Origin: Ulota crispa
Lineage: Eukaryota > Streptophyta > Bryopsida > Orthotrichales > Orthotrichaceae
Reading direction: 5' to 3'
Assembly: GCA_963920765.1 (NCBI GenBank)
Contig: OY987243.1
Span: 26,283,419 to 26,347,418 of the forward strand
DNA: 64,000 nucleotides
Numbering within the stretch: the stretch's first letter is position 1; the number at the start of each line of letters is the position of its first letter. The notes under the pieces are model-generated. The model saw nothing but the letters and a program-made list of their open reading frames with translations. It did not search any database and was not told where the DNA came from. Below are positions 1 through 64,000 of this stretch, piece after piece. Both the position numbers and the translations under genes were made by a program.

Positions 1-1650
1 GGCACCCAAGGCAACTTAAGTATGACCCAAAGTAGCAATAAAAGGATGTCGATGTTCAACTTGACTTGTAATCTCAGGTGATAGGATGAGCTGTACCCGT
101 ATCAGTCACTACGTGAATAATCACCACAAACATATTCATCCTATGTGCATCTCCGCAGCTTGTACTGATCAACTGAGACCTGTACTAATAGCCTGCAATC
201 AATCCAATGTAACGTCAATAAGCAAAAAAAAAAACGAATCAATCTGCACTTCTAGTCAGAACCAGCATCAAGACAAAATAAACTCTCCGCAGTAATTACT
301 CTTAAACCGAACTGTGTAAAAATGGAGCTCCTAAAGTAGCTCAACTTCATTGCTTACTGGACATGAACACTACAGTAAACCACGTAAAGGACCAGGGTTT
401 ATCACTAGGTCACGCATCCCTAGCACTTACAGAAGCTCGACTACTCCCATTCACACACAAATCACAACGCTGCAAAAACCTAATTGGTGCAATGTGACCT
501 CGCTTATATCCTCCTCTAGTGACCACCAGCTTACGACAATATTCGTGTATATAATTCAACTCTAATAACGCCAATCACGCACATTGATGTTCCAGAACCT
601 CGTGCTCACATCGAAATTGCAAAAACCGAGATCAAGCACTTTATACAGTCAAACGTTCACACGCCAAAAGAAGACCAAGAAACGCAATGACTAACTTATA
701 TCCAAAATCCAATTCAAACTCGGAGTTATCATCCTCTCCATCACACGTGCACTACTTCGCTACACGCCAACGAATTCCTCAACAATTTTCCTATCACAAC
801 TAAAATCTCATTGAAAAGCAACGCTAGCACAGAAGAAAAATAAATAGTAGGATTTTTAGACTAACTTTTTAGGCACACATTCAAGAAGGCGAGTAGTGCA
901 ACAAACCGGAAGAAAACGCCTAAAATCTCATTGAAAGCAACGCTAGCACAGAAACAAAAAAAATAGTACGATTTTTAGACTAATTTTTTTAGGCAGTGTG
1001 CAGTTCTGCACACATTCAAGAAGGCGACTAGTAATGCAACAAACCGGAAGAAAACGCCGCGAAATTAAACGTGTTTAACAACAGCGTCGCTTGTTCGCTC
1101 GTTTGTTCATCAGCTCAGTGGTTTAATCAGTGGAGTCAAGTCAGCTGCAGCTCGATACAATAACTCAAGTGATGCCGTGTAATCCTAATAGAGGAAACAG
1201 AGCTTGAGTTCAGCTTTGTTCACGGATATTAAAATCTCATTGAAAAGCAACGCTAGCACAGAAAATATATATAGTAGGATTATAGACTAATTTTTTTAGG
1301 CAGTATGCAGTTCTGCATACATTCAAGAAGGCGACTAGTAATGCAACAAACCGGAAGAGACGCTGCGAAATCAAACGTGTTTAACAACACCGTTGCTCCT
1401 TCGCTCGTTTGTTCATCAGCTCAGTGGTTTTATCAATGGAGTCAAGTCAGCTGCTGCTCGATACAATAACTCTAGTGATGCCGTAAAATTTGAATAGAGG
1501 AAAAGAGCTTGAGTTAAGCTTTGTTCATGGAGATCAACGAACTGGTTGGAGCTTGGCTGGAGCTTGGCTGGAACTGGCTGGAGTGTGGAACGGAGCTTTA
1601 CGATTCCGAGGGCAGAGGGCAAACCCTAATCGGAGGCAGAAGCTCTGTGT
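1..1650 (-). promoter_or_regulatory. Probable 5' leader/first intron of a minus-strand gene off the left edge
   Basis: No long ORF is present, but this stretch is clearly richer in G and C than the DNA to its right and lacks the MITE families found elsewhere. Read on the minus strand, about 1650-1540 is CT-rich and holds a telo-box-like attagggttt (plus-strand AAACCCTAAT at 1621-1630), a motif common in plant 5' untranslated regions. I infer a transcription start near 1650 with transcription leftwards, so most of this stretch would be untranslated leader and intron. The coding part would lie outside the window. It could equally be unrelated unique DNA. Confidence 0.3.
801..1534. repeat. Tandem duplication, about 309 bp unit, 2 full and 1 partial copy
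   Basis: Each copy begins with taaaatctcattg, at 801, 921 and 1230. The second (921-1229) and third (1230-1534) run in parallel to the end, both finishing with agcttgagtt(c/a)agctttgttca. The first (801-920) is a shortened version. Copies 2 and 3 contain a short palindrome of the form gcag-tgcagttctgca. Divergence of several percent suggests the duplication is not very recent. Confidence 0.85.
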
Positions 1651-1771
1651 ACTGTAGCTCTAGGGCAAATGAAGAGATAGGATCCCGTTTGGTGGTGACG
1701 GGGAATGCAACTTTGAGAGCATCTCCAGCGTTGCACTCCAAACTTAACACTTCAATGGATTTGGTCTGTTT

Positions 1772-2610
1772 TTAATCCCTAAATGTTTGAGGCACCAAAT
1801 TTTGGTGTCCACAATACTTTGAGGTCCATCAAATCTAACTAAGTTGCTATTCTTAATTGCTTTTATTTTTGCAATGTTCTTCTTGAAGTCTAGTTTTAGC
1901 ATCAAAAATGTGATTTTGAAAATGATTAAATACGATTTTTCTATTCAAGATTTTGTACAAGGATCTTGACATTAGGGGGTTTCAAATATGCCATTCACTA
2001 CTAATTTTGTTCACGTGAATAAGATTCATGAAAAACCTAGCCAAGTCACTCCGTGTAGGAGTCGTGACAACCTCCTGAAGTCATGACGGCATATTCATTG
2101 CAATGAACAAAAACTAGTTCACAACCATTTGTTCATTGTTTTTTCAAGATATCTGAAACCCCCTATTCTATAGTGTTGAGAGCTCTTGGAAATGAGCCTC
2201 GGATACACTAGATCTTGGAGAAAAATTTACATTAGAAAATCATTTACAACAAAATTAGAAGAGATCTTAAAAAGCCGTAAAGTAACTAGAGTTATGTACG
2301 TATGTTGTGTTCTTTAACCTTATATTTTTTGGTGACCGACTTTTTAGATCCAACAGGTGAAAAGAGGATTGAAAGACTACAAGTCATATTTGCAATTTTA
2401 ACACCCTCATGATCAAACATTATAACCTTTCAATCCATAAGTGATATTGTTGTGTATTCTTTTCCTATGTAATCTTTAACATATCTAGTTTGAATTTGTA
2501 TGGTTACAATTTTTAAAAACTTGAGACAAATTATTAAAACATTGGTTTTTTGTTCAAGCTAGAGAAAATTCCTAGAATCTCAAAAAAGGCCTCAAGCATT
2601 TAGGGGTTAA
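1772..2610. mobile_element. TTAA-flanked inverted-repeat element, copy 1 (long type)
   Basis: TTAA at 1772-1775 and 2607-2610 bounds the element. The ends are TCCCTAAATGTTTGAGG on the left and, inverted, CCTCAAGCATTTAGGGG on the right, about 17 bp of terminal inverted repeat. The inside shares blocks with the elements at 38837-39490 and 43009-43925, for example a stretch containing catcaaaaatgtgattttgaaaatg. No coding capacity is visible. TTAA target sites with CCC...GGG ends are the piggyBac signature. Confidence 0.65.
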
Positions 2611-3421
2611 AGAGCCCTCAAAATTCTTGTTCTCCACCCTTGTACTTCAAACGTGTTCCAAGAATAGTCATTTGACAATTCACTGATGGGAGTATAGAAC
2701 AAAGTCCATTAAACTTAGGATGAATAATGTTGTGAAAAGCTATTGCTTGACACACAAGGGTGGAGTGCTACGCTATAGCAAACATTTAAGCCCTCTAAAA
2801 GCCCCCTAATGCTTGACAAACCAAGCTATTATTTGGCTAGCATAAGTACAAGAAAAATCACTCATTTATATGGTTATCTTATATGAAGGACCTTAGCCAC
2901 ATGCACAATTTAAAACAGTACAATAGACATTGCTCTCATAAAATATGTAAGTGTATTCACTAGTCATTATCCAAGTACTTCACTCATTTATTCAAATAGA
3001 GTAAAATAGAATTTATGGTCTTCCTGTACATTTGTACCCATAGTTTTTGTCCAATTGGGATAACATACTAATATAATTTTCATGATTGCATTGAATTCAA
3101 AATGTGAGCGAAAATAGAGGATTAGTGATTTGTTTGTTGTAGTAAGCTTAAATACGTATCTTAAGACCCTTTGAGAGACTTTGGAGAGGGCTCTTGGACG
3201 GCTCAAGATTTTCCTAATGGGGGTACTTTGAGGGGCTTTGACCACTCATTATCCATGTTTCAAGAGTGTTAGATCCTTGTAAGGCAATGTTGGAGATACT
3301 TTGAGCAGAAGAGAACAATAAAAATTAGGCTAATAATGAAGATAATTTTTTATTTTTAATATACATATATATACACATGTGTACATATATATGCATATGC
3401 ACATATATACATATGTACATA
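2611..3421. other. Intergenic, no gene seen; alternating-purine/pyrimidine run at its end
   Basis: AT-rich DNA with no supported ORF. The last 65 bases (about 3360-3425) are an imperfect run of acatatat/atacatgt units that is close to self-complementary and could extrude a cruciform. Confidence 0.5.
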
Positions 3422-3751
3422 TATAGACTAGGGAAAATTTCATGGATACCCCTAAAGTTTGCAATATTTTCATAGATATCCTGGCCTTTTCAAAAATATC
3501 ACAAATACCCTTGGACCAAAAAATTTAGATGTTTATTTTGTTATGCATATCATTTCCTTCTCCCTTTGTGCGCTCACTTCTTCTTTCTTGTTATGCATGC
3601 GCACAAAGATAGAAGGGAAATGGCATGCACAACAAAATAAACGTCTAATTTTTTTGGTCCAAGAGTATTTATGATAATTCAGAAAAAGCAGGGGTATCTA
3701 TGAAAATATTGCAAACTTCAAGGGTATCCACTAAATTTTCCCTATAGACCA
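3422..3751. mobile_element. Mutator-type MITE, family A copy 1
   Basis: A 312-bp element (3431-3742) with long inverted ends: GGGAAAATTTCATGGATACC on the left and its near-complement at the right. Flanking 9-bp sequences are TATAGACTA (3422-3430) and TATAGACCA (3743-3751), one mismatch. A 9-bp duplication plus long terminal inverted repeats is typical of Mutator-like elements. No transposase is encoded. Confidence 0.75.
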
Positions 3752-3763
3752 CGTAAGATACAT

Positions 3764-4644
3764 GTACAATGGGGAGAGAAAAAGATTGGGAACACTATGT
3801 TATGCCATTTAAAGAACTTTTCCTAACATATAGCGTATAATTGACATTTTTTGTCTTGCATCATTGGTGTTTAATTCTTATGCAACCTCCAGCAAGCATA
3901 CCAAATTTCAGCTCCTAAAAATCAAAACCCTATGTTTGGTGAATTATTTTACATGAAATTCATGGTTTTACATGGTAATTAATTAAAAAATATTGGTGAT
4001 GAATTTTTGATATTGGATTGCATGGGTACGCAAGAAACATCTATACACACATCTTTCCTTCCAACAAACATCTCCAAATAGCTTCAAAAATTCTTCCATA
4101 GAGATTTTAATGTTGGGATGATTATGACCAAATTTTGTAAAATAGATGTATATTTTTTATGATAAGATTTTGGCAAGTTAAGCATATCTTAGTGATCAAG
4201 ATTACAAACTTAATCATAAAGGACAAATCAAATTGAAATTTTTTTTAATAAAAAATATATATCTATTTTACAAAATTTGGTCATAATCATCCCAACATCA
4301 AAATCTCTATGGAAGAATTTTTGAAGCTTTTTGGAGATGTTTGTTGGAAAGAAAGATGTGTGTATAGATGTTTCTTGCATACCCATGCAATCCAATATCA
4401 AAAATTCATCACCAATATTTTTTAATTAATTACCATGTAAAACCATGAATTTCATGTAAAATAATTCACTAAACATAGGGTTTTGATTTTTAGGAGTTAA
4501 AATTTGGTATGCTTAATGGAGGTTGCATAAGAATTAAACACCAATGATGCAAGACAAAAAATGTTAATTATACGCTATATGTTAGGAAAAGTTTTTTAAA
4601 TGGCATAACATGGTGTTCCCAATCTTTTTCTCCCCCCATTGTAC
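3764..4644. mobile_element. Foldback element, family B copy 1
   Basis: Two arms of about 400 bp are inverted copies of one another (roughly 3764-4180 and 4260-4644) around a short AT-rich spacer. The outermost pairs are gtacaatgggg and ccccattgtac. The arms contain blocks around caccaatatttttt and aaaccatgaatt that recur at 6779-7668, 12230-12600 and 53690-54480, so it is a family. It has no coding capacity. No clean target duplication was found. Confidence 0.75.
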
Positions 4645-5231
4645 TATACATAAGAAAAGACAAATGAGGGGACACATTTTAGGAAATAAATTTCTTACCC
4701 TTTAACATTTAAAGGACCATAGTCTATTTGGGGGACAAATGGATTTTGGGCATGTACCTAGGGCTAAACTACTTTGCATGATTTTTTGAAACTTTTATTG
4801 AAAATGGGGAATTCAAAAATGTGCACGGGCATCTAGTTTTTATTCCAATTGATGCTAGGGAGCAAAAGTTATGCCCAAATAAGCACAATTTTGGGAACTT
4901 TGGGCAGCAAAATTTTTTTTTATAAAAACTTGGATTTTTTTTTTTTTTTTTTTTTCTCATTGATTATATCTTTGTCTACATCTGAAGCTTTGATTCATTC
5001 CATTTGGACTAGTTATGAGAAAATTATGAACAATCTTGTTTTTTGGGCAATTCAAGCATCTCCATGAAAAAATAACTTATAAACTTCATTTTTGAATGCA
5101 AGTTTAACATTTTTTCAAAAAAAATTGTTGGAGAGGGTGAAGTTTGCTTTTTAGAACAATCTCACTGCTGGAATTATTTTGTTTCAATTCCATTGCAAGG
5201 TTATTAGCTATTTAAGTTTTTGTTCAATCTC
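4645..5231. other. Intergenic, no gene seen
   Basis: AT-rich sequence with a poly(T) run near 4935-4955. The short ORFs here are low-complexity and unsupported. Confidence 0.5.
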
Positions 5232-5442
5232 ATACACTAGTAGAAACCCGTGTTTTTCTTGACGCATTTTTTTGGACGTCCAGTTATGTGTGTGTTAATA
5301 ATGACATCAAACATAACACAAAGATGTTAGTTTTGACATCAAAAATAACATTAAGATGTTAACTTTAACATCAATTATAACATTAAAAAAAGTAGACGTC
5401 CAAAAAAATGCATTAAGAAAACACGGGTTTCTACTAGTGATA
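5232..5442. mobile_element. CACTA-type MITE with perfect target duplication
   Basis: A 205-bp element at 5235-5439. The left end is CACTAGTAGAAACCCGTG and the right end is its exact complement, continuing inwards through tttt and later ggacgtc pairs. The flanks carry a 3-bp direct repeat, ATA (5232-5234 and 5440-5442). CACTA terminus and 3-bp duplication together define the CACTA (CMC/EnSpm) superfamily. The inside is short, AT-rich and non-coding, so it is non-autonomous. Confidence 0.88.
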
Positions 5443-6778
5443 CCTTCTTCTGCCTAATGTTTTTTTTAAAGAATGAAAATTAATTATTTTTTGTTATTGT
5501 TAAATTTTTCCCCAAGATTACCAACTCAACTTCCCACCATGCAAAAATAGAATTCCAAACTTTGTGGTGCAAAAAATTAGTTAAAAAAGTTCAAAGTCAG
5601 ATAATCTAATCAGGCAAGGTGCAAAAAAGTTATTTTTACTTTTAAAATGCAAGTATCTTCCAATATGTGCAGTCAAAGTTCTTGAGTTTTGTATGACACA
5701 TTCTTATAGTAATCTAGTACAAGATCCTACGGTTAGATATGCAAAAAGACATTTGCAAACTTTTTTACTCTTTACCATAGAGGTGGTAGTTTTGAGTGTC
5801 TTTTGACAAAATAAAGGCCATGGTCCTTTAGGGATTAATGAACGACCAAGCCATTGTGAGTTTGTGGATGATTCCAGTTTTTTTGTGTTGGGAAGGCTTC
5901 ATGCCAACAAGTGCGCCCATCAAAATTTGGGGTCTTTTTTAACCAAAACAATTTCATCCGTGGGACTTCAAGAAAGGCCTCACATACTTATTGAAATAGC
6001 AATATAATGATAGTTTTTTCTCTTGTCAAAAGATAGCACATTTAACTAATTATAAACTTCTATGCAATTCTAAGCTATGCCAATTTCTAAACATTGAGAT
6101 TTTCCAATGTTTTACATGGATACTTGTTATGCATATGTTTTTCAATTTTGTTTTTCCAAAGTTGTTATTCCTAAACTTTGAAAACTTTAGAATTAGTTAA
6201 ATGTGATATAAAATTGGTGAGGCCATAAAGTTGAGACCGCAATCATAAGCCTAGGAATTTTTTAAAGAGAAAGAACGGATAAAGAGACTAAGCAAAGTAT
6301 CTGAGATTTCAATTACATCCATAATTAAGTGGTTATTTTTTTCTTACAAGATACAAAATAGATTTTCTTAGGTAAAGAATGGAAACTCGTTTATACAATA
6401 CAATTTTATAGAATTGTTTTTGCCACCATAATGACTTGAAGAATACCACAATATTCATGAATTCACAAAATGTTAACAGGACAAGAACATTAAGTTAATA
6501 AGTCATTTTTTTATTATTGTCTCGCCAATATCGTCCAAGACTCTAACAATTTAATGTCTTTGCTTTAGTTCTTCTTGTCAATGAGGCTTTTGTTAGATGA
6601 ATTAAACATGCTCTACATCCTTTCCATCCAATTTATTTTATAAAGTGGAACCTTAAAAAGCACAAGAACTTCTTTCACATATGAATCAACAAAAAGAATT
6701 CATATAATAAGAATTTACAACTATAATGCTTTTGCTTGCAAGGAATGAATTTAATGTCAAATACATATGTCAATAATT
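5443..6778. other. Intergenic, no gene seen
   Basis: AT-rich unique sequence. No ORF, RNA gene or clear repeat end was recognised. Confidence 0.5.
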
Positions 6779-7668
6779 GTACTACAGTGATCTACAACTT
6801 AGTTTTGTTCACCTTGAATTCCCCCTTCAAAAGTCTTGGCATTTCATAAAATAAAATTAGCATTTTAGAATCTTCTACCATTATATTTTAATTCTTACTC
6901 AATCCCAATCAAGCCTACCAAATTTTGAGTTTCAAAAACCAAAATCCTATTTTTGGTGAATCAATTTACATAATAATCATGGATTTACATGATAAATGAG
7001 CATAAAAATTTGGTATTGATTTTTGAGATTTGATTGCATGGATGCATAGAAAACATCCATACGTGCATCTTTCTTTTTGATAAGCATCTCCAAAAAAAAT
7101 TACAATTCCTTCTATGTAGATTTGAATGATGGGGTGATTACCACCAAATCTTGTAAATTAGATATTTCTTCATAGTAATCATTTTTTTTTGTTTAACTTA
7201 CACAATATAGTTAGGTTTGAACCTTTGAGCATAATGATATGGTTATTTTGCCAAAAACTAGTTAAAAAATACACAAATATCTAATTTGCAAGATTTGGTG
7301 GTAATCACCCCATCATTCAAATCTACATAGAAGGAATTGTAATTTTTTTTGGAGATGCTTATCAAAAAGAAAGATGCACGTATGGATGTTTTCTATGCAT
7401 CCATGCAATCAAATCTCAAAAATCAATACCAAATTTTTATGCTCATTTATCATGTAAATCCATGATTATTATGTAAATTGATTCACCAAAAATAGGATTT
7501 TGGTTTTTGAAACTCAAAATTTGGTAGGCTTGATTGGGATTGAGTAAGAATTAAAATATAATGGTAGAAGATTCTAAAATGCTAATTTTATTTTATGAAA
7601 TGCCAAGACTTTTGAAGGGGAAAAGTTGGAAAACATGGTGAACAAAACTACATTGTAGACCACTGTAC
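6779..7668. mobile_element. Foldback element, family B copy 2
   Basis: Near-perfect inverted arms (about 6779-7170 and 7270-7668) with outer ends containing tctacaactta-gttttgttcacc and its complement. The arms are highly similar, so the RNA would form a hairpin with a stem of nearly 400 bp. The internal blocks match copy 1. It encodes no protein. Confidence 0.82.
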
Positions 7669-8141
7669 ATTTGAGACCAACAAAGAAGTTGGAGAATAGA
7701 TCAATGTAGTTCTAGCAGTGCTTTTTTGGGCAATTTAAGGCCCAATTGCCTCAAAAAAATAGGCTAGCTTCAAGCCTATAGGAAATAAGGGGGAAATTTT
7801 TTTTCAAAAAATGCTAGATTGCAATAATGAAAATTGCATTGCAGCCTAGGCTTTCATAAAATCCTTATCAAATTGAAAATTGATGCCAACATTTTAAATT
7901 ATATGAGCATTTTCATTTTTTTGAGGTGTTGCCTAATCCAATTCAATACAATACTTAAGTAATGGCAATGGTTATTTGGATGTTTTCAAAAAATGACCAA
8001 TGAATATTTTTTACCTACAAAAAAATCCCATGATGCTCCAAAAATCCATGCATTGGGGCCAGCTTCAACTCCAACCAAAATAAGGACGGAGCTAGCAAGT
8101 TACAAACCATTTTCAAAAAATGCCACCCAAGCATTGGTGAG

Positions 8142-8186
<45 letters not shown>

Positions 8187-8283
8187 CAATTCTAGTGAGC
8201 TACTTGAGATCCCAAATTAAAATTTCTTACTGGTAACAAATGACAATTATACGTTAGTGCATATACTACACCCTACGATTATT
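8142..8283. repeat. A42 run followed by a truncated element fragment
   Basis: Positions 8142-8183 are 42 consecutive A. They are followed directly by about 100 bp of the right half of the short TTAA family (gagctacttgagatcccaaatt, split here as seen at 26207-26447 and 59835-60039). The element's left half is missing. Confidence 0.7.
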
Positions 8284-8294
8284 TAAGGATTAAC

Positions 8295-8526
8295 TTAACC
8301 CCTAAAGGGCCCCTGGGCTCTGGAGCTACTGTACCAAATATAATTGTAATTAATATTTAGAAGTTTGAGTTAGCTGAAAATTAAGTGTTATAACCATACA
8401 TACTAAAAATTTGTATGATGATGGGTGCATAAATTTTGTTAAAAAACCCTCAGAGCAACTCGAATACATCTGTACATACGGTCATAAATACGGCCACTAA
8501 GGGCTTTCGTGACATTCAGGGGTTAA
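8295..8526. mobile_element. TTAA-flanked inverted-repeat element, copy 2
   Basis: TTAA at 8295-8298 and 8523-8526. The left end is CCCCTAAAGGGCCCCTGGGC and the right end finishes ctaagggc...cattcagggg. It is related at its ends to the element at 23909-24321. Non-coding. Confidence 0.6.
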
Positions 8527-8559
8527 TGTGTAACTTTTGTTAGCACGAGGGTGTGAGAA

Positions 8560-8924
8560 CTCCATGAACTCCACGAGGCAGGCTGGGGTTAGATTATCTA
8601 TTGTTAGTAGAGTTCAATAAAAAGGCGCCAGGGAGAAGTGCACCATCTTCTTTTCCTTCCCTTCTTTTCTTTTCCTGACTTCTTCTTCTTCTTCTAAGCC
8701 TGCGTCGCCGCATTGTCGTCATCCCCATTGCCCGTTGCCTCCATAGCCGAGCCCTCGCTTTTAGCTTCACCCCCTTCTCTTCCCTTCCGATCTCGTATAA
8801 CCTTAAGCTTACACTCCACTAGGTCATTTGCTGCCTGCCGTCGTGCGGGCCGGGAGGGAGCTAAGCCAAGCTACCTTAGCTACCGACGCCAGGTTTGAGA
8901 TTTGAGATTTGAGATTTGAGAGCG
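8560..8924 (+). promoter_or_regulatory. Promoter and 5' leader of the LIM gene
   Basis: An AATAAAAAGG stretch near 8618 could serve as TATA box. It is followed by a long CT-rich leader (cttcttttcc from 8648). Just before the start codon the heptamer TTTGAGA is repeated four times (8893-8920). The ATG at 8925 sits in agcgATGGc, a good plant initiation context. Confidence 0.5.
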
Positions 8925-11098
8925 ATGGCGTTTTCCGGGACGCAACAGAAGTGCAAGGCGTGCGAGAAAACGGTCTACTTAGTGGAGCAGCTCACGGCCG
9001 ACGGAGTCGTGTATCACAAATCCTGCTTCCGGTGCAACCATTGCAAAGGAACTCTTAAGGTTTGTGCCCCGTTCGGTTTCGATCTGGATTTCTTTCTTGT
9101 CGTCGTACCTGAGCGATGTGCGGATTCGGTCGCTCGGTCGGTGCTATGTTGCGCTTATGCTATTTATGGTCGCTTTTTGTTTGGATTCGGTCGTTAAGAG
9201 GTTTGTTAGGCTGTTTCTTGAAAGTGCTTTGTTAACTGGCGTGGCGAGAGCTGTTGTTGAGCTTATGGTGTTGCACTCGCTTGTGGTTTGAAATCGTGCT
9301 TTTATGAAACATTTCTATCCGACATTAGGATAGAATAGATCTGTGGTGATGATGTTTCCAGGTTTACTTCTTTTTCTTGATAGCTGAGTCAGAGCTTCAT
9401 GCGTGAATCTATCGTCTCGTAATCCTACTCTGTTTTCATTCGTGATCTGACTGGATGAGATGAGAGAGAATCTTCGATGATGAGCGAATACTAGAGGCTG
9501 AATTGCGTGTTTTGCTGACTTAGTCGTGGTCATTGTTTGGTCTATCGTTATTGCTGATTCAAGATTAGGCTTCAATTTGGAATAATGTGGAAGTAGCTGT
9601 TATTGTCGAGGAGTGTATTAAAGTGAGTGAAGGCGCATCGGATATGACGAATGACTCTACATTTTCGATAATTTTATTAGGAAAGTGACAGTGAACTACA
9701 GAAGTGTTTTGTGTGAGTAGAAATATGGCTGGATTCTTCTTCTTTCGTTGTGTTTGTTCGGTGTGCTTTTATTTGTAGGTATATCCTCGTATGGAAGGCC
9801 ATACGGTGTGTGACGTGGCAAATATGTACAAATCTGACATTCTTGTCTACCTGCCACTCCAAGAAGTTTACTAGTGTAATCTGCTGCGCTAGCACTTCTG
9901 GAACTAGTGGAATTGTCATGTCCATGAGTAATGAAATAACCGGTTGTTCTCGCAAGCAGCTGTCAAATTATGCGTCCTTGGAAGGAGTTCTTTACTGCAA
10001 GCCACATTTTGAGCAGCTTCTCAAGCTCACTGGAAGTTTTGACAAGAGCTTTGATCACAAAGCTTCGGAAGGTTAGTTTCGTGACTTCGTATTGTAATTG
10101 GTTTATTCTCGACTGGTCAAGTCGATAGTTTAATTGTCACGTGTAGCTATCTTGAGCTGCTTTGAACTTTTGTCATGGTCACTTAATGGATTCTGATTTT
10201 TCCTGTATTTGCATCGTTCTATATTGTGCGGTCAATAGGATTGAAGAAGCAGGGCTCGGAGAAGTTAGAGGTATGTCAACTTCTTTGCGTATGTTGTTTT
10301 TTCAATTTAGCTATGGTTTCTATGTCGTCACTTTACAATCTCTATTTCTTCTGGTTTTCTTCAATCTATCCAGGAGACATTAAACCGTAGCAATGACTGC
10401 ATCGTGTTACTCTCAGAAATTGCTAGCCGCGAGCTTCCTGCTGACAAGTTTTGTGCCATTCTACTTTGCTGGACGCTTTTTTAATGTTAAGATGAGTATG
10501 TGGCATTCTGCATATATTTCTGCATTCGTGTTTTTATTCGTAATATGTATATGTGCAGAACAAGCCCCCTTCGAAGGCATCACTCATGTTCTCTGGAACT
10601 CAAGACAAGTGTATTGCATGCAGCAAAACTGTGTACCCTACTGAAAAGGTAAAAGTTGCACATTTTGGAACTGAGGTTTTAAGGTTTAGTGAAACCGTCT
10701 ATTGACTGTGCTCATCAAGTATTAAACTCGTTGAAGTCCGTGGAAACTAGGTTAACTTGTATAACACGCTCTTGTTTATGTTGTAAACCTTTGTATCTCG
10801 GTTTTACCTGGGACGAAATGGGAGCTGTTTTTAAGTTTCATGACTGCCATGTGGATCTCTAAACGAGCTTGTGTTGTTGTGATAGACAACTGTGGAGGGC
10901 TTGCCTTATCACAAGAATTGCTTCAAATGCGTGCATGGCGGCTGCACGATCAGCCCTTCAAATTATGCTGCCTTGGAAGGACGATTGTACTGCAAACATC
11001 ATTACTCTCAGCTTTTCAAGGAGAAGGGGAACTACAGCCAGCTTACAAAGTCACCTGCTTTGAAGCTAACTACTAGCAACGCTAGCACAGAGTCTTAG
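8925..11098 (+). CDS. Plant two-LIM domain protein (actin-bundling type), 5 exons
   Basis: Exons are 8925-9059, 9960-10071, 10239-10270, 10559-10648 and 10886-11098; all introns are GT-AG. The product is 193 residues, the normal size for plant LIM proteins related to animal CRPs, which bind and bundle actin filaments and can also be nuclear. LIM1 has the zinc ligands C10, C13, H31, C34, C37, C40, C58, H61. LIM2 has C111, C114, H132, C135, C138, C143, C159, H162. The four-residue gap before C143 is the plant LIM2 variant. The inter-LIM linker is basic (KKQGSEKLE...), and the tail after LIM2 is short, as in the widely expressed WLIM group. No ligand is missing and the frame is intact across all junctions. 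The exon-intron pattern is that of the plant family. WLIM versus PLIM class cannot be settled here. Confidence 0.93.
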
Positions 11099-12229
11099 AT
11101 CTCCCTTCACTTCTTGGCTCCTGCCTTGGTTTGTGGTGCCTCTTCAATTTCACGTGCAAGCTAATCTGGAAATGGGATTTAGAAGGTGTCCCTGTACAGA
11201 TGATTGCAAATGGCCAGGGCGTTTGTACCGGGGGATGCTTCGAGATCGTTCTACCCTAAGGAACTTGATTCCAAATGCTTCGAGAGTTTTATTTCATTTA
11301 TGTTTTTTTTCTTGTTTCTATTTCCCAAGTATAACACCTATCTTAGAGGCTTAGGGTTCTTTTCGTTTTGCAAGCCTCGTCTATTTTGGAGAGCTCTGAA
11401 GATGCTCCTCCTGTCGAGTCTTAGTTGACACTTCTGTGTGTATTGGTGGGTTTCTGCTCTTCTACATATCGTTTTCTTTAATGAACTCTTCCCGAGTCAT
11501 TTGTTTATGATTGGAAAGGCGTAGCTTGTAGTTTGCTTTCCTAACACTGATAGTTCAAATGCAGCATGTACCATGATATCGGCGAAGTCATGGCTTGAAA
11601 TCTATTATTATTTTAGTGCTCAAAGGATGTACAATTCCTGCAAGTGGACTGCAATTATTTTATTTTATATTGTAAGTTCAAAATGAGTTCGATTTTGAAC
11701 ATTCACTCTTTCCGGTGGTTTTGTTGCGAATGAGTCATCTTTGCGTACTTTCTTGTGGGTATGCTTGCTTCCCTGGATCGTGTTGATTATTTTGATGCCT
11801 TCGAATGTACTATTAGTTAATGCTTGCTACTGTGTACGGTTCTCTGTACATCTAGCCGTGTACTGGAAATTCCGCCACTAATTAATGCTTAGAATTGAAA
11901 CTTGAAATTCTTCTCTAGTTACACGTGAAGCTTGAGTGCTGGTTTTTACGCTGTAGTTCAATATGTGGGGCTTGGGCTCTTGGGTATGGTAAATGTCGAT
12001 GCCACAATGTACCCCATTCTATTTCCTTGCACACTGCCATCCCAGGGGTATGTCCCAAGTGCCATGTCTTGGTTCATTACATCTTGCCTACATGACAGCA
12101 ATTATTGGAAGTTGTGGTACCAAGAAGGTGGAACTTCACTCAAAGGTCTGGTTTGGGTAAGCCGTTTTTATGAACCCAACTTCAGCTCAAGTCTCTCCAA
12201 TGTTTTCTCATAAAATATTCATGGCTTTT
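11099..12229 (+). other. 3' untranslated region and flank of the LIM gene
   Basis: Mixed-composition DNA without repeats for about 600-1100 bp after the stop codon, consistent with a 3' UTR followed by unique flank. The exact polyadenylation site is not evident. The short ORF at 11932-12213 has no recognisable features. Confidence 0.4.
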
Positions 12230-12600
12230 GTTAGTACAACTCAAATATGTAATAAGTTTGTATCTCTAACCATCATATTTTGTATACTTGATGAAAAGCT
12301 AGTTAAAAAACAAAAATATATATTTTACAAAATTTGAGCCTATCACAAGTTTCATTTAATCTTTTGTTGGTAAAGTTTTTGTTACTTAAGGGGGGTTTCT
12401 TTAGCATGGAAGATGTGCATATGGATGTTTCTTACATATACATGGAATCAAATCTCAAAAACTCATCACCAATATGTTTCAATAAATCATCATGTAAAAC
12501 CATGAATTACTTACAAAACAATTCACCAAAAATGGAGTTTTGATTTTTAAGACCTAAAATTTGGTATACTTGATTTACATTGCATAAAAATGCAATGATA
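12230..12600. mobile_element. Family B single arm (truncated)
   Basis: One arm of the foldback family, recognisable by blocks such as ggatgtttcttacata and aaaaccatgaattac shared with 3764-4644. The partner arm is absent. Confidence 0.6.
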
Positions 12601-12875
12601 TTTTTTCCTACCAAAATGGAGCCCATTGTAATCCATGTTTTAACTAAAAAGCTCACATGCTCAAACTAGCCGTTTGTAAGTACGTGGTACCCAACTATAC
12701 TCCCTTTTGCCCTTAGGGCATCTCCACCTAACTTCAAAAACTGTCATTGGAAAACATGGTATTTCTTGTTTCAAGTGTTGACCATTTGTTTCTTCCACAT
12801 GTCCAACTCGGTAAATCAACATTCAACCAATGACTTGCCTCGCACTAAATCTCACATTTTGATTACTTTAGTGAT

Positions 12876-13201
12876 TAAAAAATAGGGAAAATGTGATGGA
12901 TACCCCTTCAGTTTGTGGTATTTGTATAGATACCTTAGATTTTTCAGAAATTGCACAAATACCTTTGGACTATAAATTTTAGGCAATTTTTTTGATGTGC
13001 ACACAACTTCCTTCTCTTTTTGTGTGCATGCAAAACAAGAAAGGAGCATGCTCATAAAGGAAGAAGGAAATGATGTACACAACAAAAAAAATTGCCTAAA
13101 ATTCATGGTCCAAGGGTACTTGTGCAATTTTTAAAAATCAAGGATATCCATACAAATACTGCAAACCTCAAGGGTATTCATTAAAATTTCTCTAAAAAAT
13201 A
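12876..13201. mobile_element. Mutator-type MITE, family A copy 2
   Basis: A 308-bp element at 12885-13192 with ends GGGAAAATGTGATGGATACC and the inverted equivalent. It is flanked by a perfect 9-bp direct repeat, TAAAAAATA (12876-12884 and 13193-13201). Non-coding. Confidence 0.82.
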
Positions 13202-13203
13202 TT

Positions 13204-13515
13204 GGGAAAATTTCATGGATACCTATGAATTTTGCAAAATTTACATAGATACCCTTGCTTTTTTAGAAATCACACAAAAAAATTAAGCATTTATTTGTTG
13301 TGCTCGTACTTCCTTCATTACCAATGTTGAAGAAGGGAATGTAATGAAACAAACCTAAGAAAGCAACATGCATGCACATGAAGAAGGGAAATAGCATGCA
13401 CTACAGAACAAATGCTTAGAAATTTTGGTCCAAGGATATTTGTGTAATTTCTGAAAAAGCAGGAGTATCACTATGTAAATATGGCAAACTTTAAGGATAT
13501 CCATGAAATTTTCCC
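13204..13515. mobile_element. Mutator-type MITE, family A copy 3
   Basis: Same inverted ends (GGGAAAATTTCATGGATACC and complement) and same length as copies 1 and 2, lying 11 bp beyond copy 2. No matching 9-bp flanks are visible, possibly because its left flank is shared with copy 2. Confidence 0.75.
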
Positions 13516-14402
13516 TAATTTTTTATATAAGATGATTTTTTAAAACTCAATAATTCTCCTTACTGATCAATTTAGATCATTGTAAACTTCAATGTGCATG
13601 TCTTCTCTATTGAGCTTCCTACAACACCAATAATGCCTTCAACGTACCCCTTGCAATTGTGGAGATTCTAGGTTTAACCACAAAACATGCTAGTGGAGAT
13701 CCTTACTTTTGAATGCAAAAACCAACAATGACATGTGTTATTGTTATAATCATAATGGAATGTTAATCCAATGTGTGAGAGGCTGTCATGTTAGAGCAAC
13801 ATCATCGTATTCAGCAAAAACGGTGAAAAGAAAGAACACAATAATACAAAATAGGTTATTGATGTTTTATTTGTTAGAGAATATTGAATCCCAATCTATT
13901 GCAAGTTCGACTCATAATTATGTATTTTTTAGCTTATAGATTATTTAAGATTGTAAAAAGACATTATTCACCAATGATAGGATGTAGCTTTTGGATTTAA
14001 TTTACTTTCTAATACTGAAAAAACAATTAGAGAAATTATCAATTGCAATTTTAAATTTTCAGTGTTTGACCAGTATGGAGTATTTTTCCTCTAATGCTGT
14101 ATTAAATTTTTACCTTACCAAATAATGCTATATATAAATAAATAAATAAATAAATAAAGAGAAAAATGTCATTCAAGGATTAATGATGTTCCCTTCCAAG
14201 TAATGAAATCTTTTTTGAACACTTGCAAGCCAAAGTTAATTTTGCTAGAAAGATTGGGTCTGAACAATGTATAAAAGACATGCTACTGTTATGACCAAAT
14301 TTTTAGCATTAAAATACCAATTATTCAAGAGCTTTTAAAACGGTATGCACAAATTCAATTTCAAAAAGTGGCACTTTGAAATTAGTAGGCTTCTTAGGGG
14401 CC
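13516..14402. other. Intergenic, no gene seen; short (AAAT)n
   Basis: AT-rich DNA with an AAAT microsatellite near 14138-14158. No supported coding or RNA gene. Confidence 0.5.
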
Positions 14403-15466
14403 GTTAACACTATGTCCCACATCCTATTAAAATTTCAAAACTTGATTGGTTGAGAGTCAAAATTGGGTTTTAGCAACTCATATTGTGTCTTAATCTTTAA
14501 ATGACCATAGGGCATAGTATATAAGTTGTTGTGTAACTGGCATTTGCTACTAATAAGTAATTTTAATTTGGGATCTCAAGTAGCTCACTTGAACCACTTT
14601 GACCTATTCTCCAACTTTTTTGTTTGACCTTAAGCGTAGTAAAGATGGGAATCTATTCCAAATACAAGAAAAACGCATTGTATTGTACTAGCCACAACAG
14701 CACGTTTAGACGTTCAAAGGTTAAGTCCTACGTGTGAGTTTACTGCACTTTGCCAACATGGCAACACTTAATGGAAGTTTTGGCACTAAGAAGGTAGGAT
14801 TGAGCTTAAGGTTTGGGTCAACTATTTTGCTCAACTCAACTTTCAATCCAAATCCCACTAACATTTTAGCCTTAATACTCATGACTTTTCTTAGTACTAC
14901 TTTTTGCCCTCAATAACCCAACAAAGCTACGATCATGCAGTGATGGTTAACTTGGGAATAGAATGTGGAACGTAGTGTGTACCAACCCCTTAGAAGCAAT
15001 TAACATTACGTCTTAAAAGTATGTTCACGCTAATCATTAGGAGGGATATTACCAATATGAATACAATCTAAAAGTGTGTTCAAATGCATCTAATTTTTCT
15101 TTGCTATTACCACTTTTGACACCAAGTGTGAACACACCCTATGTCTCAAGTCCATAAGTCTGCGCTTAATGCCAATTCTAAATTTTATTGGACTATAAAA
15201 AGGGCATGGTTGAACAAACACTTGATAAAAATGTCTCAAGGTCATAAGCAAAAACATTATTGGGACTTGGCTTCCAAGTGCAATTGCACCCAACTTTTGT
15301 CCAAATTCTCACTTTGTTCATACCAAATATTTTCAAAAGTGCAGGCATCTCTAAACGGGTTGAGATTTGGGACATAGGGTGAAGGTATAAATCTCAAATT
15401 TTCAACTTTCCACCAATCCAATTTTGAGATTTTAGCGGGTTTTGAGCTGTGGGACATAGTGTAAAC
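14403..15466. mobile_element. Composite inverted-repeat element with insertions
   Basis: Outer ends GTTAACACTATGTCCCAC (14403-14420) and GTGGGACATAGTGTAAAC (15449-15466) are inverted copies. Inside lie a TTAA element (14490-14724) and a second inverted pair with similar termini, CACCCTATGTCTCAA at 15135 and its complement ending at 15381. I read this as one element that received at least one insertion; two abutting relatives are also possible. Confidence 0.5.
14490..14724. mobile_element. TTAA-flanked short element, copy 3
   Basis: TTAA at 14490-14493 and 14721-14724. The body matches the short family (gggatctcaagtagctcac near 14571; ctattctccaactt near 14606). The ends have drifted (tctttaaatg on the left, gttcaaagg on the right). 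Confidence 0.6.
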
Positions 15467-15884
15467 TAACCCTCAACTACAAATGGATTTAGATTGGATG
15501 GGAGGAAGCTTTGCACAAGGGAGTTTGAGTAGGCACCTTATTTGAAAAGCACGCCAATGATATAAGAACATAGCTTCTGGCTTCTCATGGCATAGCTGCT
15601 TGTCAAGGAAGTGTGTCTAACACCCCAACATGTTACAAATTTCATGCACTTTTGTATTTGCAATGTTACAATTTGCACACATTATTGACCCTTACACACC
15701 AAGGCAAACATTTTTTGTTTAATGGATGACAAAAATATAATCTGTTGGAAACAAGAAAGCCATTGTTCATCCATTCTTTTTGTAAAAGTGAGCATGGAGA
15801 CATGGTCTATCAAGGAAGGCAAAAAAAAATCCTACTAAATGCTTAACCTCTCAACTCCGGGCTGGTAACTGCAATCAACCCCTC

Positions 15885-16195
15885 TAAGGTAGGAGCACCC
15901 ATAAACGTCAAACTAAGGGTTTTGATGACTATTAATAAATAACTAGCAAATTATAGGATTCTATTTGGAACAAAAAAAAATAAGTTTGCACTTTCAAATG
16001 TATTATTTGGATACTGTGAGAATAAGTTATGTATTTTTAAAGAGCAAATTGCCATTGCACCCATAACCACTTTTAAGAATTCATATTCCCATGTTGTACA
16101 CTCTTGTCATTACATCTATTCATTTCCACAGATTTTTCAAGATTTCAAAAGTGTCAGTTATGGGGACAATGACGCTTATGGGTGCTCCTACCTTA
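15885..16195. mobile_element. MITE family C copy 1 (TA-flanked)
   Basis: About 310 bp. The ends are TAAGGTAGGAGCACCCATAA and its inverted form with cgcttatgggtgctcctacc. If the terminal TA is the duplicated target, this fits a Tc1/mariner-type MITE. The TA may instead belong to the repeat. Three further copies lie at 39981, 56229 and 63665, all in the same orientation. Confidence 0.75.
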
Positions 16196-16512
16196 CATTG
16201 TTTTGCAATATTCTACACTAGTTTGACAAGTGCCCACCCATTATAATATTGCTTCCAAAAGTTGTAAAAGCCAGCAATGCATGGTGCCCTCATGAAAATT
16301 GCAAGAAGGGTAATATGGGGCTTAATTTTCTCACAATTTGCGTTACCTAAAAATATGAGTGCATCTAATGAAGTAATTTTTTGCCATTTATGATGGACCA
16401 TGTGTATATGATCACTTTTGACAAAAAAGTTAGATGAAAAAGAACTTTTTCCACTTTGCAGAGCATTTTTGATATGCAATGGACGTATTTAGTCCACCTT
16501 GGAGTATACGGG

Positions 16513-16865
16513 TTAACCCCTAAACATTGGCCTGGACAAAAAACGTCCTTTGCCTCCCAAAAAAGCCACTGTAGCCCAAAAAATTTGATTTTGATCTTAT
16601 TTCTTTTCATAAGTGATCATAAATGCGTAGTGCACCATGGAAGGCAAAAATAAAATTCATCAAATACACTCATAATTTTAGGTACCCCAAATTCAAAATC
16701 ACTCATTAGGTCTCAAGCTGCCCTTATTGCAATTTTCATGGAATCAACATGTATTGTTGACTTTTGCAATTTTCTAAGGCAATATTATTGGTGACCAGCT
16801 GCAAAATACTATAGAAGCCAAAGTTAGGGCAAGCCATGGTGACCCACCCAACGCTTAAGGGTTAA
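16513..16865. mobile_element. TTAA-flanked element, copy 4
   Basis: TTAA at 16513-16516 and 16862-16865. Left end CCCCTAAACATTGG; right end CCAACGCTTAAGGG, an imperfect inverted match. Non-coding interior. Confidence 0.5.
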
Positions 16866-17600
16866 GCACCCCAAATTATTAGAAGATTCACAAAATTTGT
16901 GTTAGGTCCCATCCTATCCTTTTGCATGATATATTATGCAACTTTTGGGAGTGAAATTAAATTTTGTGAGCACTTTGCCACAGCCCTGTCGCAGGCAGCC
17001 ACTGTAACCAGCCTGTAATTTAAGGGTTAAGCCATATTGAATGAAAATGTGCCAATGTTTGACTCAGTAACTCTTGTCACTCTACTAACGGTACTTTATG
17101 AATTACTACGATTGAATAAACATGCAAAGAAATTTCAACAAAATATTTCTTCAGCATTCTATTAAAAAAAAATAGCTTGGACAGTCTGAAATGAACACAC
17201 GTGGATAGGCGCTCACGGAATTGGTGAGAAGAAAGTCAATAAAATATTAGCAAAGGCACAAGAAACTTGCACTCAGCTTATTAATGAGGAAAGATCATGA
17301 GAAAGATCCCCGCAACAAAACCAAAAAAAGACACGAGAAAAGAAACGGAAAAAACGTAGCAAAGATTACATTTCAGTATTGAGATCACATCGTCCATGGT
17401 TGCACAAAAGGTGTTTTGAAAAATGTACACTAGTGAAAAAAGCCCAGTAAAAAAAAACAGGCGTATAAAACGGAGGAGAATCCCCCTAAACCTCAAAAAG
17501 CTAAAATATAATTTTAAAAAAAGAAAAGAAAAAGAGAGACTTTGAATCTTACTAGCTTTACATGCTGACTTTTTTTTCTTTTCCATTTGCAGAAGAGCTT
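16866..17600. other. Intergenic; probable 3' flank of the response-regulator gene
   Basis: No gene. Another gggttaag motif occurs near 17029-17036, perhaps a solo end of a TTAA element. From about 17200 the sequence becomes less AT-rich and probably includes the 3' end of the minus-strand transcript. Confidence 0.35.
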
Positions 17601-17983
17601 GTCAAACTCAATATTTCCAGCAACTCCCTATTCACGGATCCTTCCCACACGGCCTTTCCTGTCAAACTCCTGGAGAAGGGCAACACATAATAATACACCT
17701 CCAGGATTTGCTTAGCTGTCCTACAGTAATCTTCAATAAGCGAAACTCTTTGAACTCACTACTACGATTACACTGAGAGCCAGCTTGCAATCAGACGCAA
17801 CGCATGCTGCTTGCAGTGAAGAAATCAAAGCCAAGCAAATTCGAAAGGAAAAGGCAATAGTCAGAACACCCCGGATCCACCCGTTGGAAGACCTCGCTTC
17901 TCCTTGATTGCTCCACCTCAAACCGCTTGTAAATCTTCCGTCATGTACAACAGCAATAGCAACAGCACTCCCACCAGAAGCAA

Positions 17984-18045
17984 CACCACCACCACCACCA
18001 CCACCACCACCACCACCACCACCACCACCACCACCACCACCACCA
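17984..18045. repeat. (CCA)n microsatellite in the response-regulator 3' UTR
   Basis: About 20 CCA units on the plus strand (TGG/GGT on the transcript), followed by related agc/cag-rich triplets to about 18127. It lies just downstream of the stop codon, so it is probably untranslated. Every reading frame through it gives a homopolymer-like artefact. Confidence 0.9.
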
Positions 18046-18204
18046 ATAGAAGCAGCAACAGCAGCAGAAGCATCACCAGCACCAGCAACAGGAGCAGAAG
18101 CAGCGGCACCAGGAGCAGAAGAAGCTGAGTAGAGTGGCAGTGTGATACTCAGGAGAGGAGGACGCTCAAAAGAAAGAAAAACACTAAATTCGCAAGAGGG
18201 AACA

Positions 18205-21200
18205 CTAAGAATACGATATGGAGCGTTGCGGGTGAGGACTCTGGCCATAATCAACCTCGCCTTGATCAAACGCTTGCAACTGTCCCAACAGAGACAAATC
18301 CGAGGGCGATGCAACCAGAAACTCGGGAGGCACATCAGCAAGGTCACCATAATTGGTACTGAAGCTGCTGTCCGACACAGCAGCACCGCCATTACTATGC
18401 GTGGTAGTGGACGACGAGAACGCCGATGCCGATGCGAAGTCTGCTCCCAACTTGCTCACCAGCAAATTCCTGGCGGTCTCCATACTGGCCAAACTAGGAC
18501 CAACGTCGTCCACCCCTTGCAGGTTGCTCATGGACATGGCCGTGATGGGCTCAGGATGAGTGGCCCCCTCGCTTTGCCCTCTCACGTAAGGAAGCAGGTC
18601 CTTGTTCCTGTTGTTGAGCAACGCCGCGAACTCGGTTTCTCGTTGCTGGCGGCTCATGTCGTGTTGGGCCTTCATCAGCATGTCCAGGTCGAAGGAGTCC
18701 ATTCTCTGGAGTCCCGTTGGGTCCGTTGGTGTTCGAGAGTCCAAAGCTCCAGCAGCAGCAGCGTGGTTTTGCTGTTGTTGAAGCGTTTGGAGGTGGACTA
18801 GTGTGCTTAATGTTGCAGGGTCGATTTTGGACTCACCTCGGTTCAGGGTGGTGAGAGTGGAGAGCGCTGTCACACTTCCAGTGCCCAGGTTTAGTCCCTT
18901 GGTGCTTGCTGCTGCTGTTGGCCTGCCTCCTGGTTGGATTTGCATGGTTCCTCCGAATGGTCCGTTCTCTGAGGCCCGGAAGGAGGCTACTGGGTATGGC
19001 TGTGGTGTTACCCCGATTAGTCGCTTTAGATACAGTCGGTATTTCTGCACTCACAGAAAAGTCCGTTCGCTAAGGTTAGCAGTTGAAACATGATTTTTAA
19101 AATTAACTTAGCTTTTTGAATATAGAACGTTTGCAATGAGGTTGTGGAGATCTATAAATATTAGAATACTAACATGAGAATCTAACAATAGATAGTTACG
19201 GTTAAAGAAATCTAAGTTTCATTATGCATGGAACCTGTTTACACTCATTCATCATTCAAAATTTGAACGCAAAGTGAGAGAATCTCAGCAACAACTGACC
19301 GGCTTTCGTACTTACTATGAGAGAAAGAAAAAGAAATGCTCGTCCTAAAACTTACTTGCAAGTGACTGGCGACGTTTTCCCGAGTCAGACCCTGGACGTT
19401 CATAATGTCCAATATTTTCCTGGGCACAGCCTCTGCAATACCACAGGCAAGTACACGAACAACTGAGAATCTATACTGAAAGAAGGTACTTGCTAAGATC
19501 CAGAAAATATCCTGTCTTGACAACTGATCAGCCTTCATATCTACACGAGTTGGGAAGCTTAAGAAAGGTAGCAAGTTTACCAACCCATGCCATACATGTT
19601 TAAAAGATAGAAAGAAGCTGTTTGGAAGTTGTTATGGTTAGGCAACGCGCTTCCAAAGTAAAATTTCCATTTTTAGTTGAGGAGGAGCATAACAGAAGAA
19701 CTTACTGTCAACACCCAAGTAGTCGACGGCATTGACAAACTGTTGATGAAGATCCGCAGACCATACCACACGGGCTTTCTTCAAGTTGTTCAAATCGTCC
19801 AAAAACTGGCTTTCGTCATCCATCCTCTCCTTCCTTTTGCGTGATGTGGCGTCAAGATCTGTGTCCAGGGGCTTCGTAAACTCATCCCACTCTCCGGACT
19901 CCTCCTTCGGCATGTCTCTGGGAGTCACAAGCTTGCGCACCACGTGCTGCCAGATGTTCTTGAGCTCTTCCAAGCGGACAGGTTTCAGGAGATAGTCACA
20001 AGCGCCGTGCCTGATTCCCTTCATTACAGAATCGGTCTCTCCATCTCCCGACATCACTAAACTCACCAAATAAAATAAAAACAAACTCCATTAGCACAGC
20101 AAATAACTAACCTAGCTAGTATGAAAATAACCACCCCAAACTAGTTGTAAACAAGCACTCAAAGAAACCTTTTGAACCATTTACTAGTGTGGATGTGCTG
20201 ACAGCTGAACTCACCCTGTTGAAACTCCAGTTCTAGATATTTAAAAAAATCTACCTATAGAGAAGTATCACAAACCGAGAAACTCGCTCTACCTAAAGGC
20301 AGATACTGTAAAAGACATTTCAGAGACCTAAATTTCTTGAGAATGTCAACAATGCACGGTATCGAACTTCTCCTTATTTACAAGGACTTTAGATGCACCT
20401 AAGTTTCAACTTTGTGTTATGCAACGTTCAGATCAGAAACAATGATTTGATAAGCTACCACTAGTCCTCCAAATACGGAAACCAAAGATCATGACATGAC
20501 ACCGCTAAATCAAACCACGTACAGAAACTTCAAATTACGAGGTGGTGTTTTCACGTACTAATCACAGGTAAATCCAACTCCAGTCCAATCGCTTCGAGGA
20601 GCTTGAAACCGTCCATGTCTGGCATGTAGACATCGCTTATTACTAGGTCGAAGTAATTACGATTCTCTCGCAGCATTGCCAGAGCCTTCGTGGCACTGTT
20701 ACAGGTGGTCACTGCAAGCAATCCCACAATCACAAACGACGTTAGAAAGTGCAAGATTCTCATAACTACAGAGACGAGGAACATGAAAGCAGCATGACAC
20801 GACACAGATGACAGAATCACGTCCTTTGAGGATCATACACTGCCTTTGAGTGTAGCCATTTCTCTGAAATAAAGTGACTACAAAGAGGACATTCGCTGCA
20901 TTGTAACCCTCCTGCATTTCAGAAAACACTTCATTTTTTCCTGCGTAGGAGAGGATGCTATATTCCATGAAATTACCATTCCAGCAACCATGCGCTTCAA
21001 AGAGGATGGGCATATGTCAGAAAAGTTTAGCCGAAGTAGAATCCTGCCAAATCCAGAAACTGTCCAACCTCATCTCGGTGTTAACATCCAATGAACAGTC
21101 CAGCTGATGTGTTGTAAACACATCTCCATGTTGACAAAGGCCTAATTCATGGCTAACTGATTCCCAATTCACAGCCCAGAATAGATCGTAAGTAACATCA

Positions 21201-22596
21201 ATCTCGAGGGGAACAGTACCGCTTTGTAAACACTCAGAGTATCCACTATGAAGAGAATGTGGCTAAAGTGTACATTTCAGGAGTAACCAAGCCATGTTAC
21301 CTTTCCAAACAAGCGTAGATGTCACAATCCTTTACACAAAGATGATCTTTACATCCCTAATCTCAACGATTTCACCAGCAAAATAGAGACGTTTTGCTTT
21401 CACACCTTCAAATATCGTTGCAAAGTAGCAGAGATGCTGGTACTCCACAGGAAGAGAGAGAGAGAGAGAAAGAGGCACCTTCGAACACGTTTAACCTAAA
21501 AAACAAATCCTTAAACTAGCTGCGGAGAACTGGAAGCTGGTACTAATAAAACATACGAGAAAAAAAAAGTAAACACCATCGGTAAACTCAAAACCTTCAA
21601 TTTTGATATTTCAGGATTTCCTCAAAAAACCTCAGAAAATCATGAAACAAAGGCAACACTAGTTGATGATCCCCGGGCATAGTAACGACCTCGTCACAAC
21701 TGTGCCGATCCTTAATTATAAAGAGAAACCTATAAAAAAAATGACTCAGCTAGATATCTACCTATTAATGTGCAGGTCGAACTTCTTAAACACGATAGTG
21801 AGAGAGAGCGTGTTTCTTTAGATCAAAATATATACATTCAACCTAAAACAAACCTGGAAACTAGCTGCCGAGGAGTGGAAATAACACGAAACGATGATAT
21901 CGCTCAATGTACGGGAACGAAACAAAAACATCGGACCTTCTAATTTTAGCTGTGTAGACTAATAATTCTTTTCCGATGCAGATTATTGCAGGAAAATAAT
22001 GGCAGAAAAACGCAAGTGACGTTCATAACAATGTGCAGGTCGAAATTCTTAAACACGATAGTGAGATAGAGCGTGTTTCTTTAGATTAAAAATATATACA
22101 TTCAACCTAAAACAAACCTGGAAACTAGCTGCAAAGGAGTGGAAATAACAAGAAACGGTGATACCGCTCAATGTAACGGGAACGAAACAAAAACATCGGA
22201 CCTTCTAATTTTAGCTGTGTAGACTAATAATTCTTTTCCGATGCAGATTATTGCAGGAAAATAATGGCAGAAAAACGCCAGTGACGTTCATAACAACTTC
22301 ATCACACGAAAATGACGCAACTAGGGATCCAGGAGGTGAAATTGTCAAGTTTAAAAAGTGTCGGGGCCAAAATCGGGTTAAATGGAGGAGTGGAGGAACT
22401 CACCGGCGTACTTGCATTGGCGCAGCATACGTTCCAGAATCATGAGACACAGCAACTCGTCGTCCACGACGAGCACCTTCAGCCCCGCGGGGGAGAAGCC
22501 CTCGGGATGCGCCAGGCGTTCCATTCGGTTGCCGTTGTTGTTGTTAATGTCGTCCCCCGCCACACTCAAAGGGTTGAGCGGCTTCATGATGACCAT
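18205..22596 (-). CDS. RRB: Type-B response regulator (ARR-B/RRB transcription factor), 5 exons
   Basis: Exons, transcribed right to left: 22596-22404, 20711-20559, 20056-19706, 19432-19356, 19044-18205. All four junctions are GT-AG and keep the frame, giving 537 residues. The receiver domain (about 39-155) has the acidic pair D45-D46, the phosphoacceptor D91 in [10 protein letters not shown] and the conserved K140 in LLKPV. A KRK-rich segment near 188-192 is a likely nuclear signal. The GARP/Myb-like DNA-binding domain follows (about 208-267), ending [13 protein letters not shown]. The C-terminal half is rich in Q, A, S and T, as in activation domains. Type-B regulators are the DNA-binding outputs of the cytokinin His-Asp phosphorelay. 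The start is the first in-frame ATG; a second lies three codons later (22587). Intron 1 is 1.7 kb and carries a tandem duplication. Confidence 0.92.
21768..22294. repeat. Tandem duplication (about 263 bp x 2) in intron 1 of the response regulator
   Basis: The block starting atgtgcaggtcgaa at 21768 is repeated from 22031, with high identity through accttctaattttagctgtg and gcagattattgcagg to gacgttcataacaa. A diverged partial third copy seems to lie near 21483-21560. The repeat sits 110 bp inside the intron from the exon 1 donor. Confidence 0.88.
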
Positions 22597-22748
22597 CACC
22601 ACGATTATAACAACAACAACAACACTAAAAATTTAACAACAAAATCGAACAAAATCGAACAAAAAGAGAGCCGCAGCAGCAACCCTCACGACGAGCCAGC
22701 CGCAGGAGCTTCGAAGTGCACCGGGGCGTGCCTAAAGGTGCGCGCTCT

Positions 22749-22819
22749 CACTAGTAAACTCACTAGTAAGGTCACTAGTAAGGGCACTAGTAAGGGCACT
22801 AGTAAGGGCACTAGTAAGT
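22749..22819. repeat. 12-bp tandem repeat upstream of the response-regulator start
   Basis: Six units of cactagtaa(ggg/ggt/act), each containing the palindrome ACTAGT, lie 150-225 bp upstream of the minus-strand ATG, in the probable leader or promoter. A C18 run follows at 22934-22951. Confidence 0.85.
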
Positions 22820-23078
22820 CACTGCTTCCCCGCGCTTACTGGTGAGTCACTAGTATGTAGGGAGTCTCGAACTCGTCTAGGCAGGGTGACTAGGTACACC
22901 CGGCCCGGTCCGGCCAGCACGGCATCTTGCGCACCCCCCCCCCCCCCCCCCTCGTCTCCTTTTCGGCTGCGCACTATTTTCTGACTTTTCCCCCATGACT
23001 CCAGTCAATCTGGCTCGATATAGCTTGGAGTGAGTCACTGATTACTTTTTTCGTTTATCTTTTGGGAATTGATACATG

Positions 23079-23406
23079 TAAGGTAGGAGGCTCATAAACC
23101 GACCATGTAAGGGTTGAAACTGAATTTTGGGAGGTAGAACTTCATGAAATATTTTTCAGTAAATTTTCCTTCAAGTACAAGAAGAATTGGCATCTAATCT
23201 AAGTTGTTTCATATTTTTCAGAGCTTTGTGGAATTAGTTATAAAATTTTGAAGCTGAAGTGGCATAGGGCTCTAAAATCGCCCACCTCCTCAAATGTAAA
23301 TCACTTATATATTTGGAAACCTATGAAAAAAATCATGTACCAAGGGAGTACATTTCAAAGCATGGGCGGTTTTAGAGCCTGGACAGTTTATGAGCCTCCT
23401 ACCTTA
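23079..23406. mobile_element. MITE family E copy 1 (TA-flanked)
   Basis: 328 bp with ends TAAGGTAGGAGGCTCATAAA and the inverted ttatgagcctcctacctta. The first eleven bases are the same as in family C, so the two may be mobilised by the same transposase. Further copies lie at 37413, 44479 and 53497. Confidence 0.75.
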
Positions 23407-23456
23407 CCACCCCCTTTTTGACTATTCCAATGTAAGCTTACATGGAGTATTGTATA

Positions 23457-23567
23457 GGGCAATGCTCAAGGAGGAGGGGATTGCAAAAATAAAAGGTCGA
23501 CGAGGAGGGCAGAGCCTGACAAGGGGGCCTTTTATTTTTGCAATCCCGACAACGAGGGGCATTGCCC
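23457..23567. repeat. GC-rich 111-bp hairpin
   Basis: The arms gggcaatgc...ggggattgcaaaaataaaagg and ccttttatttttgcaatccc...ggcattgccc pair almost completely apart from an asymmetric internal bulge of about 10 bases. The loop is about 25 bases. It resembles a miniature foldback element or, less likely, a plant microRNA precursor. Confidence 0.6.
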
Positions 23568-23908
23568 GACATAAACCACCACAAAGATGTTTGGATGAAT
23601 GTATGAATTTTTGGATGACAAATGCGTAATCCACAAATAAAAATCCGTAATCCATAGTTACTCGATTTTCCCTGCAAAAGGACCAATTCCATAGCAGAAC
23701 CCACCTTGCACCTCTACGGTGGTTTACGACACGTAATTATGAGCTAGCCGGATAATTTTGAGAATTGTCAAATTGAATTTGAGAGTTTAAGAAAAAAAAT
23801 TGATCATTTAAGAGGGAAAAAAATGAATATTCTTTATTTCTATAGGCTTAGCTAGGAGTATACTCTAGACAACCAGTTGGCCCAAGAGAATGTAGGATAT
23901 TGGCCTGG

Positions 23909-24321
23909 TTAATCCCTGAAGGGCCCTTGGGCCTCCAAGATACAAGTACGTATCTATAACGGAGCGGGATATGCATGGTTTAGGCAACTTTAACAGGCGC
24001 TAGGTCACCCAAAGATGAGTCATACAATTCCGCAATACGGCCACGTGTCTGGTACGGCTTGCGTTGCTGTGGAAGCAGGGTGGCCTCATCAACAAAGAAA
24101 TCATGTACCGTACCTACACCATATGCAAGTGCGGATACAAACCTCAACCTATGGAATTTGACAAGGTTTCTTCTCAAAAAAAATGCATGATCAGGTCCGG
24201 CTTGGAATTTCCTACAAGTTGTCAGTGTACACAAAAGTCTGAAAATGCTGCGACATCCCCTGCATACCAGCAAAATAGCACATTACGGCCGCAAAGGGCG
24301 TTTGGGCCCTTCAGGGGTTAA
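23909..24321. mobile_element. TTAA-flanked inverted-repeat element, copy 5
   Basis: TTAA at 23909-23912 and 24318-24321. The ends TCCCTGAAGGGCCCTTGGGC and GGGCCCTTCAGGGG are inverted matches of about 14-20 bp. The inside is clearly GC-richer than its surroundings and contains no intact ORF of recognisable type. Confidence 0.65.
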
Positions 24322-26206
24322 GCTAAAAGAAACTACCCAAACTATGGACTATTCTACCACACCCATCTATATATGGTCAATATCCACATGTATAAACCAC
24401 AAGAAAAACAACAATAATTTGACAACACAACCTGATATAGAAGTTGCAACTTTAATTTTGTTTTTCAGTTTCAAATCCGACTTTGTAGTATCAATTAAAA
24501 GATTTAAGTTATGCTTTGTTTAACTTATATTTTTTTAAAATTGATACTATAAGCGAGGTTAAAAGGTGAAAAACAAAGTTAAAATTGCGTGTTCTATGTT
24601 ATGTTCTATTTCCAAATTATTGATATTTTCCCAAGATTCACACCTATTTTGATATTGTAAATATTAACCACATATAATAGGATGTGGTAGAATAGGTAGT
24701 TAAGAAGGGGGTGGTACATGACTACATGTGTCAATTCCCTAATCTTTTTCCTTTATATTTTTATTTTTCATACAGTTATTTTTCCAATTCTTTACTGCAA
24801 GGAATGCTTTCTTTAGCCTTGTGCCATGTGACTGCGAAAGCTACCTCACAGGATTGGTGCAGTACATCATTTACTACTGGGGCTGCTAGTCAGACCCTGA
24901 TGATTATAATTTCGTTATTTTATTTTGCAGCCGGGTTTACTGTAAGTCTGACTTTGAGCATCTCCTTGACAAAACTTTAATGGCTTGGTACACTCCAGTG
25001 CAATTGAAGAACCGGCAGGAAGTGTATTATTATTGTTATTATTAGCCTTTGGCAATGCAAAAAAAAAAAATAGTTGAATTATGAAATGTAAAAAAAGAAA
25101 AAAAGAAAAAAAAGTTGGTTTTGATTTTTCAGAAAACTATAAATCTAAACTATGAAACGAGAGGATTTCCCATTGTTTGTGCCTTCTCTAGAACCTTTAA
25201 TTTTGAAAAAGGTTGTGAAGATAAAGGGCGTATGTCCAACTTGCGCACAGCATGTGCTTGTTCATTATTATAGTATAAATACAAGCAACCCCCATTGCAA
25301 GTATGGCTTGGTATATTGAGTGTGTTTGTAGCAATTAGTGGTGAAATGTCTCTAATTGGTATTTTAATAAATTTAGTAGAAAAAATCACAAAAACCCCAT
25401 TTCCTTTTTTAAAGCATGTCCTTCTTTGGTCTATATCCAAATTTTAGCCATAAAATCAATACTTATTTTTATGAAAATCCATTGAAGAAAGTGAAGTTTA
25501 TTAAGTCTAGTTTCTACTCTAATTTGAAAAGTTGAATATTTAAAAATTTGAGCAGTATGATGCAATTTTAACTTTGGGCCTATGACCAAGGACTACTAGT
25601 TTTCAAGTTATAGGACTACACAAAACTTTGATTAACACCACAACGCACTACTATGAGCAATTGAGCACCAATGGTGAAATTTTCAGATTCTTCAGATTTG
25701 TTTTATATTTGATTTGAGTTTTTAGTTACTTGCTCTTAAGAAAATCATAATAACTTCAAATTTTCCTTCTTTTTTTCTTGAAATTTTACAAACACATAGG
25801 CGACATGTGGTGTTGTCTCTAGAAAATGAAACAAAATGATTCCCACTCATGTTTAGTGGGAAAATTGAGGATCCATAAGAAAAAATGTTGAAATTGATTA
25901 CACGGTCTTAGAATGCATCCGCAAAGGGTTAAAAAGGCATGATTAAGTACACAACAAATTTCCTTTATATCTTGAAAATTTGTTTGCTAAGCGTTCCTAA
26001 AGTTACTTTCACTTAATTATCACAAAGTAATGTTAGAAAGGGTCTTATGAACAATTTTAAATGTATCCTGGAATTTGATTCACTTTGGTTATGTTACCTA
26101 TATTGGTAAGTGTAAATATACCTTTTTCACTTGATTGTTTTATCATTTTTGTGGAGAGTGAAAAAACAAGCTCAAATTCTTTGGTAGAAATAACTTTCAT
26201 TAGTCA
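24322..26206. other. Intergenic; one possible exon remnant at 24926-25045
   Basis: Mostly AT-rich. At 24926-25045 one frame reads CSRVYCKSDFEHLLDKT... after an acceptor-like ttattttgcag. It ends at TAG 25043-25045. The VYCKsdFEhLL core resembles the end of a LIM domain, but the length is too short to claim homology. Confidence 0.25.
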
Positions 26207-26447
26207 TTAACCCCTAAAGGACAAGGCAGCCCTTTGCGACCAGTATAATATGGGGTATTTTTTTGTATTTGGAGTGCATCCACACCTTTATTACATTTGA
26301 GATCAACATAGAAGTTAGGATATAGATCAATGTTGTTCTAGTGAGGTAATCAAAATCCCAAATTAGAACTTGTTATTGGTAATAAATGCTAGTTATACAA
26401 CAGCATACACAATATGTAAAATAGTAGCCTTGTCCTTTAAGGGTTAA
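26207..26447. mobile_element. TTAA-flanked short element, copy 6
   Basis: TTAA at 26207-26210 and 26444-26447. Left end CCCCTAAAGGACAAGG; right end CCTTGTCCTTTAAGGG, a 15-16 bp inverted repeat. The 233-bp body is the best-preserved short-type copy and matches 14490, 28590, 45793 and 59835. Confidence 0.7.
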
Positions 26448-27738
26448 AGATTATACACCCAAAAACAAAGTGAGTGTTGGTTAAAATCAAATGCAGCCTT
26501 CGACCAAAAAGTTTTCTTTTGTATCTTCAATAAAAGACAAATCAAGATTTGTCTAGTTTTGTTTTAAGTTTGTTTTGCAAATTCAAAAATTTTGAATTAA
26601 GAATTCTTGCAATGGAAAATTTATATGAAACATCCTAAATTATATAACACTAAGTCTTATCTTAATGTATTTTCAATGCATGAAAGTAGAACATTTTGTT
26701 TACGTTTGAAGTTATATATTTCTTTTGTAGTATTTTGAGAATGTTCTTGTATGTGTTGAAATTGATAGCATTTTCTTTGTATATTCAAATAAATCAATAT
26801 CTATAGTTTCTTATAACCAATTAAGTATTTCAAAAGATGAGTTTTAATTGTGAAATCACGTAAAAGGTTAAGTTAAGAATGAATTTTTGATTTGTAAAAT
26901 TGCAATTCATGGTGCATGTGTCCTGTGAAATGAAATTATTACACATTTTTTGTGTATTATGGTTGTTTGCTATCTCATGCATTTTAAGAGAAGATGAAAC
27001 AATTCATCATTGCATTTTTATATTTACTAGAATTTACTCACACTTAATTTTCAAAATCAAGTTACTTAAGTTCCAATTAAAGAAATTGAAAATTTCTACT
27101 ATCTTAGACCTTATATTATATGGCATTATATTTACAAAACCAAAAAATATTTATCATTTAACAGGTCAACTTAAATTTTAGGATAGTGTTTTATTATGTG
27201 GCCATGGACTGATCCCATGACATTATAAATCAAAAGCTTACAAGACAATGAAAGCTCCTCGTAAACTACACATTTCTTTTTGGGTGGTTCACCTAACAGT
27301 ACAACTTTGAAATTTTGAAACTTATCATAAACGCAGGGTTTCAAAACAAGTCACCTATGGAAAAAGGTCCAATTCCAAAACAGAAATCTTCTATAATTTG
27401 CCGTACTCAACTAAATCGGGTCAAAGTCCAAAAAATACAAATATGATTCTCATATGTTTGATGGTACTTAAATAATCTCGTAAGATTTTGCAAAGTCGAA
27501 ATCATTTAAAATCCAAAATGTTCAAAATATAAAGAAATTTTCAAAAAGTCCAAACTTTCATGAGTAATCTAGTTTTTATATAATTTTGGCATGTAGCATG
27601 TCTTTGCGATAAAGATCGGTTTGATGAAATGTAGGTGTAAGAAAAATGCAACTAATCCCAAAATAATCAAATCATCAAAGAAAAACTCATTGTCTATGAA
27701 AGTGGAGATCGATGATCAATGGCATGCTAATTTTTATT
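26448..27738. other. Intergenic, no gene seen
   Basis: Very AT-rich. The ORF at 26900-27181 is compositionally biased and unsupported. Confidence 0.5.
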
Positions 27739-28095
27739 AGGGGAATTACAAATAGGGCACAAAGATGAAAAATATTACAGAGAATGGCACAATTTCAAAA
27801 TAATTTGTCTTTTTCATGAAATTTTGGTTTGGACATCACACTGAATGTTAGCTAACTTCCAAAAATCTTGAAGACCTCTTCAAATCAATCCTCAATAAGG
27901 AAACTTTAGTAAGGAAACTTTAGTAAGGAAACTTTAGTAAAGGGGCAATAATTGTAGGACTCTTAAGACTTGATTTGGAGAGGCCTTTAAGTTCTTTGGA
28001 AGTTAGCTAACATTCAATGTAATGTCAAAAAAAAAAATGAAACGGTGCCCCAATTTGTATTATTTTTCTTTTTTGTGCCCCCATTTGTAATTTCC
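27739..28095. mobile_element. Mutator-type MITE, family D copy 1
   Basis: Ends ggggaattacaaatagggc and gcccccatttgtaatttcc are inverted. Arms of over 100 bp share ttccaaa/tttggaagttagctaaca. The middle holds three tandem copies of a 16-bp unit (taaggaaactttagta, 27896-27942). The 9-bp target duplication seen in copies 2 and 3 is not visible here. Confidence 0.65.
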
Positions 28096-28589
28096 GTAAT
28101 GGGTGTTATTAATATTAATGTCATTTTTCCTTCAGTTTTTTTGATAAATTTAAAATTTATTTCATAGGTATGCATTGATAAGAAATCTAACCGTCTATTT
28201 TACCTTTTGTATTTTACATTAGCGTTTTGCCAAGTTTATAAATGAATTTACATGATCTAAATCTATTTAGTACATGTATGAAGGGCGTAGCTTAGTGTAT
28301 CATTGTACAACTATGCATTTTGACCATTTGGGCACCTTCGGTGTAATAAACAATATTGCAGCTTTTGATTTGTAAACATGAATATCATTATCACAAGCAC
28401 AACAATGTTTCAATTGTCCCCTAGTATAGATTTTGAACTACTTTGTAAACTTTTGTAATTTTGAAAAAGTGGTATCCAAATAATTGGAGCTTGTTTCTTT
28501 TTCCAAAGAGCGAAAAATAAAAAAATGAAAAATATCAATATAGAAGTATAAAAACGTATGTGTTGAGTTTATCTTTCAGGTTTTAGTAT

Positions 28590-28830
28590 TTAACCCTTGA
28601 ACAACCAAGCAACCATATGACAGAGTATGTATGCTGCTGTATAAGTAGAATTTGCTACCAACAAAGAGTTTTAATTTGGAATATTGACTACCTCACTAGA
28701 ACAACATTGATTTATGTTCTATCTTCTTTGTTGATTTCAAATGTAATAAAGGTGTGGATGCCCTCCAAATACAAGAAAAATACTTCATATTGTGCTAGTT
28801 TCAAAGGGCTGCTCAATTGTTTAAGGTTAA
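28590..28830. mobile_element. TTAA-flanked short element, copy 7
   Basis: TTAA at 28590-28593 and 28827-28830. Left end CCCTTGAACAACC; right end ggctgctcaattgtttaagg, degenerate. The body matches the short family in forward orientation. Confidence 0.55.
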
Positions 28831-30208
28831 AAGTACATGAAATTTTCATAGAGCTTTCTAAACTGTTTCACAGCCAAATAATTATTCATGTATCTATGTT
28901 GGCTATTTCATTTTTGTTTTCACTTAGATAACGAAGTGCTTTTCTAACTAGATTGGTTTTTTTCTTCTAAAATTTAGGGGTTGATAGAGTAATTTGGATA
29001 TTTCATATAGATACTTTAGTTTCGACAATTTACTCTTATTAAGTTATTCCTTAATTTTTGATTATGAGTATTATTATTGACTAATATTATATAGAAGCGT
29101 CAAGAAAATCCAAAATCCGTGACAAAATCTGAAACATTGAATACACAAGTGGATTCAAACATGGTCATCTTTGCTCAAAACTGGACACATAAGTTTTCAA
29201 TAAAAATGTAGGCAGTAGTACTTGGAAACAAATTTTAAAATATTCACTTACAGTATCATTGATTTTGAACCACACTAAATTACTAAACATAATTTGAGCA
29301 TAAAAAGTGCAGATGACTCTTCTTACATTAACTATAGCACCAAACACTAAAACCATTTGGATTTTTGTTTGCATTTTAAAATGAAAAATGAAAAGCTACC
29401 CATATTTAATCAAAAATATTACGTCACTTCTAGGTGGGGAAGCATGTAATTTAGGTTTTTTTTGTCATGTCTATAATCATTATTTTCCTTTTTATTTTTA
29501 TGATTTCAAATCCTCTCTTTTGTTTCTTCAAAAACCACAATGTGAGTGAGTATATTGAGCACACATTCCATATTGAAATCTACTCTAACATTGACTCCTC
29601 ACTTTGAGAATCCTATCACCTAACTCTTTTTGAAATGGTGCATCAATGAACTTAATTAGGTCTACTGCACATTTGCCTTCAAACTCACATATCAATGCTA
29701 ATTGGAATTCACTTGAACTCATTGGCAATGCCTTAGCAAGGAATGGAACACCACCTAATTGGTGTAAAGGAAGTGATGGTTACTCGAATGGTTAAGCTAA
29801 AGTACCAAATTAACCACTTGTAAATCACCACAACTTATTAAAAAGCTAATATGATATAAATGAATCCGTATAAAGGTTTATTGAAACTTTCAATACAACT
29901 TACTTGTAAAATTTCGACCAATTTTTTTATAGAGAATACATACATGTACACAAGTTGTAGTTGAGAATGTGAATCTTGATTGCACAATTTTGTTCTTGCG
30001 GAATTCTACCTTCTATTTAGTTTTGCAAAAAACCTTTTCATTGCTCTTGCATTCATAATTCCCCTCTATACTCAATATTTCTTTGTATTTTAGTTTATCT
30101 AGCTATATTGTGTAGCTCACATGTTTTAGCGTGTACCTTATCCTTTGTAGTTCTAGTTTCCTTGTGTATCATAGTTCATCAACTTGTATTTCTCAATTGG
30201 CTTGCATA
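28831..30208. other. Intergenic, no gene seen
   Basis: AT-rich, with no recognised repeat family or ORF. Confidence 0.5.
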
Positions 30209-30210
30209 TA

Positions 30211-31793
30211 CAATGACTCACAAAACCGAGTCAGTGTTTGGATGTTTTTCATATTATCACATGTAGTGAACAATCCAATAAGTAAAAAATTGTTTCAGAA
30301 AGTAGAAGTTTTATTGATCATTTACATAGAAATCAAAATCAAAATACACATAATATATGGAAGCAGTAAATTCTGAAATCAAACCCCTCACTAACTCAAT
30401 TTTGGACTTGTTGTCTATACACACTCAAAATCAATCTACTTGCCCTACGCACAACTAGTTGCTTGAATTTTTGTGGCATGCTCTCATAAAAGTTCTCACA
30501 CTCGGTGAAAGTGATAGAATGGAGAATCTCAACCCCATGTTCTCACAATTCTAAAAGACCCTTTGGACGTGTTGATTAACAATTGAGCTTCTGTTTTAGT
30601 GTTGCCCATAGGTGTTTTATAGGGTTTAGGTTGGGTGATTGAGTATGTCACTTTAAAACATTGAAAAGCTGTTTAAACAATACTCTTTCATTGTTTTTGT
30701 TGTATGTTTTGGATTGTTGTCATGTTAAAAAATGACTCTAGATGCATCTATGTCATACTTTGAAAAAACATCATAGGGAGATTATTCTCTAATACCTCAC
30801 AACAAACATATTGATTTATTGTACCTTCTATCTTGCAAATCAAACCAAGTCTAATTGCACTTATACAATCCCAAATTGTTGTAAAACATTTTCCATGTTT
30901 CACACTTTTCTTCATTGTTCAATCTATAAGATCCTCTTCATCTCAATCCCAACATTAGTAACGACCATTTAAATAGAAATGATTGATTAGAGTCTCATCT
31001 CAAAAAATCCCTTGCTTCCAATGTACAATAGTCCAATTTTTAAGAGACTTGGCAAAATTTGAACAAACTTAAATATTGTTTTTTGAAACAAATGGTTTTT
31101 TCTTCTTCACATAAAACCTTTAAACTTGCAAATTCAATGCACATTGCATTGAATTGGACACTCATTTCATTGTTATATTGTTGCCTAACTAATTTGAATG
31201 GTTTTGGAGCAATACTAAATCTTCTACGTGTAATTAATCTCACACATACCCTCCCTAAGTGGTTTAAAATTTTACTTGATTATCCTTCTATAAATAGTTT
31301 AGTATTAAAAAAACGTTTCTTTTGGATTCTCTCAACATTAAATTGACTAACAACAACTATTTGGTTACATTTTTTGTGATTTTCCTGTTTTGTAGGAATG
31401 ATATTACATTGTTTTCATTTATTTTAAATAATCACCTTGTCATGTTATGGAACAATTAAAAGTGCAATATACTATTAGAGAAGGAGTAGAAACACTCTTT
31501 CCTACGTATAACACTCACAACTAAATTTAAGTTCTATGATATATTGTCAATATAAGGAGGAGATGGAGATATAGACATGCAAGACCAAAAATGAGTCAGT
31601 GAGTGATTCTCCTTTGAAATGAAATATCTCACTCACCCTTGCAAATTTTTCATTGAGGTTTCCTTACATTAGTAGGTACTTCAATAGCTTTAATCTACTC
31701 TTTATGACACTTGAAAATATTTATTAATGCACTTGATATGACAAATTATATTAAGTAACAGTAAACGCTGACTCAGTTTCTATACTTCTTGAG
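30211..31793 (-). mobile_element. Decayed Tc1-type transposon, about 1.58 kb
   Basis: The left end after TA (30209-30210) is caatgactcacaaaac then CGAGTCAGTGTTT. The right end, inverted, contains AAACTGAGTCAGCGTTT near 31764-31780. The shared core AAACYGAGTCAGYGTTT lies about 12 bp inside each end. Length and internal transposase remnant fit a complete Tc1-like element. The right boundary is eroded and no clear TA remains there. Confidence 0.7.
30396..31330 (-). pseudogene. Tc1-type (DD34E) transposase, inactivated
   Basis: Read on the minus strand across frames. From N to C it shows: the end of the DNA-binding region (VRLITRRRFS, near 31240); DET with the first catalytic Asp (30999-30994); KHGK then IWDCISA; HDNNPKHTTKTMKEY with the second Asp (30721-30719); SPNLNPIKHLW; and FYESMPQKF near the end. 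Spacing from the second Asp to the position of the third acidic residue is 34 residues, which is the Tc1 DD34E pattern. The third acidic residue is K here. Several stops sit where the family has W or Q (TGA, TAA), and there is at least one frameshift, so it cannot be functional. Plant mariners normally have DD39D with a different motif around the third Asp. Confidence 0.75.
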
Positions 31794-32082
31794 ATGAACT
31801 TTGTTGCGTCTTGCATCCATTTAACTTTTCTATAATAAACACCATTCAAAAATGTAAAAGGCTATCATCCCTCTATGTACATTAGGAAAAATATGGGGCC
31901 TGAAGAAGGCCTTTATAAACAATTCTAGCCCTCCATTCTTTTGATTCTCAATGTGGGGAACCAGCCCCTGCTGATGGTCGGAAAAAATTAATTAAAAAAA
32001 TCCAAAAAATCCAAAAAAAGATCTTAGAAAAAAATAAGAAACTTTTTTGATTTTTTTCTTAAAATTTAAAAAAATTGAAAAA

Positions 32083-32113
32083 GCTGATGTGGCATCAATG
32101 ATGCCACATCAGC
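32083..32113. repeat. 31-bp near-perfect palindrome
   Basis: Arms GCTGATGTGGCATCA (32083-32097) and TGATGCCACATCAGC (32099-32113) around a single A. It lies in A-rich DNA of unknown origin. It could be a dyad protein site or a transposon-internal hairpin. Confidence 0.75.
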
Positions 32114-32384
32114 CTGCGCATGATTTTATTGGGAATTGGGTTCCCATGGCTAAGGACCCCCCAAACTCAGGGCCTTATTGGGGCCCCATATTTTTCCTAA
32201 TGTCTCTCTTTGGTATAGCACTCTTTGTGGAATATAGTAGGTTTCTTTGTATCAGAAACAAATATTGTGTCCATATTGCTCTTTTCTTTGTATGGTAATT
32301 ATTTCCTTCTAATGACTGCATCTCCTTCTTGGGAAATTTTTTATTGGCTTTGGGTCACACAAAAAAAGACTTTGCATCAGCCAC

Positions 32385-32614
32385 CTTACCCCCTTAAATG
32401 TCTAAAGGGCCATATGCGACCAATACAATATAAGGTGTTTTTCTTATATTTGAAATGGATCACCTTTACTATATTTGAGTTTAATAGGACAATTAGTTAT
32501 AAATCAATGCAGTTCTAATGAGAAATTTGAGATCTCAACTTAAAACTTCTTGTTGGTAGCAGATGTCAATTATACGGCAATGTATCTACTATGCCCATGG
32601 GATGTTTAAGGGTT
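32385..32614. mobile_element. Degenerate TTAA-family short element
   Basis: The body matches the short family (gcgaccaatacaatataagg; gagatctcaacttaaaacttc). The terminal TTAA has decayed (ttac on the left, gggttata on the right). Confidence 0.5.
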
Positions 32615-33009
32615 ATAAGCATCTTTAGCCTTCCTTGCCAGATGGCCAAATATTGAACCTTGGTCCAGTAAGACCTGGTGGTCACAAAAAAAAAAATCAA
32701 ATGTCTTACCAAACACATCCTTTGACACAACAAATTGGAGTGTCTTCTCTAAGCTCTAGCAAGCTTAATATTGCATCTTTTCTTGAAAATTTGATCTTCT
32801 CCTTTCCAAATACCAGAAGAAAACAAGAAACATCACTTTTGTTTACATGCAAGCTCCCTTGGACGTCTGAGGAACATGGACTCAAATTAAGTCACAATGG
32901 CAACAAGCATTAGGTTTCTAGCCTAGAGTTGCCCTCAGCAAGTAAGTGTTGCACTCCAAGCCTCATTTGACGCCCTCTATGTGGCGAACAAGGCTAGATA
33001 CCTTACTCA

Positions 33010-33255
33010 ATAACAAGGAAATGCTATTTTGTGAGTAGGGATCCATGAGCTATGAGCATAGATTTTTTGTCAAAATAATAAATTCCACCTATAACCATGT
33101 ACATAAAACACTATAATTATGCATTTAAAACTTTCATCTCTTGAAAAAGTTGCTGATTTTTTAATTTTTACATTGATTTTGAGCTCAAATTGATTCCTAC
33201 TCACACAAATCTAAGCTCATTGCTCATGGCTCACAGTTTTACGCTCACCAAACAG
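33010..33255. mobile_element. Family G element, copy 1
   Basis: Ends ggaaatgctattttgtgag and, inverted, ctcaccaaacagcatc. The body includes gtgagtagggatccatgagc and gctcatggctcac. Other copies are at 43649 and 57188. Confidence 0.55.
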
Positions 33256-33660
33256 CATCATCCCTCAATAACCAAGCCAGTACTATAGGGGCAAAGTGAC
33301 GCACAGAACTGATACCAGCGCGGCCCCTCCGCTACCCCGTGCACCAATCGGACTGGTTATCAATCTAGAAATTGGGCAATACATCGAATCTCTCACACAA
33401 GATATTTTTTAAATTTTTACATTGATATTGAGCTCAAAGTTGATTCCCACTCACATAAATCTTAGCTCAGTATGCTCATGGCTCACAGTTTTAAGCTCAC
33501 CAAATAGCATCATCCCTCAATAACCAAGCCAGTGCTATAGGGGCAAAGCAACGCGCAGGATTGATACCAGTCTGACCCCTCCACCACCCCGTGCACCGAT
33601 CGAACTGATTATCAATCTACAAATCTGCCGATACATCGAACCTCCCACACAGGGTATCTT
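33156..33660. repeat. Tandem duplication (about 247 bp x 2) just upstream of CUL3
   Basis: The block 33156-33403 (the right part of family G plus a GC-rich piece containing ccctcaataaccaagccagt) is repeated at 33404-33660 with roughly 85-90% visual identity. The second copy ends about 415 bp before the CUL3 start codon, so it probably lies in or beside the promoter. Confidence 0.8.
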
Positions 33661-33699
33661 CTAACGTGTACAGCGGACAGGCCACCAAGGCGGACGGAG

Positions 33700-34074
33700 T
33701 GAGACGGGAAGAGCCGGGGCATGGACGACCGGCAAACCGAACCACCCGGTATGCGCGGGGCGGGACCTCTCTTCATACAAAACCCTAGCTTCGTTCATTT
33801 CTCCATTCTGCACTCTCGCGTTGCTTTTGCTCGTCGAGTTCCGCGATTGCTCTTTCACAAACCATCCGTAGTCGCACCATTATCAAGCTCTACCACACAC
33901 ACACCCTCTCTCCTCTCTCCCGACTCTCTTCTCACCATTTACGAGGCCGAAAACTGTTGCGTGTTGCCCCCCTGAAAAGCGCGCTCTCCACTGAGAATTG
34001 CGTTGTGTCGATTGATTGATCGATTGGATTGGATTGATTGACTGATTGATCTCTCTGATTTGGAGCCGCCCAAG
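33700..34074 (+). promoter_or_regulatory. Promoter and 5' leader of CUL3
   Basis: GC-rich and CT-rich sequence with a repeated gatt/gattg run at about 34010-34060 just before the ATG. No clear TATA box. The transcription start is probably around 33770-33850 from the change in composition. Confidence 0.45.
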
Positions 34075-36695
34075 ATGAATCAGGCTAAGAAGAAGAATTT
34101 CAAGATAGAGCCTTTTAAACACAAGGTAGAGATGGACCCGAAATACGCCGAAAAGACTTGGAAGATCCTGGAGGATGCCATTCACGAGATCTACAACCAC
34201 AATGCTAGCGGCCTCAGCTTTGAGGAGCTCTATAGGTGAGAAAGAGAGAGAGAAAGAGAGAGAGTTCTCCCCGCCTTTGCCTTTGCCTTCTTTGCAAGTC
34301 TTGACTGATTTGGAAAAGGAGAGCGTAATTAGGGTTACGAAAAAACATTCTGTAGCATCACGACCATGACGGCAATTGTTTTGGATGATTGCACTTTAGT
34401 TCCCCGTCCAATTGATGATTTTTGTTGAATTCTATGTGCTTCTCGTCACGAACGAATTTTTTTCGGTCTTTTTGAGGGCTTAGATTACATCTGTGTTTGT
34501 AGACCTAAGCATTGTTTGTGGTGTTAAAGCTAGAATTATGAAGTTCCAGCTCTTTTGTGTTGTTGTTGTTTGGTTCGGTTTGATTATGAAGTGGTGACCG
34601 TATGGCACTTGTTTGATTGATTATTCATAAGAGTGCTTGACATGTTTTTAGGAACGCGTACAACATGGTGCTTCACAAGTACGGGGAGAAGCTGTACTCA
34701 GGAGTAGTGAACACAATGACGCAGCATTTGCGGGAGATAGCCAGAATAGTGGAGGCTGCACAGGGAGGATTGTTCTTGGAAGAGTTGGATGTGAAATGGC
34801 GAGAGCATAACAAGTCGCTACAGATGATCCGGGACATCTTGATGTACATGGACAGAACATTCGTGAACAACTTCAACAAGACTCCAGTGCACGAGCTAGG
34901 GTTGAACTTGTGGCGAGACAACATTGTGAGGTCACCAAAGATCCGGGATCGGTTGTTGAACACGCTGTTAGATCTGGTGCACAGAGAGCGAACTGGCGAG
35001 GTAATCAACCGGGGCCTCATGAGGAACATTACGAAGATGCTTGTGGAGTTAGGGCTTCCCGTGTACCAAGAGGATTTCGAACGGCCCTTTTTGGATGCAG
35101 CCTCCGATTTCTACAGGCTGGAATCGCAGCAGCTCATTGAGACGAGCGACTGTCCGGATTATCTACGAAAAGCTGAGAAACGGCTGAACGAGGAAATCGA
35201 CAGAGTGGCGCATTATCTAGACTCCAGAAGTGAGCCAAAGATCACACAAGTTGTGGAGAGAGAGGTAATCGGGAACCGCTTGAAACTGCTGGTGGAGATG
35301 GAGAATTCAGGTCTGATCTCGATGTTGATAGATGACAAGTATGATGATCTAGGAAGAATGTACAATTTGTTCCGCCGGATTTCCACAGGTTTGCAGACAA
35401 TGCGGGAGCTCATGACTGCTCATCTGCGCGAGACAGGAAGACAGCTTGTTACCGATCCAGAAAGGTTGAAGGATCCAGTGGAGTTTGTTCAACGACTACT
35501 TGATGAGAAAGACAAGTACGACAGGATTATTCAGCAGTCTTTCAACAACGACAAGATGTTTCAGAACGCCCTCAACTCCTCGTTTGAGTACTTCATCAAC
35601 TTGAACATTCGGTCTCCTGAGTTCATTTCGTTGTTCGTTGACGATAAACTGAGGAAAGGCCTGAAAGGTGTGAGCGAAGAGGATGTGGAGTTGGTGTTGG
35701 ATAAGGTGATGATGTTGTTCCGGTATCTTCAGGAGAAGGATGTTTTTGAGAAATACTACAAGCAGCATCTGGCGAAGAGGTTGTTGTCTGGCAGGACTGT
35801 GTCTGATGATGCAGAGCGTAGTTTGATTGTGAAGCTGAAGACGGAATGTGGATATCAGTTCACATCGAAATTGGAAGGCATGTTTACAGATATGAAAACA
35901 TCGCGTGACACCATGCAAGGATTTAACGCCATGTGGGCTGGTGCTGAAGGGAACGAAGGGCCAACGCTCACTGTGCAAGTGCTCACCACTGGGTCGTGGC
36001 CCACTCAGTCTGGTGCCCGGTGTACTATGCCAACAGAGATTTTTGCTATGTGCGACAAGTTTAAGATGTATTATCTGTCAACGCACACAGGTCGACGCTT
36101 AACCTGGCAAACAAACATGGGCACTGCGGACTTGAAGGCCACTTTTGGGGATGGCAACAAGCATGAGTTGAATGTATCTACTTATCAAATGTGCATTCTG
36201 TGTCTCTTTAATCAAGCAGACCATCTGACGTACCGGGAGATTGAGCAAGCAACGGATATACCAGCGCCGGATCTGAAACGGAACCTGCAATCATTGGCGT
36301 GTGTGAAGGGGAAGAATGTGTTGAGAAAGGACCCGATGAGCAAGGACATCAGTGAGGAGGACATGTTTGTGTTTAATGACAAATTCTCCAGCAAGTTTTA
36401 TAAAGTGAAGATCAGCACTGTCGTGGCTCAGAAGGAGAGCGAACCTGAGAAGCAAGAGACTCGACAAAAGGTGGAGGAAGATCGAAAGCCTCAAATCGAA
36501 GCTGCCATTGTGAGAATCATGAAGTCAAGACGCCTGCTTGACCACAATAACATTATTAGTGAAGTGACGAAACAACTTCAAGCTCGTTTCATGCCCAACC
36601 CTGCTGTGATCAAGAAGCGAATTGAGTCACTGATTGAAAGGGAATTTTTGGAAAGGGATCGAACAGACCGAAAACTGTATAGGTATCTTGCCTGA
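34075..36695 (+). CDS. CUL3: CULLIN 3, scaffold of BTB-type E3 ubiquitin ligases
   Basis: Two exons, 34075-34235 and 34652-36695, with a GT-AG intron splitting an Arg codon. The product is 734 residues, close to plant CUL3 proteins, and the single early intron also matches the two-exon plant structure as I recall it. The N-terminal part (MNQAKKKNFKIEPFKH...) contains cullin repeats that bind BTB-domain substrate adaptors. The cullin homology region follows, with FNNDKMFQ, YYKQHLAKRLLSG and KLKTECGYQFTSKLEGMF. The C-terminal winged-helix domain has the NEDD8 acceptor lysine K678 in IVRIMKSRR and ends LYRYLA. RBX1 binds this C-terminal part to recruit the E2. No stop, frameshift or missing key residue is seen. 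The start is the first ATG after the leader and matches the family's N terminus. Confidence 0.97.
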
Positions 36696-37412
36696 GGAGG
36701 GTTAGGTTGGGGTTGGCCCAGGTAATCTAAACCCCCATATCATGCAAAAGTCTGGAGCTCTCTCACCTATTGCTTGACTTTTAACAAAAGACCATGGGGG
36801 GGAAGATCTCTAATATTTCTCACCTGGTACTCTCGTTTTTTTGTAATTTCTCCAGTACCAATTCCAAATTTTCATTACCAGTCATCACCGCTTTTTCTAC
36901 TTCACCTGCGAGAAACTTCTTTTATCAAACCTGCTCTCTGCTATATCTCACTAGGATTTGATATCCCCAAGTAGGTGAGGAATACTATTATAGAAAGCGA
37001 GTAGGCACCATTTAGGGTTTTAAATTTAGAAAAGCGTTTTAAGGTCCTGGGGGTCTGCAGATATGACCCGCAACGTTACCCTTGAGGGCTAGCATCATGT
37101 AAGTAGTAGTAGTGTCGTCCCTGGTAACAGGCCTTTTACTTCAACGGTCAAGGTAATGAAAATTGTAGATTTTGTACCTCGTGATTGAGCAGAATTCGGA
37201 TGGTGCTCGGTGGATGATGACACTGTAAACTATGTGATGAAGAGTATTGCTTGAGGATTATTGCTTGTTGAGAGCTCTTGTTTGATTTTGTTTGCCTTGA
37301 ATGTGTGCTTTGTTTATTGGGGTTGAACGTCTGGGATAGATAGACGCTGTGTACTTTGTTGACAATTCTTTTTTTTGGTATGCTTGAGAGGAATTGGCTT
37401 GTGCTGCATCAA
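36696..37412 (+). other. 3' UTR and flank of CUL3
   Basis: Repeat-free DNA after the stop codon. Composition shifts to AT-rich near 37300. No polyadenylation signal can be singled out. Confidence 0.4.
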
Positions 37413-37703
37413 TAAGGTAGGGGGCTCATGAATCGATCATCTAAGGACTGAAACTGAATTTTGGGGAGGTGAAACCCTTTTCAGTAAAGTTTTCTTCAAA
37501 GACGAGGAATTGGCATCTAACCCAAGTTGTTTATTTCTTGGAGCTTTGTGGAATTAGTTATGAAATCTTGAAGTTCAAATGGCATAGTGCTCTAAAATTG
37601 CCCATCTCCTCAAATGTACATTGCTTGTACATTGTTGAAGATTATGAAAACATGTATGAAAATAGTACATTCTGTTTGGGTGCTTTTAGAACCTCCTAAG
37701 GTA
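37413..37703. mobile_element. MITE family E copy 2
   Basis: Left end TAAGGTAGGGGGCTCATG; body matches 23079-23406. The right end is rearranged (acctcctaaggtag) and shorter than copy 1. Confidence 0.65.
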
Positions 37704-38836
37704 GACAAACCCATACCCAACTGTTTAAAGGTTTGGGGTATCTCAAGGTTTCGGAAAATTCCAGAAAAATCTGCAGGGTTAGCCTTTCAACAAGCTATCG
37801 TGGAACGTAATTTTTGTGGAAAAACATATTGTTGATTATTTTATATTAAAGGGCAAAATTGTAGCTTGTACCATCCCTATTAGCAACTCTAGACTAACCT
37901 TGAACTGTCTTGGATGTTTTCCTATAATGGCACTTGACTATCCCAATCCCAATTGCCTTATAGCAACTCAACAATTGACATATGACAAAATTGGCTTATG
38001 GCAAGCACTGTTCATTGCTCCACTTTGGGTCATGAGTGGACGGTGAACACCTCAAAAGTAGGGTGCTGAATTGGGGAGCAATTGGGAATGGGTCTATCTA
38101 CCTTACCTTAGGGGTAGTCACACCTTCTTCACCCCACTCTCAATCTTCAAAAAATAGGGGATGTGACGGTCTCTCCTTGATTTTTGGAGACCCCATATTG
38201 AGAAATGAAATATTTTTCTTCACCTTCAAAGGAAAAGAATGGGGTAAAGAAATCTTTGCATGCAAACTTTTCATCTTTGATTGTCTCTTTTTCACCCTTA
38301 TCTCTCACCCTTGTCTCTAATTAACCATTGCCCCTCTTGCTTTCATGTGAGCTCGTCTAGCTGTTAGGCTTGCTCCTCTTGCCTTAATCACCATTTTGCA
38401 AGTAAATCATTCTCCATTCTCCACCATCTCAAAAGGGAAATCACACCTTCATAGTGAAGTACTCCCATTGACTCTTAAATCCACTCTATAGCTTTTCATT
38501 CTTCACAGAAATTTTTGTCTTGCAGAAGGTTTGACTACCCGTAATGTTGCTCTTCTTATTGATCAGTTATTTTATTGTTGTGATGAAACTAAAACAAATT
38601 CTCACAAGATGTTTCATGAAATGGTAGCGCATAGAAAATCTCGCGTTGGTTGGGGTGCAAATATTTATGGAAGTGATTGATCAACACAAACCGTTCGTTA
38701 TTTACATTTATAGCTTGGAATTTTCAAATTATAGCTTATTATAAATTTTAATGCAGTAACTCAAGTTTCTGCATAGGTCTTAGTTTTTTATATTAAAATA
38801 CATTGTGTAACTTGTTTGTGTTTAGCAAGTTTCCCT
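37704..38836. other. Intergenic, no gene seen
   Basis: Mixed AT-rich sequence. ORFs at 37469-38320 overlap the MITE or have no recognisable motif. Confidence 0.45.
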
Positions 38837-39490
38837 TTAACCCCTCACCGCCCAAGGCAGATTTTGAGCATCTTAGAATCTGCTCTAAAGTGAACAAAAT
38901 GTCAATATTTTGATAAATTTTGTCAATTATTTTTGAAATGTAACGGTACAAATTCAAGCTAGACATATTAAAGATTACATGGGAAAAGAAAACACAACAA
39001 CATCACTTATAGATTAAAAGATGAAAAGATTTGATCATGAGGGTGTTAAAATTGTGAAATTGATTTGAAGTCTTTCAATTCTCTTTTCACATCTCAAATC
39101 TAAAATTGAGGGTACCTAAAAAATACGAGTATGTAAAGTATAATATGCATAACCTCAATCAATTTATAGCTTCTCAAAATCTATCTTACAAATTTTTAAT
39201 TCAATTTCTAATGTAGTATTTTCTCCAAGTTCTAGTGTACTTGAGGCTCATGTCCAAGAGCTCTCAACACTAGAAAGTGAAGATTTCCAATGGACACCCT
39301 TTCACAAAATCTTGAGTAAACAAATCCTAATTAGTCACCTTCAAAATCAGATTTTTGACACTAAAACAAGACCTCAACAAGAAATTTTAAAAAACAAAAA
39401 TAATTGTAATTAATCATGAAGGAAATTTATAAATCCCAAATTACAAACAAGTGGGGACAATTTTGGTCCTCTTGAGCGGTGAGGGATTAA
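38837..39490. mobile_element. TTAA-flanked element, copy 8 (long type)
   Basis: TTAA at 38837-38840 and 39487-39490. Ends CCCCTCACCGCCCAAGG and CTTGAGCGGTGAGGGA are inverted. The interior is shared, inverted, with 1772-2610. It is followed directly by a truncated short-type copy (39491-39627). Confidence 0.65.
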
Positions 39491-39980
39491 TCTTAGAGAG
39501 AAGTTGAAGAATAGATCAAATTTTTTTAGTGAGCTACTTGAGGTCCCAAACTAAAACTTTTTATTAGTAGCAAATACCAATTATAAGGCAACGTATATAC
39601 TTTGCCCTATGGTCATTTAAGGGTTCATATTTGTTTTCATCTTCCAAGGGTTTTTTGTACTCATGGTTGCTTCGGCTTCACATGTGGTTTTCAGCTATAC
39701 ATCTGTTCTATACATGGAAGATTTCTAATGTGGAAATTAATATTAAAGAATTTTAAAAGATTCTTCTGTTTTATACTTTTAATTAATTGAGTATAAAAAA
39801 TCTTCAGAAATGTGAGATTGGTCAAAAATTAAAAATCCACTTACTTTTGGTGTTACAAATGGTATGGGGTTACAAGTGAACTTAAGAACGCCTTGAATTA
39901 GATTCATTTTATAGTGATGCTTGGATATGGTCAATGGCTTGGGCATGAAAAAAACGTTGACCATATCTAAGAGTTGACAA

Positions 39981-40297
39981 TAAGGTAGGAGCACCCATAA
40001 ACGTCAAACTAAGGGTTTTGAACACAATGACTGTTAATAAACAATTAGCAAATTATAAGATCTTATTAGGAATAGAAAAAAATGAGTTTGTACTTTTGAA
40101 TGTATTATTTGGATACTGTGAGCATAAGTTGTGAAATTTTAAAGAGCAAATTGCCATTGCACCCATAACCACCTTTAAGATTTCATGTTCATGTGTTGTA
40201 CATCTTTGTCATTACATCTATTCACTTCCACATATTTTCCAAGATTTCAGAGGTGATGGTTATGGGGACACTGACGCTTATGGGTGTTCCTACCTTA
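39981..40297. mobile_element. MITE family C copy 2
   Basis: Ends TAAGGTAGGAGCACCCATAA and cgcttatgggtgttccta-ccttaa. About 317 bp and highly similar to copy 1. Confidence 0.75.
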
Positions 40298-41374
40298 AAT
40301 ACACATTCCAATTAACTAGGCCTAGATCACCAAAAAGAGAGTGCCACAATCCAAATGTTCTCTTACAAAGTTTGACCTTATCCAAGCATTATTGCACTTG
40401 CATAATTCTTAGGTAATACATGTTTTTGTTGGATTCATTTTCAATGTCCAATAGTTTTCATCTCATATTTTAAACTTATTTAGTTCATTATTTTTTTGAC
40501 TCTTTGAATTGGAACAATTGCACACATAAAAATAAGTTTGATGATTTGAAGCTCTTTACTATTTACATAGTTGTTATTTTTGCAAGCTATACAAAGTAGG
40601 TTCTTGGTAATTGCTTGTTGGAGTAATGTTTTTTATTTTCTTAACTTTAAACTGATAAAATATGACTTATACTAAATATTTTAATTTGTATGTGCATAAA
40701 CAAAAGTACAAATTTTGCACGTATTTAAGAGAGTATATTATTACTGAATTTTATTTTGTGAATTTATAAGTTTTTAAATTTTGTTGTCTTCTTGAAAACA
40801 ATTCTTACTAAAAATGACACGTGTTTTAAATTTAATTCTAAGTGTGTAAAACATAGTGCAATGGAAATCCAATTTGTGATGACACACTTTTCTAACTGCA
40901 TTCAATAACTAAGTCCATCTTCATTTTTTTCTATTTAGCTCAAAATGGCACTATGAACCAAATTTGGGCTTCTTGCATTTCAAAGTCGAAAGGTTACAAA
41001 AAGTTTATTTTCTTCTCCGTGTTTTTATATTTTTCTACATGAAAAACTCGTCGATATGATGTATGTCAAGTACGTGGTATTTTAGCAATAATCAAGGAAT
41101 AAATTCTGTATCATATCCAAATTAGAGTTGACTTTATTAATACATGGATCTTTATAAAAAGATGACCAATTTATACCATTTCAATACAAGTTTCATGTAA
41201 AAACAGTACAATCCCTTTTATCAAAGCAAAACAAACTGAAAATAGTTCTTTTTTTTTGTAACTCACCAAGTTTGAGATTTGGATATTAAAGGATTATGAC
41301 AAGAAAGAACTTAGATTTTACAATCCTATGTACTAAGTTTCCACATATGTATGCTTTCAAATGGCTAATTGACC

Positions 41375-41419
<45 letters not shown>

Positions 41420-42935
41420 AGTAAATTAATCTTATATTTGCAAACAAGCAAAACAAACTACTTACAAATACTATTTTAATTTAGAGAAAAAATTAATATG
41501 ATGTAATTGAAGTTACAGATACAACAATCCAACACTTGCTAAATTACATTTTGATTAAGTTCCCATAAATTGTAAATTTTTATAACAAAAGTATCAGGAA
41601 TCTCAATATCCCGCACCCTTTCAGGTCAATCTGGGTGAATCTTTTACTATGCACACTTTCATGCCTTCCACTTATTTGAGAACTTTGAGAGGTTTTGAAT
41701 GGTTGGTGGCTGCAAGAAACAAATTGTTACTTTGGCATCACTTATTGCATATTCAACACATATTATTTGAGCACATCTTTTGAAGTAGCTCAATGGAGCT
41801 GAGGTGGATGATTTATTTGTAAAAAAGTTCTACTATTTAAAATACCTTTCTCATAGATGATACTAAACAACTTGTACAAATCTTGAAATGTTTAGTTTCT
41901 TAGAAATTTGTTGAACTTCATGTCCATTTCTTAAAATTCAACAAAACTAAGAGTCATGTTCATTACTAAGAGAATCCAATTAATATCAAGGGAAGTAAAA
42001 ATTACAATAAAGAACAAAATTGGTATGATTTCTCCATGACAACATAGTTTGAGGTTTTGAGTTTGAGAGGCAAATCATTGAATAATGTGCTCTTAGGACC
42101 TATAAACTTGCAAATGCTATAAAATGCTCAATATGTGAGTTTTTTGGGTTGAAAAGTAAATTACAAACTAAATTTGGCAAACTTCATCTTCTAAGTTAAA
42201 TTTTAAGCAAAATATTTTATGTTAAGATGAAAATGAGGTTTGATCAAGAATCATCCTCAATATTATTGCTTGGACCCTCAAGTAGATTACTCTTTGTTTG
42301 TTTAGGTACCCCTTGTGGGCAAGGGGGTAATTTTTAAGGGGCTATTTACCTCTTAGGCAAAAATAAAGGGCGTTTATAATTATATAGTTTGGCAAAATGA
42401 CCTATTTTAGGGCACTCTAGAATTACTTATATGGCTTTGGAGATTCCATTTTTTCCTAAGCTATTCTTTTTATAAAGTGGAAAAATAAACTCTCAAGAAA
42501 ATGATGGCAAAAAATATAGGGTAAAAAGGACAAATAAGTTATGTGTGTATTGATGGTTGTACTTGACTAGGGTAGAAAAGTTTAGATTTCTTGTTCCCAC
42601 CCTACTTCATACCTACCTACTTGTATAAAGACCCATATTAAATATAGTATTCTCAACAACATTGCATAGGATACCTTCGATCCATACTAAATAAAGTAGT
42701 CTACGTAGTATTGCATAGGATACATGTATGTTTATTACCCTACACTAGTTGTAAAAATTAATAATGCTCCATGTTTGTAGTAGTGTACCTATATTATATA
42801 TATTGGATTTATCACTTTGAATGTTCTCATTATTATTAGTAACTTTGTTATAATTTTTATCTTCAATGAATAAAACCCTTGCTACATTAGGCCGCATGTC
42901 ATTTCTACAATGCACTAAGTGATCTACTTAGGCTT
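40298..42935. other. Intergenic, no gene seen; (AT)n at 41376-41410
   Basis: Very AT-rich unique DNA with an AT dinucleotide run of about 17 units. No ORF, RNA gene or inverted-repeat element was recognised. Confidence 0.5.
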
Positions 42936-43008
42936 GGACCTTTAACTCTTAACCTCTAAAATGTCAAAGGCACCAAATTTGGATGTTCAAGAAACTTTGA
43001 AACATTGC

Positions 43009-43925
43009 TTAACCCCTAAATGCCCAAGCAACCATATTTGGGTCTCTATAAAACTTTGAAGATGAATAAAACATTCTCAAATAATTATTTTTAGTGTTTT
43101 TTTTACAATATTAGTTTTTTTTGAAGTCTACTTTCAACATCAAAAATCTGATTTTGAAAATGAAAGTTGATGATTTTTCTACTCAAGATTTTGTACAAGG
43201 GTGTCCATTGCAATCTTGAGTTTTTTAGTGTTGGAAGATCTTGAAAGTGACCCTCAAATACACTAGAGCTTGGAGAAAAATCCACATTAGAAATCCATTT
43301 AAAAAAATGTAGGGGTAGGTTTTTTAAACCATAAATTGATTAGAGTTAGACATGTAATGACCTTAAACCTCATATTTTTTTGGTGACCAACTTTTTAGAT
43401 TTGACATGTGAAATGAGGATTAGAAGACTTTAAGTCACTTTTGCAATTTTAACACCCTCATGTTCAAACATCATAATCTTTCAAAATATAAGTGATATTG
43501 TTGTGTTTTCTTTTTCCATGTAATCTCTAACATTTCTAGTTTAAATTTGTATGGTTATAATTGAAAAAAACTTGATGGAATTTATGAAAAGGTTGATTGA
43601 TTGTTCAGTTTCATGGAAAGTCCAAGCAGCTCAGATATGGCTTGGGCACGGGAATGCTAAATTGTGAGTAGGGATTCATGAGCGGTGAGCCGTGAGCGTA
43701 ATTTTTTTGGCAAAATATTAAATTTCAACTATAAATGCGTATATAGGACCTTATAATTGCACATTATAAACATTCATCTCTTGAAAAATTGTTGTTTTTT
43801 AAGTTTTTCCATTAGTTTTGAGATCAAAATTGATTCCCGTTCACAAAATCTTGGCTCACCACTCATAGGCTCACCGTTCTACGCTCATGAAATAGCTTAC
43901 CTCGGCTTGGGCATTTAGGGGTTAA
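43009..43925. mobile_element. TTAA-flanked element, copy 9 (long type, with nested insertion)
   Basis: TTAA at 43009-43012 and 43922-43925. Ends CCCCTAAATGCCCAAGC and GCTTGGGCATTTAGGGG are exact inverted copies (17 bp). The left end is partly duplicated about 55 bp upstream (cttaacctctaaaatg, about 42953). A family G element is nested inside the right end. Confidence 0.75.
43639..43913. mobile_element. Family G element copy 2, nested, with target duplication
   Basis: The element (43649-43903, 255 bp) is flanked by the 10-bp direct repeat GGCTTGGGCA (43639-43648 and 43904-43913). That sequence is part of the host element's own terminal repeat, so the direction of nesting is unambiguous: G inserted into the TTAA element. 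A 9-10 bp duplication suggests Mutator-type integration. Confidence 0.75.
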
Positions 43926-44478
43926 GGCAAAATTTTGACCATTTTAGTATCTTTTGTTTGGAGAAGCTATAATCTGAAGTTAGCCTCAACGTTCAATTTA
44001 AATGTCTTGCACACTACATTCCAATTGATTAAGGTGGAAGCTAAACTACAAGCATGTTTGTTGGGGATTGAAAAGTGTGATGAGTAGTGTCACTGCAGCG
44101 TCTATGACAAGCTGCTATAGAATCTATGACAAGTTGCCACATTGGAAAATTGGGTAGCAAGTTGAGAATGAAGTCAACATCTCTCTTGGACACTCCCCAA
44201 CAAGAGCCCCTCTATTGAAAATTCATCATCTAATAAAATCCAAATGTATTTTTGGGCTAATTTCACTTCAAGTTTTTTTGGTATACAAATTAGAATTCAT
44301 TCACCATTGTATTCTCTTTCACTTATACTAATTTTTGGTCAATATTTGGAGCTAAAAAATTTCTTTGTATTAGGTGGTGGCTCTTAGACAACTGGAAGCT
44401 CATTTGTGAAATTGTGGTCATGAATTTGGAAGGGGGATCATCAATTTTGAAGTAACAACAACAAACACTAAATTATCA

Positions 44479-44807
44479 TTAAGGTAGGAAGCTATAATTC
44501 TACTCAAGCTCTAAAATCAACCACCTTCTCAAATGTATTCCATTTGTACATGCTATTTTTCATAGTCTTCAACAATGTACTATAAAAACAGAGTTCATTT
44601 GAGAAGGTGGACGGTTTTAGAACCCTATGCCACTTCAACTTCAAGCTTCCATAACTAATTCCACAAAGCTCCAAAAATATGAAACAACTTGGGGTGGATG
44701 CCATTTCCTTGTGTTTCAAGGAAATACCTTGAAAAACACTTCAAGAAGTTTCACCTTCCCAAAATTCAGTTTCAGCTCTTAGATGGTCAATTTATGAGCC
44801 TCTTACA
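44479..44807. mobile_element. MITE family E copy 3
   Basis: Inverted relative to copy 1: TAAGGTAGGAAGC at the left and tttatgagcctctta at the right. The body includes ctctaaaatcaaccacctt and gtggaattagtta in complement. Confidence 0.65.
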
Positions 44808-45792
44808 TTGGTGGATGTTTCCCAATTTGTACACAAAAGTAACCATTTTTGCATTAGAAGTTTGAAGCAGTTCCAAAGAAACCAAAAAATTCCTTACTTC
44901 TTCAAATTTAATCACAAATGATTTAAAACCCGCATGACCTTTTTGGAGTTTAAATTGACAACACCATCTAAAAGCCTTGAAATTCAAGATCCTACAATTA
45001 CAATTATGTTTTAAAGTTTGAATCTTACAACAACAATTCAAAATTCAAAGTTGCCTTCCAAAATTAAGAAAAGCACCTCTAAACTTTTAGGGATTAAAGG
45101 TTTGAAAGAGTCTTTGCAACCAATATAGTAGGGCACCTTAAAAGTGAAAATCTATTAATAGATGCCACTTTTACCACTTTTCAGACTAGTTGTTTCTCAC
45201 TTTTAAGGGCCACTTGGTAGGAATCAATGGGAGGGAAGTTTGTGAAACCATGGAAGGATATGATCAATATGTCATTTGTGACTTGTGGCTGAGGTTCTTT
45301 GCTGCATTACAAACCATTCTCCATTTTATTATTGTCTAGTTTTTTGAGATCATTTTCACAAACCATTCTCTAGTCTATCATTCTCTAGTTTTTTGTAGAT
45401 TGTTTTAAGTCAAAAATGACATCTGCCAAACAATCTTGTGCTAGATTTCTACCTAGCCATGCTTTCCTTGTTGGTCAGCAACACGAGTTGTTGCATGATT
45501 GGGTAGGAGGTGTTGCCACATTGTTTCCAAATACTACATCTATGGAGTCTAACTTCTCCATCCTTGGATGCCAGAAAGACTAATACCACAAATCCATTAC
45601 ATATAACCCTTGGAAGGTGTTGTGGAGTCTAACTTCTCCATCCTCAAAGTGTTAGTCTTTTCTCCCATCCGAGTCCATCACTAATTTGTCTTTAGAAGGT
45701 GTTTGTTTTTACTCAAATAGGCTTATAAACACACAAAAAATGGATAAAATGATTAAAAGTGGATACAATCACTTTTAACTCTCGCCATGTAC

Positions 45793-45989
45793 CACTTTTA
45801 AGGTGGCCTGCAATACAGTATAAGGTTTTTTTTTTTAATATTTGAAATAGATCCACACGTTTACTAAATTTGAGGTCAGCAAAGAAGTTGGAATATAGAT
45901 CATTCTAGTGAGCTATTTGAGATCCCAAATTAAGACTTCTTGTTGGTAGCAAATGCCAATTATACAGCAACGTTTCTATTAAGGGTTAA
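45793..45989. mobile_element. TTAA-family short element, left end eroded
   Basis: Body of the short family (gagctatttgagatcccaaatt, split) ending tattaagggTTAA at 45986-45989. The left terminus is not recognisable. Confidence 0.5.
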
Positions 45990-46697
45990 AGTTCGACATG
46001 GTGTATAATATTTCACACAGGTCACAATGGTTAGAATGCTCCTTTTGCAAGTATAATAAAGAAGGCAGTTGCTAAAGACATACGAAATAATCTTCATAGT
46101 TCCTGATATTGCAAAAAGCCAGGAGCGTAAGCATGCAAGCATTTTAGGAAGATCTCATCACACACACAAGAACTAGTTTCAAAATAATGGTACTGTGAAC
46201 AAAATAAGAACAAGTGAGAATCGTTTATTTTAAAATTTAAAAATCGATTTCAGAAAGAAAGAAAAAATTAAAACTAAAATAAAAAAGTATACAAACATTC
46301 GTGATAGTAAAGGAAGAATACTAGGGGGTTTCACACCCACGCTAATCGAGAGTATATCTTACTACTTCCGACCTCGCTAAACGAGGTCACGAACAAGAGG
46401 TCCAATGTATAATGAAAATTTTCCAAGTGGTCTTAATCCTAAAGCTGTGCCCACCATGCCTATCTCACTCAGTACTTGCATAGCTTAGGCACACATTTTC
46501 CCTCCACATCAAAACCATTGCATATCGAAGACAATAGAATTGCTTTGCTTGCACTGACTGTAGTAGCAACAGTCACACAAGCACCTTATAAGCTGACTAT
46601 ATGCAGAATAAACCAAAACCACAAAAAATCAAGAAATTATACTCGAAGCTTACTGAAACAGAGACACGAGGGGGATTGAGGGGATTGTGAGACCATC

Positions 46698-49600
46698 TTA
46701 CTCCCCTCCTTGATATCCTCCTGGTTGAGGAGCAGGTCTGGCTGATAACAATGGTTGCAGTGCTTTGACGACGATGCTCATGTTGGGACGAAAATCTGCC
46801 TCGTATTGGACACACAGGGCTGCAACAGCTGCCATCTGAAGAAACCAATTGTATAATAAAGACGGTTATGACCATCAACATAGAAAATTAGGGAAATTAC
46901 AAATAGTGGCATGAAAATGAAAAAACTTTACAGATAAGGGCACATATAAGGGCACATAGAAAATTAGGGAAATTAAAAATAGTGGCATGAACATGAAAAA
47001 TATTACAAATAGGGGCACATAGAAGATTAGGGAAATTACAAATAGGGGCATGAACATGAAAAATGTTACAGATAAGGGGCACAATTTCAAAACAATTACA
47101 AATAGGGGCGCAATTTCAAAATAATTTGTAAATTTTTGTAAATTTTTTTTGGTTTGGACATTGGTTGACTTGGACATATCACATGAAACGTTAGCTAACT
47201 TCCAAAAAACTTAAAAGGCCTCTCCAAATCAAGCCTAAATAAAGAAATTTTAGTAAAGGGGATGGCAATTTTTTGGAAAGACCTCTAAGTTTTTTGGAAG
47301 TTAGGGAACATTTAATGTGATATGTCTAAATCAACCAATGTCCAAACCAAAAAAAACTATAAAAATTTACAAATTATTTCAGAATTGCACCCCTATTTGT
47401 AATTATTTTGAAACTGTGCCCCTATCTGTAATATTTTTTCATTTTCATGCCCCTATTTGTAATTTCCCCTAGAAAATTAATTAAGGTCCTGCCAGAGCTA
47501 AGAGTAGTTCATCTGACTGCAAAGTTTATACAATTTTGTAACCATTATAGGTCATCTTTGCTGTAGCGAGAAAGCTGAAAAAACGAAATACTTGTAAGTA
47601 AAAGTCGATGACATGAACGATACCTTCGCTACAGCCTTGGCGGGATACTCAGATCTCAATTTTGGATCAACACACTGTTTCACCTTGTCCTCACTCAGTC
47701 TTGGTGTTGCCTACAGGAGGTGTAAGCAAATAAAATCAGAGCAAATAAACCATACTTGTGATTAGAACAGCACTAACAGTCACCAGGTTCAGATAATGAA
47801 GATGAACATGGTCAACTTGCACAAATTCTTCACTGAGTATGTACCAAGAGGAACTAACAAGCTTGATATAGAAGTAAGAACAAAGACATATAAGAGGTAA
47901 GAGCTACGCTCAGTAAGTAGACTTTTGCTCCCAGGATCAAATAGAAGATGCATATATTAAAGTGCGTTAAATCACAAAAAACCTACCCAGGTCACGAGAC
48001 TCTGTTGCCCACGGGGCATTGTGGGATCGACAGGTTTTCTTCCAGTAAGAAGTTCCAAAAGAACCACTCCAAAACTGTAAACATCACTTTTTTGAGTCAA
48101 CTGTCCAGTCATCGCATACCTGCAAGAAAACATCGAATCAGAACATCAACAAACTAAAAAAATGCCGCAATAACTTTGACCAATGACCAAATGCACTCAT
48201 CGTCTACATAGAACAGACAATGGTTGACCTCCCTTCGTTAGCAATCTCCTCACGAGAGGACTACGACCAATGTCAATTTCCTGTTCGCCTTATTTCATGA
48301 AATTCATGTAGATGACTTCTAGGTACAGCATTATTTAAACGAGCTACCACAGAATCCTAAAATTCATCTCATTCGAATCCACAATTATTAGCTCTGATAA
48401 AACATCGTTCTCCTGTTTCGGAAAAAACGAAACCGTCACTTGTGATATCATGCTCCTACAAAGCAGATCACGTCGAAAGACCCTAATGCGCCCACGTTGC
48501 ACTCGCAGAAGTGTCATGCTGCCAGAGCTTATTACAAACATGACTTCTGATTATTAGTTCATAGTACATCTCTCACCAACTTGTCCACAAGTGTCGATAC
48601 TAGACTTTGTTGCATGAAAACGGCCAGATACGGTTAAAAGGAGCGCAGATGTAATCCTCAAACAAAACCTAATGTAAAGTAGAAAATCACCCGATCAAAA
48701 TCTGAACATTTTGTTGCATAAGAGCACCCCAACAATATTCAATAAATGCTACCCAGATAAGTTGCACACTTACTCTGGTGCGTGATAGCCAAAAGTTCCA
48801 AGAACGCGAGTAGAGTGTAAACGAGCAGCCATATCAGGTGCCTGGTTCGACAGGTTGAAGTCGGCAATCTTTGCAACATATGAATCAAAAAGCAGAACGT
48901 TGCTAGACTTGATATCCCGATGAATAATGGACGGCTGAGCTTTCTCATGTAAATACTCCAAACCCCTTGCAGCCCCAACTGCTATCTTCACACGCTGCAT
49001 CCAATCCAAGACTGGCCCGGGCTGAGCACCCTTCACACCCTTCCTTCCTGCAAGTCAAGAGTTCCTCGTTTAGGTTCGCAAAAACATTCTACGCACTGTT
49101 ATTCACACTAACAGGATAAATCAAGGAACTGAGACATCATCGTCAATCACGTGCCCTGAAGTGTACACTTGCTAAAGAAAACCGATGACATGAATGTGGA
49201 GGGACTTGAGGATTCTACCGGGCCTCACCAACAGGTACTAAGACAAGCAACGAGCATATCTATATACCATTTACTTTTATATTGAGTAATTAGTATACCC
49301 GGCCAACAGAATTGAACAAGAGTATTCATGAATGCACAGAATGCTCATAGCAATTAACAGAGTCTGCGGGCCTCAGGATGAGTATACCGTGAAGAATGTC
49401 GTGCAAGGAGCCCATGGTGGCATATTCATATGCCAGAACCCGCAGTTGCCCCTCTAAGCAATAACCGATCAGCTCAACCACATTCTCATGCTTCAATCTT
49501 GACACAAGAGAGACCTGCAAGTTCCAAACCCAACTCAGACTTGAACTTCGCAACTTGCAAATACAAATAAAATTATGTGTTCACAAGTAAAACTTGCACA

Positions 49601-50200
49601 AAAATCCGCTGGCCACGCGACTGGCATTGTGGCAAGACGTGAGTAAACAAAGAACTGGAATCACCGATACAGATGACAGGTAATGATTTGGTACTAGTGC
49701 AGCATAGACTACTAGACTTTGCGAATGATCAGTGCGGACAAACGACCAAGTGACTGATAGAAGGCAAGAGATATTCACAAATGATCCTCATGAAAGCATA
49801 GACTGTATCAGGCTTTCGCCAGGTTCACTATTACCCTCACTTCCTAGTTGCAATATCATGCGAAGGATCCCAGAGCGCTAATTCAGCCTTGTTTCAACAA
49901 TTGAAGCAGCAAAAGGCATACCTGTGACAGAAACTCTTGATCAGGTTGGGCACTTGCATCCAACTTCTTGATGGCCGCCTTGCGATCCTGAAGAGTAGCA
50001 TAATAAACCCTTCCATACGAACCTTCGCCAATCAGTGACTTCGGTCCAAAATTATCAGTAGATTCCCTTATTTCCTCCATGGACAAATGTGGAGCCTGAA
50101 TGGGCTGGATCTTTGTCGCTTGACCAGACCTCTGGGGCTGATCCCCTGCTGCCCGCTGATTTCCTTGATGGCCTGCCAGACATCCAAGACCGTTAGACAT
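46698..50200 (-). CDS. PTI1: PTI1-like receptor-like cytoplasmic kinase, 6 coding exons
   Basis: Exons, right to left: 50200-49922, 49514-49388, 49047-48774, 48119-47987, 47710-47624, 46835-46698. All GT-AG and in frame; 345 residues. The family are Ser/Thr kinases that act downstream of receptor kinases, named after tomato Pto-interacting 1. Visible parts: glycine loop IGEGSYGRV (57-65), K78 in AAIKKLD, HRD at 178-180, and DFN at 198-200 in place of DFG, a substitution usual in this family. Then follow the [21 protein letters not shown] activation segment, [20 protein letters not shown], and the [21 protein letters not shown] end. The N-terminal start is uncertain: ATG 50200 gives [10 protein letters not shown], with a possible acylated Cys7, but ctaacggtcttggatgtctggcag-like sequence at 50196-50173 looks like an intron 3' end, so a further upstream coding exon is possible. 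Confidence 0.9.
46881..47478. mobile_element. Mutator-type MITE, family D copy 2, in the last kinase intron
   Basis: 580-bp element at 46890-47469 flanked by the 9-bp direct repeat TAGAAAATT (46881-46889 and 47470-47478). Long inverted arms start gggaaattacaaatag. The left terminal segment is present three times (from about 46890, 46968 and 47028). It lies wholly inside the intron between exons 5 and 6. Confidence 0.85.
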
Positions 50201-52560
50201 AATGTTCAGCACTCAATAATTCTTCCAGTTGCCACAAAACAGAGTCAAACAGTGACACAGCGGACTAGGTTTCGATTAGCCACCCAGAAATGTACGATTT
50301 CCCCTTTCACTAAAGCACGTCCCCTCCCTTGGACACCCAAGTTCACAAATCTTTCAAGCATTCGTACAACTAACTGAAAGAGTCGATGCTGCGTGTGCGC
50401 AGTCCCAAATACAGAACAACCGGAGTCCTGCTATTACAAACATATGAAGTTGGGCACCAAAATTTGACCCAATCCTTCCAGATACTGAAACCGCTTAGAG
50501 AATGAAACTAAACAGCAAAATTGCTCAAAAAATATAGTTTTCACACTGATTTACCAGGGTTCCCATTTTGTCCAATGAAATCGTTTCGCGCATCATTTGA
50601 AACTTTATTAAAATCTTCGGTTTCAGCAGCAAAGCAACACCAACCCATCTCTGTTCAGAAGCTTAAGACCACAACTGTCCTTGACTGTATCAGCTCCTTA
50701 ACATGCTCTGCAAGCACAGCCACTCCGGTACCTGTGGGCATTCAACAAACTGTAAGTACGGGACGACGATCAGTTTCATGAAATCCATGAGTTTCAAGCC
50801 TAGTCTTGCCAGGGTCAACCTGAAATGGAAACACTGACTAAAGTTACCACTAGGGCAATCCAACTCTACCAGTCACAAGATGCCGAAACATGGAGGATAT
50901 GCAAAATTCCGACTTCTACGTCTCGATGTCCACTGAGAATATTATCCAACTGGTGAATAGATGCTTTAAAACTCTCATTGTTCACTAAACACCAATTTTC
51001 ACTGCTCCAAGACTAGAGTGCAGAAAAGCAGTATTGTGAACTCCGACAAATGTGATCCAGAAGTGCACATGACAGCAAACAAACTCAGCTAGGGTGAGCT
51101 GGACGATAAAAGTTCAAATTCCCTAACCTTCTCATAGTGCTTCACAACATGAATATCCATTACAAGAAAATCCAATACAGCAGCAGCAGCACTACCACTG
51201 CGACGAAATCTTCAGCAAGCTCAAATGATCGACACTAGTTCTGAAGTCCTCATTGCGCATACCATCAGCCTCCCCAGGCCTTAACACTCTACATCTAATT
51301 TGTTCCACACTCTAAAAAAGAAACCTGGTACGTACGTATATATCCAAAAATCAGAAGTGGACATGGCAAATAGCAAACAGAGCTAGGGTGACCTAGAAGG
51401 GAGTGCAGAGATTCCCTAACTCAAACACAGCTACGAAAACTGCACAACAAGTACATCTAAAATCTCCGCGCTATAATGAATGTCCAAAAATAGCAACAGC
51501 ACTATTATCAAAGCCTCAACAAGATTTACCCTCTCACATGAATTCCGACATGTTCGTAGCGCATAACATCAGCAACCCCCGACCTTGACGCTCAGCGTCC
51601 AATTCATTTCAGTACTACTGACAAAAAGAAACCCGGTGAGCTGGAAGACAGGATACAAAATTCCCTAACTTTCAAGACGGCGATGAAACAACATTACGCC
51701 ACTAGAATCTCCGGTACAAGACACATCCTCTTGCGCATAAACATTCGCATCACCCGACCTCAACGCTCAGCGTCCAATTGGTTTCAGTATTACTGTAGCT
51801 AATACGAAAAGAAACCCGGTGAGGTGGACGGCGATGAAACATTACATTACACCATAGGATCTCCAATACAAGAGATATATACTCTTGCGCATAAACATTA
51901 GCATCACCCGACCTTAACGCTCAGCGTCCAATTCGTTTCATTATTACTGTAGCTATGAAAAAAAGGAACCTGTTGAGCTGGAACAAGATACAAAATTCCC
52001 TAACTTCCAAGACGGCGATGAAATATTATACCACTAGGATCTCCGATACAAGAGACATATATTCTTCCGCATAAACATCAGCAACCCTCGACCTTACCGC
52101 TCAGCGTCCAATTTTACTAAAAAGAAACAGCGGCACTACCTAACACAAACAATAAAAAAGGTACAAAAAACCTACCGACAAAAAAAGAAGTAGCTCCGAC
52201 AAACGCAAACCTCGAAAGGCGATCCAGAAAAGAAAAGAAATGCGTAGAGTGAACCACGGGTTAAGCTTACAGATTTTGGTTAAAGACCTTTCGCAGAAGC
52301 TGGATCTGAAGAGTAAAGAGGTCGAGGGATCGCTCCAAATGCAGGGCGCCGGAGGGGGAGTGACCCTAAGAGCGAGCGGGATTCCGGAGGCCTTGAGGGA
52401 AGGTGGAGAAACAGAACAGAGTGGCGAGGGAACTCCGACAAGAGTGAACTGCCAAAACCTAGAGATCAGAGAGCCGGGGAGAGAGAGACAGAGGAACCTG
52501 AACGGGGAGCGGGACCGAGCGCGTGACCGATCGGGTGAGTAGATGTGGTAGCTGGAGAGA
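50201..52560 (-). promoter_or_regulatory. Probable 5' leader intron and promoter of the kinase gene
   Basis: Repeat-free of MITEs and GC-richer than intergenic DNA. The minus strand from about 52560 to 52270 is CT-rich, like a 5' UTR exon. A plausible donor (aaatct|gtaagc) lies at 52270. I infer a leader intron of about 2 kb to the kinase's first coding exon. The open frame at 52140-52586 is CT-rich leader, not a convincing protein. Confidence 0.45.
51589..52113. repeat. Tandem repeats of about 155-180 bp in the kinase leader
   Basis: The motif cgctcagcgtccaatt occurs at 51589, 51764, 51918 and 52098. Between copies, parallel blocks recur (aagaaacccggtgag, gacggcgatgaaa, cgcataaacat). More diverged copies appear to reach back to about 51080. 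Confidence 0.85.
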
Positions 52561-52747
52561 GAGAGAGCGGGGAGGGTCTGTCGCAACCACGGAGCAAACC
52601 GAGGTTTGGACCGAGGTTTGGATCAAGCTTGACCACGTCCCCGAGTTCTTCGTCGCGTCTCCACGGGCCGGACGGAAAGGGGCTGCACGCCAAAGCCGCG
52701 CTTATTTACCGGAGCTCCGGTTTGATTCGGAGTGTCTGCCCGGGTGG

Positions 52748-52810
52748 GGTGCCTGCCCGTTTGAGGTGCCTGCCCGTTTGAGGTGCCTGCCCGTTTGAGG
52801 TGCCTGCCCG
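52748..52810. repeat. 17-bp tandem repeat, nearly 4 copies
   Basis: GGTGCCTGCCCGTTTGA repeated from 52748, with the last copy ending at cgcgtag. It lies about 200 bp upstream of the inferred kinase transcription start. Confidence 0.9.
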
Positions 52811-52955
52811 CGTAGAGTGGGTGGGCCCTGAGGGTAAGTTAGTTACCGCCCGTCTGATTAGCGAGCGGTAGAAAAGGACTGTATGACGTGGCATGGGCTC
52901 TGGCTTTTGTAACCTTTTCTTCCTTGGACTATTTTTGCATCAATTTTCAACTGAG

Positions 52956-53498
52956 TTAACCCCTAAACACCCAAGGGGTAAGGGCAAAACGTAGATGCGT
53001 TATAAGATTATACTTTTGTAGTTTTGATGAAGTTTGTTTCAAAAGAGAAAACAAGAATGAAGATGTTTAGTAATTATCCGTAGTGTTAAATATTCAAAAA
53101 GGTTTTGGACTCTTGTTCAATGAATTTAGAAGCATTATCATTTAATATTCAACAATATTATAAATTTTTTTCATAGAATTTTAAATTTGGAATGATTGGT
53201 TAAAAATAAACGTTCTATTCTAAAACTAAAAAATGTAATATTTTGAAGGAGAGAACATCATTAGTTTCCCAAAATAGTAAATTTCTAACATAGCAAATAT
53301 TGAAATGTTTAGTCTTTGGGATATATCATTAATGGGATTTAACTTGAATTGACATGATTCAAATTGGATTAGAAAGTAGACTTGCTTTCCTTAATAAAAT
53401 TTAATTTAATTTTTTCAAAAAATGTTTTTTTTCATCTTGGGCAACTTGCAAACAAGGGCAGTGATCAAAAAATGGTCAACTGGATGTTTTGGGGTTAA
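52956..53498. mobile_element. TTAA-flanked element, copy 10
   Basis: TTAA at 52956-52959 and 53495-53498. Left end CCCCTAAACACCCAAGG; right end ggatgttttgggg, a partial inverted match. Very AT-rich inside. Confidence 0.55.
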
Positions 53499-53640
53499 GG
53501 TAGGAGGCTCATATTTTGCTTAGGCTTCAAAACCGTCCACCTTCATGTACTCCATTTGTACATGATGTATTTTATAGGCTTCAACAATGTACATTACCCT
53601 CTAGAAACTCTTGCTACCCCTATATGAAGCCTTGCAAATT
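53497..53640. mobile_element. MITE family E copy 4 (partial)
   Basis: TAAGGTAGGAGGCTCAT starts inside the right TTAA of the preceding element, so its TA is the last half of that TTAA. The body is lost after about 53640. Confidence 0.55.
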
Positions 53641-53689
53641 TTTTCCTTTATTTCTGTTGCATAAAAGTATTCTATCAGAACCATCCTTT

Positions 53690-54480
53690 CAAATGTATTG
53701 CTTCATAGAACCTTCACCAACATGTGAAATTTCAATATTTAAAAATAAAAACTCTATTTTTGGTGAATTGTTTTATTATATTTTCTTGGCTTCACATAAA
53801 AATTAGTTGAAAAATATATGTGATGATTTTTTAACATTTGATTACACAAATATACACAAAACATCATTGTTCACATCTTTTGTATTACAAAGGTGCACAC
53901 TATGAAGGTAAATTTTTCCTCTATATGGCTATAAAGCCTATAATAAGTTTTCCAATTTTCTTTCATAAAAATTCAAGGTTAAGGAAGTGAAACTCATGTT
54001 ATAGTAGGCTAAAACTTGAACAATCATAGTTAAATAAGGTATCATTAGAAAGCTATAAGGTAGCTAAAGAGTAAAAATATCTATTTTACAAAATTTGGGC
54101 ATATCACATGTCACATTGAAAAAAAATAAGATAATTTTTTGTTACTTAAAGGGGTTCTTTTTAGCATGGAAGGCGTGCATATGGGTGTTTTCCACATACT
54201 CATGCAATCAAATCTTAGAAATTCATCACCAATATTTTTAATTTTTTTTTTTTGTAAAACTATGAATTCATAACAAAACAATTCACCAAAAATAGAGTTT
54301 TGGTTTTTAGGAATCAAAATTTGGTATGCTAGACTGGAATTGCATAACAATTAAGTTTCTATGATTCAAATTAGCAAAATACTGATAGTGATCTGTATGA
54401 TGCAAAGTTGTGTGATTGGTAGAACATGGTGACAAAAATTTGTGAGACGGTATTGTACAAGTTTTGGAAAAAAAAAATCT
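53690..54480. mobile_element. Foldback element, family B copy 4 (diverged)
   Basis: Two diverged inverted arms (about 53690-53890 and 54070-54450) with the family blocks caccaaaaatagagtttt and ttcatcaccaatattttt. The arms are more eroded than in copies 1 and 2. Confidence 0.6.
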
Positions 54481-54515
54481 AAAATCTAAAAATAATAAGA
54501 ACACTTGTCATAGCT

Positions 54516-54966
54516 AATATAAATGGGGAAATTACAAATAGGGGCATGAAAATGTAAAATATTACAGATAGGGGCACAGTTTCAAAATAATTACAAATAG
54601 GGGCACAATTTTTAAAAAATTGTAATTTTTAGTAATTTTTTTTGGTTTGGATAATGATTGATTAAGAAACATCAAACATCAAATAAAATGTAAGCTAATT
54701 TCCAAAAAAATTAAAGGTCTTTCCAAATCAAGCCTAAATTTTAATAAAGGGGATGGCAATTTTTGGAGAATTTTAATTTTTTTGGAAATTAGCTAACATT
54801 TAATGTGATGTATCTCAATCAACCAATGTCCAAACCAAAAAAAATTACAAAAAATTACAATATTTTTTTGAAATCATGTCCCTATTTGTAAATATTTTGA
54901 AACTGCGCCCCTATCTGTAATATTTTGCGTTTTCATGCCCCTATTTGTAATTTCCCCAATATAAAT
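54516..54966. mobile_element. Mutator-type MITE, family D copy 3
   Basis: 433-bp element at 54525-54957 with ends GGGGAAATTACAAATAGGGG and the exact inverted form, flanked by a perfect 9-bp direct repeat AATATAAAT (54516-54524 and 54958-54966). Confidence 0.88.
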
Positions 54967-56228
54967 AGAGCACCTAATTCAATAAAAACAGCCTAAGATG
55001 AATTAATCAAGAATTTGATGATTTAATTAAATTAACATAGATTAAATTTAAAAATAGAAATGTGTTTTCCTTAATGTTAGTTTCATGTATTTCTAACACA
55101 ATGTACATGTGATTTTGTTATCAAATTTAATAGACACTAAAAACAACATTGTAAATACATCTAAAAAATCTAAAATACAATTAGGTTGAACATGTGGTAT
55201 ATATCCACTTTCTATGAACTCCTTATGTACTCTTGTCAAAATTGAATTTTTGTATAGGTACTTTTTGATTGTCATAATTAACTATTAAATATTCTTGTTT
55301 TGAGAAATCTAGTGTTGTTGTATAATATATAATGCAATGCTCTAAAAATCAATGTTTTGAAAATAGATGTTAGTCTTGATGATTAGAGGATTATCTATTG
55401 GATTAAACTTGAAAAACTCTATGTATTAAATGACACTTTTACTTCTTTTTTCTAGTACTTTGGTCAAATGATTGAGCTTAGGCTAGAGATCTCAATAGGA
55501 AATAAGCCTTATATACTTGAACAAATTCAGCATATAGACTTAAGCAAGTTCAATAAATTTCAATTGTTTAAGCTATTTTGGTTTTGCGTTTGTAAAATTT
55601 ATCTCAACTAAAAATTAACTATCTCAAAAATATCGGTTCATCTAATTGTATAGAATTTATAGAACAACCATATTCAATCATTTCATTATTTTGTTTTAAT
55701 ATTATATATATTTTCACATTCCCATTTTCTTCCTAAAACAAATAACATCAACTCCAAAATTTAAACATGTATTCATTGAGGTTGCAATGAAAATTGTATG
55801 TACAAATGCAATCTCTTATAAACTTAGTTCACTATCATCCAATGAAACATTTAGATTATTAAATTTGGGTTATTTCCATTGTATCAGTATCATGAAATCG
55901 ATTTAATTTTCTTATAGAACATGGTAAATTTTTGTAGCATGAGACATTTTGAATTGACAACATGTGTTGCTACTAATATCATGTTAAAGCAGAATAAATT
56001 AAATGACTCAACACGATTTTGCAGAAAGTATCATATTAAACATGTCAACATTATATGGATTCAACTTTAATACCTACGCCAAATAGTACATGTAGGTTGC
56101 CCCACACTAATTTCTTAACGTTTTACATTTAGACACCTACTGATACTATAGTAATTTTCATCAACAGTTATTGTAACAAACAATTTTTAAAGAGCCTGTC
56201 AACAACAATGTCATGTAGAAAAACAAAT
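54967..56228. other. Intergenic, no gene seen
   Basis: AT-rich unique DNA without recognised repeats or ORFs. Confidence 0.5.
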
Positions 56229-56542
56229 TAAGGTACGAACACCCATAATCATTAGTGTCCCCATAAAAGTCACCTCTAAAATCTTGAAAAATCTGTGGAA
56301 ATTAGTAGATGTAATTACAAGGATGTACAACATGTGAACATGAAACCTTAGTGTTGGTTATGGGTGCAATGGCAATTTGTTCTTTAAAAATTCACAACTT
56401 ATTCTCACGATATCCAAATAATACATTTGAAAGTGCAAATTCGTTTTTTTCTATTCCTAGTATCCTATAATTTGCTAGGTGTTTATTAATAGTCATCATG
56501 TTCAAAACCCTTAGTTTGACATTTATGGGTGCTCCTACCTTA
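56229..56542. mobile_element. MITE family C copy 3
   Basis: Ends TAAGGTACGAACACCCATAA and tgggtgctcctacctta. The body matches copies 1 and 2 in reverse (agtgtccccataa near the left; gtttgacatttatgggtg at the right). Confidence 0.7.
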
Positions 56543-56875
56543 GCGGCATTTAAGTCATAAACATCCTCCAATTGTCTAATGGTTGAGTCATGAGGTAATT
56601 TGCAAGGGTAAAGCAACCCAAATGTTAAGGCAACCTAACTATAACCTAAATGCACTATTCAGCGTACACAATCAAAGTGCATTAAATATATAAGAAAAAA
56701 CCAAGTTATAAAATTACTCTTATTTTGTATAAAAATGTATATGAAAAGCAAGAAATATCAAATTTATAAAATTGTGAAAATTAAGAATGTTCTTAACACC
56801 AATTGTACTTAAAAGTTCGTGCTAAAATCTAATTTACCCACAATGACAAAACATAATAATAATAATCCTATATCA

Positions 56876-57096
56876 TCACCCTCCTCTAGCTTTTCTTTGT
56901 TGAAAGCTACATGCAACTAAAGGAATGAAAATGCCTGAAAATACACCACCCCACACTAGAGCTCCAAACTTCATTTTGCGATTAGTCATAGCCGGTAAAT
57001 TGTACATGGTTTCCGCATGAATATAGTCATTGCTATATCTTTGACTCTTTGATGCTTGCACTTCATTTTGACTACATACATGAATCTTTCGAATTT
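56876..57096 (-). CDS. Possible last exon of a small single-pass membrane protein
   Basis: Open from an acceptor-like ttgttgcag (57097-57105) to TGA at 56876, about 72 codons. The C-terminal part reads AETMYNLPAMTNRKMKFG, then a hydrophobic segment of about 18 residues (ALVWGGVFSGIFIPLVA), then a basic end QQRKARGG. Length and layout resemble small respiratory-complex subunits of plants such as cytochrome c oxidase small subunits, but I cannot name the family with certainty. No upstream exon was identified; a family G element starts at 57188. It could be a pseudogene or retained fragment. Confidence 0.35.
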
Positions 57097-57187
57097 CTGC
57101 AACAAATTGTCATCATAGTCATTCATAATGTAATATTTAACTAAATCATGACTATTCACATAGTTTTGGACTTTGTTTGTTATATAG

Positions 57188-57440
57188 AGGAGAATGCTAT
57201 ACCATGAGCAGGGATCCATGAGTCATGAGATGTGAACTTGGATTTTTTTGGGTGAAAACATGAAATTTAATATATATAACCGTGTACAAAGGGCCTATGA
57301 TTGTGCATCTTAAACTTTGTCATTTGAAAAACATCTTGATGTTTTTTTTTGTTTTTTCATTAATTTTGAGATTGAAATTGGTTCCTACTCACAAAATCTT
57401 GACTCACCACTCATGGCTAACCTTTCTACACTCACAAAAA
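57188..57440. mobile_element. Family G element, copy 3
   Basis: gaatgctataccatgagcagg at the left; cactcatggctaacc and ctcacaaaaatagtgtt at the right. About 250 bp and diverged from copies 1 and 2. Confidence 0.55.
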
Positions 57441-59834
57441 TAGTGTTATTTGCTAAATAGTAGGAGATCTCTCATTTTTTTGCATAGATTTTCAGATATT
57501 TTGCATAGAATATATCAAAAACACTTGGAGATCTCTCAATGTTCTACATATAAATTATTGTTCCTAAACTTTGTATGGTCCATAATTAGTTAAATGTGTC
57601 ATTGCATCAACAATACATATATTTCATGGCAACAGAAAAAAAGAAGAAGGTTATTTTCATTATGAGTGATGTTCACAATTTGAGTTACTCCTATGTTCCA
57701 AAGAAAAAAAAATTGCAACTTCCTTAAACCTTACAACTCCAAGTCACAATTTCTTTTTTAGACAAAGGAGTATTAGCTTTGCATTAATAAATAAGGAAAA
57801 ACAGTCACAATAGTTATAAACAAGCAAGACTGTTTTTACTCCAATTGTTGCTTCAACTTGGATGTAGATCCGGATTCTTGTGTTTTTAATAACAACTGTG
57901 TTTTTGCATTTTTTCCAAGTCTTTGCTATGTTTTTCTTTTTATTACTAAAAATACTCAATGGCACTACTATTTTTTTTTGCACAATCGTTGTATTAATAA
58001 GGTATTTCAAACACTATGTCATCATTTCTTTTGTTGTTGCTTGTAAAATCAAAATTCTCTATTGTAGAAGAACTAAACTTTCATATACAAACAAATTTAT
58101 TGCTATAGCTCCGCTTGTAGATAGTTAATTCAAAATGAAACAATTTGAAATAGGATTTCACTTTTATACAACCAATAATACATGATAAACATTAAAAAAA
58201 AAATTATACGTGGTTATTTTTTAGTATCTAAAAAGAACAGAATCTGAGATAAATTAACTTACCACATTTAGGCTTTGTATAATCAATAAGTTTGGACATT
58301 GTATGTTGCCTTGCCAAGGGTCTAAAATATCGATCCATTGATATCCTTGGAATTTGCTCAGAATATGTTTGGTTTGATTTGTATATATATATTTTTAATA
58401 CCTTTTCTAAACACTCAAAATGATAACTCAAATACAAATAGTTTAGAGAGCCAAAGAATTTCGAGAAATATTGTATGTGTTTTTTTCTTCTATATTTCAA
58501 AATCAATGATTACGTGGACAAACCTAACCGTATTAAAAATCCCAATATATTTGTCTCTTCATGTGCTTGAAAAAAGATATTGATACTCTTGGTATATACT
58601 GAGTAATACGCTTGTGTATTATACATTATAATTTGATTATAAGATTGAAAATTTAACAACTTGAACAATTATTGATCCCGTAAAACTCATACAACTTTTA
58701 TAATGTGGTGCGCTCGTATGGAAGAATTTTCTTAGTTGAACCAAAACTAAATATTGACACAAAAAACATTCAATCAAAACTACTCACATTGGGCTTCTAT
58801 TGGAACATCATTTATCTTATTAACACATTATTGAAACACATCTCTTACAATAAATAAAGAAAAATATATAGTATTCTGTTTCTATTAAAGTATATCATTT
58901 TCTAATATTGTCCCTTTGATGTGTTTCTGCAAGTTTTCCTTTTACTCCTTTGGTAAATAAAAATGTAAAATTCCATCATTGTTATATTTTACATTTTTAC
59001 TATCAGTTTAAAAAAAAAATGATATTTGTATCAACAAAAATACATGTCTTAATTAACGGAGTTTGCAAGGCAGAAACGTGCTTCATTAAATCTAATGCGT
59101 CCTTTAAAACTTTTAGAGGAACAAGTTAATTTCATCATTCATGTTGTAGTTGGCATTGCGTCAAACATGTTGGATGCCTTTTGAAATATGATTACGTCAT
59201 AGCAAACATCCCAAAAATATGTTAATTTTTTTAGAATTGGTCGAAAATATGTTGACTTTGCCATGGTCAATTTTTTTGAAAGGATGCAGGCTAGATTTTA
59301 TATTTGAATTTGAACGGACAAAAAAATTATTATTTGGATGATTTTTTTGAGACTAGTATTGCTCATTTGTCCACATGACAATTTTTCTACGTTCCAATTT
59401 CATGTTTTTTGAGATATTTGACAAAAGCATGCTTGTGTTTTTTGAGATTTTTAACAGGTTTTTCTTGACCAATCATGATGTATTTTGTTGAACGTCTATA
59501 ATAGCATGCATGATGTCCAAAAAACACAACATCACGCTTTTAGAAACATAGAAGAAAAAGCAAGTTTCTCATAATGTTATCTCACACTCATCAATGTTCA
59601 TTAACATCTTTTTTATTTTTAGAACTTGAAAGCGTCTTATAGATTGAGAATAGATTGATGGTGAATTCATAATGACTTTTAAAGCCTTCTAATTGTGATT
59701 ATTTAATGTTGGTTTTGTTTACTTCCACTTTTATCATTTAATATACCTCAACTTTTATTATCCTTTCTTCTATTTTTATTGTAAGAAACATGTAGTTACA
59801 TTAAACTTTGGTGGAATTTTGTTCATGCGGTGTT
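57441..59834. other. Intergenic, no gene seen
   Basis: Very AT-rich. Short ORFs are compositionally biased and lack motifs. Confidence 0.5.
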
Positions 59835-60039
59835 TTAACCCTTAAAGGATAATAGGGAATAGTATATATGATCATTGGTATTTGCTACTAGTAAGAAGTT
59901 TTAATTTGGGATCTCAAGTAGCTCACTAGAACCGCTTTGATCTATTCTCCAACTTCTTTGTTGATCTCAAATACATTAAAGGTGTGAATCTATTCCAAAT
60001 ACTAAAAAAATACCTTGTATTCTATTGGTCGCAGGTTAA
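59835..60039. mobile_element. TTAA-flanked short element, copy 11
   Basis: TTAA at 59835-59838 and 60036-60039. Left end CCCTTAAAGG. The right end (ggtcgcagg) is shorter than in copy 6. Body typical of the short family. Confidence 0.6.
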
Positions 60040-61845
60040 AATGCACAAACCTGATAAGCTCTTTGATGACAAAATTCCAAATTATACATAAGTATACTTG
60101 AAGTTGTTTTTTATCAAGAATCTTGTGCAATCTTTGAGGATTTTGGGAATTTTGTATTACAGACTACAATGACAAAGTGCATGAATCTATTTGCGATTTC
60201 ATCTTTGTATCTTACATTTAAACGCCTCAATTTCGTAAAGGAAAAGTCTACATTTTCAGGTGATGGATTAGCCAAAATCTTGACACATGAAAATGTTTGG
60301 TATTAAAAAGAGTTGATTTTCATTTACTCAATTTTATGTGGTTTTATATCAATATCTCCTTTCTTACAATGGGGAAAACTCACTTTCCTCTTATCTGCTT
60401 TCGTATCACAAAAGCATCTGTTATGCTTATAGATAACTTGAAGAGAAGAATTATTTTTTAAATCGTTCATCTAGAATTCAAACTTTTTACAAATTATCCC
60501 ATGAAATGTGGGGATTTCTTGTGGTAGATCCGACCTCATTGCCATCTCTTATTTTAATAAAGTGATGCTAGACTTATTTCTCTCTCTATACGTCCCAAAG
60601 TATACATGCAGACTAACCATCTTGTCGAGGCTTCCTTTTTACCAAAGCAGATCGTTAGTATCAGGGTTTTTATTTGTTTTGTTTTGGACAGGCAGCTTCT
60701 CAGGCCATATGGTAAATTTTGATGGTGTAGACATGGCCACACAAGATTTTTTGAAGTGCAAAATTCAGCTCGCAAGAATGTATATTTGGTCTTCTAGATC
60801 GTGGCTAAATTTTCCTGAAAACTTAAAATTGGTGTTGCAAGAATGAACTTTATGAAAATGTGGGTTACAAAACCCAAAAATTTATAACAAAAAAGTCATT
60901 ATCTCAAAGAAAATTAAGGGCAGCTTGATTTTTCAAGTAAAATGGCTCCATAGGGCATGAAGATTACATTGCTTTTTGCCTAAGTTCTTAATTATTGGCT
61001 ACAAATCAATAACATATTCTTCTTTCTAATGCATGACATGCATTTAGATTTTGAATGTTGAATGATATTTGGCTCCATGACACTATTCTTCTTCATTTTT
61101 TTTGTGTAGGCATGTAGCTTGAATTTTTTGTTTTTGTAGCTTTGTGGCTTTAACCTTACCCGTCACAACGGATGTTTTCTGGATTTGAATCCTAGGAACA
61201 ATTTAGTAATCATACCTTATGATCTTTGCATTTGTACGATAGATTTTCACAAAAATATAAATTTACCCTTATTGGGAAATTACTAACAAAACTCTATGAT
61301 AAATTTTTCAATTATGGCTTACACTTCAAGTTATTTTCAAAAGGCTCTCCCAAACTAAATTATCTAGACCCATGTTTTGTTTGCTTAGAGGTTAAAAGCC
61401 TAAAACAAAAAACCCTTGTTAGAGCATCATCAATGTGTGCTTGGTGGGGGCCATTTTAGCGAGAAGTTTAGGGTTTTCTAGGGCTTCAACGTAGCCACTA
61501 GAAAGGAAACGCAGGACCTGACTCCGTTAAAACCACCTCCTGGAGTTGCATATTGTCTCGTTTTCCTGTGCCCTAGCTAGTTTTCCCGAGTGCACACTCA
61601 ATTTGCTGACAAAGTGACACGTTGCTTGTGATAGTTAACAATAGCTTGCAATAGCTTGCAATTTCCCCACAACAACTTGCAAGTACTTGCGTTCTTCTAC
61701 TACCGTGCTTGAATTTGCGGCAGGAGTTGCGTCAACATTAGGAGGATCCAACCGGTGAAAGAAATTGCATACTTAAGGAGCAAGGAGCAACGCAGGGCCG
61801 GCTACTTCTGAGTCCCATTTGTAGTGTACACATTGATGATAATGT
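60040..61845. other. Intergenic; GC-richer stretch at 61440-61845
   Basis: AT-rich to about 61430. From 61440 the sequence is less AT-rich and includes gtttagggttttctaggg, a telo-box-like motif of plant leaders. No coding region or splice structure could be assigned there. Confidence 0.35.
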
Positions 61846-61849
61846 CATG

Positions 61850-62097
61850 TTCGTTAATTTGGGAAAAACAAAAGTACCATTTTGTACTCCACCTCAATCC
61901 AAAATAGTCACCTCAAATCAGATTCAAAAATATTAGGTTCAATTTGAGCCACTAAGATTTTTTCCCTCACAAATTCCTCCTCGCAGGTGAGGACAAGTGT
62001 ACCAAAGGGGCTTGCTTTAGGGTGATCACCCCAATCTTCCCAAATTTTCAAAAGTCCCAAACTGACCGTTTTGACCCAAATTAACGAATGTGACGTT
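61850..62097. mobile_element. MITE family S, 6-10 bp beyond the stop codon of the next gene
   Basis: About 248 bp with ends TTCGTTAATTTGGG and CCCAAATTAACGAA. Related ends occur at 63268-63330 and 63607-63656. No convincing target duplication. Confidence 0.6.
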
Positions 62098-62105
62098 TGA
62101 TGCTC

Positions 62106-63592
62106 TTAGTATCCACTGTTGTTGGAGGAGCGCTCCTGCATCTCGGAGATGATCAAGGGAGTGTACTGAATACTGCGCTGGTCAATAGGCAGCTGGCCAC
62201 TCTTACTCAGTTCCTCACACTCTTCCCTCAGGATGTCCAGAATGCCAGTCTCCTCGTCCACCCCAAGCACTACTGACTCTGTTCGCTCCAGCTTCAGCTT
62301 CATTCCGTAAAAGAGGCGCATCACAAACTTATCAATGGGGTCTCCGTACTCATCTCCCCAGCATTGCTTCTTCCGATGCCTTAACTCGGAGTTTGCCAGT
62401 GCGGATGCCCGCCATATGTAGGCTCCAAAATTCTCCTTCATCCTGCGCTTGTGGGCTGTCGACAGCCATTCCTCAAGTCTGGCATGCCTGTTCATGAACA
62501 CAAGAAAAGGCTGTCAATTGGGTTTTTTTTTTTTGTTTTTTTTGTTGTAAATTTGGACAATTTTAGTCAATTTAGACATGTCAATTCAAACAATGTTTTC
62601 TAGGTCACAAGACATCTTGTGAGATGTGAGGAGAATATTCATTCATAAGGGGTACTTAAGGCTTCTCAGAGAATGAAAAGAGAATGGAGATTGAGAAGTT
62701 GTGGAGAGAAAAGAGGAGTCAATAGGAGCTCATTCTTTGTAAAGATGGTGTGACACCCCATTTGTTAGTTTTGGAGAATGAGAATGAGAATGGCCAATGA
62801 TTACTTGCTTTCAGAAGATGCAGTAATTATTACGCTCTAGCTCCACCAACGGGAATAGTTAATTGACAATAAAAACAAGCACAATAAGGTGAAATGTGGG
62901 TAAGTTGTGAGAGGTGAAACTTCTCCTGCTAAACTTTTCACCGCCCCATTCTTCACCTCCAAAGGAGAAGAATGGAGCAGTGAGAAGTTTAGCAAGTTAA
63001 CAAAAACAGAAGCTTCGGCATCCAACACCAAAGCAACACATTTGCATTCTCATTCTCCACATGCAACCAAGGAAGTGCTGTGACTGTCCTTAGTCTTTTC
63101 CGAAACCAATTTTTTTGGGATACTTAATTTTATATTTGTGAGAATATTTTTAATGATTTCAAGAGAATTTTTTTTATAATTCTTTTGAGATGTTTTTATC
63201 ACTGATGTGAAGTCTTGAAGAAACCATCATAAAATTCACTCAAAATCACCTAATAACTTTGGAAAATGAAATAATTCAAAAGTCCCAAAATTGGGGGTTT
63301 GATTTTTTCCCAAATTAATGAATATTGCGTTGCCATGGATTATGGAGCGCTAGACAAATTAAACATATGTGAAACTCCATAAAAAATCTTCACAAACCTG
63401 TAATTCTGGTGTTCATCAGGCGGCACTTGCCGCAAAATAGGATGATGTTCCCAATCCACTGGCAGCGCACAAGCTTCTCCTCTATGGAAACTATGCCGAT
63501 CAAGCCACGACATGCCTGGGCGCAAATAATCCTTTGAGTTGTTGACATAATCAGTGCTATCTTGATGGGTCTCATTGCTGACATGATCACAA
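62106..63592 (-). CDS. Unrecognised plant gene, two 3' exons
   Basis: Exons 63592-63398 and 62487-62106 (TAA), joined by a GT-AG intron of about 0.9 kb that splits an Arg codon. Together they give about 192 residues of the C-terminal part. The first exon encodes RPGMSWLDRHSFHRGEA, then WEHHPILRQVPPDEHQNYR. The second encodes RLEEWLSTAHKRRMKENFG, an acidic region (LREECEELSKSGQ) and a polar end. The mixed charge and lack of repeats look like a real soluble protein, but I do not recognise the family. The upstream acceptor (catgacag at 63600-63593) is plausible. The 5' part probably lies beyond 64000. Both exons border family S repeat ends. Confidence 0.5.
62488..63397 (-). other. Intron of the unrecognised gene, with a family S end
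   Basis: Contains a poly(T) stretch (62521-62545) and, at 63268-63330, a family S right end (ttttttcccaaattaatgaata) about 70 bp from the splice donor. Confidence 0.45.
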
Positions 63593-63664
63593 CTGTCATG
63601 AATACCATATTAGGTAATTTGGGAAAAACCAAGGGACCATTTTGTATTCCACCTTAATCTTACA

Positions 63665-63944
63665 TAAGGTATGTACACCCATAAGCGTCAATCTAAGGGT
63701 TTTGAACATGATGAGTATCAACAAGCAGCTAGCAAATTATAGGATCCTATTAGGAACAGAAAAATAATAAGTTTGCACTTTTGAATGTATTATTTGGATA
63801 CTGTGAGAATAAGTTGTGAATTTTTAAAAGAGCAAACTGCCATTGCACCCATAACCAACATTAAGGTTTCATGTTCACAGATTTTCCAAGATTTCAGAGG
63901 TGATGGTTATGGAGACACTGACGCTTATGGGTGTACATACCTTA
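63665..63944. mobile_element. MITE family C copy 4
   Basis: Ends TAAGGTATGTACACCCATAA and cgcttatgggtgtacatacctta. The paired changes in both ends (tgta for ggag) keep the inverted repeat matched. The body is slightly shorter than the other copies. Confidence 0.75.
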
Positions 63945-64000
63945 TAATAAATTTAGGTATAGCTATAGCTCAAAATTGTAATTATTTGAAATTCTTGGAA

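Follow-up and report, generated by a model that had tools for sequence, protein, structure and literature searches.

The piggyBac element of Trichoplusia ni is approximately 2.5 kb long. Sola3 elements duplicate TTAA, and the Tourist MITEs of plants share with the elements described here their size, high copy number and absent coding capacity. According to the accessible parts of the literature, piggyBac elements have a TTAA target and CC...GG ends (PMC10045372), and one of the two ends of the T. ni element has a subterminal palindrome to which the enzyme binds (Chen et al. 2020, PMC7351741). The primate MER85/PGBD3 system is similar to ours in that a short non-autonomous element with TTAA flanks has taken both ends from a transposase-bearing piggyBac; it differs in scale, with 613 human examples (PMC2268245) versus 30,972 exact end motifs, several families and at least 120 transposase matches here. 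The Tourist (PIF/Harbinger) MITEs differ in their 3 bp TAA/TTA duplication (PMC10004981). A preliminary description of this DNA held that piggyBac is not a standard plant superfamily. Although piggyBac is documented mostly in animals, this was overstated: plants are named among its hosts (PMC3902484), and PiggyBac appears among angiosperm MITE superfamilies in the accessible text of a review (PMC10004981) and among class II superfamilies in plants (PMC10794571). Ceratopteris has 1,230 PiggyBac copies, given in one line of a repeat table (PMC6890710), and the brown alga Ectocarpus has a PiggyBac value of 0.48% (PMC12477816). The accessible text of a moss paper (PMC10619864) contains the word 'piggybacking' only and mentions no piggyBac element.

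The window, the whole 64,000-nucleotide stretch of DNA analyzed, had been described as holding eleven elements with TTAA on both sides. TTAA stands at both borders in all 11 sets of coordinates, the observation is confirmed as real, and the eleven elements span 205-917 bp. Their termini had been given as CCC(C)TAAA; the ends are C-rich, but several deviate from this form, e.g. TTAATCTTTAAA at 14490 and TTAACCCCTCAC at 38837. The interiors had been called unrelated, with only the ends in common. They group into six families: A (1772, 38837 and 43009), B (14490, 26207, 28590 and 59835), C (8295), F (16513), H (23909) and I (52956). Two elements, 4702-5838 and 42949-45097, were absent from the earlier list. 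The features of the window, none with an assigned strand, are as follows.

1772..2610, family A MITE; core of ~650 bp with 196 bp inserted, terminal inverted repeat of 23 bp (91%)
4702..5838, family D/J MITE, broken by a 204 bp insert at ~5236-5439
7666..8293, family B MITE remnant, broken by 474 bp; its right end, at 8293, is TTAATCCTTAAA
8295..8526, family C MITE, 232 bp; aligns end to end with the copy c1:126623-126854
14490..14724, family B MITE, 235 bp; one of the paralogs from which the nested insertion c1:72821-73755 is missing
16513..16865, family F MITE, as is L032:6558-6932 (at least 36 genomic copies)
23909..24321, family H MITE, 413 bp; borders backed by genome copies
26207..26447, family B MITE, 241 bp
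28590..28830, family B MITE, 241 bp
38837..39490, family A MITE, 654 bp; TTAACCCCTCA-type ends, as in the L030 transposase element
39499..39625, family B MITE fragment
42949..45097, family E element with TTAACCTCTAAA and TTTAGGGATTAA as its ends; broken by 43009-43925 and a 330 bp insert (~44480-44810)
43009..43925, family A MITE lying within 42949-45097; terminal inverted repeat of 22 bp (100%)
52956..53498, family I MITE, 543 bp; borders backed by genome copies
59835..60039, family B MITE, supported at its left border; the right one is degenerate and lacks support

When genome-wide copies were aligned at their flanks, as the preliminary description had proposed, they ended at the borders it gave for 9/11 elements; in these, both borders were backed by other copies, with homology ending ≤4 bp away. 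Both borders of 23909-24321 were common (≤3 bp) to 31/39 of the other matches listed (40 of 746 candidates scored), and both borders of 52956-53498 to 32/40 (40 of 2,357 candidates scored). The latter element was at first doubtful because homology to another repeat starts at its right TTAA; this doubt was dropped once genome copies backed the right border. No other copy extends to the right border of 43009-43925, which contains ~248 bp of tandem-repeat sequence, and its sole support is the perfect 22 bp inverted repeat. No ORF of ≥120 aa (ATG/GTG/TTG start) overlapped any of the eleven listed elements. Direct genome searches for three families gave 746 to 6,475 first-look candidates per family. 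Short and non-coding, with inverted-repeat ends and high copy number, the elements have the properties of MITEs. Long candidates from a 264 kb sample contained short ORFs only, in which no transposase was recognized by eye. Several apparent 3-5 kb elements were rejected, each consisting of two separate MITEs wrongly paired.

A genome profile search for PF13843 (DDE_Tnp_1_7) revealed at least 120 matches, all above the cut-off and the best at E 1.3e-73 (116 candidates scored out of 528, some loci yielding two matches). PF13843 was found in 0/14 control genomes. Stop codons were present in most of the matches listed. In five ORFs from five loci, PF13843 was the sole Pfam family matched (E up to 0.001). 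A PDB comparison of a single ORF, that of locus L029, gave T. ni piggyBac (6x67, 4.1e-20) and piggyBat (9c0f, 5.8e-17), and nothing besides these at E up to 10. TxDE, DN[FY]F and [VI]DxxDQ-type motifs, which we take to be the piggyBac DDD catalytic triad, were identified by eye in ORFs of the five loci. All three Asp residues were present in 4/5 loci, split across two ORF pieces in L030, L032 and L033; in L029, GGVN stood in place of GGVD, so that one Asp presumed to be catalytic was absent. No DNA similarity was detected among the five transposase loci compared, and the transposases are very diverse. In the L031 ORF, the one inspected for a C-terminal cysteine-rich (cross-brace) domain like that of piggyBac, the tail looked Cys/His-rich by eye.

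Both ends were defined in 3/5 transposase loci, revealing TTAACCC-ended elements of 5.0, 5.2 and ~8 kb; together with the PF13843 matches, these provide the piggyBac transposase with matching ends for which a search had been suggested. The element at L033:1295-6524 has the ends TTAACCCCTTGAGGGCTA / TAGTCCTCAAGGGGTTAA, and a second copy on C1 (89-93%) begins and ends at exactly the same TTAAs. Copies of the element at L030:463-5489 on C10 (90%) and C8 (88%) end ≤1 bp from the same borders. The copies of these transposase elements have differing flanks, with TTAA at 9/10 ends read (the C10 left end is TTCA). The third element has its borders at L040:2605 and L031:6137, with the transposase within. 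For L029 and L032, a bounded element could not be defined. No transposase of another superfamily was seen inside elements with these ends in the transposase loci read, the genome profile being PF13843.

Empty sites with one TTAA, the second proposed check, were found for two of four nested insertions. A lone TTAA was present in 14/23 unoccupied paralogs of these two, in line with the 4 bp duplication of piggyBac: 12/15 for c1:72821-73755 and 2/8 for c1:15245-15484, with one of the latter two 94% identical and the remaining 6/8 sites without TTAA. The other two insertions gave 0/19, in diverged paralogs (0/16 for c1:63028-64512 and 0/3 for 43009-43925 in the window). Because these paralogs are 67-89% identical, TTAA could have been lost or gained at these sites by mutation. 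No duplication other than TTAA was seen at the four insertions. Likeness to piggyBac (T. ni; piggyBat) comprises the TTAA duplication, CC...GG ends, DDE_Tnp_1_7, the Asp motifs and one ORF matching 6x67/9c0f; in contrast, the host here is plant-like and the transposase elements are 5-8 kb. Taken together, the ends, the TTAA duplication at two insertions and the transposases inside like-ended elements support the original proposal of piggyBac-like MITEs. The window elements are almost certainly non-autonomous piggyBac transposons (MITEs), with full-length ~5-8 kb elements in the genome encoding the DDE_Tnp_1_7 transposase.

MITE families share 53-591 bp of terminal sequence with the L040:2605-L031:6137 element. 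The 893 bp MITE c1:68092-68984 matches its left end over 55 bp (84%) and its right end over 591 bp (74%); the middle ~250 bp of the MITE was not found in the element. Family D has 57 and 53 bp in common with its two ends, and its right end aligns over 31 bp with one end of 43009-43925 and over 22 bp with the other. In the L031 genome search, 32/38 matches to the 3' part ended ≤3 bp from the terminal TTAA (40 of 3,074 candidates scored). The L030 left end has 38 bp (84%) in common with a family A copy. Judged from these sequences, the transposase-to-MITE link is strongly indicated for families D and G. Across the window, 20/26 element ends resemble a transposase-element end (empirical P ≤ 0.01 versus 973 other TTAA sites). 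For window families B, C, F, H and I, the putative link consists of likeness over the terminal 26 bp compared (11/16 ends at P up to 0.01). It is conceivable, but quite unlikely, that, alongside the piggyBac transposases, some of these five families of TTAACCCC MITEs were moved by another enzyme and have convergent ends: in these families the terminal bases alone resemble the transposase elements and no full-length partner was found, but TTAA and the C-rich start are identical across families, and c1:15245-15484, with its single-TTAA empty sites, is a family B element. Within the piggyBac reading, any assignment of transposase lineages to the window families they moved is presumptive, as is activity of any copy today.

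Exact copies of TTAACCCCTAAA numbered 30,972 (15,477 + 15,495) in the 275 Mb genome, compared with 77 (41 + 36) for the reversed control. With TTAA fixed and ≤1 mismatch, 18 copies were found in the window versus 0-1 in five Markov shuffles; the mean over 280 distinct orders of CCCCTAAA (true order included) was 0.56 and the next highest count 6 (window, ≤1 mismatch). In the window, 10.7% (~11%) of the sequence was similar to 18 TTAA-bounded elements; the share was 14.0% in C1:500001-700000, where the density of the exact motif is ~2-fold that of the genome. The CC...GG termini carry short terminal inverted repeats (18-23 bp with TTAA counted in, four elements examined), as in piggyBac. These ends also bear on whether PIF/Harbinger (3 bp TWA) or Tc1/mariner (TA) MITEs have flanks that spell TTAA by chance, which we regard as highly improbable. 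Because TTAA is palindromic, TA and TTAA duplication look alike in filled and empty sites, and a TA duplication with ACCCC...GGGGT ends would give identical filled and empty sequence. However, a TWA or TA duplication leaves the outermost base free, and all four TTAA bases precede 7,291/8,661 (84%) exact genomic copies of the inner 16-mer CCCCTAAAKGMCCAAG, unlike the 3 bp pattern of PIF/Harbinger. The end logo is TTAACCCCTAAAKGMCCAAGG / CCCCTAAAKGMCCAAGG, and beyond TTAA the signal is weak and drops to near background; full-length elements with PF13843 transposase contradict both superfamilies. Kolobok or Sola3 elements are just as improbable, since Kolobok agrees in duplicating TTAA but differs in transposase and has 5'-RR...YY-3' ends (PMC9587614) versus CCCC...GGGG here, and the transposase that the PF13843 profile located inside the like-ended elements is closest to piggyBac structures.

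As non-autonomous piggyBac elements, the MITEs would be mobilized by a mechanism that is already known; the host and the scale are unusual. The transposase would recognize the TTAACCC...GGGTTAA termini of the element that encodes it and could act in trans on short derivatives that retain only the ends, excising elements and inserting them at TTAA, which would be duplicated. By analogy with the known enzyme, as described in the accessible text of Chen et al. (2020, PMC7351741), this may involve hairpin intermediates, staggered TTAA joining and seamless excision, and a subterminal palindrome may be bound at one end. We found palindromes at P < 0.05 versus shuffles at 8/44 ends, and a subterminal palindrome was rejected as a general feature. 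The ends were 1/24 window ends (1772 left), 3/8 family D ends tested, one each in families G and K, L040 left and L033 right. Because only 1/24 window ends reached P < 0.05, no palindrome is claimed for the window families. In some families and 2/6 transposase-element ends, the palindrome lies ~16-40 bp in at one end only, the same region in which the cysteine-rich dimer of the T. ni enzyme binds one end.

We tentatively propose, at somewhat less than even confidence, that a land-plant lineage hosts an endogenous piggyBac radiation of long standing and high diversity, possibly including insect-like asymmetric synapsis. If so, piggyBac would rank among the main groups of DNA transposons in this genome, with numerous transposase lineages that have diverged from one another and MITE ends in the tens of thousands. 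One-end palindromes would suggest, by analogy, that plants too have the asymmetric synapsis known from insect piggyBac, and the genome offers a direct way to ask if seamless excision and the binding of a palindrome on one side are ancestral in piggyBac. Many native transposase genes, together with TTAA MITEs in very large numbers, offer a natural system for studying piggyBac regulation in plants and a possible source of plant-derived enzymes, piggyBac being a common genome-engineering tool documented mostly in animals. TTAA MITEs may also go missed or be misfiled in plant annotation. Our basis for referring to a plant is the presence of malectin-like ORFs and of ORFs that resembled a type-B response regulator by eye, with no family given for the latter by Pfam; a cullin-3-type ORF, which is not plant-specific, was also present.

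Transposase searches and element comparisons pointed to piggyBac as the very likely source of the TTAA-bordered MITEs in the window (C2:26283419-26347418). A genome search for the piggyBac transposase domain PF13843 (DDE_Tnp_1_7), in which 116 of 528 candidates were scored, revealed at least 120 matches. Each exceeded the curated cut-off, and the best had an E of 1.3e-73. No match was detected in 14 control genomes. None of the matches listed falls in the window, in agreement with the preliminary description, which saw no transposase there. Five loci, picked by score or open-frame length, were read with ~3 kb per side. PF13843 was the sole Pfam match of their ORFs, and comparison of one ORF with the PDB found only piggyBac (6x67) and piggyBat (9c0f). 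Motifs around the three presumed catalytic Asp residues were present in 4/5 loci, with Asn at one position in L029. The five loci shared no DNA similarity at E ≤1e-5. Transposase-bearing elements were delimited as follows.

Transposase-bearing elements
L033:1295-6524, 5,230 bp; 18 bp inverted repeat (94%), start TTAACCCC
L030:463-5489, ~5.03 kb; right end TTAACCCTTCATTGCC
L040:2605 to L031:6137, ~8.0 kb, around the L031 transposase; nested MITE included

A second genomic copy of the L033 element aligned exactly from first TTAA to last TTAA, and two more copies of the L030 element had borders agreeing within 1 bp. When the borders of these copies were read directly, TTAA was present at 9/10 ends and the flanks were unlike. 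L041, a second transposase copy, was collinear with the L040-L031 element and had a decayed right end. Bounding ends were also sought for L029 and L032, and none was defined. MITEs at L031:1042 and c1:91784-92746 (c1, a sampled 200 kb of contig C1) were nested in a transposase element and in one another, and are of use for relative dating. A 400 bp repeat at L029:6370-6770 had at least 36 copies at 92-94% identity (40 of 4,226 candidates scored) and is perhaps younger than most TTAA MITEs.

All eleven MITEs proposed in the window carried TTAA at both borders (11/11), as claimed. Comparison of the window with the C1 sample and eight 3 kb loci, with genome searches for two elements whose families had no or partial copies there, revealed that homology between copies ended at these TTAAs for most elements; both borders were backed by other copies in 9/11. 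In the genome searches (40 candidates scored each), 31/39 other matches to 23909-24321 and 32/40 to 52956-53498 ended within 3 bp of both borders. For 43009-43925, the right border was drawn from the element's own inverted repeat (22 bp, perfect); comparison with the C1 sample and eight loci gave no support for the right end of 59835-60039. The view that the elements share only their ends proved too strong: they fall into six families, A (1772, 38837, 43009), B (14490, 26207, 28590, 59835), C (8295), F (16513), H (23909) and I (52956). Two further elements, 4702-5838 (family D/J) and 42949-45097, had been missed, and 43009-43925 sits inserted inside the latter. Mean K2P among sampled copies was 0.31 for A (n = 8), 0.27 for B (n = 9) and 0.23 for C (n = 3); the value for D (0.63, n = 8) mixes subfamilies. 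Younger subfamilies exist too, because the best 39 other matches to the 43009 copy were 91-93% identical across ~640 bp (40 of 6,475 candidates scored).

The number of end motifs was far above chance in both window and genome. In the window, 18 ends matched the motif with no more than one mismatch, compared with 0-1 in five shuffles and a mean of 0.56 for 280 permuted motif tails; the 274.8 Mb assembly (157 contigs) held 30,972 exact copies, compared with 77 for the reversed pattern.

The MITEs were also compared with the transposase elements. The 893 bp MITE c1:68092-68984 matched the L040-L031 element at both of the element's ends, over 55 bp on the left and 591 bp on the right; the ~250 bp in the middle of the MITE were not found in the element. 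Family D had 57 and 53 bp in common with the two ends of this element, and the two ends of 43009-43925 matched 31 and 22 bp of its right end. When the genome was searched with L031 (40 of 3,074 candidates scored), 32/38 matches to the 3' part ended no more than 3 bp from the terminal TTAA, and two internal points accounted for most of the starts. In primates, MER85 is related to PGBD3 in this way (PMC2268245). For families B, C, F, H and I, the 26 bp after TTAA were compared with transposase-element ends, and 11/16 ends reached p ≤0.01 against 973 other TTAA sites; 20/26 did so when all window ends were compared.

Target-site duplication was assessed by our reading of alignments of unoccupied paralogs spanning each insertion. 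Single-TTAA empty sites, as predicted for piggyBac, were found for two of four insertions. For c1:15245-15484 (240 bp), a single TTAA was present in 2/8 unoccupied paralogs, including the closest (94% identity); a further three (identity ≥80%) had ATAA, and three of 68-72% identity lacked TTAA. For c1:72821-73755, a 935 bp insertion within a family B element, 12/15 unoccupied copies had a single TTAA. In contrast, TTAA was found in 0/16 unoccupied paralogs of c1:63028-64512 and 0/3 of 43009-43925; identity of these paralogs was 67-89%, with TCAA or TGAA at the site in several. Under a TA or 3 bp duplication, at least one of the four TTAA bases would be free, whereas TTAA was borne by 7,291/8,661 intact inner ends genome-wide, with little conservation outside it. 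A 4 bp TTAA duplication matches piggyBac. Chen et al. (PMC7351741) show that piggyBac moves through TTAA hairpins, with integration at TTAA and no scar left behind, and that at one end a palindrome (bp 17-33) is bound by a cysteine-rich dimer. Here, a palindrome ~16-40 bp in was present at one end only in families D, G and K (G and K, further MITE families) and at 2/6 transposase-element ends; subterminal palindromes reached p<0.05 at 8/44 ends, and at 1/24 window ends. Such one-sided palindromes are suggestive of piggyBac's and are not general.

The preliminary description held that piggyBac is not a standard plant superfamily. Earlier plant reports exist: plants are named in a list of hosts (PMC3902484), a review gives PiggyBac as an angiosperm MITE superfamily (PMC10004981) and a fern repeat table has a piggyBac line (PMC6890710). 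A partial literature search, with most subscription papers and Repbase outside it, found no description of land-plant transposase-bearing piggyBac elements with matching MITEs. What stands out about the elements and MITEs described here is their host and scale. A plant host is consistent with malectin-like ORFs from the C1 sample and with window ORFs judged by eye to resemble a type-B response regulator (for which Pfam gave no family). A single uninterrupted ORF at 34665-36695 (676 aa) encodes a cullin-3-type protein, a type that is not plant-specific. A 252 bp tandem duplication at 33156-33651 has a sequence that also forms the ~248 bp of extra DNA (43648-43896) inside MITE 43009-43925. A ~330 bp repeat starting GGTAGGAGGCTCAT (window 44480-44810 and 23080-23413; c1 28538-28826) comes after the TTAA at 53498 and interrupts element 42949-45097; it may represent a further TTAA-associated family, one whose ends differ. 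Tandem arrays of ~30 bp units with ACAAATAGGGGC, copies in both orientations, lie at 46942-47464 and 54529-54950.
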